DNA of 64,000 nucleotides from positions 186,001-250,000 of the forward strand of contig JAPJBO010000044.1 in assembly GCA_030068145.1 (NCBI GenBank). The letters are read 5' to 3'. Source of the DNA: Diplonema papillatum (taxonomy: Eukaryota; Euglenozoa; Diplonemea; Diplonemida; Diplonemidae). The translations under genes were made by a program, and so were the position numbers. This document shows positions 1-64,000 of the stretch, piece after piece. A model generated the notes under the pieces. That model ran no database searches. It worked only from the letters and a program-made list of their open reading frames with translations, and was not told where the DNA came from. Each line of letters starts with the position of its first letter. Within the stretch, counting starts at the first letter, position 1.

Positions 1-2358
1 AATCCCGACGCCTTTACAGCTTTCCTCCGAAACAAGTATAAATCCGACACGCCCAGTCCCCCAATAATCATACCCCCGGACACCGAAGCAGTCGCATTGA
101 CAACCGAAGACCTCAGGACGGCAATCGAAGCCATCCGGCCCACCGCGAGAACGGCAGATTTTTCACCGAAGTTTCTAAGAGTTATGTCTGAAGAAGCCGT
201 GCAATCAACAACGGATGAGCTGAATAGATGGGTTCGTGAAGGCGTCCCGGCGCGTCAGCGGTTGTCGTGGATTTTCTTGTTTTGGAAGGGAAAGGCGCTG
301 CGAATGTCGGAGCCGAGGGGGTATCGCCCGATCGCCATAATGCCCCTATTCGCAAAGCTTTTGCACTCGACGCTGTACCAGAAGATGAAGCCGCTCGTGC
401 AATCGGTGGTCCTCAGGTACAAATTCCAGTTCGGGTGCGGCAGCCGGAGCGGGGCAGCACAGGTAGTGCTTTATGCGAAGGAATGGCTGGAATCGGGTTC
501 AGGCACGGAGCCCGACGATGAACACCTGCTGCTGCTAGTCGACGTTCTCGCGGCATTTGACACGATACCGCATGAAAAGCTGGTTCGGACGGTCGAGAGG
601 TTGCTTGGTCCCGAGTGGGCGAGGACGATAGCGAGGGTCATCGAGGATCAGGAAGTGTCGATTGTGCACTATGACGGTTTCACCCCGCCGGTTGGCATGA
701 AACGCGGCGTTCTCCAGGGATCACCCCTCAGCGTGCTGCTGTACATCTTGTATACCTGCGAGCCTCCCCCCGAGGATGAAACACGGGCATACGTCGATGA
801 CCTGGTTGCACGTACGACGAGATCACGACTCCAAGGAACGTACAGGGCCCTAAAGAAGTGGGCGACATCGAAAGACCTGGAGTTGGCTGAGGAAAAGACG
901 GTTGTACTGGCGAGGTCTTCCTTCGCATGGAGCTCGGATCCCATTCGTGAAACCACCAACCGGGCAAGACTGCTGGGCGTGTGTATCCATGCGGGCGGAC
1001 GACTGAGTGGGTGCGACAATGACGCCAAGTGCATGGAAAGGCTGGCGCGCCTCGTCGACTTCACAAACTCCCACGTGTACCGCTCCACAAGGCGAAAATG
1101 CGCCTTTTTCAGCAGCCACGTGCTCCCCATCGTATCGATGCACTGTCTTTCGTCTTGCTTCGACCCGCGGGCGCCGAAGCTCGTTGCAGCCCACGCGAGT
1201 CTCTTTCCCAAGCATCGCCACAGCAGGGGGATAAAGGATTTCGCGTGGTGCAAAGACGGCTTTGCCTGCCAAAATGTCGAGACATATGCGGCGCTACAAC
1301 GAACGCGGGCGGTACTGGCTCATCGACCTGACGAGGCGAAAAGCGCACTGCCGGTCGAAGGATTCCGGCGAAGGCCGCCACACCCGACGGTCGAGGGAGA
1401 GGACGTTTTGGAACGGTTAGACGCGCTACTGGGGACGGATGAATTCTCGGAGCCGCGGGAAATGGTGGTGGCGACCGACGGGGGGTTCCTGGAAGACGAA
1501 TCACGCGGGTCCGCCGGGGTGTCAATTGGCACGACGTCGTTCGGCTGCATGGTGAGGGGCACGGTGACATCGAGTACGGAGACCGAGTTGGCCGCCATCT
1601 ACCTGTTAGCGACGACATTACGGCGGCGTGAAGTCGCACCCGACCGTGTCACGTGGTACAGCGACAGCGAGGCCGCAATCTTGCGTGTCCGCCGCGGAGA
1701 GCCCGGCGACCCCGTCGCCAACGCAGTAGGCGAGTACGCGCAGTGCCTTCGATGGAGTAAGGGGCACGCCGACAACGCCTTCATCAACCGGGCGGACGAG
1801 GCGGCGACCCAGGCACTCCGGGACAGAGGACCGGGTCTAAGCATGGAGTTGCTCCACCTTTTAAACGGGGTGAAGTCTGTGTGCTGTCTCGTGGCTGAGG
1901 AGTTCCCGATGCTGGAGAGCCCCATCCGTTTCGTGCGGCGCGTCTGGCGTCACCGCCGCACGAAGACGGCCATGAGGAGTATCCGAGAGCTGGCATCGGC
2001 AAAGACGACAAAGGGAAGCACCCTCGGCTCCCTCGAGACCATACCCGGGGCGGCAGACCTCCTGCAGTCCATCGTGCGGCGTGCGGTAATGCCTCGAGGC
2101 ACAAAGGTCAACTGTATACGGTGCGCGGAGATGGCAACCGCCCAGCATGTACTGCTGGCAGACGACGCGACGCACAATGATGTGTCTGATATCATGGAAG
2201 CATACCCACAAGACCGACCACATCTGAGGCGACTCCTCGAAGACTTTGCGACAAGACGAAGGCCCACAATCCGCCACGTGGCCAGGCGCGTGAAAGCGCT
2301 ATGTGACGACCCGCTCGCGGCTCGTTGGTCATCCCTCGTTTTGAGATATCTCGATTAG
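1..2358 (+). CDS. Non-LTR retrotransposon polyprotein, reverse transcriptase plus RNase H, 5' truncated by the window edge
   Basis: The frame is open from base 1, so the N-terminus lies outside the window; numbering here starts at the TTG at 97. The reverse transcriptase shows FDTIPHE (about 154-160), GVLQGSPLS (204-212) and the catalytic YVDDL (232-236). An RNase H domain follows with acidic residues D461, E497, D523 and D567 and the KGHAD histidine at 557. A CxxC pair with a downstream His near 670 resembles the zinc knuckle at the end of many LINE proteins. In this family the enzyme copies the element RNA at a nicked target. An RT-RNase H order without protease or integrase is typical of LINE clades such as Ingi, I and R1; the exact clade is inference. 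No internal stop or frameshift was seen, so this copy may be young. An endonuclease domain would lie upstream. Confidence 0.93.
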   Translation, partial: NPDAFTAFLRNKYKSDTPSPPIIIPPDTEAVALTTEDLRTAIEAIRPTARTADFSPKFLRVMSEEAVQSTTDELNRWVREGVPARQRLSWIFLFWKGKALRMSEPRGYRPIAIMPLFAKLLHSTLYQKMKPLVQSVVLRYKFQFGCGSRSGAAQVVLYAKEWLESGSGTEPDDEHLLLLVDVLAAFDTIPHEKLVRTVERLLGPEWARTIARVIEDQEVSIVHYDGFTPPVGMKRGVLQGSPLSVLLYILYTCEPPPEDETRAYVDDLVARTTRSRLQGTYRALKKWATSKDLELAEEKTVVLARSSFAWSSDPIRETTNRARLLGVCIHAGGRLSGCDNDAKCMERLARLVDFTNSHVYRSTRRKCAFFSSHVLPIVSMHCLSSCFDPRAPKLVAAHASLFPKHRHSRGIKDFAWCKDGFACQNVETYAALQRTRAVLAHRPDEAKSALPVEGFRRRPPHPTVEGEDVLERLDALLGTDEFSEPREMVVATDGGFLEDESRGSAGVSIGTTSFGCMVRGTVTSSTETELAAIYLLATTLRRREVAPDRVTWYSDSEAAILRVRRGEPGDPVANAVGEYAQCLRWSKGHADNAFINRADEAATQALRDRGPGLSMELLHLLNGVKSVCCLVAEEFPMLESPIRFVRRVWRHRRTKTAMRSIRELASAKTTKGSTLGSLETIPGAADLLQSIVRRAVMPRGTKVNCIRCAEMATAQHVLLADDATHNDVSDIMEAYPQDRPHLRRLLEDFATRRRPTIRHVARRVKALCDDPLAARWSSLVLRYLD

Positions 2359-2456
2359 TGCATGCTTGATTTGACAGTGAAAAAGGCGACTAGCGGAAAG
2401 GAGAAAGACAGTAAGGAGAGTGGACATTGGGCGGCCGACAAAAAAAAAAAAAAAAA
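2359..2456 (+). mobile_element. LINE 3' untranslated region and poly(A) tail
   Basis: About 80 bp of non-coding sequence follow the TAG of the reverse transcriptase frame and end in an uninterrupted run of about 17 A (2440-2456). This is the usual 3' end of a poly(A)-primed LINE insertion. No target-site duplication can be tested because the 5' end is outside the window. Confidence 0.8.
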
Positions 2457-2459
2457 CGC

Positions 2460-2566
2460 TAACCCAAACAACTTCCGCCGGCAGAGAAACCTTGCCTAAA
2501 GAAATCAACTGCCTTCGGGTAGGCTAGTCTGACACGAGTTGTCGTCGGGAAAAAAAAAAAAAAAAA
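2460..2566 (+). repeat. RepK, copy 1
   Basis: The segment from AACTTCCGCCGGCAGAGAAA through GTTGTCGTCGGG recurs at 63418-63505 with scattered substitutions. This copy ends in a second run of about 17 A (2550-2566). It directly follows the LINE poly(A), so it is either the target into which the LINE jumped or an older retrocopy. Confidence 0.65.
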
Positions 2567-2981
2567 GAAAGGGCCGCTGTGAGTAGCCAGCACTGGGGGA
2601 CCAGCCACTGAAGGGGGCCGGGCCTGGGGAGCCAGCCTGGGGTGGGGGGGGCGGGGGGTTGGGGTGGGCGCAGCCGGGCAACTAATTACCAGTAGGTCCA
2701 TTGTCGCAGACTCTGCTGAGGGAAGGCAAAAGAAGCGAAGTGACCTATGCAAATGTGCGCCCTACGCAGCTCAAGTTTGCAAGGGCTTCGTTATACTTTG
2801 ATGCAGCAGCAGTTCTTACAAAAAGAACCCTGCTTGTTGCACATCCAGTGCCCCTTTTTGAGGCTAGTATTGTTGGCCTGTGGTACCCCGTTACGTTGTT
2901 TTGACTTGAAGTTCCCTGCCGTACACTTGACACACCTTTTCCTTTATGATCGAGACACGAACGAGACACAATTTGGCTGTG
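2567..2981. other. Intergenic, no gene seen
   Basis: A G-rich stretch (2630-2665) is followed by unremarkable sequence. Short open frames overlap here but show no splice-flanked or conserved coding character. Confidence 0.5.
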
Positions 2982-3060
2982 CTGGGCTGCGCTGGGCTAC
3001 ACTGGGCTACACTGGGCTACACTGGGCTACACTGGGCTACACTGGGCTACACTGGGCTGG
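2982..3060 (+). repeat. 10-bp tandem repeat (TGGGCTACAC)n
   Basis: Seven to eight near-perfect head-to-tail copies of a 10-mer. The first unit is a TGGGCTGCGC variant and the last ends at TGGGCTGG. Confidence 0.9.
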
Positions 3061-3819
<759 letters not shown>

Positions 3820-3989
3820 GCACTCCGTCCTTACGAACGGGGGACATGTACTGATGTTGTTGATGGCAAACCCCGAGCTGTTCGTATTGTCTGAAGCGAA
3901 GTATAGCCCTTTTGCATAGTCAATTTCACCAGTCAGACTGACTTGCCGAGACGCTGCTTTTGGGTCCTGTGACTCCTCTCCGATTTGTG

Positions 3990-4155
3990 GTCCGCCTTAC
4001 GTGTCCCTGACTTCAAGGACCGACACGAGAACAAAATTGTTCCGAGCACGCTCTTGCAATCTCCCCCAGTGGTGCAGTTTCTTGGACGAAGACTTGATGC
4101 TAGCATCAAACATGCATGCGAGGCAGTGTTCTGCCTAAACATTAAACTAAGTTCC
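3990..4155 (+). repeat. RepI, copy 1 (diverged)
   Basis: The block ending ACTTGATGCTAGCATCAA ... TTCTGCCTAAACATTAAACTAAG recurs at 56755-56822. Weaker similarity continues upstream (CCGCCTTACGTGTCC, CCGAGCACG), so the full unit is probably 150-300 bp. Confidence 0.65.
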
Positions 4156-4190
4156 CCCCCCCCCCCCCAAGAAACATTTTCCCCCCGCAG

Positions 4191-4361
4191 TTGTTTTACC
4201 TGGTCGACAGTAGTCCGGCCGACGAGCTGGGCTCAAATCACATCGACGTTTCGCTCATCACGCCAGCGCCTCTTGTGTTTCAGAACGAGCTGCTGCTGCA
4301 CACGTTTCGAGTCAAAGATGTATCCCCAGGGCCGAGACTGCCCATCGTCACCCACGATACG
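4191..4361 (+). CDS. Candidate internal exon of an unidentified gene
   Basis: A C/T-rich tract and CCGCAG precede 4191, and the 57-codon frame ends at ACG followed by GTATTG, giving phase 0 at both borders. The translation starts LFYLVDSSPADELGSNHIDV and reads like a mixed alpha/beta protein. No family was recognised. No flanking exon could be joined to it with confidence, so it may be an isolated relic. Confidence 0.35.
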
Positions 4362-4738
4362 GTATTGTTCTTTCCATTCCCTGGGGCCGGACGCAAGAGA
4401 ATGAGTTCTCCCTTTCCGCACAACCATACGACGGCCCTACTCTACGAAAGTGCAGCTTTCTAGCTTCGCTAACCGTCCCTGTGTGAAGCGTTTCAAGGGT
4501 CCCCATGAGACCAGCCAAGGGAATTGTCACGAACTCTCATTGTCCTTTGCTTGGTTGGTCGGGTTTCACCGAATGCTGAGGCACAACACGCATGACATCA
4601 AAGGGAAAGTGCGAAGCCAATTCAACCTAACAACTAACGAACTTGCGAACGGGATGAAAGGAATGGTTTGGGCGTATCAACGCCCACCAAGACGATCACC
4701 GGAGCAAGAGAGGATGGAAAATTGTTTTTTTTTTAGTA
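4362..4738. other. Intergenic or intronic, no gene seen
   Basis: No repeat family or supported coding segment was found between the candidate exon and the hAT target site. Confidence 0.4.
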
Positions 4739-4746
4739 CTAACATT
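4739..4746. repeat. hAT target-site duplication, left copy
   Basis: CTAACATT immediately precedes the CAGGG terminus and is repeated exactly at 8292-8299 after the other terminus. Eight base pairs is the duplication length of the hAT superfamily. Confidence 0.93.
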
Positions 4747-4804
4747 CAGGGATTTTTCCACTCACCAGTTTCGGGCCAAACCCGTGGTGAAAAAAAATTT
4801 CACT

Positions 4805-4828
4805 CCGGCAGAAAAGTTTTTCTGCCGG
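4805..4828. repeat. Subterminal hairpin of the hAT element
   Basis: An 11-bp perfect inverted repeat, CCGGCAGAAAA and its complement, is separated by 2 bp. Subterminal inverted motifs are often transposase-binding sites in hAT elements; that role here is inference. Confidence 0.7.
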
Positions 4829-5083
4829 TGTGGTGTGGTGTGGGTGCCAGTCGACACGTGCCTGTGTCTGTCTGTGTGTGGTACGCGTCGTTGACCTCGT
4901 AGCCCCATAAGCGGGGGTCCCTCTGGCCCTTCACCCCACTCAAGTTTGGGGTGCTAGCTCACTCCCTACCCTCTTGCTCCTCTTCAGATCAAGCAGGAAA
5001 CGGATTCAGAGAACATGCAGAACAGCTACACATGATGCCGTGAACGATGTAAGTAGAAGATGTAAGTAGAAATCACAAAGGGT

Positions 5084-7735
5084 TCATGCTGAAAGGCCAA
5101 TTTTGCGCCTCTTGCGCTTAGCTCCTTCCGGGGCGTTGTCGAGATCGCCAGCAAGGTACATGGTCCGCAGGGTCACGGCCGACAATCCCTGAGCAAACAG
5201 GTCTATCACTTCCTCGGCAGTTTCGTCGCTCATTTCCTTGTTGTCGGCATCAACAATGCGGAACATGGCCCAGAGTGTCGTGTTCAACAAGCGGTTTCGT
5301 AGCCTAGTCTTCACCCGAGCCAACGTGCTGAACTGACGCTCGCTCTCTGCCGACGAGGTTACAACTGTCTGCGCCAATTCAACAAGTACTTGCAAGGCCG
5401 GCATCCGAGTGCCTGCACAACCTTGGGGGGCAAACGCCTGGAATACAGCATCTGGTGTGTTACGGCGACGAAGTACTTCTTTGAGCAAAGTCCAGTCAGC
5501 AATCAGCTCGTCACGTGTGGAAGTCAAGAGAGGGGTGCCGACCTTCGTTTTCGTTTCGAACTCGGTGTCACTGTATGTTGGCCTTGGCATTTTCTCAGTG
5601 GCGGCCTCCACCACAACATATTCCCTGTAAGTGACAGTTCCTGGCTGACACAAAAACTCATGGAGTTTGGTGATGGACTCGTCACCATAGTCTGTGACAT
5701 GGGCATTAGCAGGCCAGACCTTCCGGTCGAAGATAGCAAAGTGACGCAAGATACCCTTGAACTCAAACCGTTTCTTTGTAGCACTCAGCAGAGCTTTGAT
5801 GTACGGGGTCGCCACAGTGGAATGAAAGATTGTGAAAGCGCCCGGACTGAGAGCCACACCCGTTGCTGCGTAGAAAGACTTGCGCCAGGTTCCGTAATAC
5901 TTGGTTACCTTCTTTGCCCTGTCTTCCGTTTGTAGCAGTTCGAGTTCTGCTTCGAGGAGGTCTGCTTCACGACACACATCTGCGACAGTTGTCCCAGTGT
6001 TCTGGAACACAAGGGAGACAGCATGCATCTTTTGCAGAACATCGCAAGTGAGCATAAGACAAGCGAAGAACTGGGGAGTACTCACCTCTTTGTACAGGTA
6101 TTCGGCCTGCGTGCTGTTTCGGTCTTTCCAGATGCGATGCAGGGCCTCGCGAATGGCACTGTACTGCTTGCGGATCACTGTCACACTTCTCCACCGGGCC
6201 AGCCAACGCGTCTCTGAAGGCTCCGCAAGGGAACGGTTGACAGATTCGCACGTTGCCGCGAATTCTTCGTCAGCGAAGACAGAGTCCAACACGAGCTGGT
6301 TGATGTCAGAGTCCGAAAAAATTAACCACAACGAACGCACCGTCCTGAAGAACTCCTGCAGGAATCCGACTGCCTTCACTCCGTCCTGCGCGAGAAGGTT
6401 GAGCACGTGGGCGCAGCACCAAACAAAGATTGCGGTTGCATTGATGCCTCCGCGAACTTTCTTCTCCGCGCCTTGGAACCTTCCACTCATGGACGAAGCT
6501 CCATCAAACGAACAGGAGACGAAGCCTGCCTTGGGGAGGTGGCGCAACGCGTTCTGGATTGCCGTTGCATAACCCGTAGAGCTCTGGTCGTGCAGCACAG
6601 ATAGGTCGAGAAAACGTTCCCGAGGAGTGCCGTTCAGGAGGTAGCGAATGGTGACAACAAGCTGGTGGTTGCCTTTCACATCTGTTGTTCCGTCAGCTGT
6701 GGTGGACCAGAAGCGCGACTCTTTAACTTCTTTGTACAGTTGCTTCTCAAGTACGACCCCAATCAATCCCAAAATTTCGGTCACTGTAGAAGACGACGTG
6801 TATGTTGTGTCTTGGTCCAGCCACGTGGTGAAGTCGGTGTCGCCATGAAGCCGCGAGAAGAACGACATCAGGTCATTGGTGTGTTCGGAATGCGGGATCT
6901 CAAGCCTTGCGATTTTGTAAATCGTCTTGATGATTTTCCGCAGCTGATCCCTTGCCCTCGAAGCAGAAGCCCGGATGTGCGTCAAGATGTTCGCTGAAGA
7001 CTGGTGTTGCATGGTGCGCTCGTGTGTCTGAATCCTCACGCGAATGTGAGAAGGGAGCGAGTAACGCGTGTTGACCATAAGTTGTTTGAGGTTCGGATAC
7101 TTTTCGCTGCACACCTTGCACTGAGCTCCGTCATCGGACACATCAAGCCACGGAAACTCAAAGATCCACCTGTTAACTGTGGCGCTCAAGATGGTCGACG
7201 TTCCAAATCGACGCGTGTCTTTTCCCGCTTCCCCAGCAGTCGACGCAGGTTCGTCTTCTTCAACGACGACAACAGCAGGCACGGTGACATGATGATTCGC
7301 GCAGGCAAGAACGATGAACGAGGCCGCGATGTAAGCGAAGGCGGCTTCGGCATCTTCATCATCCGGTACGTACTCCGAGGTGACGTTGTACCCATCTCCG
7401 AAAAATGCAGCCGGTGCACCGTCCGCATCGCTGTCTTCTGCATCTTCTTCCGGCCGGGCTGCAGCAGAAGTGACTTCTTGTTCGGATGGGCCTTCAGCAC
7501 GGCTTCGAACAGCTTCCGCAGCAGCCTGTATCTTCTTCTGCGCATCGTGTTGCTTGATCTTCTTGAGCAGCGCGGCCTTCTTCAGACGGTTGGTCCCTGT
7601 GCCTTGAGCGATGTCTCTGAGGCCCGCCTGCTTCTCAAGCTTGGGCCCCTTCCAGTTGCTGTAGTCATACTGGATGGTATCACTAGGGGGTTCTCTTTGT
7701 GATGGGCCAACAAAGCCGAAGGCGGTGAGTGACAT
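5084..7735 (-). CDS. hAT transposase, 883 aa, apparently intact
   Basis: The enzyme cuts and rejoins its own element in the nucleus. The ATG at 7733-7735 lies shortly inside the right subterminal region and the TGA is at 5084-5086. An acidic, Ala-rich N-terminus (about 85-170) precedes a BED/TTF-like zinc finger with C206, C209, H238 and H244. The RNase H-like catalytic core follows: ADGTTD (D346), SFDGASSMSG (D409) and CCAH (438-441), the last matching the C..H signature of hAT proteins. The C-terminus has the dimerisation motif SSAESERQFSTLARVKTRLR. Length and order resemble ZNF862/KIAA1586-like hAT transposases. No frameshift or stop was seen. The element's termini and target duplication surround it, so it is probably autonomous. 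Confidence 0.94.
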   Translation of the reverse strand: MSLTAFGFVGPSQREPPSDTIQYDYSNWKGPKLEKQAGLRDIAQGTGTNRLKKAALLKKIKQHDAQKKIQAAAEAVRSRAEGPSEQEVTSAAARPEEDAEDSDADGAPAAFFGDGYNVTSEYVPDDEDAEAAFAYIAASFIVLACANHHVTVPAVVVVEEDEPASTAGEAGKDTRRFGTSTILSATVNRWIFEFPWLDVSDDGAQCKVCSEKYPNLKQLMVNTRYSLPSHIRVRIQTHERTMQHQSSANILTHIRASASRARDQLRKIIKTIYKIARLEIPHSEHTNDLMSFFSRLHGDTDFTTWLDQDTTYTSSSTVTEILGLIGVVLEKQLYKEVKESRFWSTTADGTTDVKGNHQLVVTIRYLLNGTPRERFLDLSVLHDQSSTGYATAIQNALRHLPKAGFVSCSFDGASSMSGRFQGAEKKVRGGINATAIFVWCCAHVLNLLAQDGVKAVGFLQEFFRTVRSLWLIFSDSDINQLVLDSVFADEEFAATCESVNRSLAEPSETRWLARWRSVTVIRKQYSAIREALHRIWKDRNSTQAEYLYKEVSTPQFFACLMLTCDVLQKMHAVSLVFQNTGTTVADVCREADLLEAELELLQTEDRAKKVTKYYGTWRKSFYAATGVALSPGAFTIFHSTVATPYIKALLSATKKRFEFKGILRHFAIFDRKVWPANAHVTDYGDESITKLHEFLCQPGTVTYREYVVVEAATEKMPRPTYSDTEFETKTKVGTPLLTSTRDELIADWTLLKEVLRRRNTPDAVFQAFAPQGCAGTRMPALQVLVELAQTVVTSSAESERQFSTLARVKTRLRNRLLNTTLWAMFRIVDADNKEMSDETAEEVIDLFAQGLSAVTLRTMYLAGDLDNAPEGAKRKRRKIGLSA

Positions 7736-8002
7736 AGTCTTTTTTGTGTCTCAACCCGGCTCTGGTGTGATGTAATGTGATGAATTGATTTGTGATTTTG
7801 TGGGCGCTATGCCTGAAAGGAGACAAGAACTTGTTCCGGTGGACACCAGGTGATGGAGCTGCCGCCATAAATCTCGTCAAATTGGACGCCAGATATCCGG
7901 TCGTTGAATCCGGTCGTCAAATCCGGACACTGGTTGACTCGATTTCCGCCTTGGATACGGTCCGCATCATACAGACCTGTTGTTGGGCCGCTTAAACCAC
8001 AC

Positions 8003-8194
8003 CCTGACCACACACAACACGCACCCACTTCACCACCAGCCCACCACCCACGCCCACCCACACTGTCCACCACAACCCGCGCCCTTACCACCCACAACCC
8101 ACGCCCCGACCACACACAACACGCACCCACTCCACCACCAGCGCCCACCACCCACGCCCACCCACACTGTCCACCACAACCCGCGCCCTGACCA
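8003..8194 (+). repeat. Two-copy tandem duplication of a CCACC-rich block inside the hAT right end
   Basis: Two copies of about 95-100 bp beginning CCTGACCACACACAACACGC at 8003 and again near 8103. Strand composition is strongly skewed (C/A on plus). Confidence 0.85.
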
Positions 8195-8291
8195 CCTACA
8201 CCCAGCAACGCAAAATCCCTTTAGTGAAAAAAGTTTTTTCACCAAGCCCATTTTGGGAATTTTTTTTTTTTACTAAAGGGGAAAATCCCTG

Positions 8292-8299
8292 CTAACATT
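8292..8299. repeat. hAT target-site duplication, right copy
   Basis: CTAACATT, identical to 4739-4746. Confidence 0.93.
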
Positions 8300-8309
8300 G
8301 TTGTTAGTA

Positions 8310-8470
8310 ACAGTCTTGCGGGTTGCCCTTCAATGTATTGTGCAGGCTAAAAGACGTAGGCAGCGTGTTTTGGTGGTTGATCAGAATTCCTCACCTGAAT
8401 ATACACAGGGTAAATACAAGTGGGAAAAGATCACCCGGCACGCAGAAACAAAACGAAGCGCGTGTCTTTT
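8310..8470 (+). repeat. RepF, copy 1
   Basis: Runs from GCGGGTTGCCCTTCAATGTA through TTTTGGTGGTTGATCAG and ends near CAAACAAAACGAAGCGC. It recurs at 42676-42840, 49743-49890 and 62061-62200, all on the same strand. It resembles a short non-autonomous element of about 150 bp. Confidence 0.8.
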
Positions 8471-8649
8471 CCTTTTATCACTAACTGCGGCCTGCTGACG
8501 GTTTGCTATCAAGAAAGTTTAACAATCCGCTGTGCCAATTCCCTCAGTAAACTGCAACAATTGCTGACCGATCACAGTCTCGTGCGGAAAAAATAGCTCT
8601 CCCAAACGAACGCCCGCACAGCATAAGAAGAACTGTCAACGGAGACTTT
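8471..8649. other. Intergenic, nothing recognised
   Basis: No coding or repeat feature supported. Confidence 0.4.
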
Positions 8650-8752
8650 TTGTTTGTTGCGCACGAGCGGAACTCACCTGCTTTGGTAAGGCTTACGTAG
8701 TACGCCGCCAACTACTCATTCGTAGTACCAACAATGCGTTGTTAATAAAAGG
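8650..8752 (-). repeat. RepE, inverted copy
   Basis: Reverse complement of the family running from AACAATGCATTGTTGGTACT to GTGCGCACAAACAAAAG. Plus-strand copies lie at 16525-16635, 18376-18685 (split) and 33849-33953, with fragments at 50953-50997 and 51078-51148. Confidence 0.8.
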
Positions 8753-8878
8753 AAAACACGGTCATGCGGTACCAAGAAGACAGACAGTCACCTACTACGG
8801 CACCACACGGAGGGAGGGCCTACCGTAAGTAAAGTGTGGATTATGGCCGAAACCACCAATGACCACCGACTAAGGCAA

Positions 8879-10066
8879 AGCGAGCTGCACGTCATCGAGG
8901 CCAGACGGATCTCAAACCACGCGAGCTGCACGCCGTGCACAGGACACGGCGGATCTCAGCCAAGCGAGCTGCACGCCGTGCACAGGGCACGGCGGATCTC
9001 AGCCAAGCGAGCTGCACGCCGTGCACAGGGCACGGCGGATCTCAGCCAAAGCGAGCTGCACGCCGTGCACAGGACACGGCGGATCTCAGCCAAGCGAGCT
9101 GCACGCCGTGCACAGGACACGGCGGATCTCAGCCAAAGCGAGCTGCACGTCATCGAGGCCAGACGGATCTCAAACCAAGCGAGCTGCACGCCGTGCACAG
9201 GACACGGCGGATCTCAGCCAAGCGAGCTGCACGCCGTGCACAGGACACGGCGGATCTCAGCCAAGCGAGCTGCACGCCGTGCACAGGGCACGGCGGATCT
9301 CAGCCAAAGCGAGCTGCACGTCATCGAGGCCAGACGGATCTCAAACCAAGCGAGCTGCACGCCGTGCACAGGCACGGCGGATCTCAGCCAAAGCGAGCTG
9401 CACGTCATCGAGGCCAGACGGATCTCAAACCAAGCGAGCTGCACGCCGTGCACAGGACACGGCGGATCTCAGCCAAGCGAGCTGCACGCCGTGCACAGGA
9501 CACGGCGGATCTCAGCCAAAGCGAGCTGCACGTCATCGAGGCCAGACGGATCTCAAACCAAGCGAGCTGCACGCCGTGCACAGGACACGGCGGATCTCAG
9601 CCAAAGCGAGCTGCACGTCATCGAGGCCAGACGGATCTCAAACCAAGCGAGCTGCACGCCGTGCACAGGGCACGGCGGATCTCAGCCAAAGCGAGCTGCA
9701 CGTCATCGAGGCCAGACGGATCTCAAACCAAGCGAGCTGCACGCCGTGCACAGGGCACGGCGGATCTCAGCCAAGCGAGCTGCACGCCGTGCACAGGACA
9801 CGGCGGATCTCAGCCAAAGCGAGCTGCACGCATCGAGGCCAGACGGATCTCAAACCAAGCGAGCTGCACGCCGTGCACAGGGCACGGCGGATCTCAGCCA
9901 AAGCGAGCTGCACGTCATCGAGGCCAGACGGATCTCAAACCAAGCGAGCTGCACGTCATCGAGGCCAGACGGATCTCAAACCAAGCGAGCTGCACGCCGT
10001 GCACAGGACACGGCGGATCTCAGCCAAGCGAGCTGCACGTCATCGAGGCCAGACGGATCTCAAACC
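8879..10066 (+). repeat. 1.2-kb minisatellite of two interleaved unit types (41 and 43/44 bp)
   Basis: Head-to-tail units all begin GCGAGCTGCACG. Type A (41 bp) continues TCATCGAGGCCAGACGG; type B (43-44 bp) continues CCGTGCACAGGACACGG and contains the palindrome GCACGGCGTGC in inverse form. A and B alternate irregularly over about 28 units. No unit contains a stop in any plus-strand frame, so three overlapping long open frames run through the array. They are a consequence of the repeat, not evidence of a gene. Confidence 0.95.
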
Positions 10067-10138
10067 ATACCGATTCCCTTACCTCGTGGAACCACCACTC
10101 TTACGAGACTCAGAGCACAAAGGATTTCTTCCCATAAC

Positions 10139-10418
10139 CTTGAAACCCCGGAGTTTCAAGCGAACTTTCACTCTAAAAACTTGCACTCAACTTGTGGAAC
10201 GTGGGGGGCCCAAGACTACACTCCACGAAGGAATGTACTTGGTGTCGGTCACAAACAGTCCCGGACATGGCTAGCCATAACCCATAACGAAAGCGTGCAC
10301 CAAATACACAACCCATAACCATATAGCCCTTTCTTGCTCTGATAGAACAAATTTTAACAACGGTCACACGGAGACCCTTTACCCCCGGAATTTCAAGCGA
10401 ACTCTAACTCTAAAAACT
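10139..10418 (+). repeat. RepA, long copy with an extra 3' fragment
   Basis: A 3' fragment (10139-10180, CCGGAGTTTCAAGCGAACTT) is followed by a near-complete unit (10186-10418). That unit runs from CAACTTGTGGAACGTGGGGG through GGTGTCGGTCACAAACAGTC to CTCTAAAAA. The same 230-bp unit lies at 50730-50952. Shorter 3' parts lie at 16889-17018, 44940-45020, 51000-51078 and 57600-57680, and throughout the Cys-rich exon array. An inverted piece lies at 16246-16309. Confidence 0.85.
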
Positions 10419-10427
10419 TGCACGCAG

Positions 10428-10808
10428 CCGCCATCGCTGCGGCTCTGCACCGGTCCTCAGTCCAGCCGAGCTGTGTACCCGGGGGCCATGGTACGAGGGG
10501 CGATCAGGCTGGTCGACGAATGCCCGCCGAGAACCCGACAAGGGCACATCCCGCATCGCTCCTTGACTCCGACGCAGCCGGAGGGGAGGCGGTCGGTGTC
10601 CCCGCACAGCAGGCCGGCGAGTCGAAGTGCGTTCAGTCCGTCTCCGCCGCCGATGCACCACCCGGTTACTCTGAATAACCCGCATGCTCTTTACGCGAGG
10701 GAGGTCAGTGCGTACGCGCCAAGCATGCCGCAGGAGCACCACAAAAACGTCGAGGACAGCAACGGCGTGCACCGCATGGCTACTCTATTGCTGCCGCCAG
10801 CAGGGTAG
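10428..10808 (+). CDS. Candidate 3'-terminal exon, Pro/Ser/Arg-rich protein
   Basis: A CACGCAG acceptor precedes the frame, which runs to TAG at 10806; the first ATG is at 10488 (MVRGAIRLVDECPPRT). The product is low-complexity, with many SP and RS-type pairs (RRSVSPHSRPASRSAFSPSP), like a phosphorylated disordered tail. GC content and codon choice match the well-supported exons. No upstream exon was found; the minisatellite and RepA separate it from anything earlier. It could also be a single-exon gene starting at 10488. Function unknown. Confidence 0.4.
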   Translation, partial: PPSLRLCTGPQSSRAVYPGAMVRGAIRLVDECPPRTRQGHIPHRSLTPTQPEGRRSVSPHSRPASRSAFSPSPPPMHHPVTLNNPHALYAREVSAYAPSMPQEHHKNVEDSNGVHRMATLLLPPAG

Positions 10809-10887
10809 CGTCGGTCTGCCGCCCCGCGAGGACTTCTAGCTTGCATCTTCGATGCGAGCCTGAGATTGGATAGGTCGAAATGGCCAG

Positions 10888-11185
10888 CACCGACGGCGTG
10901 GATTTGCGGTCACACTATTCGGCGGGCACCGGGCATTGGTCGCAAGTCTGCGCAGGATGATATCAGTGGAAATGACCAGCACTGATTGCGGTAATCGTGT
11001 TTGTGCAGGCACCGGACATTGGTCGCAAGTCTGCGCAGGATGTTATCGGTGGAAATGACCAGCACTGATTGCGGTAATCGTGTTTGTGCAGGCACCGGAC
11101 ATTGGTCGCAAGTCTGCGCAGGATGATATCGGTGGAAATGACCAGCACTGATTGCGTAATCGTGTTTGTGCAGGCACCGGTCCCG
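10888..11185 (+). repeat. 83-bp tandem repeat, about 3.5 copies
   Basis: AATGACCAGCACTGATTGCG occurs at 10971, 11054 and 11137, exactly 83 bp apart, with a decayed unit before and another near 11230-11290. Confidence 0.92.
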
Positions 11186-11337
11186 GTGAAAGTGTTGTCG
11201 TGCCCGTACCCACAAGGGTTTCTGGCGTGCACTTTGGTCGCGCGAGTCTGAGCAGGATTTATCCGTCAAAATGGCCAGCACTGCTTGCGGTGTACCGTGT
11301 TCGGAAGGCCCTCAAACAGCTACTCTTCTGGGATCGT

Positions 11338-11735
11338 GTATGCGGCGTGCTGTTGCTCCTCCGAGCACGGGTGCTGCAGCAATAATCATGGACCTGAATC
11401 GCGAAGCTGTACAGCAGCTCCTCTGGGATTGTGCACGCGTGCTATTGCTCTTGCGATGATGATAGGAGTGTACTTACACTGGTTATTGCGCAGGGATGTT
11501 GCACGCGTGCTGTTGCTCCTCCGAGCACGGGTGCTGCAGCTATAATCATGGACCTGAATCGCGAAGCTGTACGGCAGCTCCTCTGGGATTGTGCACGCGT
11601 GTTATTGCTCTTGCGATGATGATAGGAGTGTACTTACACTGGTTATTACGCAGGGATGTTGTGCACGCGTGCTGTTGCTCTTGCGATGATGATAGGAGTA
11701 TACTTACACTGGTTATTACGCAGGGATTGTGTACA
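11338..11735 (+). repeat. 160-bp tandem repeat, about 2.5 copies
   Basis: CTGTTGCTCCTCCGAGCACG at 11350 and 11510 marks the period. A third, internally deleted unit starts near 11660. Each unit includes GATGATGATAGGAGTGTACT. Confidence 0.9.
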
Positions 11736-11915
11736 ATCCGACTTTCAACAAATCTGCCCGTCCAAAGTAGAACGATCCGACATCGAGAGGTCAATAGCGC
11801 GCGGTGCATGTTGCTCGACGTCCTCCCAGGCCTCGCTGACGTGCTTACCTCAGCAGCTCATCACGGGTTTGCTTGTCCCCCTCGTAGAGTTCACGTCGTT
11901 TTGTGTCCTTTCCAG

Positions 11916-12094
11916 GTCCGCATCGGCGTGCATCTTCTACGGGCCCATAGAGGCTCTTTTGCTAGGCGAAATAAAAAGGCCTTTCGTGTGCCGTTTCCCT
12001 TCCAAACAGGCGTGCGGCAGCTGAAAAGCGCAGCACGTCACCCGCGAGACTCTAAGTCCCCTCGGCCAAACATTGAGCCGGATCACCAATCGAG
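11916..12094 (+). CDS. Candidate exon, basic protein
   Basis: TTTCCAG precedes and GTGCGT follows. The 59 codons plus 2 bases start VRIGVHLLRAHRGSFARRNK and are open and basic. The phase-2 end would join the next candidate exon. No family was recognised. Both borders are plausible, but no homology supports them. Confidence 0.3.
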
Positions 12095-12138
12095 GTGCGT
12101 TCGGTGACAGCAGCCATACACCCTCACAGACTTTGCAG

Positions 12139-12283
12139 ATGGATTCACACCACCTTTCCTTCGTCGAGGAGGGTCTCAGCGCGAGAGGGAAGGCGTCGGT
12201 GGAAGAACAACCCGAAAGAAGGTCGCGCCAGCTTTTTGCCGCCCGTCGGCCGACATCTCCTTCGGGAGCACGCGTGCGCCTAG
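12139..12283 (+). CDS. Candidate terminal exon following 11916-12094
   Basis: CTTTGCAG precedes 12139. Joined in phase 2 the frame continues WIHTTFPSSRRVSAREG and stops at TAG 12281. A competing frame starts at the ATG at 12139 (MDSHHLSFVEEGLSARG) and stays open to 12555, so the segment could instead be a start exon. Neither reading is supported by homology. Confidence 0.25.
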
Positions 12284-12627
12284 CGCGCCGGATTGAGCAA
12301 ACGATGGGGAAAACCCCCGGAGAGTTTCAAGCTGACACTTCATTGCGGGCACAACATGCAAGAAGGCCTGGAAGAAATCAGGAGCCGCGGGTAGCACCCG
12401 AGAGCGCCACTCACAGCACCTTCAATCTGAGCCCAGACCTGACCCGCACTGACAATCCCGCATGTGTGTCCTCAGACAATCCTATTCCCGAAGTTACGGA
12501 TCCAGTTTGCCGACTTCCCTTACCTACATTGTTCTGTCGGCCAGAGGCTTTTTAGCCTGCGAGACGTTTCAAGCCAACTTTCACTCTACTGAAACCTCCC
12601 AAGCTGGCCAGGAGTAGCACAGGGGAC

Positions 12628-12875
12628 ATGCTCCCACGATGGACGGCCGCCCGGCAGCTGAGCCGTGGCATGCGCTACTGCACGGGCCAGCAGAAGAAGT
12701 TTGACGACAAGCTGACCAAGAGCCTCACCGCGTTTGCCAAGACGCCGGAGGCCCTCGACCTCATATCGACGCTCAAAGGCGTGCCTGCGGGGGCGGATGA
12801 CGTTGACCGCGACCGTATCGTCAAGGAGATCGTTGACTTCGACTTCAAAAAGAACAAGATCAGCTCTTTGGGGGT
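12628..12875 (+). CDS. Gene A exon 1: unknown protein with mitochondrial-like presequence
   Basis: ATG at 12628 opens MLPRWTAARQLSRGMRYCTG, an Arg-rich, acid-free N-terminus like a mitochondrial targeting sequence; the import inference is untested. A charged helical segment follows (QQKKFDDKLTKSLTAFAKTP and ALDLISTLKG). The donor is placed at GTGTAC (12876), phase 2, to fit exon 2; a phase-0 donor two bases earlier is possible. A RepA-like fragment (TTTCAAGCCAACTTTCACTC, about 12568) lies 40 bp upstream of the start, and RepB begins 18 bp into the intron. The protein family was not recognised. Confidence 0.6.
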
Positions 12876-12892
12876 GTGTACCTTCTTCTTTT

Positions 12893-13108
12893 GTTTAAGC
12901 ACCTGCTTTGTAGGAAATACTTGAGGAGGCTGCCAGCTGCAAAAGGTCAAAGGAGGTAAATGTGCTGCAGCCCACACGAAACACAGGTGAATCTGGGTTC
13001 AGTGGCGGGCGTACGCGTTCAACAAAATAGACCTATTATGGAGTTGTATTGTTTTCTCCCCCTCTAGCCTCCTTGGAAGTAAGCACACGGCAGCCCCTCG
13101 AGTATTTT
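12893..13108 (+). repeat. RepB copy in gene A intron 1
   Basis: Full-length member of the commonest family: GCACCTGCTTTGTAGGAAAT ... GTAAATGTGCTG ... CTAGCCTCCTTGGAAG ... CCTCGAGTATTTT. Its ends form an imperfect inverted repeat, AAATACTTGAGGAGGCTGCC against AAATACTCGAGGGGCTGCC, as in a MITE. Confidence 0.88.
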
Positions 13109-13547
13109 ACGGGGACTCGATGGTAAGGAGTATTTCCGGAGGTTGCCTGCGCCGACAGCAAGCTGTACAGGACAGCAGCAGCAAGCACGTGTTCGATGAA
13201 ACGGAGACCCCGATCTTGTGACCTTGGATCGAACGCATTTTCCGTTTCCGTTTACTACGGGGAGGGAGAAGAATCTCACACATTCGGAATACCACAAGTC
13301 ACAAACCTGGGTAGCCAAAGGTGTGCCAATATGCCTACATCCCAGCCTCAATGGTCAACTGCAGACTGTAAAACACCGAACTATAAACCACCAAAAAAAC
13401 GCCAAAAACGCAGGCATACCGTCAACGTCTCCTTTCCGGGTGCGGGTTCGAAGTCACCACGAAGAAGCAGCCCAAGGTCGAGCTGAAGCGGCTCGCAGAA
13501 TTAGTTGCCTTCGTCGCAACGAGCAGGTCTTTTCCTTTTTCTTTTAC
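13109..13547. other. Intron of gene A, unassigned sequence
   Basis: No exon with consistent phase was found. An open stretch at 13218-13540 on the plus strand has no convincing borders. Confidence 0.35.
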
Positions 13548-13836
13548 ATAAGCGCCAGCTTGAAAGGAAATGCTCGACGATGCTGCCCGACAAAGAACAG
13601 AAGGGAGCACTTGGGATCTGCCGAACCACGTGTTGAACGGACGTGAGGTCCGCGAATCTACCCCTACACGACAAATCACACAAACACAACAGGTCAAAGT
13701 CCTGAGTGAGAAAACAAGACACGGTGGTGTAAGCGAAGAACAAATCAGATTGTGTTTGTATTGTATTTTGCCCCTCTACCTCTATATTTCCTCCCTTCCA
13801 TTCGGAGTCGAAGCAGCTACGTCGAGTATTTCTTTT
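13548..13836 (+). repeat. RepC, full-length copy
   Basis: Runs from AAGCGCCAGCTTGAAAGGAA through CCACGTGTTGAACGGACGTG and CACAAACACAACAGGTC to GCTACGTCGAGTATTTC. Its ends mirror each other (AAATGCTCGACGATGCTGCC against AAATACTCGACGTAGCTGC), the same TIR type as RepB. Other copies: 22029-22236 and 50291-50575 on plus; 30307-30404, 32192-32378 and 63130-63402 on minus. Confidence 0.88.
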
Positions 13837-14053
13837 CTGATGGCAGCAAACGCGTTTGCCATCAGAAAGAGACAGTTTGTCAGCAGTAGGTGGAATTGGT
13901 GGGAAGGCATCGACCTCTCACCATGCGTACAGTTTCTACGCATTTCCCTTCCAGTGCGGCTTGTGGGTTTGACACCCTGGCCAAGCCTCGCACAAGGGTT
14001 AGACTCCTTGGTCTGAGCTATCCTGGTTTAATCCGTCCATTCAACCTCATCAG

Positions 14054-14845
14054 GGGCTTCGATGCTGAAACGTTCAAACCGGAGTTCGGCTTGGCGGAGA
14101 AGAAGAAGGAAGCGCCGGTGGTGAAGGGTGCGGAGATCCGCAACGAAGACGACGAAGAGGCGGCGGTGGAACTGCCGGCTTCGGCCGACGACCTGCAGGA
14201 CGCCGCGAACGGCGGTGAAACCGCCGCCGGCGAAGCCGAAGAGGCCGACGACGATGACGACGACATAGAAGCCCAGCAGGGTGCCGGTAGCGCGCCTGTC
14301 GCGGAGGACGCGGCAGAAGAACCCGAGCCGGATGTCCAAGACGACATCGATCTCGACGAACCGACCGACGGCCCGGACGCGCAGCTGGAGACCGGCACAG
14401 CGCCCGCTCCCCCCCGAACGCTCACGGACAAGGAGCGGAAAAGCTACGAGCAGCTCCACGCCGCCTCGCTGCCCGACGACCAGTCGACAGCCCTCGGATA
14501 CCTCTTCGCGGCCGGTTTGACGGCGAAGCCCGCCGAAGCGGACCCTTTTACCCTCCCCGCCGACGAGCAGGCCGGCGGCCCAGAACCCTCCGGCACCGCC
14601 GAGCCGTACAAGGCGGAGTTGGACCTAGAGGCGCTGGCGGAGTACCCGGCGGCGCTCTCCGAGGGCGCGCGGCACGCGCACCTCGCCCTCGAGAGCTACC
14701 GCTCGCTGCTCGTGACCCTCGGATCGCTGCAGCGTGCCGGCGGGCGGAACTATGCGCCCGCCGCCGGCCTCTTGGCAGACGTCAGCAAGCACCTCGCCTA
14801 CGCTCGGCTGAAGAACCTCGGCGGCGCCAGCTTCGCCGGAGACCG
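14054..14845 (+). CDS. Gene A exon 2: acidic linker and helical domain
   Basis: CCTCATCAG precedes 14054; joined to exon 1 in phase 2 it reads V-GFDAETFKPEFGLAEKKKEA. The first half is strongly acidic (runs of E and D, including a six-D block near 14246-14265) and probably disordered. The second half is Leu/Ala-rich and helical (ALAEYPAALSEGARHAHLAL, YRSLLVTLGSLQRAGG). GC content is near 70 percent, well above the flanking intron. The donor GACCG|GTATGC leaves phase 2. The family was not recognised. Confidence 0.75.
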
Positions 14846-15741
14846 GTATGCGCCCCCTATCTGACGATGCCCCAGGGGTGGTTGGTTCTTCCTAGGCAGG
14901 GAGTTTGCATGGGTTCAAAGCTTGATCGACGTTTCCCACTCTACGGCGCAGACTTCTTTTTATGTTTTTCCTGCTTTTTGGCGCGAAGGTACCAGGGAAA
15001 GCCTGAGCCAAGCTTCACGTGTTCGGCGGTACTGCAGAACCACGGGCTTATGGGTCACCTCCTCCCAACCCATTCCTATCCTGGTCGATCCGAGCAAAAC
15101 TGAGGCAGCCGGCAAGCCGTCTCGCAACAGAAGCTTGGACGATCCGAATAGGTCCAGACGTCTCAACCATAAACCCCAGTGAAAGGAGCAATGATTAAGA
15201 TTTGAACGCATCTCCAACTCTTTTACCAATCATCGGTTTCAGGGACTTTTAACCCTCTTCTCAAAGTTCTTTGCATCTTTCCACTTCACTGTACTTGTTC
15301 GCTATCGGGTTTCACCCCTTCCGGGCGACGAACTGCCACTGTAGTAGTGGTAGTCAATTCAAGAAAGTCCGCGGGTGTCAAGATCGCGGGTGGGGGGGCA
15401 TGGGCCGAAGAATGGTCGAAAGTGGTCGCCGTTTGCTTCATCGGAAAGATCTGGCACGAACCTTTTAAATGCGTGCTCCATCGTCGGGCAGAAATCCTGC
15501 TCCGAGCTCTCAACGGAAGCATGAGGTTTGCCACGGAGCCCCCCCTTTTCTCAAACTAACACCCCCCTCCGTCGTATAACTCGAACTTAACTCCAGCTCC
15601 TGAGGCTGGACCTAACCGTAGCCAAAGTGAGTGAAAGAGTACGTAACAGTGGCGAGCAGAGAATAAAGAAGCACAAAGTATCCAACTGACAGAGACCACC
15701 GCAAACCTTCTTACATTCCCTTATTTATCATACTTTTCCAG
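14846..15741. other. Gene A intron, no repeat family or exon confirmed
   Basis: About 0.9 kb. A short CTCCTGAGGCTGGACCTAAC motif near 15600 recurs at 20407 and, more weakly, at 56990. A small unseen exon is possible because phases on either side do not match directly. Confidence 0.4.
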
Positions 15742-16235
15742 ATACAGCAATCCACCAACTACAAACGACGATCAGGAGTCTCGACGAACTGTTCGACTTC
15801 GCCGTGTACTACAGCCGGCCCCTTGAAGAAGCAGACCGGGAGATGCTCACCGTAGCGCTCCGCGAAATCCCGGTGGTAACGTCGAAGCGGGCGAAGAAGA
15901 GTCGGTTCCCGCCGCCCGGCGACCAGCGGGCCCAGCTCGCCCGGCTCTCGGCCGCCGCCCGGTCCCAGGCGTGCCGCCGGGACGCGTTCTTCGAGCTCTA
16001 CGACGCACTGCGGCCGCTGCTCGCGAACCTCGCCGCCGTCGTCCGCTCGCAGCTCCGGCGCTGCGCGGCGGAGCCGGTGCAGGACGCGCCTCCCGCCGAA
16101 GTCGCAATCGCCGCCCCCGCCGCCTCGCTGGCCGTCAAGGTCCCGACGCGTGACATCACGGTGCGGGGGCTCGACGCGGAAGCCGATCGAAAGCCCACCT
16201 CTCGCATCCCCGGCATGCGGGCCGTGCAGCTCGCG
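15742..16235 (+). CDS. Gene A exon 3: helical Arg/Ala-rich segment
   Basis: CTTTTCCAG precedes 15742. The frame reads IHQLQTTIRSLDELFDFAVY then YSRPLEEADREMLTVALREI, very GC-rich, and ends at CTCGCG|GTGTGC in phase 0. This acceptor needs a phase-1 partner, but exon 2 ends in phase 2. Either a small exon was missed, or a second acceptor at 15776 (ATCAG|G), which restores the frame, is used. A heptad-like Leu pattern suggests a helical bundle. Past the donor the frame runs into an inverted RepA fragment, supporting the exon end. Confidence 0.65.
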
Positions 16236-16245
16236 GTGTGCCACA

Positions 16246-16309
16246 TTTCAAGCGTTGTTTTTTTAGAGTGAAAGTTCGCTTGAAACTCCGGGGTTTCAAA
16301 GTCTCCGGG
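16246..16309 (-). repeat. RepA fragment, inverted
   Basis: TTTAGAGTGAAAGTTCGCTTGAAACTCCGGGG (shown by its ends) is the reverse complement of the RepA 3' end. It lies about 10 bp inside the intron donor of gene A exon 3. Confidence 0.8.
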
Positions 16310-16317
16310 TGATTTTG

Positions 16318-16495
16318 TATAAGCACCTGCATTGTAGGAAATGCTTGAGGGAGACTGCCAGTTGCGATAGAACAAAGGAGGTAAATGTGCTGTAGCCCAC
16401 ACGAAACACAGGTAAAATCTGGGTTTAGTGGCGGGCGTAAGCGTTCAACCTCTAGCCTCCTTCGAAATGAGCACAAGGCAGTCCCTCGAGTATTT
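16318..16495 (+). repeat. RepB copy with internal deletion
   Basis: Lacks the AAAAAAGACCCACTTTGTAG portion between GCGTTCAA and CTCTAGCC; both termini are retained. Confidence 0.85.
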
Positions 16496-16524
16496 CTCGG
16501 TGAGAAAAAAACACGCAGTCTTTT

Positions 16525-16635
16525 TTGTGTTAACAATGCATTGTTGGTACTAAGAATTATTAGTTGGCAGCGTACTACATGAAACTTACCAAAGCAGGTG
16601 AGTTCCGCTAGTGCGCACAAACAAAAGAAAGCGCC
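16525..16635 (+). repeat. RepE copy
   Basis: AACAATGCATTGTTGGTACT ... GCAGCGTACTACATGAAAC ... GCGCACAAACAAAAGAAAGC. It starts about 30 bp after a RepB 3' end, so RepB and RepE are adjacent or nested here. Confidence 0.85.
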
Positions 16636-16888
16636 ATACGAATTTTTTCGCTTAGTTTTATTCTTTGAGAGGGATAAACACGCAGTCTTTTCCCCTCAGG
16701 TTTTATTGTCGCAAACGAATCACCGCGTGCATCGGGCGGCGCCCACAGCACGGAACTAAGCGCCCATGCGGGGCTTCAAGCTCATTAGACAATCGACGCA
16801 TACCACACGAACGTATCAGGTTACCACACAACGTAAGCACACTCTCCCCGGTAGCTCCGGTCAGTTGACCTCCGCCGGGCTTAAAAAA

Positions 16889-17018
16889 GAGAACAAAGCG
16901 AGCAATATATACAACCCGAAACCATACAACCTTTTCTTGCTCTTAGAGAACCCATTCAAGAACGGTCACACGGAGACCCCAAAACCCCGGAATTTCAAGC
17001 GAACTTTAACTCTAAAAT
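16889..17018 (+). repeat. RepA, 3' half
   Basis: Begins near GCGAGCAATATATACAAC and includes CGGTCACACGGAGACCCC, ending AACTCTAAAA. Confidence 0.8.
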
Positions 17019-17699
17019 AGGTGAACACCCGAACACACACCTTCTCCCTTTCCGGTTTCTTGGTGCCACGACCCGCAGGTCAGAAGAACTTTCAAATTCC
17101 CTCCCACCTGACTACGTCGTCATAAAACCCCAACCGAAGAATAGTCTCTTCTTCCTCCTCCCGAACGTCTTCCTCCAACGTCTCATTGTACTAGGCCGGC
17201 GCAAAAACCAAAGGGATGGGAAATAAGAGTTTGAGGGTTTTTGAGACATAGCAATGTGTTCCAGAAGAAAGAGAAGAAAAAGAAAAAGGCCGCTCCTGGT
17301 CCAGGAACGTGACGGTCAACCACAGCTTGCAAGGCTTGAGTCGGAGGCAGCACAGTGCCACAACCCCGTCCGCTCCTGCCCTGTGGCTGACCGTCTCGAC
17401 GAGCTTGTGTTCAGCGCGAGCGCCAAGCCCCAAGGTGCGCCACGCCTTGATGCTTTAGTTTGTGCTCCAAAAAATGTAAGCCTGCGCAATGAGCGAACCA
17501 GCACCATACTGAAGATCATGTCACTGTCACAGTTTACATGTCCGTACTTCCTATGGCGATCCCTAACTCGAGTCATAAGAGGTGAAAAAGGAAAGTAGCG
17601 ACCTGAGGAGAGGGCCCAAACTCGGCCTGCTCAAAAAAGAAAGTGTGGATGCGTCAAGGCAACAGTTTTTGAAAGGATCGCGGAAGAGCGAAGGCATAT
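17019..17699. other. Gene A intron with one weak coding candidate
   Basis: A segment at 17264-17475 is preceded by GTTCCAG and followed by GTAAGC and is open (RKRRKRKRPLLVQERDGQPQ). Its phase does not fit between the flanking exons of gene A, so it was not called. Confidence 0.3.
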
Positions 17700-17775
17700 T
17701 TTTTTTAGCCGCATGCATTCTGTGAGGAACTGAACCGCGGTCCAAGTAGGACCTTCTGATTATGATTGCACAGCG
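17700..17775 (+). repeat. RepD, diverged copy
   Basis: TAGCCGCATGCATTCTGTGA followed by CCAAGTAGGACCTTCTGAT. Better copies lie at 19166-19286 and 26287-26411. Confidence 0.7.
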
Positions 17776-18071
17776 CCAATCTTAGAACTCAGGCTTTCGA
17801 GGCACTTCCATGCGGTGCGATTTGAAAGCGCAAGGACCGCCGGCTGCCAGTTACAAACTACCCAACCCCGATGGAGACTACTCCGTATACTTTCTTGCCT
17901 TCCCTGTATTGCGGCAACGTTAGCAACCCAAACCCGAAAGAAGCACCTTCCCACACCTAAAGAACGGAGGTAGTACACACTGCCCAACCCGATGGAGACC
18001 ACCGCATGCATTCTTACCTTCCCTGTATTTCCCGAACCAGAACCAATTCCAATTACAACCCTCCCCTGCAG

Positions 18072-18308
18072 AAGCTGATCAAGGAAGCGCAAGGCGTGTG
18101 GATGGCGCAGGGCCGGGGCGACGAAGTCGACAGGATCGAGGTCGTCGGCATGCGCGTGGCGCACCGCGTCTCCCCCGACAAGATCGTGCGGCTGCCGTTC
18201 CTGCAGGAGCGGCAAGGCGAGCTGACGTGGGAGTCCACGTCGATGGAGGACGGCAAGCCGACTCCGCGCGTGTACAAGCTCGACCCGCACTGGGACACGC
18301 GAACGCAG
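18072..18308 (+). CDS. Gene A internal exon
   Basis: Clear borders: CTCCCCTGCAG before and GAACGCAG|GTGAGC after; 79 codons, phase 0 at both ends, matching the phase-0 end of the exon at 15742-16235. It reads KLIKEAQGVWMAQGRGDEVD then RIEVVGMRVAHRVSPDKIVR and ends RVYKLDPHWDTRTQ. It is alpha/beta in character and highly GC-rich relative to its intron. No family was recognised. RepE follows in the next intron. Confidence 0.78.
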
Positions 18309-18375
18309 GTGAGCACCTTGTCGGAAATCACGTGGGTCCCCTCCGACCAATCGCCGCGCCTCCGGTATGGCGTCA

Positions 18376-18685
18376 TTTGTTGTGTCAACAACGCGTTGTT
18401 GGTGCTAAAACTTAGTAGTTGCAGCGTACTACATGAAGCCTACCAAAGCAGGTGTTTCAGCCTTGCGAATCCCCCCTGAACCCATAATCTTTGATTTCTC
18501 GTTCGGGGAGTGCCGTGGGAGCCAAAATGACTTCCCTCGATCCTGAGACGGCATCGTTTACAGCAGTGGACTACGACGGTATCTGATCATCTTGGATCCC
18601 CACGCTCTCGTTCTTGATTACTGAAGATATTCTTGTCGAATGCTTTCGCAGAGTTCCGCTAGTGCGCGCAAACAAAAGAAAGCGC
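18376..18685 (+). repeat. RepE copy split by a 198-bp insertion
   Basis: The 5' part (18376-18452, to CCAAAGCAGGTG) and 3' part (18651-18685, GAGTTCCGCTAGTGCGCGCA) are contiguous in other copies. 18453-18650 is foreign sequence not seen elsewhere in the window. Confidence 0.75.
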
Positions 18686-18777
18686 CGATCCTAATTCTTT
18701 TGTCGTATACAATTGCAGATCTTTGAAGATTTATACAATTCTGACGAGAACTGACCCTTGCGCAAGGTTATTAGCAG

Positions 18778-18821
18778 GTGGCCCCAAGAAGCCGAAACCC
18801 AAAAAAGCGGTCGGATACTCG
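18778..18821 (+). CDS. Gene A small exon
   Basis: TTAGCAG precedes and GTAAGC follows a 44-base segment. In phase 0 it reads VAPRSRNPKKRSDT and ends in phase 2, fitting the next exon. A competing frame (GPKKPKPKKAVGYS) is equally Lys-rich, so the frame rests on phase continuity. An alternative acceptor at 18719 would give a short C-terminus, IFEDLYNSDEN, before TGA. Confidence 0.5.
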
Positions 18822-19013
18822 GTAAGCTCCCGAGGAAATGAATGGCGGCAGAATGCGAAAAACGAGGAAGAACCGCCTTCACGCTGCAATTTCCCGATGG
18901 AAATCCTACACGCGAGAATTTACTCTATTCGCTCTCTGATTGCACAACAGCTTGTGGCCAGTGTCCCTTCTTCAGCGACCCTTTGATGTAAATTCACATT
19001 CACGATAAAACAG

Positions 19014-19158
19014 ATGGTACCGATCAGCGACAGCCCTCCGCGCAAACCGCAGAGAAGAGTCTCAGGAGAAGGAAGAAGTGGAGTATCAGCGGCGCCGGGA
19101 GCACACCGTCGACACCGAAGAAGAAGAACCCGAAAGCGCTTTCGCCGGCTACCGTGAG
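19014..19158 (+). CDS. Gene A exon: charged, Glu/Arg-rich
   Basis: AAAACAG precedes and GTATTT follows. With one leading base the frame reads WYRSATALRANRREESQEKE, then EVEYQRRREHTVDTEEEEPE, and ends FAGYRE in phase 0. RepD starts 8 bp into the following intron. A competing frame (SLRRRKKWSISG) is also open. Confidence 0.55.
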
Positions 19159-19165
19159 GTATTTC

Positions 19166-19286
19166 TTTTTAGCCACATGCAATGTGTGAGGAAACTGAAC
19201 CGCCCAAGTAGGACCTTCTGATCATGATCATTTTGCCAATTTGCCACCTGAAACCACGTCCAGGATTTGGGCTCAGGGTAGTGCGG
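19166..19286 (+). repeat. RepD copy
   Basis: TTTAGCCACATGCAATGTGT ... GAACCGCCCAAGTAGGACCT ... CCACGTCCAGGATTTGGGC. Near-identical to 26287-26411. Both lie close behind an exon donor. Confidence 0.88.
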
Positions 19287-19342
19287 TCAACGAAAACTCT
19301 AGTTTCCCTTTTCTACTTTCTCCTCTCTCGCGGTGTACGGTT

Positions 19343-19448
19343 TTGTATAAACACCTGCTTTGTAGGAAATACTTGAGGAGACTGCCAGTTGCGAAGGACG
19401 ATAGTGTGGTACTCATCGGCATGCCGAGACAGCCCTTCGAGTATTTTT
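19343..19448 (+). repeat. RepB, internally deleted variant
   Basis: The left end is intact, then GTGTGGTACTCATCGGCATGCCG, then the terminal TCGAGTATTTTTC. The GCATGCCGATGAC type of insert also occurs in the copies at 33514 and 58134, marking a subfamily. Confidence 0.8.
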
Positions 19449-19535
19449 CAAAAGCCTCCAGGCAAAACCCTGTATTCACAGATCTTTCAGTCCCGATGGG
19501 CATATATGTCCGCCCTCAGCTAGTTTTCGGTAGGC

Positions 19536-19925
19536 CCATGGGCAACAACTGTAAAGAGTCGACCACTGCCTGGCCCATGGGCAACAGCTGTAAAGAGTCG
19601 CCCACTGCCTGGCCCATGGGCAACAACTGTAAAGAGTCGCCCACTGCCTGGCCCATGGGCAACAACTGTAAAGAGTCGCCCACTGCCTGGCCCATGGGCA
19701 ACAACTGTAAAGAGTCGCCCACTGCCTGGCCCATGGGCAACAACTGTAAAGAGTCGCCCACTGCCTGGCCCATGGGCAACAACTGTAAAGAGTCGCCCAC
19801 TGCCTGGCCCATGGGCAACAACTGTAAAGAGTCGCCCACTGCCTGGCCCATGGGCAACAACTGTAAAGAGTCGCCCACTGCCTGGCCCATGGGCAACAAC
19901 TGTAAAGAGTCGGTCGACCACTGCC
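19536..19925 (+). repeat. 39-bp minisatellite, about ten copies
   Basis: Unit ATGGGCAACAACTGTAAAGA followed by GTCGCCCACTGCCTGGCCC. The unit length is a multiple of three and has no stop, so the plus frame encodes a 13-residue repeat (MGNNCKESPTAWP). That frame happens to run into the last exon of gene A. Low divergence suggests recent expansion. Confidence 0.95.
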
Positions 19926-20182
19926 TGGCCCACGGGCGACCGCTGCAAAACGAGGGGTCCCCGATCGCTCCCACCTCCGAACACAAAACGCTCACCCACA
20001 GACACCGGAGGCACCGAACCTCCGCCGGCCCCGCGGGATCAAGAACATCCCGCGGGCCCCGGTTTCGGCCGCGTCAGCCTGATGCCAGTCGCCGCGGGGG
20101 TGACTTCCCCATTCGTCGCCCGCTCAATTTACCTCTCCTCCAAGAGCCCCTCTACCCCCTCGCCCATTTCTTCCCCCCGCAG

Positions 20183-20326
20183 CTGCCCTCTGACGAGCTT
20201 CATTTCGAAACCGAGTCAAAGAGGGTGGCGGGCCACACAGCTGCCAGGGGGAGGAGAAGGAAGAAAGCGGAGGTGCAGCGCGCACAGAAGTGCTCGGTGG
20301 AGTCCAGCCTCAGAAGGCGGAGCTAA
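20183..20326 (+). CDS. Gene A terminal exon
   Basis: A C-rich tract and CCGCAG precede 20183. In phase 0, matching the exon ending at 19158, it reads LPSDELHFETESKRVAGHTA then RGRRRKKAEVQRAQKC and stops at TAA 20324. The basic tail ends SSLRRRS. The upstream minisatellite frame is continuous with it, so an alternative start inside 19241-20182 cannot be excluded. Confidence 0.6.
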   Translation: MPSDELHFETESKRVAGHTAARGRRRKKAEVQRAQKCSVESSLRRRS

Positions 20327-22028
20327 AAAAGCTGGATTTCAAAAAAGCGGGTGTCACGCCCGCTTTTCGGGTGTGACCCGGGCACATCCTCTTTAGCTTC
20401 GGCTTCTGAGGCTGGACCTCACCGTGTGGGGGTAGTTGCGGCGGGCGTCGGATCATACGCGACTCCCTGCCGTGCCGAGCGGGATCAACCCAAATGGGCG
20501 ACCGCTGACGAGCTGTCTCACAAGCGGAGTACATGTCGTCGGCTCACCTTTGCGTCTCTTGCTGCTTACCCGAGGCGCGCACTACTTCTTTAGAAGACTG
20601 CGCGCGACTTATAGCGCGGAAGAGCGAGCCAATAACAAGTCTGTGATGCTCCTGAATGTCCTAGGCTGCACGCGCACTACACTGACGCATTGAACGATTT
20701 TGAGAGCTCTTCCGGCTACCTATCTTGAAGAGGATGGGAAATCTTTTGCTCAACCATGGCATTCGGTCGGAACCATCCAGGAACCCGTGCACGAGAAATA
20801 AGCAAGAAAGCAAGAAAGGCTACTGGGCGACAGAAAAGCGAAGGCTGACAAACTGGAGGTAAAGAAACGCCGCTGCCGATCCCCGATGCGGTGAACGTCC
20901 GCTGCTGCTTGCTTGTTGCACTTGCTGCGCAGCTGGTTCCGCTCAGCCAAAGCAGCGCGAGACCAACAGCCCGCGTACGACGCCCAGCGGCTTTCCACTT
21001 GCTGATCGGATCGGGCGAGATAGCTCAGGCTGGTCATACCCAGTACGACCATCAAGAAACCTTGCACTTGCTGCTCGGATCTGTGACACATCGGATTTAT
21101 CGGACCCCGACTAGCGTCGGCGAACGGCAACTTCCAAATTCACATCCAGATCCTCTCTCAGCCACTGCTCTCCCATAACAGAAGTCTAATCTGTCGGACA
21201 TACTGAGGGGGCCTGCTGCCATTAGCGCACGTCACCGGACGAAGTGCAGTGCCGAGCAGGACCGCGATGCACAGCTGGCAGTTGCGGGCTGTTCCCCCCT
21301 GCTGCGCAGCTGGGTCGGCCTGGCCAAAGCAGCGCGAGACCGAAAGCCCACGACGTCGGATCACACTGCCGTCTCACGAAGCCATTGCTCTCAATCAGAG
21401 AAGGTTAACGCCAATATTGGGGACTACTAGTTCCCAGATCCAGGGGTGGACTGGTTTGTAACTGAAAATATATAACCGGAGTGCCGGAGAGATAAATTCA
21501 ACAAAGATTCTGCCCAAAGCGTTTGAGACCCGGTTGCGCCGCCCGGGCGTCCAGGCCTGGCGAAAGCAGCGCGAGGTCGCAAATCAGGCCGGTCGGTCAG
21601 AGGCGGCAATTGGGGCTGCTAGTTGCTGCGCGAAGGCTCTCGTCCAGAGAAAAAGGCCCAGCCTCGAAGGCCACAGGCTATACTTTCTCGGCGCCATCAT
21701 CGCACCTGTCCTGGAGATGCGGGTTGCCTTTCAGAGGGCAAATTGCGCTCCCATTAGCTTCGCGAGCCCCGAAACCCTGGTGGGTGAGTGAAAATCTTAC
21801 GAATCAGAAGACTGTTCGATGGGTGAAAGCCTAATGGTTTTGCTGTTAGGTCCTGCAAATGGGAACTCCCCCACGCGGTTCTTCTTCCTTCTGCTTCCTG
21901 TTTAGTTACCGACGTTCGAGCGATTTCCGTTAAAACAAAGCACCCTCGTGGCGCAACGTCATCCCACTGACTTGTCACTGCAAACAACGCTTCTTTTACT
22001 TTTTCGTGTCCCCACCGCTCATTTTGTT
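20327..22028. other. Intergenic, no gene confirmed
   Basis: Holds a hairpin (20343-20367) and a loosely repeated motif near 20925, 21300 and 21530 (GCTGCGCAGCTGG ... CCAAAGCAGCGCGAGACC) that looks like an old tandem duplication. Open frames at 21520-21830 have no recognised content. Confidence 0.4.
20343..20367. repeat. Perfect 9-bp stem hairpin
   Basis: AAAAGCGGG, a 7-base loop, CCCGCTTTT. It starts 17 bp after the stop codon of gene A. It could fold in the 3' untranslated region; a function is not shown. Confidence 0.6.
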
Positions 22029-22236
22029 ACACAAGCGCCAGCTTTTTGAAAGGAAATGCTCGACGATGCTGCCCGACAAAGAACAGAAGGGATCCCAAGT
22101 GCTGTAACTACCGAACCACGTGTTGAACGGACGTGAGGTCATGCGGGTCTACCCCTGCACGAGAAATCACACAAACACAACGGGTCAAAAGTCCTGAGAG
22201 AGAAAACAACACGCGGTGGTGTAAGCGAAGAACAAA
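22029..22236 (+). repeat. RepC copy, 3' truncated
   Basis: Matches RepC from AAGCGCCAGCTTTTTGAAAG to GGTGTAAGCGAAGAACAAA, then diverges. Confidence 0.85.
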
Positions 22237-22419
22237 AGGGGATGAAGTGGAGCAGGGAGCCCGCGGCGGAGTGGGTGAAGCAGGCTACGGGGCTCCAAGT
22301 TCCGTCCGCTTTCCAATTTAATGGTCGGCTTCGACGACAAGGTCGAGCGGTTGAACGCAATTCTGAAGTTGAAGCCGGCGGGCCAGAGGTTGCGATACAA
22401 CGCGACCGCTAGCTGTCCG

Positions 22420-22653
22420 CTAGTGGAACGCGGGTATCGGTGCCGATGTGATCAGCCAGTCACCCTCTCCGCCCAGGGAGTCCGCTAACACCGCTAATTG
22501 CGAGCGTAGTTCCCTCCGCTGATTTTCTGACAAGTCGAGTCGTTCGGCTTGCTTCTTCAAGCCGGGCAGAATCTGGTTCAGGATGCGGTCATATGCAGGA
22601 GCTCCCATCGAGCCGTCAAGGAACAAGCAGTCAAGGGCGTGACCCGAATCCAC
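22420..22653 (-). other. Minus-strand open frame of uncertain status
   Basis: 77 codons ending MGAPAYDRILNQILPGLKKQ, AERLDLSENQRRELRSQL and GGEGDWLITSAPIPAFH have natural-looking helical composition. No family was recognised. The plus strand at 22321 also carries a short open frame (MVGFDDKVERLNAILKLKP). One may be an exon fragment or a transposon relic. Confidence 0.25.
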
Positions 22654-22778
22654 AGGAATACCACTGCTCTGAAAAGCACAGAAACGTCTGACATTATTGA
22701 AAGTGATTCCAACACGGCAGACGGTGAGTACCGTCCATGCGTACTGAACATGTTCGAGTACAGAAGTCTAGTAGGAGA

Positions 22779-23512
22779 CTGAACATATTGATAGTCTTTG
22801 GATCAAACACAGGAACGCCTGTACGTTCTGAACGTGTTGAGTGTGTGTAGAAGTGCAAGCAAAGAACCGCTCTACGGTATCACAAAGAAACACCCACAAC
22901 TCATTCCAGGAGCAAGACGAAGGGTGGTCGGAGGATACAATGTGAACTACTGAGTAAGCATATCGACAAGGAGTGAGGGCACAGGACCATGAGAAGATCC
23001 ACCGCCGGCCGGAGGCGATCGAGTGCGCTGACGGGGCTATGCAGGGTGCAAGGCGCTGTGGAAGCGGCGAACCGGGCGGAGAAGACGGGGATCGGGACGA
23101 CGCCTACAGAGTGTCGGACGCGTGCTTCGAGGACCTGCGCGCGGCGGTTGTGGCGGGGGACGTGGAGGCGGCTGAAGGTGTACGTCGGCCGTGCGCGTCG
23201 CCGTGCACCACGCCGCCGCGAACAACAGGCACGGCGCGGTGGTCGAAATGCTGCTCTACGAGCAAGGCCCCGTGAAACAGGCTCCGACAGTTTTCAAGCG
23301 CACGAGCAAAGCATACAGAACTGTCTGTGCGTATTGAAAGTGCTTGGATCAAACACAGGTCGCCTTGTGCGCACAGAAAGTATTTAAGTAAAGTACAAGC
23401 ATGAGCCAAGTACACAAAAAAAACACCCACAACTCATACCAGGAGCAAAGCGGGGGGTCGGAGGGACACAATGTGAACTACTGAGTAAGCGCATCGACGA
23501 GGAGAGAGGACC
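22779..23512 (+). repeat. Tandem duplication covering the 5' flank and start of the ankyrin gene
   Basis: 22779-22988 and about 23290-23512 share GGATCAAACACAGG, ACACCCACAACTCAT, CCAGGAGCAA, GTGAACTACTGAGTAAGC and the ATG context. The period is about 524 bp (ATG at 22989 and 23513). The duplicated block includes the likely promoter and leader, so both copies may be transcribed. Confidence 0.88.
22989..23275 (+). pseudogene. Broken 5' copy of the ankyrin-SPRY gene
   Basis: Starts with the same coding sequence as the intact gene (MRRSTAGRRRSSALTGLCRV), but small deletions shift the frame. A larger gap removes the bases encoding most of the first ankyrin repeat. It ends at GGCCCCGTGAAACAGG instead of entering the second repeat. 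It could still be transcribed from its duplicated leader. Confidence 0.8.
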
Positions 23513-26233
23513 ATGAGACGATCCACCGCTGGCCGGAGACGGTCGAGTGCGTTGACGGGGCTATGCAGGGTGCAAGGCGCTGTGGAAGCTGCGAACCGGG
23601 CGGAGAAGGACGGGGATCGGGACGACGCCTGCAGAGTGTCGGACGCGTGCTTCGAGGACCTGCGCGTGGCGGTTGTGGCGGGGGACGTGGAGGCGGTGCG
23701 GAGGTGGCTGAAGGTGTACGGCAGCGGCGCGGCGTCGGCCGTCGACACGCACGGCTGGACAGCGCTGCACCACGCCGCCGCGAACAACAGGCACGGCGCG
23801 GTGGTCGAAATGCTGCTCCGGAGCAAGGTCCCGATCAATAGGCAGAACGACAACCGCTGGACGGCCCTCCACCTCGCAGCCTACAACTCGCACCGCCCCA
23901 CCGTAGAGCAACTCCTGCAGTGCGGCGCCGACCGATCCCTCACCGACGCCGCCGACGACACCGCAGCCGACGTCGCACACCTCTGCAACCTGCACCACAT
24001 CGCGGATTACCTCACCGTTCAGCCCCAGGACACCCCCCCTTGCCCGCCCCTTCGCTCGCCGCCGGCGTCGGGTGCCCACAAAAAGCTGCCGAAGCGCGCG
24101 AAACCGGGACCCCGCGCCCAGCCGCCGCCCCCGGAGGTGCTGCCGCAGCTGCATCTCCTAGAGCGCTGCGAAGCCGGCCGCCGCGAGGAGATAGCGCGAG
24201 AGGAGGTCGCGGCGTTCTACTGGCGGCAGCTGCCGTGCGCGCTGGCTTCCGCCGTCGCGGGGCTCGGCCGGCGGCGGCCGCCTGCGCCGCGGCCCGGGGC
24301 GGGTACCGAGCGGGTGAGGAGGGAAAGCGGGCGGCGGGGGTCCCTGAAACGCGGCGGCAGCGAGGCCGGAGCTATGCGGAGGGCCAGCAGGTCCGTCGAA
24401 GGGCTCAAACCACCGAGGAGAGGAACCGTCGTGTCGATCAGCGACCAGAGAGACGACCTGCCGCCGAAGCACGATGAGAACAACGCCGCGGCGAAGCGGC
24501 GGTCGTTCGGCTCGGTCGCAGGTACCGGGGCGCAGGGCACCTTCACAGGCGTGGAGGATGAGCGACCAAGGAGAGGCACCGCTGTGGCAATCAGTGATCA
24601 GAGGAACGCTTCGAGGCGTGATGAGAACAACACAACCATCGCGAGCGTAGAAGATGAGCGACTTAGGAGAGGCACCATCGTGTCGATCAGTGACCATAGA
24701 GACACATCGAACACGACCAACGGAAGCGTCGAGGATGAGCGACTTCGGAGAGGCGCTGTTGAGTCAATCAGTGATCATCGAGACACATCGAAGCGTGATG
24801 AGAACAACGCCGGAGCCAAGCGGCATTCATTCGGGTCCGTGGGAGGGGACGAGGTGGAGGAACCGTTCGGGAGTGAAGAGGACGAGCGGCGTAGGAGAGG
24901 CACCGTCGTGTCGATCAGCGACCATAGATATAAAGACACGTCGAAGCGTGACGAGAGAGGCCACGAGGGTCGTGCAGAAGGCGAGCGACCGAGGAGCGGC
25001 ACTCTGGCTGCAATCACCGGCCGCAGGGACGGCCCGCCGAACACCGGCGCGGGCAAGAGGAGGACGCTGCCGTCGATCGGGGGCCGGGATCCCGTCGGCG
25101 GGCGGAAGGACGAGCGGCCGAGGAAGGGCAACAGCCTGCCCCCGCCCGCCTTGGCCGAGGCCGCCGCGCGGAGTGGACAGGCCGGTCAGCCACCAACCAG
25201 AGGAGGCACCGTGTCTCCTGCAGGGTACGATGGTCGAAGGGACACGCTGAACAGCAGCGCGGCGGACCGTTTGCAGCAGCGGGGCGCAATCCCGGCGGCG
25301 GGAACCGAAGGCGAAAGGAACAGACTGGTCCGAAAAGGGAGCGTAGCCCCAATGGGCGGCCGGAGAGACATGTTGAAGGACCACCAACCGACGAGGGCGG
25401 CGATCGGCGACGACGGCGAATTGAACAGGCCGGGCGGGAAAGGGAGTGAAGCTCCCACGCAGGACCACGCGAAAAACTTCGCAGACGAGAACGAGGGAAG
25501 TGACCCGTTCAGAAGACTGAGCGGAGCGACCGCGGACGGTCGACGGGAAACGAGTGACCGACGGACGTTGGCGCCGGTCACCGTTGAAGACGAAAGGACC
25601 AATTCGTCAAGGCCCGCGGCGGCACGAGACGGCGGCCGAAGGGGCTCGCTGGAGAGCCAGGCCCACCGGGCGGTCGGTACCGTGGCCGACCTCCCGGAAT
25701 CCCTGCGCAGCTTCGCGCGGAGCGCGCTGCAGAAGGCGTGCGAAGCGTCGCGGCTGTACGCGTGCAGCGCCACGCTTCCCTTGCAGCCGACGGCCTCACG
25801 GTCGTTCCTTTCGACTCCGCGTTGCAGCCAAGGGGCCGCGGGCCTCGAGCCGGTGACCCCGTCTGCTTTCATGCAGGACAACAGACTCTCCCAAAGCCAG
25901 CGCTCCGATATGGCCGAGGTGCAGTCCGTCGCCAGCCCCGCCTACCACCCGGGTTGCTACGTGTACCACCTCGACGACTGCACGTGCAACGCCGCGTGCC
26001 TGCAGGCCGACGCCGGTCCGAAGGGCGGGGCTTCCGCACCGGCAGCGCCGCCCGGTCTGCACGGGCGGCTGGCCGTGCTGTCGCCCACTAGCAGCGGCGC
26101 AGGGGACTCCGCCTCCGACTGGCTGAACCCGGGGAGCCCCGTGCGGAACAGGGCGCCATCGTTCCTGGGCGACTTTGGGCCGCTGCCGCAGGGACCGGTC
26201 TCCCCGGCAGCTTTGCGCAGCCTGCTGCTCGAG
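23513..26233 (+). CDS. Ankyrin-SPRY protein, exon 1
   Basis: ATG at 23513 (MRRSTAGRRRSSALTGLCRV). Residues about 45-170 hold three ankyrin-type repeats with the diagnostic GWTALHHAAANNRHGAVVEM and WTALHLAAYNSH cores. Ankyrin repeats bind partner proteins. From about 300 to 625 a degenerate repeat recurs, built on RRGTVVSISD and RDTSKRDENN, basic and Ser-rich, probably disordered and phosphorylated. The rest is Pro/Ser/Gly-rich with a Cys cluster (YHLDDCTCNAACLQ). The exon ends LRSLLLE|GTTTGT in phase 0. The following exon is in phase and supplies a SPRY domain. No catalytic motif was found. A cytosolic scaffold or adaptor role is inferred. Confidence 0.85.
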
Positions 26234-26286
26234 GTTTGTGTCCACCTGTCATTTGCCCCGGGAGTTCTGTCGCCGGGGGGAAAGCG

Positions 26287-26411
26287 GTTTAGCCACATGC
26301 AATGTGTGAGGAAACTGAACCGCCCAAGTAGGACCTTCTGATCGTGATCATTCGCCAAATTTCCCCCCTGAAACCACGTCCAGGATTTGGGCTCAGGGTA
26401 GTGCTGTCAAC
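26287..26411 (+). repeat. RepD copy in the ankyrin-SPRY intron
   Basis: Near-identical to 19166-19286 from TTTAGCCACATGCAATGTGT to CTCAGGGTAGTGCTGTCAACG. Confidence 0.9.
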
Positions 26412-26420
26412 GAGAAAGCA

Positions 26421-26608
26421 GCACCTGCTTTTTAGGAAATGCTTGAGGAGACTGCCAGTTGCGATAGATCAAAGGAGGTAAATGTGCTGTAGCCCAGACG
26501 AAACACAGGCGTAAGCGTTCAACAAAAAAGACCCACTTTGTAGTTGTATTGTTTTCTCCCCCTCTAGCCTCCTTCGAAATGAGCACAAGGCAGTCCCTCG
26601 AGTGTTTT
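26421..26608 (+). repeat. RepB copy in the ankyrin-SPRY intron
   Basis: Starts GCACCTGCTTTTTAGGAAAT and ends CCTCGAGTGTTTT. It is missing the GTAAATCTGGGTTTAGTGG segment. Confidence 0.88.
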
Positions 26609-26919
26609 CTTGGGGGGGAGGGGGATTTTCGCATCAACAATTCATTGTAAAAAAACTCGAAGCCGAACGCTGGTAGCTTGTTTGATGTTCACGCAGTAAC
26701 AGGCAAGCTTCCCCCAGCACGTACAAGCATACATTGCGCGGCGTATTATTTTCCAACGTTGCGTGCGCAAATAAGTGCTGCACTGTACTGTGGCTTTCTT
26801 ACTATTGTACTGAGTTGCACTCTGGCTGTGATGTGACTTTCTTGCTGTGCTGTTATATGGTGCCTTCGTTCTGTGCTGACTGATGTGCGACGGTTGTGCT
26901 GTGACTTTTCTGTTGACAG
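26609..26919. other. Remainder of the ankyrin-SPRY intron
   Basis: About 310 bp. A block at 26780-26910 is rich in short imperfect TGTGCTG and GACTTTCTTG/TGACTTTTCTG motifs and leads into the acceptor TTCTGTTGACAG. No other feature. Confidence 0.5.
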
Positions 26920-27990
26920 ACATCCAGAAAGAGGATGACCTGTCATCAGGATTCGAGAATCTGCCTCGGGAAGAAAGTCCTTGAGCAGTTCCATTGGCGA
27001 AGCAAAATCTCCCCAAACAAACAGGGCGGATCTCCCTTTTGCGCCCCGTCGCTCTCCTGTTGGAACTGCTGCGGCCAGCTCAGCGGCACGGCTGCCGGCT
27101 GCACGCCGGCTGAGCCGTATCAGGTGCCCCAGCTCGTGATGGTCCAGCCGACGGTCTTGCTGGAGGCCCCCGGGCTCGCGTCCGTCCCGCTGAAGGGAAA
27201 CGAGGAGAAGACGTCGGTAGAATGCTCCGGCCATTCGCAGCACGCGTGCACTACCGTTGTTTGCGACCCGGTGATGCACGGAGACGATGTCGGTGGCGAG
27301 GTGGCCTACGGGTTCGAGATGTCGATTGATGTCGGGGGTGTGGCTTCGGCGCAGGGGAAGTATATAACCGTAGGGTTGGTCGACGACGAGTGGTGGCAAG
27401 AGGTTCCGGCCCACGAGGCGGCCAGCAGGTACTTGGGCGGCTTGCACTCCATCGGGTGGTGGAGCGGCACCCAGGTCATCACGGGCATGAACAAACGCCA
27501 GGCCACCCGCCTGGTGCAGCCCGAGGACCGGTTCCTGTCGTTCACGCAGGGAGACTGCATCGGCATGCTGGTCGACGGCTGCAACCGCGAGCTGGTGTTC
27601 TTTGTGAACCGGAAGCTCGCCAGCGTGGTCCGGCTTCCCGCGGTCCTGGGGCGCAAGCCAGTGCGCGTCGCAGTCTCGCTCCACGGCGATTCGAAAGTGT
27701 CGTTCAAGCAGACGCTGCAGACGGCGCCAGCGTCCCTCCGGTCGCTTGCGCGGGAGCGTGAAAAGTGGTACTTGTGCTGGGTGCACACCCGGCAGCGTTT
27801 CGAGACCGAGAAGATCGAGCAAGCCCGTCTTATGGCTCAAAATGGGGTCCTCCTGGCCGCAGCGCCGGTGCCGCGGATCGTCCGCACGCCGGTGCAGAAT
27901 AGCCGGAACGTGTCCGCCGGGGCCGGCAACAAGAGTGTCATCCGGCTTGCGGTCGAAGTACCAGAAACCATCTGCGACCAGCCGACCTAG
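26920..27990 (+). CDS. Ankyrin-SPRY protein, terminal exon with SPRY domain
   Basis: The acceptor TTGACAG joins exon 1 in phase 0. After a Cys-rich lead (CAPSLSCWNCCGQLSG) the SPRY/B30.2-like fold follows. It has FEMSIDVGGVASAQGKYITV, then LHSIGWWSGTQV, then GDCIGMLVDGCNRELVFFVN with RKLASVV and LGRKPVRVAVSLHGDSKVSF. The 'GD.IG..D...FF.N' pattern is the SPRY core strand set. SPRY domains bind short peptides in partner proteins. The frame ends at TAG 27988 after VPETICDQPT. The 3' half of this exon is repeated three more times downstream in decayed form. Confidence 0.85.
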   Translation, partial: TSRKRMTCHQDSRICLGKKVLEQFHWRSKISPNKQGGSPFCAPSLSCWNCCGQLSGTAAGCTPAEPYQVPQLVMVQPTVLLEAPGLASVPLKGNEEKTSVECSGHSQHACTTVVCDPVMHGDDVGGEVAYGFEMSIDVGGVASAQGKYITVGLVDDEWWQEVPAHEAASRYLGGLHSIGWWSGTQVITGMNKRQATRLVQPEDRFLSFTQGDCIGMLVDGCNRELVFFVNRKLASVVRLPAVLGRKPVRVAVSLHGDSKVSFKQTLQTAPASLRSLAREREKWYLCWVHTRQRFETEKIEQARLMAQNGVLLAAAPVPRIVRTPVQNSRNVSAGAGNKSVIRLAVEVPETICDQPT

Positions 27991-28036
27991 CCCCATGGGT
28001 TCTCTCCCGACGGTCGGTTCTTTGTTGCACACGCAG

Positions 28037-28461
28037 GGAGACTGCATCGGCATGCTGGTCGACGGCTGCAACCGCGAGCTGGTGTTCTTTGTGAACCGGA
28101 AGCTCGCCAGCGTGGTCCGGCTTCCCGCGGTCCTGGGGCGAAAGCCGGTGCGCGTCGCAGTCTCGCTCCACGGCGATTCGAAAGTGTCTTCAAGCAGACG
28201 CTGCAGACGGCGCCGGCGTCCCTCCGGTCGAGCGTGAAAAGTGGTACTTGTGCTGGGTGCACGCCCGGCAGCGTTTTGAGACCGAGAAGATCGAGCAAGC
28301 CCGTCTTCCGGCTCAAAATGGGCTCCTCCGCAGCGCCGGTGCCGCGGATCGTCCGCACGCCGGTGCAGAATAGCCGGAACGTGTCCGCCGGGGCCGGCAA
28401 CAAGAGTGTCATCCGGCTTGCGGTCGAAGTACCAGAAACCATCTGCGACCAGCCGACCTAG
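28037..28461 (+). pseudogene. SPRY exon, decayed copy 2
   Basis: Repeats the exon from GGAGACTGCATCGGCATGCT to GACCAGCCGACCTAG. A deletion after GATTCGAAAGTGT and others at about 28228 and 28325 break the frame. An acceptor-like CACACGCAG precedes it as in the true exon (TTCACGCAG). Confidence 0.88.
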
Positions 28462-28507
28462 CCCCATGGGTTCCCTCCCGACGGTCGGTTGTTTGTCGTA
28501 CACGCAG

Positions 28508-28948
28508 GGTGACTGCATCGGCATGCTGGTCGACGGCTGTAACCGCGAGCTGGTGTTCTTTGTGAACCGGAAGCTCGCCAGCGTGGTCCGGCTTCCCGCG
28601 GTCCTGGGGCGAAAGCCAGTGCGCATCGCAGTCTCGCTCCACGGCGATTCGTAAGTGTCGTTCAAGCAGACGCTGCAGACGGCGCCAGCGTCCCTCCGGT
28701 CGCTTGCGCGGGAGCGTGGAAAGTGGTACTTGTGCTGGGTGCACGCCCGGCAGCGTTTTGAGACCGAGAAGATCGAGCAAGCCCGGCTTCCGGCTCAAAA
28801 TGGGGTCCTCCTGGCCGCAGCGCCGGTGCCGCGGATCGTCCGCACGCCGGTGCAGAATAGCTGGAACGTGTCCGCCGAGGGCGGCAACAAGAGTGTCATC
28901 CGGCTTGCGGTCGAAGTACCAGAAACCATCTGCGACCAGCCGACCTAG
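28508..28948 (+). pseudogene. SPRY exon, decayed copy 3
   Basis: Same unit. The change GATTCGAAAG to GATTCGTAAG creates an in-frame TAA inside the SPRY core. The rest remains about as long as copy 1 and ends with the same CCAGCCGACCTAG. Confidence 0.88.
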
Positions 28949-28994
28949 CCCCATGGGTTCCCTCCCGACGGTCGGTTCTTCGTTGCACACGCAG

Positions 28995-29363
28995 GGAGAC
29001 TGCATCGGCATGCTGGTCGACGGCTGCAACCGCGAGCTGGTGTTCTTTGTGAACCGGAAGCTCGCCAGCGTGGTGTCGTTCAAGCAGACGCTGCAGACGG
29101 CGCCGGCGTCCCTCCGGTCGCTTGCGCGGGAGCGTGAAAAGTGGTACTTGTGCTGGGTGCACGCCCGGCAGCGTTTTGAGACCGAGAAGATCGAGCAAGC
29201 CCGTCTTCCGGTTCAAAATGGGTTCTTCCTGGCCGCGGCGCCGGTGCCGCGAATTGGCCGCACGCCGGTGCAGATTAGCCGGAACGTGTCCGCCGGGGCC
29301 GACAGGAGTGCCGACCGGCTTGCGGTCGAAGTACCAGAAACCATCTGCGACCAGCCGACCTAG
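28995..29363 (+). pseudogene. SPRY exon, decayed copy 4
   Basis: Same unit, with about 75 bp removed between CGCCAGCGTGGT and GTCGTTCAAG. It reads open through the junction as NRKLASVVSFKQTLQT and on to DQPT before TAG. Spacing between copies is 487, 471 and 487 bp. Confidence 0.88.
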
Positions 29364-29404
29364 CCCCATGGTTTCTCTCCCGAGGGTGGTCCAGGTAGCC
29401 GTTT

Positions 29405-29790
29405 TCCAACGACGCTGCCGCGGGACTGCTTGGGGAGGCCTTGCCCATTCATAACGAAGAATTTTAGACCCTGTTGTTCCTCGCTTCAGTGGTTTGGGTA
29501 TGACCCCCGAGCCCCGGAGAGACTGCCCCCGCGAAGCTGCCGCGAGACTGCGTGAGGGGGCCTTGCCCACGTTCTTAACGAAGAAGTCTAGATAGTGTTT
29601 CTCGCTTTCAGTGGTTTGGGTATGACCCCCGAACCCCGGAGAGACGGCCCCGCGAAGCTGCCGCGAGATTGCGCGGGGAGACCTTGCCCACGTTCTTAAC
29701 GAAGAATTGTGGACACTGTTGTTTCTCGCATTCAGTGGTTTGGGTATGACCCCCCGGAGACTGCCCCCGCGAAGCTGCCGGGCTCTCTGG
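29405..29790 (+). repeat. Tandem repeat of about 120 bp, three-plus copies
   Basis: Each unit has GAAGCTGCCGCGAGA, CCTTGCCCACGTTCTTAACG and TCAGTGGTTTGGGTATGACC. It begins just after the last SPRY copy. Confidence 0.9.
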
Positions 29791-29953
29791 GGCTGACCTC
29801 CAGCTCCGGCCAGCCCCGGGCCAGCCTCCACACTGCCTAAGTACGCATTCCTCTGTGGGCAGTAGCTCATATCCGATGTGCCTTGGGTGCTCACGCATTC
29901 CCCCTGTCTGGGTTCTGTGTCGTAGAAATGGGTCACAAAGAGCAATGAGCAAC

Positions 29954-30105
29954 TCCCTCAGAAAAGCCGGCCCACATCAAGGCTTCGAAAGGCCAGTCCC
30001 CTCAGACAAGTCGGCCCACAACAAGGCTTCTAAAGGCCAGTCTCCTCAGAAAAGTCGGCCCGCATCAAGGCTTCTGAAGGCCACTTCCCTCAGGAAAGTC
30101 CTCCA
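29954..30105 (+). repeat. 44-bp tandem repeat, about 3.5 copies
   Basis: Unit CCCTCAGAAAAGTCGGCCCA followed by CATCAAGGCTTCTAAAGGCCAGT. Copies start at 29954 and 29998 and continue to 30105. Confidence 0.9.
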
Positions 30106-30140
30106 TCTGACGTACTGACATGGCGAGTGAGGAAACGGGG

Positions 30141-30300
30141 GGCGGCGCCCCGAAAACGTGCCTTTTTCAAAACTGAGCCTGCTCGTAGTTTTCCAGAGCG
30201 GTATGCCACTCAAAACGAAAACTGGGAAGCGGGGGGCGATGTCCCGAAAACGTGCTTTTTTCACAACTTTGCCTGCTTGAAGTTTTCCCGAGCGGTGTGT
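30141..30300 (+). repeat. 94-bp tandem pair
   Basis: CGAAAACGTGC with TTTTTTC, CTGCTCGTAGTTTTCCAGAG and GCGG occurs twice, 94 bp apart (30151 and 30245). Confidence 0.85.
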
Positions 30301-30306
30301 CTCTCA

Positions 30307-30404
30307 AGAATACTCGACGTAGCTGCTTCGACTCCGAATGGAAGGGAGGAAATATGGAGGTAGAGGGGCATACAATCTGATTTGTTCTTCGCTTACACCA
30401 CCGT
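30307..30404 (-). repeat. RepC fragment, inverted
   Basis: AATACTCGACGTAGCTGCTT ... CTTACACCACCGT matches the RepC right end. It is cut off where RepG begins. Confidence 0.85.
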
Positions 30405-30408
30405 TGAG

Positions 30409-30583
30409 CCAATTCACCTACCCCCCCTGAAAGCGACTTGAGCTCGATTACACTCGATTACGCGTCGATTACACTCGATTACACTGTACGATGCAAATTA
30501 TCGCCACAGATTCTTTGCATTCTAATCCAAACGATTACACTCGATTACGATCGATTACAATCGATCAGCTTTTGGTGAATTGG
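30409..30583. repeat. RepG: 175-bp element with 10-bp inverted termini
   Basis: CCAATTCACC at the left and GGTGAATTGG at the right are perfect complements. Inside are clustered CGATTACACT units and GATGCAAATTATCGCCACAG. A related but longer copy lies at 41534-41920. It interrupts a RepC copy on the left. Confidence 0.75.
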
Positions 30584-30599
30584 GGGGGTACTGTAACAA

Positions 30600-30880
30600 T
30601 TGATTAAACACACAGCACTCAGCCAATCCTGATTAGCCGATGCAACGTGTCTATTATCGAGCCTTCTTCTGGGGCTAAAGATGCTGATAGCACGATCATC
30701 GAATATCGAACAAAGAGAAGCATATTCGTCTGAAAAAAGGATGTAGCCAGGCAGTGCAGCAGGGGACGAGGAAGTTCGGACTGACTTGTGGAAGCAGGTT
30801 GTCGAGTGCATAGGGGCTCGGGTACCCGTTTTCCCGTATTAGCAACCTTTGCAATTTAGCGCAGCTAATACTCGAGCCTT
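30600..30880. other. Intergenic, nothing recognised
   Basis: No supported coding segment or repeat. Confidence 0.4.
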
Positions 30881-31010
30881 TTGGCATTCCCTGCGGGGCA
30901 GTTCCAGGCGATAGGGCAAGCGCTTGGCAGACACCCTGTCCTCGAAGATGTCAAGTTTCTGTTTGTGGGTTCGATCTCCCTGGCGACAACAAGGCGGTTG
31001 AAAACGGAGG
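30881..31010 (+). pseudogene. Relic of a leucine-rich-repeat exon
   Basis: The translation AGQFQAIGQALGRHPVLEDV continues KFLFVGSISL, matching the ribonuclease-inhibitor type LRR pattern and resembling GLAQALIGHPSVVTLNIAS in the LRR gene at 34038. It is short, lacks clear borders and passes into RepH, so it is probably a fragment. Confidence 0.45.
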
Positions 31011-31039
31011 CTAATCTCACCTTTAGGCACTGCAATGTC

Positions 31040-31345
31040 ACGCATGCCATTGTCAGACGCTACCGTCTGGCATTGCGCAATTCGTGCCATAGTCGTTGGG
31101 GGTATTGACAAGGGGGTTCAGTGGACACTCATCTGTTGGCTCCTCGTTACTGCCCACGTAGGTTCCGGGAGGTCTGCTTGGCTGCACGTGGCTTGTGGTG
31201 TTGCTTCGTTCTTGAACTTTTTCTTCGGCTTCATGCGGTTCATCGTCCCGGCCTGCCCCTGGTACACGACTCGTCTCGTCTCCGTAGCTCGTCTATCCTG
31301 CTTGGGTAGTGCGTCTGCGGGAGGAACCTGCCGTTATTGTGGCTG
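31040..31345 (+). repeat. RepH, copy 1 (diverged)
   Basis: Shares GCGTCAGACGCTA-like ends, TCGTTGGGGGTATTGACAAG, GGGAGGTCTGCTTGGCTGC and GTGTTGCTTCGTTC with 48515-48885, at roughly 70-75 percent by eye. Confidence 0.7.
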
Positions 31346-32191
31346 ACACACTTGTCCCTGCGGCCTTCATTGCTGTCTGCTCTCGTGCGGCCACTGTGGG
31401 GCATGATTCCGCCTCGGATCCTCGGTTGTGCTCCTTAGCTGGATCGCTAGCTCGATAAGAAGAGCTGGTGTGTGGGCACAAGCGAATGTGGTTGCGGTTG
31501 CGGGCCGGCCGGCGTGACTGCGAGCAGACAGGCTGCATGCGCGTGGGCCCAATCGCGCCATTCACGCGGTACTCCAAAGGCCTAATCGGGCCGGGCCGGC
31601 ACATACAGATTGCGACCGGGGCCAGCGTCGCACCTCGGTCTCGTCCCTTACAGCCGGAGCACGTGGCTCTCCCCAAGCCTCTGGGAAGGTGGCGGAGCTG
31701 GGAAGACGCGAGAGAAAACCAAAGTAGCGGCGGCCGACCTCTGTCTGCAAGCACGTCTCTGGCAGGGCAGTCGGCACCAAACGGAGCACAGTACCTCTTC
31801 CAAAGCAGTCGGCTGAAGCGGAGCACAGTCAATGGGCATTCAGAGAGTGCAAAGCATGTCTCTTGTAGGGCAGTGGGCAGCGGGCTTTGAGGGAAAGGTC
31901 AGCGCGGTAGCGATGACCAGGAGAACACATACAGATGGGTGGGGAGAGGCCCTGGGACCAAGGCGTGACTACCCCCGTCCCTGTCCCTCCCAGGGCGCCA
32001 CCCCGAATCTAGCCTGGCTCCACCACGGTGAAGGCCCACACCTGCAGTTTCCGTCCCTCGTATGCTTGTGCTTGGCACTTCTTGGGCCGGACAGTGGTCA
32101 ACATGGTCGCTCATGGGCCAGCCAGGGGTCCACCAGTGGTCGAACCCAAAATACTAGTGTCAATTTCGATCACACTCTACAACACTCTACT
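31346..32191. other. Intergenic, no gene supported
   Basis: Several overlapping open frames on both strands, none with borders or family features. A GGCAGTCGG/GGCAGTGGG motif recurs at 31768, 31805 and 31869, suggesting an old local repeat. Confidence 0.4.
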
Positions 32192-32378
32192 ACACGTGTT
32201 GTTATCTCACTCAGGACTTTGACCTGTTGTGTTCGTGTGATTTGTCGTGTAGGGGTAAACCCGCATGACCTCACGTCCGTTCAACACGTGGTTCGGTAGT
32301 TACAGCACTTGGGGATCCCTTCGGTTCTCTGTCGGGCAGCATCGTCGAGCATTTCCTTTCAAGCTGGCGCTTATGTAA
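32192..32378 (-). repeat. RepC copy, inverted
   Basis: GTTATCTCACTCAGGACTTT ... CGTGTAGGGGTAAACCCGC ... ATCGTCGAGCATTTCCTTTC ... TATGTAA. It lies about 100 bp upstream of the LRR gene start. Confidence 0.88.
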
Positions 32379-32478
32379 AACGAAAACTGGGATTGTGTCA
32401 GAAGCCACGGCAACCAGAGAGCGGGGGAGGGAAGGGGAGGAGCGGTGGAACGGGTGAGGAAAGGTCCTGCGAAGGACG

Positions 32479-32801
32479 ATGACGTCGACGTGGTCTGTCG
32501 TGTATGCCGGAGCTTGCTCGGAAAACGGCCTCATTCCGAGGCGGGAACTGAAGGACAAGAGCGACGATGACGTGCAGAGGATACAACTGAACGGAAACTG
32601 CGCCGAACGCTTCAGCCGCAGGGTGAACGATTTGGAAGCAGCCGCGCTGGCGCAGGCAGTCGTGCAGAGCAACGTCGTGGAAGAGCTCGACTTGTCTTAC
32701 AACGAGATCACTGACGAGGGAGCCCGTCTGCTCGCGGACATGCTGATGACATGCACGTCTTTGAAGTACCTCAACTTGGCTTACAACTCCATCGAGCACA
32801 A
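32479..32801 (+). CDS. Leucine-rich-repeat protein, exon 1
   Basis: ATG at 32479 (MTSTWSVVYAGACSENGLIP). The exon carries the first LRR units, VVEELDLSYNEITDEGARLL and SLKYLNLAYNSIEHK, of the ribonuclease-inhibitor class (LxxLxLxxNxIxxxG). LRRs form a curved protein-binding solenoid. The donor AA|GTATGT leaves phase 2 and joins the exon at 34038, restoring a Lys codon and continuing the LRR register. No signal peptide was seen, so a cytosolic or flagellar/cytoskeletal adaptor is plausible inference. Confidence 0.85.
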
Positions 32802-33513
32802 GTATGTGTGCCTACAGGCTCCCACCCCCCGCACGCATTGTGCTTCGGCGACATGTTGCTACCAAGTGGAATCCAAGCATTTTCATGGCGGCCAAAGCCT
32901 TCTGTGCAGTGTCGTCTAAAAGCCGAAGCCACCACAAAAAGAGTCGTTCTGATTCCGTGTTCCTTTTTCGAAGCATGCAAGTCCTCCTCCTCCGGCTGGA
33001 AATATCTGACGAGGCCCCTTGAGCTTGTGTTGCGAACACTGGACTTTGGGACTTGCAACACTTTACCGCGACCGAAGTCGCGAACCGGGTTCAGCTTGCA
33101 CTGCAAAAGCAGCATAATTGTGTCTTGCACACGAGCGCGGAAATCCGCCACCCACCCTTCGGTTAGATATGGCAAGAACACGATTGCAGAATTCTACTTC
33201 GGTACCTTGCACTTGTCACTTTGAACCAGAAAGAGGAGCAGTGGCATTACTGATGGGGTAAACCCCGCAGAGGCCTTAGAGAGTGAGAGAAGATGGCTAC
33301 TGCGAGGTCACCACCTAACGCAAATTGATTTGGGCAAACAACCCAAGTACCCTGTACGTTTAGGTGCCTCAAGGATTCCCTCGACGAATCGGGAAAGCTT
33401 ACTGCAAACGGATAGTGACACAAAGGCGAACGAATCATGCGAGAACCTAACCTGAAGGACCGACTCCCCCTTCCCTTTCGTGAGACAGAGCGAAACGATA
33501 AGCACACCCTCTT
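32802..33513. other. LRR gene intron, 5' part
   Basis: No exon with matching phase. Near 33478-33517 a short piece resembles RepJ (TCGTGAGACAGAGCGAAACG). Confidence 0.4.
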
Positions 33514-33703
33514 TTTTTGTAGAAGCACCTGCTTTGTAGGAAATACTGGGGAGACTGCCAGTTGCGAAATCTCAAAGGCATAGTGTGGTACCATCGGCAT
33601 GCCGATGACTCCCCACTATCGCAACAATATAACAAGATCAAAGGAGGTATATGTGCTGTAGCCCACACGAAACGCAGGTAAATCTGGGTTTAGTGGCGGG
33701 CGA
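33514..33703 (+). repeat. RepB copy in the LRR intron, right end missing
   Basis: Carries the CATCGGCATGCCGATGACTC insert subfamily mark and breaks off after TTTAGTGGCGGGCG. Confidence 0.85.
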
Positions 33704-33848
33704 CAAAGGAGAAGCGTACAGCGAGTAGCCGGAAGACTACAGAGACCGGAATCTGACATCAGAGACCAGAATCTGGATAGGCTGTTGCCATAGCGTCATG
33801 ACTTTTGGAGGACAGAAGCGTCATGCCTCTGCTCGGATCACTTTCTTG

Positions 33849-33953
33849 TGATAACAATGCATTGTTGGTACTACGAATTAGTAGTTGGCAGCGTTACTAC
33901 AAGAAACTTGCCAAAGCAGGTCGCTTAGTGCGCAAAAACAAAACAGCGCTGCC
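33849..33953 (+). repeat. RepE copy in the LRR intron
   Basis: AACAATGCATTGTTGGTACT ... CAAGAAACTTGCCAAAGCAG ... GTGCGCAAAAACAAAACAGC. Confidence 0.82.
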
Positions 33954-34037
33954 ATTCACTCATGGGTTTGGCTTTTGCGCAGTGTCCTGTTTTTAGTAAA
34001 GAGCTGCGACTCAACTACTCCCACCACACCCTCGCAG

Positions 34038-34887
34038 AGGCTGGAGATCGATCGCGAATTGTCTGGTGAAGAACCAGAGCCTCCTTTCCCTGAACATCGC
34101 GGGCAACTGCATCGGAGGCGCGTCAGATCCCGAGCACCCGGAGCTGCGGGAAATCGGCGGGAAGACGATCGGGACCGTGCTGCGCGAGAACCACACGCTG
34201 CAAGAGCTGAACTTCGCGTCCTGCGGCCTCGGCGTGGCGGCCGTGGTGGGGCTCGCCCAGGCTTTGATCGGTCACCCGTCCGTGGTAACCCTCAACATCG
34301 CGTCGCTGCTGGTGAACAACCTGCAAGACCGGCTCTCAGTCGCGCAGCACCTCAGCGAAATGCTCCGGAAGAACGGCACGCTCGTCCAGCTGAATCTCAA
34401 CCGGTGTTTGATATCCGACGAGCTGCTTTCGATCATGCTGCCGGCGTTCGTCTTTAACGAAGGGCTGACCTCCATCCTCCTAAGCGCGAACAAGCTCAGC
34501 CAGGACGGGGCGGGAGAGCTCGCGAAACTGCTCCTGCGCAGGCACGACCTAAGCGTCGTCGACATCTCGTCGAACAACATCTCCTCCGCCGGGGCCGCGG
34601 CCATCGCCGCGACGTTGAAGACGAACCACGGTATATGCTCGCTCAACCTTTCGTACTGCGGCGTCGGCGAAGACGGCCTCGTGGCCGTGATGGAGGGCCT
34701 GCGGCAGAACACGTCGATCTCGACGCTGCTGCTCTGGGGCAACCACTGGACGCCCAAGGCTTGCCAGTTCTTCTACGCGCACCGCGCCCGCCTGAGCGAG
34801 CTTCTGTTCTTCGACTGCGAATTCCAAGTCGTCGATGGGTTCCCAAATGTCGTCCTGCACGAAGAAGGCGGTATCCGCAGTGCGTGA
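34038..34887 (+). CDS. Leucine-rich-repeat protein, exon 2
   Basis: CCCTCGCAG precedes. With one leading base the frame reads GWRSIANCLVKNQSLLSLNI and continues through at least seven LRR units, such as HTLQELNFASCGLGVAAVVG, HDLSVVDISSNNISSAGAAA and GICSLNLSYCGVGEDGLVAV. The C-terminal cap is CEFQVVDGFPNVVLHEEGG and the frame stops at TGA 34885. The two downstream partial copies continue instead RSVNLE after the equivalent point, so a one-base change near 34880 may have shortened this protein slightly. The total is about 390 residues, normal for an LRR adaptor. Confidence 0.87.
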
Positions 34888-34924
34888 ACTTGGAACGCTG
34901 AATTGTAGCTTAGCCTTCACCCGC

Positions 34925-35085
34925 CTGAGCGCGAACTCAGAGTTCTTCAGTCGGCTTGCCAGTTTGTCTCACACCAGCTTCCGTTCTTCAACTGCGAGTT
35001 TCAAATCATCGACTGGTTCCCAAATGTCGTCCTGCACGACGAAGGCGACGTTCGCAGCGTGAACTTGGAGTGGTGAGTCGCGGCT
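34925..35085 (+). pseudogene. Degenerate copy 2 of the LRR gene 3' end
   Basis: Repeats FFNCEFQIIDWFPNVVLHDE-GDVRSVNLEW against FFDCEFQVVDGFPNVVLHEE in the gene. Upstream, GAGTTCTTCAGTCGGCTTGC links it to the third copy. Confidence 0.8.
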
Positions 35086-35114
35086 GTTGTTGCCGTCTTA
35101 GCCTTCGCCTTCTT

Positions 35115-35300
35115 GGCAGCGTGAGTTCAGAGTTCTTCAGTAGGCTTACCAGTTTGTCTGCCGCCACTTCGACTGCAAGTTTTGAAGTCGTCGAGCTGGT
35201 TGGTTTCCAAGTGTCGTCCAGCACGAAGGAAGCAGCGTGCGTGGTGAGGACGGCTTCGGGAAGCTTCGGGAAAGGTATGCTGGAAAAGCTGAACATGAAC
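35115..35300 (+). pseudogene. Degenerate copy 3 of the LRR gene 3' end
   Basis: GAGTTCTTCAGTAGGCTTAC and CACTTCGACTGCAAGTTTTG match copy 2, with more indels and in-frame stops. Confidence 0.7.
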
Positions 35301-36291
35301 CGGTGCTCGATGTATCGGAGACGAACAGCGCTCGCGGTCATGCCTTTCGCATCCACCTGATGTGTGCTACAGTGCCGCATTCTGGAGGGAACGGCGCACG
35401 TGTGCGCCACCATAGCACATGTGCACGCATGGTCCACTTCGTGCACATGTTCTGGCCCCCACAATGGCCCTAGAAGTGTCCGTATCGGTATCAATAGCAA
35501 CGTCCGGCTGTCGTCCAGTTGAGTCGGTCGAATACACACTGTTAAAAACACGAAAACGTGGAATGAACCGCGGAGGTGGTTCTCTGTCGTCGGGCTACCT
35601 TTATGGTACCGGGAAAGCCGTGTTCGGCGAAACTGAAGCGTCACGGGTGTCAAGTGGCTACCGATTGCCGTACCTGATAGGCCGTGGTGCAACGTGGTAC
35701 GCCATGTTAGACAGTGGCAGGCACTGAGGTGTGGACCGGCTTGGCTTTGCATCACTCTGGGCACGCTGATTTGTTCACAGTAGCACATCGACCAGTATGC
35801 GTACGGAAGAAAACGCAACCACGCCTGCTATTTGGAGCTACACGGGCTCACCTTGCTTCTCTCCTGAGTGCCTCCCCTCCCCATCTGTGCATAACCCGGC
35901 GGACGAGGCGACCAGCCAAGGCATATGAGCCTTCTGTTGTTGTTCCTTTTCCCCTTCAAACGTACGTATTCTCGGCGTACCCCAAATCAAGCTATACCGA
36001 TTGCGGAAAGCGGCTTCTCACGGAGAGAGGCCCGGGTAGAGCATCTTCTGGCACCGGAACTCGGTGCGATAGCTTCGGTACACCGTGAATCGAATAAGCA
36101 GGGCTAACCCCAAAACACCGCAACAATTCATGTTACAGGCGAACAAGAAGACTTCCTCTTCTTCGTTAGTAATGTGGCACGCACTACTCCCTAGAGAGAA
36201 AGTGTCCATCGTAGCGTGTCGTCATCCTGTGAGTCCTCTGAGTGGTGCCCAACTTTGATCCACCCGAAAAGGCTGAGAGGGTGCATGACAG
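35301..36291. other. Intergenic, no gene supported
   Basis: Open frames exist on both strands, including a long minus-strand one (35006-35818) that crosses the LRR relics. None has family features or splice support. A plus-strand frame at 35464-35727 (MALEVSVSVSIATSG) is the least unlikely. Confidence 0.4.
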
Positions 36292-37430
36292 CTCTGTATA
36301 TACCCCCAGGCAGTTGATTGTACTGACTTGGTGCTTTATCAGAGCCAGATTTCGAAGTCCAGTGTCTCCCTGTCCTATCACGAGTCACTAGAGGATAGAT
36401 TGTATGGCTGTCGTATCACGATTCGCAGTCAGCTCTGTATATACCCCCAGGCAGTTGATTGTACTGACTTGGTGCTTTATCAGAGCCAGATTTCGAAGTC
36501 CAGTGTCTCCCTGTCCTATCACGAGTCACTAGAGGATAGATTGTATGGCTGTCGTATCACGATTCGCAGTCAGCTCTGTATATACCCCCAGGCAGTTGAT
36601 AGTACTGATTTGGTGCTTTATCAGAGCCAGATTTCGTAGTCCAGTGCCTCGCTGTCCTGGTGCTTTATCAAAGCCAGATTTCGTAGTTCAGGGGTTCGGT
36701 TTCGTATCACGAGTCACTAGAGGATCGATTGTATGGCTGTCGTATCACGATTCGCAGTCAGCTCATACGCAAGCAGTTGATTGTACTGACTTGCTTTACC
36801 AGAGCCAGATTTCGTAGTCCAGTGTCTCGCTGTCCTGGTGCTTTATCAGAGCCAGATTTCGTAGTTCAGGGTTTCGCTGTCGTATCACGAGTCACTAGAG
36901 GATAGATTGTATGGCTGTCGTATCACGATTCGCAGTCAGCTCTGTATATACCCCCTGGCAGTTGATAGTACTGACTTGGTGCTTTATCAGAGCCAGATTT
37001 CGTAGTCCAGTGTCTCGCTGTCCTGGTGCTTTATCAGAGCCAGATTTCGTAGTTCAGGGTTTCGCTGTCGTATCACGAGTCACTAGAGGATAGATTGTAT
37101 GGCTGTCGTATCACGATTCGCAGTCAGCTCTGTATATACCCCCTGGCAGTTGATAGTACTGACTTGGTGCTTTATCAGAGCCAGATTTCGTAGTCCAGTG
37201 TCTCGCTGTCCTGGTGCTTTATCAGAGCCAGATTTCGTAGTTCAGGGTTTCGCTGTCGTATCACGAGTCACTAGAGGATAGATTGTATGGCTGTCGTATC
37301 ACGATTCGCAGTCAGCTCTGTATATACCCCCAGGCAGTTGATAGTACTGACTTGGTGCTTTATCAGAGCCAGATTAGTGTCTCGCTGTCCTGGTGCTTTA
37401 TCAGAGCCAGATTTCGTAGTCCAGGCCACC
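36292..37430 (+). repeat. Satellite with 141-bp units passing into 188-bp higher-order units
   Basis: CTCTGTATATACCCCC recurs at 36292, 36433 and 36574 (period 141), then at 36940, 37128 and 37316 (period 188). The longer unit contains a second, partly duplicated GGTGCTTTATCAGAGCCAG segment. The array ends 110 bp before the start codon of the coiled-coil gene. Confidence 0.95.
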
Positions 37431-37540
37431 CCTCAGAAGAAAGCTGTGGATCGTAGTAAAGAAAGTAACACTCAGGGAAAAGGCACCCGGCGTTGGCCGG
37501 GGCGGGAGAAGGGGAAAGGGGCGGACAAAGTGTGGACAAG

Positions 37541-40500
37541 ATGTACGGCGGCGTCGGCAGGGGAGCCAGCGTGACGTCGCGGATGAACGAGATCCTGCGG
37601 CAGAGCCAGGAGCTGCGGGAGCGGTCGAGGGAGATGATGCCGCTGAGCGCAACCATCGCGAGCCTCGCGGCGGGCGCCGGCCGCAGCAGCCCGACGAGGG
37701 GCAATGTGTCGCAAACCATCGACCGGCAGCTCATAGCCGGCGAGACGAACCCGGACATGAGCCCCCTCCGCCGCGGCATCACCCTCCCACCACCCATCCA
37801 AACAGACCTCGGCCACTCCGACGTGATGGCTGCCAGCAACCGAGCAGCGTCACCCCCACGATACGACCCAGCAGCGCGCTTTCCCTCACGGTATAGAACG
37901 ACAGACCGAATGGACGACAGAGCCGGGAGCCCCGTGCGGTCTCGGCAGGTGCCATCGCCGAGGACAAGCCCGCAGGTCAGCCCCCGATACAGCCCCCACA
38001 ACAGCCCCAAGCCGACTCGACGGTCGTGGAACCACCTGCACCAGCGGGAGGGCAGCAGCAAAGCGGGAGCGGAGCTCGCGGAGGTGGCGCTGCAGGACAT
38101 GGTGCGGTTCCACAAGCGGACCATCCAGAGCTACGAGGACAAAATCGTGTCGCTCGAGGCCGAGCTGCACGCGGCGCGAGCCGACATCAAGGACTGCGAA
38201 GCCAACCACCGCGACCTCCTCGCCCAGGTCAAGAGCGTCGCCCAGCACCTCTCCCACAACCAGCCGCAGCAAGCCGCCCTCCTCATGACGAGCGGCATGG
38301 GGTACGACGGAGACCGAGACCAGCTTCTTGAAGAACTCCGTGAGAGCCTCGAAACGAAAGACCGGTACATCGCCGGGCTGATGGAGGAACTCGACGCCCA
38401 CAAGGGCCTGCGGCCCTTCAGAGCGCTGGAGGAGAAGGGTGGGTTGGTCGAAGGCCTGGAGGAGGTCGTGCAGGCGCAGAAGAGGCAGATCGAGGAGCTG
38501 GAGCACCTGCTCCAGCAGAAGTCGCGTCCCTCCGGGCTCGCAGGGCTGTCGCCGGCGCCGGGTGGCGACGTGGAAAGCTACCGGGCGATGCTTGCGCTGC
38601 AGGAACGCGAGCACCGGGCCCAGCTCGCCGCCGCGACGACAGCGCACATGGAGGATAAACTCGCCTGGACCCGGACCAGGGACCAGGCGCAGCCCGCGCA
38701 GCCGCACTCGGACGCCGCCAAGTCCTCCACCCCGACCGAGTTCCCGGCGACGGACCTCGCAACCAAGCTCCAATACGAGCTGCGCAGCGCGCAAGCCCGG
38801 CTGTACGACCGAGACGTCGAGCTCGAAGTCCATCGAAAACTGCACGCGGAGGCCGTCGCCGAGAAGGACGCGGCCATCAAACAGCTCGACGCCACCCTTG
38901 AAATCCAGTCCGACGAAATCCGGTCCCTCCGCCTCACGCGGGACGACCGGTTGACCGAGCGCGAGCGGCAGTTGAAGGAGCTCAACGGCGCGCTGCAGAG
39001 CCGCGTCCGCGACCAGGACGTCGAAATCTCGGCGCTCAAGGGCGAGCACGCCGCGCTGGCGTACGTCCGCGAGGAGAACGCCGGGATGCACCAGCAGCTG
39101 ATCCAGAAGGAAGCGCAGCACCGCCGTGTCGTCGAAAGCCTGCGCGACAAGGAGCGCGAAGTCGATCACCTGCGGGCTGAGCGACGGGATCCGGCCCACG
39201 ACGCAGACGCGGTCCGGCGCGAAAAAGACCGGGAGATCGACGAGCTGAAGAAGCACCTGAACGAGCGGATTTCCCGGGAAGACGGTTTCCGCAAAACGAT
39301 CATCGACATGGAGCGGGAGGTCGGCCGGGTGAAGCAGGACCTGCAGTCGGCGATCACCGAGACGGAGGCCGCGCACGTCGAAAAAGAGCGGAACGTAGAA
39401 GCGTTCAGGCGGGCGGCGGCCGCCGCCGAGCAGCGTGCGCGCGAAGCCGACGAGGCCGCGGCGCGGCTGCGGACGGAGCTCGCGTTCGAGAAGCAGGTGC
39501 ACCTGCAGAAGGAATCCGAGTTCTCCGCTGAGCGGCTCGCGTGGCAGCGGCAGCACGGGCAGCAGGAGCAGGACCTCCACCAGCAGCAGCAGCTCCTCGC
39601 CCTCCAGCAGCAGCAGGAGCAGCAGCGGCTGCAGCAGGATCTGGCGGTCGCGCAGCAGCAGCAGCTGGCGGCTGCCCAGCAGCGGCAGCAGGAGCAGGAG
39701 CGGCAGCTGGCGATCCAGCACGAGCAGCAGGTGGCGGTCCAGCAGCAGCGGCAGCTCGCGCTCCAGCAGCAGCAGCAGCGCCAGCAGGAGCACGAGCAGC
39801 AGCTCGCGGTCCAGCACCAGCAGCAGCTCGCGGTCCAGCAGCAGCGCCAGCTGGAGCACGAGCAGCAGCTCGCGGTCCAGCAGCAGCAGAGCCCGAAGAT
39901 ACGCCCGCAGCCTCCATCGGCCTCCCCGCAGGCGACCCCCGTGCACCGGTTTTCGGCCCCCTCTCCGCCCTCGCACCCGGCCTCTCCCCTGGGCGGCGCC
40001 GTTCCCTCGTCGCCTCCCGCCTCGCCCTTCCCCGCGTCCCACGGCGAGCTCGTCACGACAGTCACCGCGGTCCCGACCGTACCGTTCCACTCCCCCGTGA
40101 GGAGCCTGCCCTACGCCCTGATCCCAGACCCGTCGGAAGGCTGGATCGACGCAGCGGGCACCGAATCCCTCCGGAAAACAGCGGAATTCCTCACCACCGC
40201 CCAGCGGAAGTACAAAGCGCGCGTCCCAGTCCTCTGGATCGGCGACGTCGTCCACCGGTCAACCCCACGGTCCCCAAAACACCGCGGCCGCCGGGAGCGG
40301 CCGCTGCTGGTGACAGACCGGGCTTTGTACATCCTCGACGCGTCCGCGCCCCTCCAAGTGCCGGTGGTGCTCCGTTGCATCCCGCTCGACGACGTGGCCA
40401 CCGTGCACGTCGGCCCGCAGGACCTGATAGCATTCCAGGTGCCGGCGCAGTTCGATTTGTTGCTCGAGCTGTGCGGGATCGACAAGAGTGGCGACACGAA

Positions 40501-41023
40501 GCTGAAGAAGATCGCCGCTGAGATAGGGGCGCGCCCCCCCGCCGCCGTCCGGTACACCCCCGTGCCTGTCGACGATCTCCGGTTGGACGCGCCGGCCGGG
40601 TGGTTCCCAGACGCGTTGCTCCCTATCGAGCTGCTCGTGAAGGCGGCGCACTGGGACCCTGCGACCAACCTGCCGTCGGCGTCGTCCTCTGTATCCGCGC
40701 CGCCGCCGCCGCCGCCTTGGACGGAGCCGGTCTCCGTCGCCAGCAGCCAGCGCGACCCGAGCGGCATGCGGAGCACCGAGGGGTCCCCCTCCGTGCTTGC
40801 CCAGTCGCCGAAGCCGCGTGAGGACACGACCGCGCACGAACTCATCGACTTGGAGGGCCTCCCGCCGCAGCATGCGACCCCAGGGGCCTACGGCGAGCGG
40901 GGCTGGTCCGTCCCCCAGCCGCGGATCACCGTCGACGACCCGCTGCGGTCCGACGTGCCGTCGTCGCCGCGATCGGGTTCGAAGAAGGAGAAGAAGAAGA
41001 AGAAGAAGCTGCCCGACGGGTAC
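37541..41023 (+). CDS. Large coiled-coil protein with PH/TH1-like domain, exon 1
   Basis: First ATG at 37541 (MYGGVGRGASVTSRMNEILR). Residues 1-165 are Ser/Pro/Arg-rich with repeated SP sites (SPRTSPQVSPRYSPHNSPKP). From about 170 to 670 the sequence is a long heptad coiled coil. Residues 673-785 form a Gln/Leu block built from QQQRQL and HEQQLAVQQ repeats. A Pro/Ser linker follows. At 865-997 a compact domain shows RPLLVTDRALYILDAS, VVLRCIPLDDVATVHVGPQD and FDLLLELCG, which resembles the PH-like TH1 fold of myosin-I tails and similar lipid-binding modules; this is pattern resemblance only. Lys-rich KKEKKKKKK lies near the end. The donor is TAC|GTGAGC, phase 0. Probably a cytoskeletal or flagellar scaffold (inference). 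Confidence 0.9.
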
Positions 41024-41185
41024 GTGAGCGCCACCATTGCGCTGTTCCGACCGAACGTATGCAATACCCCAGCGTACGTATTGTTGACACGTGTCGACAC
41101 AAGGCCTTTCTTCCGGCAGTCTTCACCAGCTTCGGCTGACACCAATTGTGCACTTAACGTTGCTCCATCCATGATTTAGTCTTCA

Positions 41186-41277
41186 CCAAACAAAAAAGAC
41201 CCAGTTTGTAGTTGTATTGTTTTCTCCCCCTGTCTAGCCTCCTTCGAAATGAGCACACGGCAGCCCCTCGAGTATTT
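41186..41277 (+). repeat. RepB 3' half in intron 1 of the coiled-coil gene
   Basis: CAAAAAAGACCCAGTTTGTA ... CCTCGAGTATTTCC. Exon 2 begins 15 bp after its right terminus, so the element supplies part of the branch/polypyrimidine region. Confidence 0.85.
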
Positions 41278-41292
41278 CCAACGACTTCACAG

Positions 41293-41445
41293 ATGAAACC
41301 GGTGTTTGACACCATCGACTTCGACTGCTCGTTTAAACCGGCTTACTTTGCTGAGAACCTCCTCAACTACCTGTCGAGTCCCAACTCGCTAGGGCTTGAG
41401 CTCGGCGCCCGTGAGCAGTACGATTTGCACTTGGCGCCTGTCGGG
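41293..41445 (+). CDS. Coiled-coil protein, exon 2
   Basis: TTCACAG precedes and GTATGC follows; 51 codons, phase 0 at both ends. It reads MKPVFDTIDFDCSFKPAYFA then ENLLNYLSSPNSLGLELG and ends LHLAPVG. The in-phase junctions on both sides support it strongly. It may complete the preceding PH/TH1-like region or start a new domain. Confidence 0.75.
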
Positions 41446-41533
41446 GTATGCCCATTGCATTTCTGTTCTTGCCTTCGTCCCACCTGCAGTGTGTTCTCAA
41501 CAGTCATAGTTGCCGCGCCGATCTTTTTGGGAG

Positions 41534-41920
41534 AAATCTGAGCCAATTCACCAATCTCCCCAAAAACCCATGCTCGAGTACGCTCGATCTTTCGCTCGAA
41601 TACGCTCGATTACATTGGTGCTGGTTCTTCCGGAAGCAGCACAGGACGAAGTTGAACGCACGCAGCAGTCGAAGGAGACGCGAAGCACCAAGCGCGCCTG
41701 AGCGTGACGATCAAGACGAGCTGAAGAGGCGAATCCGGGGGGGGTTGCGGAATGTTCACGCATTCCCTTTCGGCAATCCTGCACGTCCGAGCAAGCTCGT
41801 CAGTGGCAGCTTTAAGGCGAGCAATTACACCTTGCCTTAGGACCGAGCTTGAAACATTGCGTAAGAGATAACCGCGACGCCGGCGATGCAGATTATCGCC
41901 ACAGGTTCTTTGTATTATAT
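41534..41920 (+). repeat. RepG-like element in intron 2
   Basis: GAGCCAATTCACCAATCTCC, then clustered GCTCGATTAC/CTCGAATACG units, and further down GATGCAGATTATCGCCACAG. It is longer than 30409-30583 and carries extra sequence between the two landmarks. Confidence 0.6.
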
Positions 41921-42067
41921 TCCAAACTACAACGCTCAATCGGGCAGGGGGTGAATTTGCTCGAGAGAGCGCGCTCGCGTGGATTGCCCGAGTTTTTAAT
42001 GTGCGACCTCCACGTTGATCCATTCTGAGACGTGCATAAGGCATACGTTGCTCTATTTCTCCCACAG

Positions 42068-42181
42068 GTTTCCGCCGCGAAGCTTGTGCGGCACGAGCTG
42101 CACGAGGTTCTATCGGCGCGGACTCTGCTGCAGGGCGACGAGAAGCCTATCAAGCAGATCATGAAGGAGCAGCATCGCGAG
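42068..42181 (+). CDS. Coiled-coil protein, exon 3
   Basis: TCTCCCACAG precedes and GTATGT follows; 38 codons, phase 0 at both ends. It reads VSAAKLVRHELHEVLSARTL then LQGDEKPIKQIMKEQHRE, amphipathic helix. It continues directly from exon 2. The frame is still open at the donor, so at least one more exon must exist downstream; none was placed with confidence. Confidence 0.75.
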
Positions 42182-42451
42182 GTATGTCTTCGCAACCCGC
42201 TGTTTTTAGTGCGAACAATCAGTGTGCGCGCGATCAGCCGGCTTGCCGGCTGATTAAATTTCGAGCCCTTTTTTTACCGGCAGATTCGCAAAAAATCAGC
42301 CGATTTTCAACAGTGTAAGCTTTTGCTATGCCGCCCATGGAGATATCAGCTTGACGCACCAGCAAGCTGTTGTCGTAAAACCCTTCTGATCGGCAGACCT
42401 TCCAAAAAATCAACCGGCTGATTATCAGCCGGTCAGTTTTTCAAGATTTTT

Positions 42452-42668
42452 TTGTATACGCACCTGCTTTGTAGGAAATGCTTGAGGAGACTGCCAGTTG
42501 CGACAGATCAAAGGAGGTAAATGTGCTGTAGCCCACACGAAGCACAGGTAAATCTGGGTTTAGTGGCGTGCGTAAGCGTTCAACAAAAAAGACCCACTTT
42601 GTAGTTGTATTGTTTTCTCCCCCTCTAGCCTCCTTCGAAATGAGCACAAGGCAGTCCCTCGAGTATTT
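42452..42668 (+). repeat. RepB copy, full length
   Basis: GTATACGCACCTGCTTTGTA ... CCTCGAGTATTTTTC. One of the least diverged copies in the window. Confidence 0.9.
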
Positions 42669-42675
42669 TTCTTTT

Positions 42676-42840
42676 GTCAATGCATTGTGAGGTAGGCAGC
42701 GGGTTTTGGTGGTTGATCAGAATTGTCAATGCATCGTGAGGTAGGCAGCGGGTTTTGGTGGTTGATCAGAATTGTCAATACAAGAGGGAGAACGACCAAC
42801 CGGCACGCACAAACAAAACGAAGCGCCTGTCTTCGTCTAG
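42676..42840 (+). repeat. RepF copy with a duplicated 5' part
   Basis: GTCAATGCATTGTGAGGTAG ... GTTGATCAGAATT occurs twice in tandem (about 42676 and 42725), then GGCACGCACAAACAAAACGA. It abuts the RepB right end. Confidence 0.82.
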
Positions 42841-44939
42841 CGCGTGCTGGCAGACGCACAATGTTTACTTGATCTCTGGCACCCACTTTCCGATGCCAAA
42901 TACATGCATCCTAACACTGAGAGAGGGCTCGTGTTTGAACATTTGAAGAGCGGGGGGAGGGGGTGTTTTTCTGTGTGCGAGCACATCTCACCTGACATAT
43001 TTTTCATGTCAAATGCGTTCGATTGGAATGTGGTGTCCAGGCCGACTCAGGTGCGCTGTTGCAAAGAATTGCCCACACCACAGATCGGAAAGGGAGCAGA
43101 GTACCTCGTTTTCGGGGTCGTTCACAGAGAGCTCTTGGACTGATGTACGCGCAGCCTGCTCCGACGCTCCGAAATGTGCACTAGAAAATGTGTGTTATTG
43201 ACCCGCCGTAGCCAAGGCTGAGTCTCCAGTAGGTAGGTCCCGATGCGCTTCCATGCGGCGGCACGCCACATGGAAGCCCGGCGTGTCTTGGAAACCGGGC
43301 CGTCAACCATTGCGTGGTCGTAGAGGGCGAGGAACCTCGCCTTCTACGTTCGCCTGTGCGTACCACCATGGGTTTCATCGCCCCTGGCAACCATACCCGC
43401 TGGAATACGATACTACAGTGTATCGTGCAGCGCCTGCTGAAAAGACGTAGACACCGTCTTTGGGTCGTTGCCACGGCCCGCAGCGAGCCACCCGGCGAAA
43501 CATGTGTGGGATGGGTATACGGTGCAGTTTGCGAAGAGTGATCGTAGTACCTCCTGTGGCACCAGTCTCCGTTTGCTCCGTTTGTAGGGCCTGCTGTCAC
43601 TGCACCAGCCGGTAGCGCTCTCATGGTGTCGGTGTCGTACTGTGGCATCCGCTTACTTGCTCGTGGAAGTGCGGCACTTCCGCCCGTCGGTCTCAAAGGC
43701 AGGCCCTCGTCGCATCAGACCGGGCAATCGGCGCTGCAACGACCAACAGTAAAGCATCCCCCCTCCCCCCTCCTCTCTCCCTGTCTCCATAGCAATTCTC
43801 TCTAGAAGCCCCCCGTTGTGTTTTGCCTTGCCAGGCCGTTGTCTTTTTTCTTTTCTGTACGTTGTCAACCCATAGTACTCCTTAGAATGCAGTTGTTTCT
43901 TTTTCTTTTCTTTTTGGAACCCGATGAGATTTCGGACAGTCGACCCCGTTCTCAAGCTGTCAAGGGGTTGAGGCTGGCATGTGCGTAGAAATGAAATGGA
44001 ACGGGCATTCAGGCAATGCCGGCTTCTCTGTTTCCTGACTCATGCTCCACCTGTACAAAGGTTGCGCGGGGTTTCTCGTCTCGTGCTATTGTCTCACTGT
44101 CTTATCTTTTCGGCCCCCCCTTCCTATGTATATGTATCCTTCTGTTGAGTATATCGTTCCCTCTTGGCTTGCCGAAAATACGCAAGGAGGTCGCCTGTTG
44201 CGAAAGCACAAAGCAGAAGGCTGCGCTTACTACTCCTGGTGCGGAAGCGGAAACGTTTCGCATGCCACCTTCCGGGAGGGCTGGCACGTGTGCTCGGCAG
44301 CACTTCGCCCAAGTGCCTTCTCCAATCTGGCCCAGTTTTAACGCTGAGATACGGCAGCATTCCCTCCGTTTGGCCTTTGGAAAAATAAGGAAAAACGGGC
44401 AAATTTGTTTATCCTCAGTTGTGCGCCGACCATGAGACCCGAGTTCAAGCCCCGCTCTGGAAACTTTTCGAAAACTTTCGGCCCGAATTTTCCCGAGTCC
44501 TTGTAGGGCCCAAGTTATTGTATTATTAGACTAAGACTCCAAGCTGGGTCGGTGGGTTGATTTAGTTTGCAGCCAGTAGTGTCGTAAAAATGGGGTGTAC
44601 CTAGAGGCAGTCGTGTGCTCGCAATGTCGGGAGAGAGCTATTCGACAAGCCATGCTGTGGAGTATTCCCCTTCGCTGTCCCTCATGAAGCTGACCTTGGC
44701 AACGTCGCCTGTTCCGCGATGGAGGACAGCGGCGGCTCCTGCGATTCGTCGAGGAAGTTCCACCAACGGAGGCTCAACACCCTATACCAGGTTTCGTCTG
44801 AGCTGCCAAGTGGAATCCTCTTGAAGACCTGCTCAAGAACAAGGCCGACTTGGCTCCGGGGCAAGGGCGCTGCAGTCAACCGTGGCGTGCAATGCAGTAG
44901 ATGGTATCGACACTTCGATGAGTATACCCGTATAGGACA
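42841..44939. other. Presumed 3' region of the coiled-coil gene and intergenic sequence
   Basis: No exon was assigned. Two candidates were seen. One is an open segment before CAG|GTGCGC at 43050 (HISPDIFFMSNAFDWNVV). The other is a 110-codon open stretch at 43200-43541 (VNHCVVVEGEEPRLLRSPVR, MGFIAPGNHTRWNTILQC). Neither has a clear acceptor in the right phase. A RepB-like trace lies near 44180-44225. Confidence 0.35.
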
Positions 44940-45020
44940 CCTACAAAGGAATCCTTTCGGCAATGGTCACCCGGAGACAACAAAACCCCGGATCCTCAAG
45001 CACACTTCCACTCTCAAAAT
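44940..45020 (+). repeat. RepA 3' end ahead of Cys-rich exon copy 1
   Basis: CAATGGTCACCCGGAGACAA ... CTCAAGCACACTTCCACTCT ends directly at the start codon context AAAATG. Confidence 0.8.
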
Positions 45021-45235
45021 GTGCCCACGGCTCTGTGCCTGGATGTGTGCTTTGGCGCTACCGGCGGTGGCCACCATCAGCTCGGTGCCTCCGGGACACC
45101 CGCGCCGTGCGCGGCGGAGCCGTGTTTTTTCGACTGCGGCGACTGCGACCAGAGCGCGGCGGGCTGCGCGAATTCGAGCTGGGTGTGCCTCGCTGCGGAC
45201 TGCGCGCTCGACTGTTCCGGGCGGACGGCCTCCTA
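45019..45235 (+). pseudogene. Cys-rich gene, exon-1 copy 1 (degenerate)
   Basis: Starts MCPRLCAWMCALALPAV like the intact gene, then loses frame. The downstream CFDCGDCDQS, then CANSSWVCLAADCALDCSGR, are readable in another frame. It ends in TCCTAAAACCCCGGAATTTC, the RepA junction shared by all truncated copies. Part of the Cys stretch is deleted. Confidence 0.85.
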
Positions 45236-45377
45236 AAACCCCGGAATTTCAAGCGAACTTTAACTTTAAAAAGGCAACAGCGACACACAAAAACACGCCC
45301 TATCACAGATACGATAAGACAACGGCCACCCGGAGACTTTAAAACCCTGGATCTCCAAGCAAGCTTTCACTCAAAAA

Positions 45378-45671
45378 ATGCGTCCGCTGCTCTGTGCCTG
45401 GATGTGGATGTGTGCTTTGGCACTGCAGGCAGCGGCCAACTCATTAAGCACCCGGGCGCCGGAAAAGGATGCCCCCGGGACACCCGCGCCGTGCGCGGCG
45501 GAGCCGTGTTTTTTTGACTGCGGCGACTGTGACCAGAGCGGGGCGAGCTGCGCGCTGAACGCGAGCGCGTGCGCGGTGGCGTGCGGCGGCGAGGCGGGCT
45601 GCGCGAATTCGAGCTGGGTGTGCCTCGCTGCGGACTGCGCGCTCGACTGTTCCGGGCGGGCGGCCTCCTAA
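45378..45671 (+). CDS. Truncated Cys-rich exon copy 2, intact 97-codon frame
   Basis: ATG follows RepA (TTTCACTCAAAAA). MRPLLCAWMWMCALALQAAA is a signal peptide. The mature part has the same Cys spacing as the full gene (CFDCGDCDQSGASC, ACAVACGGEAGC, CLAADCALDCSGR) and ends AAS followed by TAA, where a RepA fragment joins. If expressed it would be a small secreted Cys-rich protein. It could equally be a non-functional by-product of tandem duplication; no disabling change is visible. Confidence 0.55.
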   Translation: MRPLLCAWMWMCALALQAAANSLSTRAPEKDAPGTPAPCAAEPCFFDCGDCDQSGASCALNASACAVACGGEAGCANSSWVCLAADCALDCSGRAAS

Positions 45672-45840
45672 AACCCCGGAATTTCAAGCGAACTTTAACT
45701 TTAAAAAGGCAACAGCGACACACAAAAACACGCCCTATCACAGATACGATAAGCATACACACCTAGAAAGGAACCCTGTCGACAATGGCCACCCGGAGAC
45801 TTTAAAACCCTGGATCTCCAAGCAAGCTTTCACTCAAAAA

Positions 45841-46134
45841 ATGCGTCCGCTGCTCTGTGCCTGGATGTGGATGTGTGCTTTGGCACTGCAGGCAGCGGCC
45901 AACTCATTAAGCACCCGGGCGCCGGAAACGGATGCCCCCGGGACACCCGCGCCGTGTGCGGCGGAGCCGTGTTTTTTCGACTGCGGCGACTGTGACCAGA
46001 GCGGGGCGAGCTGCGCGCTGAACGCGAGCGCGTGCGCGGTGGCGTGCGGCGGCGAGGCGGGCTGCGCGAATTCGAGCTGGGTGTGCCTCGCTGCGGACTG
46101 CGCGCTCGACTGTTCCGGGCGGACGGCCTCCTAA
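45841..46134 (+). CDS. Truncated Cys-rich exon copy 3, intact 97-codon frame
   Basis: Same structure as copy 2 (463 bp upstream) with a few substitutions; frame and all cysteines kept. It ends GRTAS then TAA at the RepA junction. The second intact short copy makes chance retention somewhat less likely, although recent duplication could also explain it. Confidence 0.55.
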   Translation: MRPLLCAWMWMCALALQAAANSLSTRAPETDAPGTPAPCAAEPCFFDCGDCDQSGASCALNASACAVACGGEAGCANSSWVCLAADCALDCSGRTAS

Positions 46135-46275
46135 GACCCCGGAATTTCAAGCGAACTTTAACTTTAAAAAGGCAACAGCGACACACAAAAACACGCCCTA
46201 TCACAGATACGATAAGACAATGGCCACCCGGAGACTTTAAAACCCTGGATCTCCAAGCAAGCTTTCACTCAAAAA

Positions 46276-46568
46276 ATGCGTCCGCTGCTCTGTGCCTGGA
46301 TGTGGATGTGTGCTTTGGCACTGTAGGCAGCGGCCAACTCATTAAGCACCCAGGCGCCGGAAACGGATGCCCCCGGGACACCCGCGCCGTGCGCGGCGGA
46401 GCCGTGTTTTTTTGACTGCGGCGACTGTGACCAGAGCGGGGCGAGCTGCGCGCTGAACGCGAGCGCGTGCGCGGTGGCGTGCGGCGGCGAGGCGGGCTGC
46501 GCGAATTCGAGCTGGGTGTGCCTCGCTGCGGACTGCGCGCTCGACTGTTCCGGGCGGGCGGCCTCCTA
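46276..46568 (+). pseudogene. Cys-rich exon copy 4 with premature stop
   Basis: Identical in layout to copies 2 and 3, but CTGCAGGCAG has become CTGTAGGCAG, placing TAG at codon 17 inside the signal peptide. The rest of the frame is undamaged. Copies 2-3 and 4-5 have the same long/short spacer pattern, so the pair was probably duplicated as a dimer of about 898 bp. Confidence 0.88.
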
Positions 46569-46738
46569 AAACCCCGGAATTTCAAGCGAACTTTAACTTT
46601 AAAAAGGCAACAGCGACACACAAAAACACGCCCTATCACAGATACGATAAGCATACACACCTAGAAAGGAACCCTGTCGACAATGGCCACCCGGAGACTT
46701 TAAAACCCTGGATCTCCAAGCAAGCTTTCACTCAAAAA

Positions 46739-48169
46739 ATGCGTCCGCTGCTCTGTGCCTGGATGTGGATGTGTGCTTCGGCACTGCAGGCAGCGGCCAA
46801 CTCATTAAGCACCCAGGCGCCGGAAACGGATGCCCCCGGGACACCCGCGCCGTGCGCGGCGGAGCCGTGTTTTTTTGACTGCGGCGACTGTGACCAGAGC
46901 GGGGCGAGCTGCGCGCTGAACGCGAGCGCGTGCGCGGTGGCGTGCGGCGGCGAGGCGGGCTGCGCGAATTCGAGCTGGGTGTGCCTCGCTGCGGACTGCG
47001 CGCTCGACTGTTCCGGGCGGGCGGCCTGCGCCTCGGCCGGGCGGCCGCTTGCCGCCGGATACGGCTTGTACTGCGGCAACGGCACGAAGACGTGTGCGGT
47101 CGCCTGCACCGGGAACCAGTCGTGCGCGCGAGCCGGCGACCGGTCGTACTGCGGCGCCTCGGAAGTGTGCTCCTTCGACTGTTCGGGGAGCGAAGCCTGC
47201 GCTGGGTTCCGAGCGGTTTGCGGCGCCGGCGCGAGCTGCCGGTTGGATTGCGCGGCGCCCGGGGCGTGTGCAGGGGTTGCCCTCGACGCCGCCGACGCGG
47301 GTTCTGCACGGGTGGAGTGCACGTCGCCGCTGGCGTGTGCGAACGGCACCGTCCGCTGCCCTGCCGTTGCGTCTAACTGTACGGTGGCGTGCTCCGGGTC
47401 GCAGGCATGTCGCGGGCTCACTGTCGTCTGCCCGCCGTCTCGCGTTTGCTCCGTCGAATGCCGCGGCGACGCCGCTTGCGGGGAGATGACGCTGCACGGC
47501 AGCGTTACCGTAGTTGTCCCCGGAGCTCCCGGTTTGCCGGTGGCGCAGACCGTCGTGTCGTTCGGGCGCGCGCGCGTGTTTTCGCTCCGCCTCGCGGCGC
47601 CTGCGGCGGCCGCTGCCGCCCCCGGCTTCCAGGCCGGGCTGCTGTCCGCCGTCGTCGCCTGCCTCCGCGCCGCCGGCGCAGACGTCGGGAGCGGCGCCGC
47701 CTACTGGATCTGTCCCGCCGCTGTCTGCAGCCCGTCGTGCCCCTACCACCTGGAGGACAAGCTGCGGGCGGGCTGCTCCCCCGGCTCGTCGTCCGTCGTC
47801 ACACCGTCCGACCTATCCATCCTTACCCCCCCTGCGAGCAACGGCAGCGGATGCGAGGTTGAGGTAGACCTGCGGACCGCCGACGGCGAGCTGCCAGACA
47901 CCACGGGGCGGCGGCGGATCATTTCAACCGTGCAGGACGAGGTGCTGAAGGGCGCCCGCTCTCCGCTGCACGAATTCGCCTTCGTGTCAGTGTTCGAAAC
48001 GACGTCGGAGGTGAGGCGGTACGTGGAAGCTGTCGAGGACGCGTCGTCCCAGGGCAAAGGATGGGCAACCTCTCTCTCCGTGCTGGTGGTGGCCGGGGTC
48101 GCATGCATAGCCAGCTGCGCGTGTTACTGCAAGCGCATCCGGTACGCGAAGGTTTTCACGGACTCGCAG
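46739..48169 (+). CDS. Cys-rich type I membrane protein 1, main exon
   Basis: ATG at 46739 follows a RepA leader. Signal peptide 1-21 (MRPLLCAWMWMCASALQAAA). Residues 30-265 hold about a dozen C-x3-C and C-x5-C modules such as CFDCGDCDQSGASC, CYGLYCGNGTKTC-like YGLYCGNGTKTCAVACTGN and CSVECRGDAACGEM. A Cys-poorer membrane-proximal domain (about 290-440) contains YWICPAAVCSPSCPY and is shared with the gene at 53271. A membrane segment (about 442-462, SLSVLVVAGVACIASCACYC) precedes a basic tail (KRIRYAKVF). The donor TCGCAG|GTGCGG leaves phase 0, so a short tail exon should follow; it was not found. Extracellular adhesion or recognition is inferred from architecture only. Confidence 0.87.
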
Positions 48170-48185
48170 GTGCGGCTCTTTTTTT

Positions 48186-48246
48186 TGTAGGAATAGTTGA
48201 GTTGCAGCTCTTGACAAAGATAGATGGATAAAAGAAGGTGTTTTTA
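48186..48246 (+). repeat. RepJ, left piece
   Basis: GGAATAGTTGAGTTGCAGCT ... AAAAGAAGGTGTTTTTAT matches, inverted, 60828-60892. The next part of RepJ appears only at 49463, so about 1.2 kb interrupts it here. Confidence 0.75.
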
Positions 48247-48514
48247 TTCGTAAACGTGGGCGGCGCCGAAGCTTTACCAGCTTCGGCTGACACCATTTGC
48301 GCACTTAACCATGGTTAAGAAGACGACTGAAAGCATAGACACAAAGATAGCTCAAAGCATCTGCAGAATAACACGAAAAGCCTCTAGGCAAAAACCCGTT
48401 TTCACAATTCTTCGCTTTTTCTCGTCTTCTTGTTGCGTTAGTGGTATGGTCCTTTGACAGAGTGAGCCGATGCCTCTCATCTCACCTTTAAAACACGGCT
48501 GAGTCGCGCATGCT

Positions 48515-48885
48515 CTTGACAGATGCTAGCGTCCGACATTTCGCACGCGCGTCGCAGTCGTTGGGTGGTATTGACAAGGGGTTTCATCGGACACTCGGAT
48601 GAGCTTCGTTACTTCACTGCCGCAGGTTCCCCCCTGCCCTGGGAGGTCCGCTTGGCTGCCTTCGGGTTGCGTTTCCGCGTTGGTGTTGTTGCTTCGCTTT
48701 TGGACTCCTTCTTCGACTTCGCACGGTCCCAACGTCCTGGTCTGCCCTTGGTGCACGTCTTGCGCTCAGTCTGCGCAGTTCGTCTCTCCTGCTTGACCTC
48801 GTGCTTCCATCGAGCCTGCTTGCGCTCCCATCCCGACGGGTAATGCGTCTGCGGTCGAAAACTGCCATTCTTCTTGTTGCGTTAG
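48515..48885 (+). repeat. RepH, copy 2
   Basis: AGATGCTAGCGTCCGACATT, GGTGGTATTGACAAGGGGTT, GGGAGGTCCGCTTGGCTGC, TAATGCGTCTGCGG. Counterpart at 31040-31345. Confidence 0.75.
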
Positions 48886-49021
48886 TGGGGAGTCATTTGC
48901 AAGCAAATGAGTACCACACTATGCCAGCTTTTCGCTACGTGACTCCAGAAGGGTCACTTTTTCCGCGCTTTCGGCGCGGCGCAACTCTAGTCGGCTGCAA
49001 CTGTTGTTGGCAGTTGCTCAC

Positions 49022-49442
49022 GATCTCATAATCCGAAAAGGAATCGGAGTCTTCGCTTTCTCGCTTGCGCCGATAGGCACGCCGCGATGCGGAGGACGCG
49101 AGTAGCCGGGAAGAGCCGGCGGGAGGGCGCGATCGTTGTGTGACCCGTGGAGGGTCGGAACCAGAATCCGAAAAAGGGCCCGAGTCAGGGCCTGCCATCG
49201 AAAAGGGCCGGGTAGGCGCGGTGTGCTCGGGCCGGCGAGGCCAGTGCCGTCGTCGCCGAGATCGGCGCGTCGTCGTCGTCGTGCGCGCAGCGCGGCTGCG
49301 GGAGAGGCCGTGGGGGTGCATGGCGCGGGTCGCTTCCTGCCTGCTGGCGGGGGGGCGCGCTTCGGGGGCGACTTCGTCGTCTGCCTTCTCCGGCCACGGC
49401 TGGTAGGTGTCCCCGGTGGGGACGGCGTGCGCCGCTTCCGGC
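49022..49442 (-). CDS. Candidate minus-strand exon, disordered acidic/Ser-rich protein
   Basis: On the minus strand CCTCACAG precedes and ATC|GTGAGC follows an open frame. It reads AVPTGDTYQPWPEKADDEVA, later MAGPDSGPFSDSGSDPPRVT and finally RKRESEDSDSFSDYEI. The acidic SDS/SDSF cluster resembles casein-kinase-2 substrate tails. Two other frames are also long because of high GC. The segment lies inside the sequence interrupting RepJ, so it may travel with a mobile element. No family was recognised. Confidence 0.3.
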
Positions 49443-49462
49443 CTGTGAGGCCGTCGCTCTCG

Positions 49463-49606
49463 CGAACGCTTTTTCTCACGAACTGGGGGGGTCGGTCCTG
49501 CTTTTGGCTTAGTAGGTTCTCCCGACTCCCCAATTCGTGGTTAGCACAAACTCAAGAGGTCTAGTCAACTATTCCCTGCAAGTATTAGCATACTTTCAAA
49601 AAAAGA
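49463..49606 (+). repeat. RepJ, right piece
   Basis: CTTTTTCTCACGAACTGGGG ... GTTCTCCCGACTCCCCAATT ... AGCATACTTTCAAAAAAAG is the inverse of 60680-60815 with few differences. Confidence 0.85.
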
Positions 49607-49742
49607 AACTTGTTTCTTTTCCTACAAAAAACTTCATGTGGTCAGCAGCAAGATTAGCAGCTTTCTGGCTTCACCTTTTTTTACTCCAACCATACGGCGC
49701 GCGGCAAACAGAGCAGGAGCGGTGGACGACACAAGCATAGGA

Positions 49743-49890
49743 GTCTTGCGGGTTGCCCTTCAATGTATGTTGTGCAGGCTATGAAGACGTAGGCAGCGTG
49801 TTTTGGTGGTTGCTTACCTGAATATACACAGGGTAAATACAAGTGGGAAAAACGATCAACCGGCACGCACAAACAAAACGAAGCGCCCGT
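49743..49890 (+). repeat. RepF copy
   Basis: TCTTGCGGGTTGCCCTTCAA ... TTACCTGAATATACACAGGG ... CAAACAAAACGAAGCGCCCG, directly followed by RepB, the same pairing as at 42452-42840 but in the opposite order. Confidence 0.85.
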
Positions 49891-50109
49891 CTTTTTTGTA
49901 AGCACCGCTTTGTAGGAAATACTTGAGGAGGCTGCCAGCTGCCAAAGATCAAAGGGGGTAAATGTGCTGTAGCCCTCACGAAACACAGGTGAATCTGGGT
50001 TCAGTGGCGGGCGTAAGCATTCAACAAAAAGGACTCACTTTGTAGTTGTATTGTTTCTCCCCCTCTAGCCTCCTTCGAAGTAAGCACAAGGCAGCCCCTC
50101 GAGTATTTT
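49891..50109 (+). repeat. RepB copy, full length
   Basis: AGCACCGCTTTGTAGGAAAT ... CCTCGAGTATTTTG. Confidence 0.88.
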
Positions 50110-50290
50110 GTTGTATAAGACGCTAGTCTTAGAAGATTAATATTAACCGACTAATGATATACTGTGATGGAAATGTGGCAAACACACGAAGGTCATTAAC
50201 CGGTGGTTCGTTTTCTACTTACCCTTTTACGCAGCGGCACTGAGACTAGAGCTAATCGCAGCAAGAGACACACCAAGGAGGAGCATATTA

Positions 50291-50575
50291 TACATAAGCG
50301 CCAGCTTGGAAGGAAATGCTCGACGATGCTGCCAGACAAAGAACAGAAGAGATCCCAAGTGCTGTAACTACCGAACCACGTGTTGAGCGGACGTGAGGTC
50401 ATGCGGGTCTACCCCTACACGACCAATCACACAAACACAACAGGTCAAAGTCCTAGTAAGGGAAAACAACACACGGTGCGAAGAACAAACCAGACTGTGT
50501 TTGTAATATATTTGCCCTCTACCTCTATATTTCCTTCCATTCGGAGTCGAAGCAGCTACGTCGAGTATTTTTCTG
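50291..50575 (+). repeat. RepC copy, full length
   Basis: ATAAGCGCCAGCTTGGAAGG ... CGTGTTGAGCGGACGTGAGG ... AGCTACGTCGAGTATTTTTC. It is followed at once by a RepE-like AACGCATTTGTTGGCACT. Confidence 0.88.
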
Positions 50576-50729
50576 TTAGCAACGCATTTGTTGGCACTAA
50601 AAACTACCTTGCAACCCGCACCACGTGAAGCACCGCAAATGTCGCGAAACCCAAGCACTACTCTACGAGAAAATACATAAAACCGCGGACAACAGACCGG
50701 TACGGGCTACAAGGCAACCCCTGCTCAAC

Positions 50730-50952
50730 TTGTAGAACGTGGGGGGCCCAAGATTACACTCCACGAAGGAATGTACTTGGTGTCGGTCACAAACAGTCCC
50801 GGACATGGCTAGCCATAACCCAAAACGAAAGCATGCACTAAATATACAATCCGAAACCATACAGCCCTTTCTTGCTCTAAGAGAACCCATTCATGAACGG
50901 TCACACGGAGACCCTAAAACCCCGGTATTTCAAGCGAACTTTAACTCTAAAA
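50730..50952 (+). repeat. RepA, near-complete copy
   Basis: Same 230-bp unit as 10186-10418, from CAACTTGTAGAACGTGGGGG to AACTCTAAAAAT. A RepE fragment (50953-50997), another RepA 3' end (51000-51078) and another RepE fragment (51078-51148) follow, giving a mosaic. Confidence 0.88.
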
Positions 50953-51152
50953 ATTAGTAGTTGGCAGCGTACGCATTGTTGGTACTAAAAACTTTCTTGC
51001 TAAGAGAACCCATTCATCAACGGTCACACGGAGACCCTAAAACCCCGGAATTTCAAGCGAGCCTTAACTCTAAAAAGTAGTTGCTGGCAGCGAACTCCAT
51101 GAAACTTACCAACGCACGTGAGTTCCGCTAGTGCGCACAAACTAAACAGCAA

Positions 51153-51465
51153 CCTAGCGGGTTGCCCTTCAATGTCTCGTTTGATCCGGAAAGAGGCTCA
51201 ACTGAAGGAAGCACCCACGCTCGTCAACTGAAAACAAACACGCAGGCCGACTCTGAGGGGGATCTCGATGAGTTCCAGTCGTCCGTATCGAGCGGCTGAG
51301 ACGTGGCCAAGGCTTCAGATAGGCCAGCGGCAACCGGAGTCCCGCCTGTAAGTATCGGCGGCCAGGGACCCGCGAAAGACCGTCAGGAGATCGCGGTTTG
51401 ATTGGACGACAAACGACGCGTATTCAGAAGGGCAGCATCCATCCGCGTGGGAGATGGCGAAGTCA
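51153..51465. other. Intergenic, no gene seen
   Basis: A short RepF piece (GCGGGTTGCCCTTCAATGT, 51157) and otherwise unassigned sequence leading into the 165-bp array. Confidence 0.4.
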
Positions 51466-51467
51466 GC

Positions 51468-52085
51468 TGTGTTCCTTTCAATGGCTTGCAGAGTGCCAGT
51501 CAAGAAACAGTCAGTTCACTGCATCGAGGCGCTTTCAATGTGTCGATTCCGTCGCAAAGTGTGGCACCCCCTAGCTCCCCGTTGAAGCTGACACAGTGCC
51601 TCTGTTCCCTTCAATGGCGTTTTCAGAGTGCCAGTCGAAAAGGGTCAGTTCACTGCATCGGGCGCTTTCAGTGTGTCGATTTCCGTCGCCAAGTGCGTAG
51701 CTCCCCGAGCCATTTCGCTGTGGTTATCCCGGAGAGACATTTCTGAAGCTAGTGGCTCTGCTCCTTTCAATCGGGATCTCAGAGTTCCAGTCAAGAAGTT
51801 ATGTCAGTTCAATGCATCCAGGACGCTTCAGTGTGTCGATTTCCGTCGCCAAGTGCGTAGCTCCCCGAGCCATTTCGCTGCGGTTATCCCGGAGAGACAT
51901 TTCTGAAGCTGACACAGTGGCTCTGCTCCTTTCAATCGGGATCTCAGAGTGCCAGTCAAGAAGTTTTGCCAGTTCAATGCATCCAGGACGCTTTCAGTGC
52001 GTCAATCTGTCGCCAAGTGTCGGCACCCCTAACTCCCCGAGCCATTTCACGGGAGAGTGTCCCGGAGATGTGTTCGTCCAAGCTG
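51468..52085 (+). repeat. Tandem repeat of about 135-165 bp, four copies
   Basis: Each unit has a CCTTTCAATCGGGATCTCAG-type start, AGTGCCAGTCAAGAA, GTGTGTCGATTTCCGTCGCC and CTCCCCGAGCCATTTCGCTG. The last two full units are 165 bp apart (51761 and 51926); earlier ones are shorter. Confidence 0.9.
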
Positions 52086-52340
52086 GTTTTATTCAGTATG
52101 GTGCCGCAAAGTAGCCACCGTGTTTGACTACACGTGGTGTGCTCAAATACTGCAGGGGTTGGAGTGACTGGACTTCTTGAGCTTGTGCTTGTCATGCTTG
52201 CGGGAGTCGGCAGGGCCGGACCGTCCCTGACGCGTGAGGCAGATCGAAGAATAAAGCATCCCCTTTTCGTCTAGCTTCGAAGAGCTGCAACTCAGCCAAT
52301 TCTCTTCCCTGAACACAGGAAATCATTGGGCCCGCGGAGG
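52086..52340. other. Intergenic, nothing recognised
   Basis: No supported feature. Confidence 0.4.
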
Positions 52341-52679
52341 ATGATGGCGGCGACACTGTTCGTGGTGAGACAAGCGATTCTGGCGGCCAGTGGTGCGGAA
52401 ACTTTGCGCCGGAAAGCCTCCGTGCGGACGAAATGCTGGGCAGCTAACACAAACACTTGTCGCCTTGGCAAGAGCGAAATATTCGCAGCTCGGGGTGTAC
52501 CCATGGCTTCCGATGCTTTGAGCTCAAATTTACTTCACATGCGGAACGTGCGGAAAAGGTCCAAAAAGGCGGGAAAAAAACTTTTCCGAGTTTCATGCAG
52601 GAGGGTACAAGCTCTAGAAAAGGTCCAAGGAGAGAAGAAAGGAAGAAAGGGAGAAGTAAGAGCACGTCTTTGTAGCTGA
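52341..52679 (+). other. Open frame of uncertain status, basic protein
   Basis: 112 codons from ATG ATG (MMAATLFVVRQAILAASGAE), Arg/Lys-rich towards the end (RKRSKKAGKKLF, EKVQGEKKGRKGE). The N-terminal 50 residues look protein-like, and the minus strand is also open here. No family recognised and no splice signal. Confidence 0.2.
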
Positions 52680-52927
52680 TATCACCTAGCGCAAGGGAAT
52701 GTTGCGTGACTGCCTTATCTCGAGCAGTGAGCGCAAACTCCTGGTCGTCCAGTCACCAAGCTTGACAACTTTTCTCCAGCGTGTAGAAAGCGGGATGCCG
52801 ATGATCGCACCGTGTCAAACCAAATACCGTAAAAGATCAGGAAACACGGGAAGGCACGCAAAACAGAAGAAGGCGCGCGAAAGGAAAACCCTAGAAAAGA
52901 AAGAGAAAAAAACAAGTTGAGAACGCG

Positions 52928-53262
<335 letters not shown>

Positions 53263-53270
53263 TCGAGAAA

Positions 53271-56200
53271 ATGACGCGGTCTGTGCCTCAGATCGCGGCG
53301 CTGCTCCTGGTGTTGCTTGCAGCGGCGGGTTCCGTGCGCGGAGCGGCTCAGGACATGTGCGTGGCGCCGCCTTGCGACGCGCAAGTGTGCGACTCGCCGC
53401 TTTGCATACAGAAGAACATGGGTTGCAGCCTGGCGACGGCGGACGCTTGCTCTCACACCTGCGAGGGCTTGATGGTTTGCACCATGGGCACGTGGACGTG
53501 TGTGAATCAGCAGGGCACCTGCGCTTTGGACTGCAACGGGAGGCAGACCTGCAGGGGCATGAAGGGGACCACGACGAGTCCGCTGCCGGTGGGCATGGCC
53601 TGCGAAAAGGAGACGAAGAGCTGCGACATCTCCTGCACCGGGGAAAGCAGCTGCGGGGGCGTGACGTCGTACTGCGCGTCGGAGAAGTGCGGGTTGAAGT
53701 GCGGTGCGGACGCTTGCCCGCAGTCGCGGTTTGGTTGCAACAACAAACCGCATTGGCTGGATCCTGTGTGCAAGTTCGAGTGTGAGGGTGCGGTTGCCTG
53801 CGCCGGCTCGACGTTCGACCTCGCGGGCGGTGACACTCCCGAGCTTCTGTGTTCGGGCGTCAATTCTTGCCAAGGCACGACCGTTTCGTGCCCCGGCGAC
53901 GGCGGGAGCTGCACGATTATTTGCCTTGACGCTCAAAGCTGCGCCGGGATGACGGTCGACTGCCCGGCCTCAGCTGCGAGATGCAGCATCAGGTGCTTCG
54001 ACCCGTTGGCGTGCGAAGGCATCACCCACTCCCTTCCGACTGACCTGTCCTACCCCACGACCGACGCCCCGTCCACCCTTGCACCGGCGACCAACAGCCC
54101 GCCCACTTTGGCCCCTCCGACGCCTTGCCCTACAGCAGCTCCGGCCACACCGAACCCGCCGCCCGCCACCAATTATCCGGGAACCACCCCAGGGGGCGGC
54201 CTTACCTGCACAGCGGGAACGTGCAACCTGTTGTGCATGTTCCCGAACAGTTGCCAGGCTGTCGGGTTTGTTTGCGGACCGGGGACCGGGCGCTGCAACC
54301 TCATGTGCAGCCCGACGGGCTCGTGCATGAGCAGCAGATTGCACTGCGATGCGACTGAATCATGTGTTTTCGATTGCTCGGGTTACGAATCGTGTGCGTA
54401 CGCTCAGTCGCAGGATGCGTCGGTGTATGATTGGGGGTATGGCTACGGGTTGTACTGCGGAAACACCGCAGCATCGTGCAGGATCAACTGCGATGCGGAA
54501 CGAGCGTGCGCGGAGCAGGCGGACCCCATGTACTGCGGGGCTGAAGTTTGCGAAATCGTCTGCAACGGGAACTATTCGTGCACGTCCACCACCAGCAAGT
54601 GTGCGAACAGTGCGCAGTGCACCGTGCAGTGTTCGGACCCGATGGCGTGCCTGGAGCACACGTTCGACGCCGCAGCGGCGGGTTACACGAACATTCTGTG
54701 CACTAACGAGGACTCCTGCCACGATTCCACCGTCATCTGCCCGCTGTACGCGGACTGCAGGGTCGAGTGCCTCAACACCGAGTCCTGCAGGAACATGCGC
54801 GTCGTCTGCCCGTACTTCCAAACCGGCCACACGTGCACCATCGTATGCGGCGGGATCAACTCCTGCCGGGATATGACGATCACGGGCGAACATACCCTCG
54901 TCGTCGACCCCACCCTCGCACCGACTCCGGCGCCGCCCAACCCGACCGCTGCGCCGGCCACGCCGGCGCCGGGGCCGTTTTCGCCGTTCTGCGTGGACAA
55001 GACGTGCACGTTTGCGTGCCCGTCGGAGGCGACGTGCGGAGCGCAGCCGCTGCACTGCGCCGCGTCCGTCGACGACTGCGCCGCGGAGTGCGTGGCCGCT
55101 CGGTCGTGCTTCGCGTCGCAGTTCCGCTGCGAGGCGCAGAAAACGTGCGCGATTCGGTGCATGAGCCCGAACGCTTGCTCGGCGGTAAACGACCTCGGCG
55201 ACGGATCTGGCCACGGGATGTATTGCGGGGAGGAGGCGGAGGCTTGCACGGTGGTGTGCGGCGCCCCGTCAGCCTGCCGGGGGATGGCGCAGCCCGCGTA
55301 CTGCGCCTCGAAGACGTGCGACACGTACTGCAACGGCGTCGACTCGTGCCGAGACTCGGAGAACGTCTGTGCGAACGGCGCCGAGTGCAACGTGCACTGC
55401 AGCTATCCCGGATCGTGCGCGAACCACACGTTCGCGGCGTGGGAGGCAGGGGTCACGACGGTCCGGTGCACGAATACAGGGTCCTGCTCGGGTGCGACGG
55501 TGATCTGTCCTGAGAACGCGGAGTGCATGGTGCAGTGCCTGAACGCCGACGCGTGCGTCAACCTGAAAGTGGCGTGCCCGCTGTCGGGCAACGCGTGCCG
55601 CGTGCAGTGTCGCGGCGAGAGCTCGTGCAACGGGCTCCTCGTGTTCGGCGACCACGAGATCCTCGGCGACACGCCGACTCCCCCTCCTGGGGTGTACGTC
55701 TACGTGCAGACGAAGGGCGTGTTGCAGATCACGCTCGCCGGATCGCTGGAGACGTTCTCGTTGGACCTCTTCACGGACGACCTGAACGCGTGGGCGGCGG
55801 ACCTCGGGCTCCAAGTGACCGGCTCCACGGTGCACTGGGTCTGCCCAGCGGCCGCGTGCCCCGGAAACTGCCCGTACGAAGAGTCGGTGAAGGAGCTCCT
55901 GGGGTGTATCAGCGGGTTGAACATCACCGGCTTCCCTTCGGCCGGCCGCGCAGTGCAGGTGCTGGCCGCTGCGTCGACCGCGGGATCCGTCGTCGAGGTC
56001 TCGTTCGCGGACGAGACCGGGTCGGAGGTGTCGGGCGCGTTGCAAGATGCGCTCATGGCCGCTCTGTTGCGGGACATCGCGACGCCCATCCTCGCCCCGC
56101 ACCGCATCCTAGGCGTCAACCAGGGCATCGTTGAGGTCCTCTCGGTGACCTCTACTCCCGACACTGCCGACGACAACGGCAGCAACTACGAACTGCCCAT

Positions 56201-56294
56201 CATCATCGCGTGCTGCGCTTTGGCGTTCCTGTTGACCCTGGCCGTCTGCATCTGCGTGGTGCGACACCGGAAAGCTTCTTTCGGCACACGGGAG
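53271..56294 (+). CDS. Cys-rich type I membrane protein 2, main exon (1,008 codons)
   Basis: The ATG at 53271 (MTRSVPQIAALLLVLLAAAG) gives a clear signal peptide with cleavage near 24; the frame also stays open upstream through the GA tract. Three Cys-rich modules (about 28-255, 308-540, 572-800) share C-x3-C, C-x5-C and GxxxxCP spacing, e.g. CSIRCFDPLACEGI, CRVECLNTESCRNM and CMVQCLNADACVNL. They are separated by Thr/Pro stalks (PSTLAPATNSPPTLAPPTPC and DPTLAPTPAPPNPTAAPATP). The membrane-proximal domain (about 805-970) has HWVCPAAACPGNCPY, matching gene 1. The membrane segment is about 973-995 (LPIIIACCALAFLLTLAVCI). The exon ends RE|GTTTGT, phase 0. The O-glycosylated stalks and modular Cys repeats suggest a cell-surface protein; ligand unknown. 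Confidence 0.9.
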
Positions 56295-56468
56295 GTTTGT
56301 GTTATTTTCCCCTTCTGTTTCTCCGACGCTCATGGCGGCATAGCCCCATCCTGAAGTGCAAATACTGCCGACGCGTCACTGCGTGCTGCTGTGTGCGCTC
56401 GGATCGGCAAGCGACTACCTTCAGTTACTTCTTTCCCGTCACGAGAACGGAGTGGGCTGCGCTTCCAG

Positions 56469-56502
56469 GACAACCCCAGCCTCACACCGCCGTCCTACCC
56501 AG
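56469..56502 (+). CDS. Cys-rich protein 2, small tail exon
   Basis: CTTCCAG precedes and CCCAG|GTTCCG follows. In phase 0 it reads DNPSLTPPSYP and leaves phase 1. A Pro/Tyr-containing stretch is typical of a short cytoplasmic tail. It is supported by phase continuity with both neighbours, but 34 bases is very short. Confidence 0.5.
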
Positions 56503-56514
56503 GTTCCGCGCTGA

Positions 56515-56822
56515 TGTTCCGCCTTATGTGTCCGTGGATTACAGTACAAAACACGGGTGTGGGTAGTGCTGCGGACAAAACCATTCCAAGCACGTTTCTC
56601 GCAATTTCCATTCCACACGAAAGGCATGATTCTGCCCCAAACACTAGACTGTGATTATTCCTACCTCAAGGTTTCATACCCCACTTTGGGAGCCGTACAC
56701 TCCCCTTTTACCACTTTCTATTTTGCATCCCTTTCCTAGACGACATCTTCCTCGAAGCAGACTTGATGCTAGCATCAACCATGCATGAGAGGCAGTGCTC
56801 TGCCTAAACATTAAACTAAGAC
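56515..56822 (+). repeat. RepI, copy 2 (diverged), in the last intron
   Basis: CCGCCTTATGTGTCCGTGG, CCATTCCAAGCACG, then GACTTGATGCTAGCATCAAC and TGCTCTGCCTAAACATTAAA match 3990-4155 in order. Confidence 0.65.
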
Positions 56823-56854
56823 TTTCTCCCCGACTCTACACGGCGGAGACCCAG

Positions 56855-56994
56855 GCTCAGAAGCGTCTTATTTACCTCCAGTGCCCGAGACACAACCGAA
56901 GAGCGAGTGTGCTACAGCCAAAGTGCGTGCAAATGATCACCCGAATAGCCGACATTGCCGCACCCGACTACATGTCCGAGCTTTAGCTCTCTGA
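56855..56994 (+). CDS. Cys-rich protein 2, candidate terminal exon
   Basis: GACCCAG precedes. Joined in phase 1 it gives G-SEASYLPPVPETQPKSECAT and continues to a TGA at 56992 (end RTRLHVRALAL). The first half (SYLPPVPETQP) is a plausible tail with Tyr and Pro motifs. A competing frame (TQAQKRLIYLQCPRHNRR) is also open to a TAG at 56983. Phase continuity favours the first. Confidence 0.45.
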
Positions 56995-57052
56995 GGCTGG
57001 ACTCCATCTTGCGAAGAAGGCTTTCATTCGGCTTCATGCCCCCCGAGTCCCG

Positions 57053-57403
57053 ATGTCACACCGTCCACGTTTTGCGGCTGGACGGAGGACAGAGGCGATG
57101 TTAAACGGCATAGTAGCAGTTTGCTCCAAAGACAGCTGGAATGACGCCAAACCCGTGTACCCTCAGGACGTAGCCTTCGCTCAATGGAAGCTGAAGTTTC
57201 CCATCAAGGTGTTAGCCGCCGCCGTAGGCCGCGCAGTCGCGAGGAAGAAGAGGGCCCGCAGCGTTACAAGGCGGCGATCCCCCGCGAGACGAGCTCGCCC
57301 GCCGGCCAGAGCGCCCGCTGCAGCACCAACTCCGGTGCCGCCACTCACTGTAGCAGAGCCGCAACCTGCAGCGCGCCTCCGCAGCGACTTACGCCCGCCG
57401 TAG
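57053..57403 (+). CDS. Possible small basic protein
   Basis: The ATG opens MSHRPRFAAGRRTEAMLNGI and then VAVCSKDSWNDAKPVYPQDV, AFAQWKLKFPIKVLAAAVGR. The N-terminal 60 residues look natural. The rest is Arg/Ala/Pro low-complexity (RRRSPARRARPPARAP). A GTGTTA donor after FPIK could end a real exon there. No family recognised. It lies about 60 bp after the Cys-rich gene 2 terminal exon. Confidence 0.3.
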   Translation: MSHRPRFAAGRRTEAMLNGIVAVCSKDSWNDAKPVYPQDVAFAQWKLKFPIKVLAAAVGRAVARKKRARSVTRRRSPARRARPPARAPAAAPTPVPPLTVAEPQPAARLRSDLRPP

Positions 57404-57599
57404 CAGTGCGAAGAGAAGTGAGGAGACCGGAAACTCCCCGGAGAGATGGTCCCTGCACTCTAACTCGTCTCTCTCTCTCTCACATTAAAAACTTGGTGTC
57501 GGTCACAAATTGTTTCGAACCTGACTCGCCAAAGCGAGCAAGTAAAGTGTACACGAAAGAAGCCACGCATGCCCCCCCAAACCCACCCAGTACGTATTA

Positions 57600-57680
57600 G
57601 CTTTATACGAACCCATTCGACGAAGGTCACCCGGAGACTCTAAAACCCCCGGATTCTCAAGAGAACTAGAACTCTAAAAA
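57600..57680 (+). repeat. RepA 3' end
   Basis: AACCCATTCGACGAAGGTCA ... CTAAAACCCCCGGATTCTCA ... AACTCTAAAAAC. An isolated ACTTGGTGTCGGTCACAAAT piece lies at 57491. Confidence 0.8.
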
Positions 57681-57860
57681 CACCCTCCCGCAGGAACTCA
57701 GCAAACGCGATGCGCATTACGATAAGGATAACATCGTGGTCTGATGACGCCAGCGTCCCGCCTTTCCACGTCTTTCCATGCATATAGCCTAAATCGAGTG
57801 CTTGCGGAAAGCATCTTCCGCCGGTTTTTCATCGGCTGTCTTTGTTTTTTAGTGTTTTCG
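57681..57860. other. Intergenic, no gene seen
   Basis: No supported coding segment. Confidence 0.4.
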
Positions 57861-57980
57861 AGTACCAGTTGCTGAAATCTCAAAGCAGGCTCAACAAAAA
57901 AAACGACCCACTTAAATGGTAGTTGTATTGTTTTCTCCCCTCCATCGAAATGAGCACAACGGCAGTCCCCCGAGTATTTC
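57861..57980 (+). repeat. RepB, 5'-deleted copy
   Basis: AGTACCAGTTGCTGAAATCT, then CGACCCACTTAAATGGTAGT ... CCCCGAGTATTTC. Confidence 0.8.
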
Positions 57981-58133
57981 TGGCGTGCGAGCGGCCGTTC
58001 TCAGGCGCTGTGGATAATTGCGTGGGGGAGGGCGGCGTTGGACGTTTGTTGTGCGGCGCAGCCACTGGGCCCGAAAAGTCAATTTTGCTGCGGGAGGCGG
58101 AGTTGAAGAGGGCCAGAGAGAGTCATTTCTTTC

Positions 58134-58338
58134 TTTGTATAAGCACCTGCTTTGTAGGAAATACTTGAGGAGACTGCCAGTTGCGAAATCTCAAAGGAGC
58201 CTAGTGTGGTACTCATCGGCATGCCGATGACTCCCCACTATCGCAACAATAATCCAAGATCAAGGAGGTAAATGTGCTGTAGCCCACATGAAACACAGGT
58301 AAATCTGGTTCAGTGGCCGGCGTAAGCGTTCAACAAGC
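58134..58338 (+). repeat. RepB copy, insert subfamily, right end missing
   Basis: Carries CATCGGCATGCCGATGACTC like 33514-33703 and also stops after GCGTTCAACAA, so these two share one truncated master. Confidence 0.85.
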
Positions 58339-58760
58339 CAGGTCTCGCACGGCAGCCAAACCGTCGCAGCCGATGGGCAAAAGTCTCGCCGGCTTGCACA
58401 CGACCTGAAGTCGTGTGATACCTCTGTTGACTTGCTTCCGCTGAATCTGCAGTACCTGTTGCTTGGTGTCAGTATGGCCATATAAGCCTCCCCAGCCTGT
58501 CCAAGGCGCCCCTCCTACCATGGCCTCGTTTTGTTGGGTCAACCCAAGTCACGGAAGCCAATACGGAAAAGGACCTAGATCCGGGATCGGCGTCGGGGTA
58601 GCAGGCTTGGGACAGGCGGCCGCGCCGCATTTAGCCGGTAGGGGTGTACGTCCTGCAATCTTTTTTTGGTTTCTCTCGGAAAGTCAGCGCGATAGCGATG
58701 ACAACGGTAGCACAAAAAAAACGACAGGAAGGAAATGGCCCGACACGGAATCTTTTTTGA
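58339..58760. other. Intergenic, no gene seen
   Basis: Competing short open frames on both strands; nothing recognised. Confidence 0.4.
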
Positions 58761-58967
58761 TGTGTATAAGCACCTGCTTTGTACGAAGTTCTTGACAGCT
58801 GCAAAAGATCAAAGGGGGTAAATGTGCTGTAGCCCTCACGAAACACAGGTGAATCTGGGTTTAGTGGCGGGCGTAGGCGTTCAACAAAAAAGACCTTTGT
58901 AGTGGTATTGTTTCTCCCCCTCGAGCCTCCTTCGAAGTAAGCAGAAGACAGCTCCTCGAGTATTTTT
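58761..58967 (+). repeat. RepB copy
   Basis: GTATAAGCACCTGCTTTGTA ... GTAAATGTGCTGTAGCCCTC ... CTCCTCGAGTATTTTTT; the AGGAAATACTTGAGGAGACTG portion is partly deleted. Confidence 0.85.
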
Positions 58968-60679
58968 TATTGTGTTCTCTCTATCTTTCTCCCTCTCTCT
59001 CTCCTCTCTGAAATGAAAGCGAGACTGTGGGGATAGCCTGATATGTAGATTCGCGGTTAGCGCACAAGGGTTGCCTGGCATCGCACCTGCTTTCCGAGCC
59101 CGAATTGATGCCCTGATTCTAACTCAGAAAAGGTCGATGCGGTAGCTCTGGCCGAACACATGCAGGGTGGATGGGGAGCCCTGGAACTGCTACGACATGA
59201 TTCGTCCTATTGAGGGGTTCTCCTTCCTTGGGCGGATCAACGTGTACTCGAATACAGAGAGTCGGTTATCAACGCCGTGTCTCGTCTGGACTCTCGTGCG
59301 ATAGAAGCCGGCATTTCAATGCCGGAGTTCCTTTTTTCCTTGTTTTTCGACAAGCCCTTTTTTTTCTTTTTTTTTTTAGCAACCAAATTGACCACTTACG
59401 GTGGGGCCTTCGTACGTCTTTCCGATTGTGGAAGAGCAGTCTTCTTTTTTGAACCTGCTTGAAGGAAGATACTCGGGAACGCCGCCGGTTGCAAAATTGC
59501 GAGAGGGAAAATGCGGTTTTACCCCCCACACGAGTGCCGCGTTGCCGTCACAAGATCCAGCTCGACGGCATCCGTGCTTCTTATTACGTTGGAAATCTGG
59601 TCCCTTTTTGGCAAATTTCGCCGGCAGCCAGTCCCCTCCTGAGGAGCCTCAAACCTCTCGCAACTGCGGTTCACCCAGGGACCGCACCACCCATGTTTGG
59701 TACTCTGAACTGCACACGGGCAAGATGAAAATACCCGTCCAGGTTACGGAAATAAGCTTGTCTGGACAAGGTCACAGGGGGAAGGGAGGGTGGGGTTTCT
59801 TCCCGTCCAACGACACCCCGGCTTACGCAGCTCTTTTGTCTTGGAGCTAAATACCTACTGAAAATCAGTACGTAGGGTCAGGCAAAAAGAAATAGAGCAT
59901 GTGGGGCTCACCTGCCAGTGTTGCATGTATTTGCCTCTGCCTCCTCTCCGGCCTCAATCCTCCAGTGTCGCGGTGGTACGCAACAGCAGGATCTGCCGAC
60001 CGGAATCTCCAGTACTGTGGTTGATTCCCCAGATGAATCTGCAAAAAGATAGTAGGTGGTGGTAACGTACCGAGTTCAGCACGTGGACACGTACTGATTG
60101 AGCATGTGTACAAAAAGGAAGTAAGAAAATTAACGTGCTGAAATCAGTACGTTCAGCATGCTGAACGTACGGCCTGCCCCCCAACCACATGGTTCTTGGG
60201 TGGCTCGACGACTGCGCAGCAGCATTCCGTAGTAAGCGTAGTTAGCCCAGTAAGTTTGGGGTCTCCTCAGCAGGTGGGCGGGTACTGGCTGGTGACATTT
60301 TCAAAAAGGGCCCAGCTTCTAACGTAATAAAAAGACGGGCTCGCATTGCTTCTCTTCCCTCTGGCCAAATATAGGAACCGGCCGCGCTCCCCAGTATTTC
60401 CCGCCATAGACTCGGAAGCCTTTGGAAGCTATACTCCCTGTTTGCACGGGCATTCGGTTGACCGTATGCAGAGTGGTTCACGCACCGATCATACTTTCCC
60501 TGCGTTTCTTTTTCGTTTTGCCTTGTCCTTGGCCGGTTTCGTCCGCGTTTCATCACCTTTTGTGACCGTCCGTGTTATGTGTTTTGTGCTTTTTCGGCAG
60601 CGCTTCATGGATTCACTGCTAGATTTACGCTCTTAACAAGGGGTTTATGCGATACAGCGGTAGTCCCTCGAGTATATTT
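58968..60679. other. Intergenic, no gene supported
   Basis: T-rich and A-rich tracts (59350-59385) and a strongly diverged RepB-like trace at 59455-59520. At 60115-60170 CTGAAATCAGTACG and GTTCAGCATGCTGAAC form a palindromic AC/GT-rich patch. Confidence 0.4.
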
Positions 60680-60892
60680 CTTTTTGAAAGTATGCCAATA
60701 CTGCAGGGAATAGTTAGACCTTTTGAGTTTGTGCTAACCACGAATTGGGGAGTCGGGAGAACCTACAAAGCCAATAGCAGGACCGACCCCCCGTTCGTGA
60801 GAAAAAGCGAAGGATAAAAACACCTTCTTTTTTTCCATCTATCTAAACTAGTATCTTTGTCAAGAGCTGCAACTCGTGCAACTCAACTATTC
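60680..60892 (-). repeat. RepJ, uninterrupted inverted copy
   Basis: Reverse complement of 49463-49606 joined directly to 48186-48246. Shows the continuous form of the element, about 210 bp. Confidence 0.85.
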
Positions 60893-62060
60893 CCGCGTCA
60901 CTCAGCAACGCAAACGTTCCCCTATGTAAATCTAGGAGCGCTGCACACAGTCAGGTAGAGTAGCACGTTTCATAGCTACGGGTGCGTGCCAACCGATGGG
61001 CGCAGTCGGGGCTGTGTAGGGAAACGTGGGGGTGCACTGCCTCTACTGGGATAGAGATAGTATTATTTGGTATCCCGTGTGCGGAAGCGCTGGGGAAAAG
61101 GACTTTGCAAAGCCTTCTCACACCACTGAGGCAGGCTTATGCGTAAATGCATATGTATTGCAACCCACCACTTCGGCAGGTATATGCTATCTGCATTGTC
61201 TTTCTATCACTGCAACCGTGGCATACCACATGGACAGACGTTTGGCTCGTTTCGGAAGAAACCAGCGTAGTTCGCAAAATTATGATGCGGATTCACATTC
61301 GGGCACCTTACACGCACCCACACATTCCACGAGTCAGTGCAACAACCAGGAGCACACTGGGCCCGTGCCTCGTGCAGAGCGGGTGCTTTGTGATCCGCCG
61401 CGAAGTTCTCTCCTGGTGCAGTCCGGAGAGACCGGCGCCGAGTTTCGGCTCACAGCCGGATTCATTCCTCGGGCGGCAACCTTCAGGGAGTGAGAGCGCA
61501 GACACAATCCATCTTAAAAAGGACCACCTACCCACACGTCCCAAGAGTCTCCAAACGTCTCATGTAGTGTGTGCTGCACTGCCGCGGAGCCGTCTACCCG
61601 TCAACAAGTCCCAGCGTACTTTTTTTTGCCTTTCTTCGTTTTCGAAACTGCCACCGCGTTCCGCGTTGTGACCGTCACCAGTGCAACGAGCCCTTTTTGC
61701 TCCAGTTTTTTGTTCAGTTCGCCGTTCTGAGCCGCCCCCACCCCCTATCCCCGAACCGCATCATTGCTTGCCCGCTGCAATAGGTCACCCGAAGCGGCTA
61801 AAATAAATGGCCGACCATCGCCACAGATCTTTTGCTTTCTAACCTCAGACTCTACCATCCCAGTACACTCCACGGTCTTTCAGGTCCACCACTATCCCCA
61901 GGAGCTCGCATGGAATTGCCCGGTGCCTTTTTGCATGGTATTTCATATGGTCTGTTATGAGGGGATGTACCGGTCACATGTTTGCGTGCGGCGTTCAAAG
62001 AAAGAGGGATGCGTCGGCTAAGAAGATGTTAGCTGGTGGAAGGCGGGTTTGGTACTAACA
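60893..62060. other. Intergenic, no gene supported
   Basis: Overlapping open frames around 61026-61670 have no borders or recognisable features. A short RepG-like trace (CCATCGCCACAGATCTTTTG) lies at 61815. Confidence 0.4.
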
Positions 62061-62200
62061 ATTTCGTGGGTTGCCCTTGCGAAAGCTGAAAAGACGTCGG
62101 ACAGCGTGTTTGTGGCGGTTGATCACAATGCCTAAGCTGAAAAAAAAGAAACAGGGCAAAAAAACAAGTGGGAAAACGATCAACCGGCACGCACGAACAA
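62061..62200 (+). repeat. RepF copy, diverged
   Basis: CGTGGGTTGCCCTTGCGAAA, GACAGCGTGTTTGTGGCGGT, AACGATCAACCGGCACGCAC. Confidence 0.75.
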
Positions 62201-63129
62201 ATGTTTCACGTCCTTCGGTCTCGGAAGATCAATACTTTCCGACCAGGAACGAACCTCCCTCCTATTCTACACCTCTCGTGTCACGGCACAACTCCGTTCC
62301 CTTGGCTGCTGTTTCGCCAGATTGTAGGTAGGGACAGAAGGAATCCCTTGGGTCCATTTCATGCGCGTCTTCAATTAGAAGACGCAAAACAGGGCTACTG
62401 TCCCGCAGAACGTTAGTGCCCCACCCGGCCCCATTGCATCCTGAGGCACCATGATGGCAAGTGACCCCAGCGTTTGGAGGAATGCCCGCGAAACTGCTGC
62501 CATGAGGCAAGCAAGCTGGACAGGCAGCAGTACAAGCCTGGGCCTTTCTATAAAGACGAGCCCGCCCCCTGTCCCGTGGAACCGCATCGAGTTGCTGGCC
62601 GCTGGCTATCGAGATGTCCCACGGTGCATCACTGTCTGGCGGGTCCATCCCTTTCCCCTGAAGCTCATAGAATTGCCTGGTTTATGAGCGCAAGCGCCGG
62701 AAACTCTACGAGGGCAGTCACCTCAGAGACGAGAATGCGAACCACCGCCACAAAATCTGTGCAACAGGTGCTGCAAAGAAGTGCACGCGTACGAACAGCA
62801 GGTAATCTCTCGCGTGACTGAGGCGTCGCCGTAGATTCTCTGCATTCAATCCTCAAGCTTTGACGGTGTCTGACGGTCTTTCAGGCGGGGGAGGACCGAC
62901 TTTCTGCAGCACATAATAGTGCAACCAAACGGTTGAAGTGGCACCTTGAACCCGGAGATTCGTGATTCTCAGCGTTCAAAGGGAAAGAGTGTCTGGCGGA
63001 CGATGCCAGCCGGCCCCAATGGACCGTGTTCTGAGAGCACGAGGTGGAAGGAAAGCACACAACGTGAGATCGGTAAGTTCTACCTTGCCGCAAGGGGAAA
63101 AAGCCAGGGGGCAAAAAAAAAGAAAAGAA
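62201..63129. other. Intergenic, no gene supported
   Basis: A short inverted repeat GCGTCTTCAATTAGAAGACGC (ends shown) lies at 62368. Frames at 62451-62821 overlap without support. Confidence 0.4.
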
Positions 63130-63402
63130 GAAATAGTCGGCGCAGCTGCTTTGACTCCGAATGGAAGGGAGGAAATATAGAGGGGCAAGTAAATGATTGG
63201 TTGTTCGCTTACACCACCGTGTGTTGTTTTCTCACTCAGGACTTTTGACCTGTTGTGTTTGTGTGATTTGTCGTGTAGGGGTAGACCCGCATGACCTCAC
63301 GTCCGTTCAACACGGGGTTCGGTAGTTACACTTGGGATCCCTTCTGTTCTTTGTCGGGCAGCATCGTCGAGCATTTCCTTTGAAGCTGGCTCTTATGTAA
63401 AA
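63130..63402 (-). repeat. RepC copy, inverted, full length
   Basis: AGTCGGCGCAGCTGCTTTGA ... CTCAGGACTTTTGACCTGTT ... ATCGTCGAGCATTTCCTTTG ... TTATGTAA. Confidence 0.88.
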
Positions 63403-63417
63403 AAAGTGGTCACCAAC

Positions 63418-63505
63418 AACTACCGCCGGTAGAGAAAGCCTGTCAAAGGCAATCAATTGCCTTCGGCTGGGTTAGTCTGACACTTGCTGTCGTCGGGGGG
63501 AAAAG
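63418..63505 (+). repeat. RepK, copy 2
   Basis: ACTACCGCCGGTAGAGAAAG ... AATTGCCTTCGGCTGGGTTA ... CTTGCTGTCGTCGGGGGG, counterpart of 2460-2555. It also follows another mobile repeat (RepC) directly. Confidence 0.7.
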
Positions 63506-63625
63506 GAAAATAGCAAACAAACAAGCAGAATAATCAGTCATACGCCCACTGCAACCCCCTGTCGATTCGTGTTTCTATCTGGTTCGTTCTCACGCTTCTC
63601 GCTTTCATGCTCCCATATCCCGCAG

Positions 63626-63723
63626 ACCTGGACAACATCCCACAACTGTGTTTCCAGGTAACGCGAGGGCGTATTCGGCGACAAATGGGTGAACTATTTG
63701 GCGACCCCACTGGTCCCCAGGAC
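63626..63723 (+). CDS. Candidate exon of an unidentified gene
   Basis: ATATCCCGCAG precedes and CAGGAC|GTGAGT, a consensus donor, follows. With two leading bases the frame reads LDNIPQLCFQVTRGRIRRQM then GELFGDPTGPQD and ends in phase 0. No neighbour exon lies within the window on either side. Composition is natural, and the family was not recognised. Confidence 0.4.
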
Positions 63724-64000
63724 GTGAGTACAACACATTTGCTTACTACAAGAAACAGTCCATAAAAGTGCCAAGAATTCTGCCCAAAGGTCACATACCC
63801 ACGTCACTGTCAATTACATGGCACTTTCACGTTACTTTCAAAAACAGGGGTTCAAACCAAAATTAACACCCGGAACTGGTAGAAGAACCTGTTGGCAGGA
63901 GAACAGCCCGCTTCAAGTGTGCACTTGGCAAATACTTGCCGCGTGTGTGTCAAGAAACGATGTAGATTGGCCAGACAAGTACCGAAAGGCTGGAGGGCAA
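63724..64000. other. Window end, presumed intron
   Basis: No coding segment or repeat recognised after the candidate donor. Confidence 0.35.

Follow-up and report, generated by a model that had tools for sequence, protein, structure and literature searches.

Tandem copies of gene ends in Diplonema papillatum probably reflect frequent short tandem duplication

How does a genome come to carry head-to-tail copies of only one end of a gene? The question is raised by the window, a 64,000-nucleotide stretch of Diplonema papillatum DNA (GCA_030068145.1, contig JAPJBO010000044.1, positions 186,001 to 250,000 of the forward strand), in which a preliminary description had reported such copies at four separate genes and suggested a genome-wide process, replication slippage or template switching at repeats. 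Gene-end arrays of this kind are already known from this species: Valach et al. 2023 (PMC10161547) describe "repeat-bounded gene structures" in "dozens of gene models", found in manual curation, and the sections of that paper considered here give neither a mechanism nor a rate. In the example presented there, DIPPA_19968, the array is backed by long (PacBio) reads, the unit is about 400 bp, and the outermost copy is the most diverged.

Gene-end arrays in the window

Self-alignment of the window recovered all four gene-end arrays with the copy numbers first reported, two for the ankyrin 5' end, four for the SPRY 3' end, three for the LRR 3' end and five for the Cys-rich 5' exon. The best off-diagonal scores (445, 1640, 150 and 2315 bits, respectively) were far above the maxima of 100 dinucleotide shuffles each (27, 28, 25 and 33 bits). 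The features of the four loci are as follows.

22786..23272, + strand, outer ankyrin 5'-end copy (upstream flank and first coding part), decayed by indels (self-alignment)
23332..23833, + strand, inner ankyrin 5'-end copy, running on into the ankyrin ORF (self-alignment, ORF)
23489..26341, + strand, ankyrin-repeat open frame of 950 codons (ORF; Pfam Ank_2, E 6.9e-15)
26917..27990, + strand, SPRY-like exon open frame (SPRY E 0.0039, below the Pfam cut-off)
27520..28005, + strand, intact inner SPRY 3'-end copy that includes the stop codon plus some 15 flanking bases (self-alignment, junction reading)
28006..29387, + strand, three outer SPRY 3'-end copies starting at 28006, about 28478 and 28964 (self-alignment)
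34000..34887, + strand, LRR exon, the last coding exon seen (ORF and domain search)
34799..35228, + strand, LRR 3'-end array, with the inner copy (34799-34975) containing the stop and outer copies from 34976 and 35167
44937..45231, + strand, outermost and most diverged Cys-rich 5'-exon copy (self-alignment)
45233..45275, also 45668, 46131 and 46566, + strand, final 43 bases of a dispersed SINE-like repeat at the copy junction (nhmmer)
45318..46564, + strand, three more truncated Cys-rich 5'-exon copies (starts at 45378, 45841 and 46276)
46657..48190, + strand, inner Cys-rich 5'-exon copy continuous with the remaining gene (ATG 46739, 483 codons)

The two ankyrin copies are 79% identical over 528 aligned columns, and the LRR copies, which start at 34799, 34976 and 35167, are 73-77% identical. 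The outer SPRY copies are 93-97% identical to the intact copy; copy 2 is frameshifted, copy 3 carries a stop, and copy 4 is open despite a 69-base deletion. Counted by codon position (1/2/3), these copies differ from the intact exon by 3/3/4, 5/5/5 and 5/7/5, an even spread that looks like neutral debris. In the Cys-rich array, whose copies begin near 44937, 45318, 45759, 46216 and 46657, the outermost copy has 70-77% identity and the inner ones are about 99% identical among themselves. Frames of 97 codons persist in copies 2 and 3, copy 4 contains a stop, and the alternation of spacing between 463 and 435 bases, with a period of 898 bases, points to growth by a dimer.

Two parts of the earlier account change with these data. 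One copy in each array is indeed intact and attached to its gene, but some of the others are not broken, Cys-rich copies 2 and 3 and SPRY copy 4 keeping open frames. In addition, the number of genes is three or four, because an intron may join the ankyrin ORF (23489-26341) to the SPRY exon (from about 26920) in a single gene; if so, both ends of that gene are perhaps duplicated.

Besides one (GA)n run, the window holds 15 tandem arrays with a repeat shift of at least 100 bases, 4 of them on gene ends, 9 in non-coding DNA and 2 within coding sequence. Array ages span about 70% to 99% copy identity, and the gene-end units are about 0.18-0.85 kb long. An Rfam search of the window matched only an 18S fragment.

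Gene-end copies in two families and in unselected DNA

We estimated the rate of such arrays in the Ras and cyclophilin families, which were picked without regard to repeats and comprise 132 loci, or 264 nominal gene ends. Of 80 Ras-family loci, 3 have partial tandem copies beside them, as do 5 of 52 cyclophilin loci, and all eight cases hold at the DNA level. This corresponds to 8/132 loci, or about 6% (95% interval, 2.7-11.6%), and to 8/264 gene ends, or 3.0% (95% interval, 1.3-5.9%), rising to 10/264 (3.8%) when two ends seen only in fetched DNA are included. This count misses arrays that contain little of the domain, as well as inverted copies, because matches were grouped by strand; among the eight fetched family loci, inverted repeats were seen only at C292 (three pairs). 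Overlapping matches at Ras C348 (two whole domains in one frame) and the whole-gene arrays at Ras C1847 and cyclophilin C71 were not counted as end copies, and Ras C262 and C569 and cyclophilin C61 and C129 (both with a 26-27 residue overlap) were also left out. SPRY matches were kept out of the rate estimate; that family gave 33 matches, with two partial ones 437 bases apart on C1249.

The partial copies always lie on the outer side of the gene and lack its inner part, in 8/8 cases from the match tables and 10/10 with fetched DNA, and the same rule holds for the four window arrays and those at C411 and C255. Both gene ends are affected. Arrays of the 5' region, placed upstream of the gene and including part of the coding sequence, occur at the ankyrin and Cys-rich genes, C411, C304, C1278, C137, C292 and C738, and 3'-end repeats occur at SPRY, LRR, C301, C221, C1430 and C738, where the flank may be intron or UTR. 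In two of the eight family genes, C738 and C301, both ends are duplicated, the second end being visible only in fetched DNA, which hints at hot loci.

For comparison, unselected DNA contained 16 arrays in ten 10-kb stretches (repeat shift of at least 100 bases, shorter periods being counted via their multiples); of 180 random stretches drawn, the first 8 were fetched. A simple coding model lacked the power to annotate these random stretches, and the null therefore used array density only. The density in 100 kb of unselected DNA predicts arrays at 2.7-5.5% of gene ends for shifts of at least 170 bases, an expectation that rests on 6-7 arrays and a threshold chosen after the gene-end arrays were seen, and at 8.9% if shifts from 100 bases are counted. 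We thus saw no excess of arrays at the 264 ends of the two families over these 100 kb.

These numbers bear on whether breaks linked to, for example, trans-splicing or polycistronic transcription preferentially duplicate first or last exons, which we consider unlikely. Within the window, 4/15 arrays lie at gene ends, while random placement on rough gene models predicts 1.4 with five host genes (P 0.02-0.04) or 2.0 with two more genes (P 0.08-0.12), an enrichment biased by the choice of the window for containing these arrays. The published description also stresses 5' regions in the parts considered here (PMC10161547), and the two doubly duplicated genes among the eight confirmed would fit such targeting. 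Against it, 5' and 3' cases are similar in number (four of each in the tables, or six 5' and four 3' once fetched DNA is added), and the observed 3.0-3.8% of ends compares with the 2.7-5.5% expected. The proposal of a genome-wide process is supported as far as duplication is widespread, in 8 of 132 loci, whereas a process specific to gene ends is not needed to account for the two families.

Origin of the arrays

The arrays are probably explained by frequent short tandem duplications, some of them later expanded by unequal exchange. The genome would steadily make short tandem duplications, whether the DNA is coding or not. If one breakpoint fell within a gene and the other outside, the duplication would, by geometry, keep one complete gene, lying on the inner side, and put a shortened copy of its end beyond it; since the gene survives, the spare copy would be free to decay. 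Duplications with both ends in coding sequence would usually break the gene and be lost unless in frame. Repeated unequal exchange between copies would enlarge some arrays, and old ones would fade. We infer both this expansion and the selective loss of internal duplications, and initiation would be through template switching or end joining where short homologies occur.

Microhomology-mediated short tandem duplication followed by unequal crossing over is a general mechanism. The arrays resemble it in their direct orientation, in signs of multi-unit growth and perhaps in the short homologies at the three junctions that could be read cleanly (7 bases at SPRY, 1 and 3-6 bases at C48), and differ in that many other junctions carry additional sequence between copies. 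The template switching first proposed fits the three clean junctions, as does end joining. The C411 array, with three 627-base units between 676-base units, and the Cys-rich alternation are compatible with multi-unit exchange.

A different origin, in which a SINE-like retroposon inserts with a very long target-site duplication, leaving gene-end copies on either side of itself before the unit is amplified, appears very unlikely. The element, which we found in the Cys-rich, C411, C199, C255, C48 and C1278 arrays, does occupy 11/11 copy junctions at C411 with no match in the 1.2 kb before the outermost copy, and its 43-base tail is in 4/4 Cys-rich junctions. However, C411 and three other loci were chosen for element recurrence; of these, C411 and C255 are gene 5'-end arrays, C199 is an array reaching into an exon start, and no gene-end array was found at C275. 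Three further loci picked for the element gave two arrays at C48, where the gene is a guess from a single open frame, and element pairs but not arrays at C40 and C14. With the Cys-rich array as positive control, neither the ankyrin, SPRY and LRR arrays nor 7/8 family loci contained a match. In the unselected stretches, 2/13 element loci touch arrays, which cover 13% of bases, so no association is seen; and a second, longer element copy stands just before the ATG of every Cys-rich unit, the outermost included (44874-45022). These profile searches led us to reject the element as the cause. Retroposition of the gene ends themselves may be less likely, since the copies extend past the domain into flanking DNA and sit where tandem duplication would put them, but the truncated C255 copy is followed by an A11 run. 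Dinoflagellate spliced-leader-tagged retrogenes, as described in the literature considered here, are likewise extra gene copies in a trans-splicing genome, but they are RNA-made retrocopies, whereas the present arrays are local and in direct orientation and take in flanking DNA.

It is highly improbable that truncated copies are retained because they are expressed as short proteins. All 11 truncated C411 copies share a frame and stop and 10 keep the ATG, open frames persist in the Cys-rich and SPRY copies named above, and polycistronic transcription with trans-splicing could express promoterless copies. Yet the C411 copies differ at 5 codons, all non-synonymously, the SPRY copies look neutral, one Cys-rich copy carries a stop, and the published array is missing from mature mRNA according to the portion of that report considered (PMC10161547); recent expansion alone explains the open frames. 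Least probable of all is an assembly artefact in which repeats were collapsed or falsely expanded: some contigs look redundant, with matching Ras hits on C527 and C2510, but fixed substitutions and indels separate the copies in most arrays, and PacBio reads through one such D. papillatum array are reported in the published sections considered (PMC10161547).

Published arrays and wider reading

As in the repeat-bounded structures of Valach et al. (PMC10161547), so far as their account was covered, the ankyrin and Cys-rich arrays repeat the 5' region, together with part of the coding sequence, head to tail on the upstream side of the gene. The 3' cases in that account are first exons, whereas those at SPRY and LRR resemble last exons, and we add the 8/132 loci in two families and the comparison with unselected stretches. 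With the family counts, a curiosity published for dozens of genes gains a measurable rate, about 6% of the loci counted; if these families are typical, some 850-3,700 of the approximately 32,000 genes would be affected. Such arrays mislead gene prediction, making the estimate useful for diplonemid genome annotation, and partial gene duplication in this abundant group of marine protists becomes quantifiable. Geometry and tolerance alone can produce so striking a pattern at gene ends.

Gene birth from end copies, also raised in the preliminary description, is possible but unsupported. In a more speculative and unlikely version, hot-spot loci would repeatedly copy both gene ends, and, given polycistronic transcription and spliced-leader trans-splicing, truncated 5' copies with their own acceptor could become mRNAs at once, turning the arrays into a breeding ground for short proteins, secreted or membrane-bound. 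The spliced-leader 3' end had 635 matches in the assembly and 0 in a reversed control. Candidates would be the Cys-rich frames of 97 codons and, at C411, the N-terminal frames of the predicted fatty-acid hydroxylase.

Tandem copies of gene ends and their order

Direct-repeat searches of the window, G000:C44:186001-250000, recovered all of the arrays named in the preliminary description, with scores far higher than in 100 dinucleotide shuffles per region. The ankyrin 5' end is present in 2 copies (79% identity), the SPRY 3' end in 4 (the other three 93 to 97% identical to the intact one), the LRR 3' end in 3 (73 to 77% identity), and the Cys-rich first exon in 5, with inner copies ~99% identical and the outermost 70 to 77%. 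Since copy identities vary between arrays, the arrays differ in age. A single gene may include both the ankyrin frame and the SPRY exon. We also observed a 141/188-base array at positions 36289 to 37425, immediately upstream of a coiled-coil gene; it may be an array of the 5' flank alone, with no coding part.

If a duplicated segment spanned the outside to the inside of a gene on its 5' side, the resulting order would have to be truncated copy and then whole gene, while the same kind of segment at the 3' side would have to give whole gene and then truncated copy. This order is obeyed in every counted case, that is, the four window arrays, ten arrays from two gene families, and the arrays on contigs C411 and C255, the count having grouped matches strand by strand and left out some loci whose matches overlap. 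The C411 array has 11 truncated copies and one joined to a fatty-acid hydroxylase (PF04116, E 3.3e-20). End-duplication events persist because the whole gene survives; duplications entirely within coding sequence would survive mainly if in frame. Retrocopies, or fragments inserted into the genome, would not be expected to keep to one side, unlike the counted cases.

Repeat-bounded genes are an already known phenomenon, described in the D. papillatum genome paper (PMC10161547), the accessible parts of which give no mechanism or rate for them. A phrase search found "repeat-bounded gene" in no other paper of the library searched.

Frequency of arrays at gene ends

With a (GA)n run left out, the window contains 15 tandem arrays with a shift between copies of at least 100 bases, 9 of them non-coding, 4 at gene ends, and 2 within coding sequence. 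Random placement in the window would put 1.4 on the ends of five host genes (P 0.02 to 0.04), or 2.0 when two more host genes are added (P 0.08 to 0.12), an excess biased by the choice of this window for its gene-end arrays. Therefore, as a fairer test, we searched the assembly (271.4 Mb, 2,910 contigs) for two families of short genes. Partial tandem end copies were found at 3 of 80 Ras loci (109 matches; contigs C738, C137, and C292) and 5 of 52 cyclophilin loci (75 matches; C304, C1278, C301, C221, and C1430), all eight being DNA-level repeats that extend past the domain. These four 5' and four 3' arrays represent 3.0% of 264 nominal ends (8 ends; 95% interval, 1.3 to 5.9%), or 3.8% (10 ends; 1.8 to 6.9%) once C738 and C301, whose 5' ends are also repeated in fetched DNA, are counted at both ends. 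The search was at protein level and undercounts arrays with little of the domain.

The null sample was 100 kb of stretches picked regardless of repeats (eight random and two flanking the window). Its array density, based on few arrays, predicts that 8.9% of ends lie inside arrays with a shift of at least 100 bases and that 2.7% without, or 5.5% with, one satellite do so at a shift of at least 170 bases, a limit chosen post hoc, the gene-end arrays having shifts of ~177 or more. Thus, with 3.0 to 3.8% observed against 2.7 to 5.5% expected, arrays at gene ends are no commoner than general tandem duplication gives, and a process directed at gene ends is not needed to account for their rate. The end copies in the two families do support a genome-wide duplication process, as had been proposed from four arrays in 25 kb.

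The same searches showed whole-gene tandem arrays on G000:C1847 (eight Ras-like matches, spacing ~1.3 kb) and G000:C71 (four cyclophilin genes, spacing 2.2 to 2.6 kb). Contigs G000:C527 and G000:C2510 carry an identical pair of Ras matches, with equal scores and spacing, and are perhaps redundant.

Junctions and truncated copies

Three clean junctions were readable, one in SPRY and two on contig C48. In SPRY, CCCGAGG is common to both parental breakpoints and the junction is CCCGACGG; homology at the C48 junctions is 1 and 3 to 6 bases. These junctions, which are few, suggest that arrays may start where short homology allows end joining or template switching. The Cys-rich spacing alternates between 463 and 435 (period, 898 bases), and three 627-base units lie between 676-base units in C411, which suggests later exchange of several units. 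Three observations tell against the reading as general tandem duplication and point to local hot spots or to events of greater complexity: the window has an excess of end arrays, both ends are duplicated in two genes (C738 and C301), and many junctions carry additional sequence.

Comparison of the SPRY, C411, and Cys-rich copies gave no sign of selection on truncated copies. Differences between the SPRY copies and the intact exon are even across codon positions (of these copies, the second is frameshifted, the third carries a stop, and the fourth is open), the C411 copies vary at five codons, all five non-synonymously, and one Cys-rich copy has a stop while two retain 97-codon frames. Truncated copies could possibly be expressed as short proteins in this polycistronic, trans-splicing genome.

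Spliced leader matches and dispersed elements

Eighteen bases that we take to be the 3' end of the diplonemid spliced leader gave 635 genome matches and none in a reversed control; GT follows 384 of them and is lacking after 251. At one fetched locus, L048 (1430-1700), a leader-like stretch lies ~110 bases upstream of an ATG. Some matches may be spliced-leader-tagged retrocopies. A literature search gave papers on retrogenes of dinoflagellates and, among the 12 matches listed, none on those of diplonemids.

Dispersed and transposable elements, and an rRNA fragment, in the window:
1-2358, plus strand: reverse transcriptase element, open frame (RVT_1, E 1.1e-13)
5084-7750, minus strand: hAT-type transposase, open frame (E 6.6e-05)
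10137-10419, 16257-16344 (minus), 16899-17018, 44874-46744, 50779-51079, 57597-57681: SINE-like dispersed repeat, ending ..CACTCTAAAAA, also genome-wide
18480-18609, minus strand: eukaryotic 18S rRNA fragment, 130 bases, the window's sole Rfam match (86 bits)
26421-26608, 33530-33702, 41179-41278, 42460-42669, 49901-50107: second dispersed repeat, frequently lying within apparent introns

The SINE-like repeat is present at every junction of the Cys-rich and C411 arrays and in the C1278 array, but not in the other three gene-end arrays of the window (ankyrin, SPRY, and LRR) or at 7 of the 8 family loci. In unselected stretches it had no association with arrays, which 2 of 13 element loci touch and which make up 13% of bases. 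Among the first 100 of its 753 exact core matches in the genome (95 loci once arrays were collapsed), 50 of 55 same-contig neighbour pairs keep one strand (binomial p ~1e-10, pairs taken as independent). In this it may resemble the oriented retroposons of trypanosomatid polycistrons. The one-way gene arrangement of the genome agrees with Diplonema papillatum; the source is very probably that species or a near relative. The second dispersed repeat also adjoins the C199 and C255 arrays.
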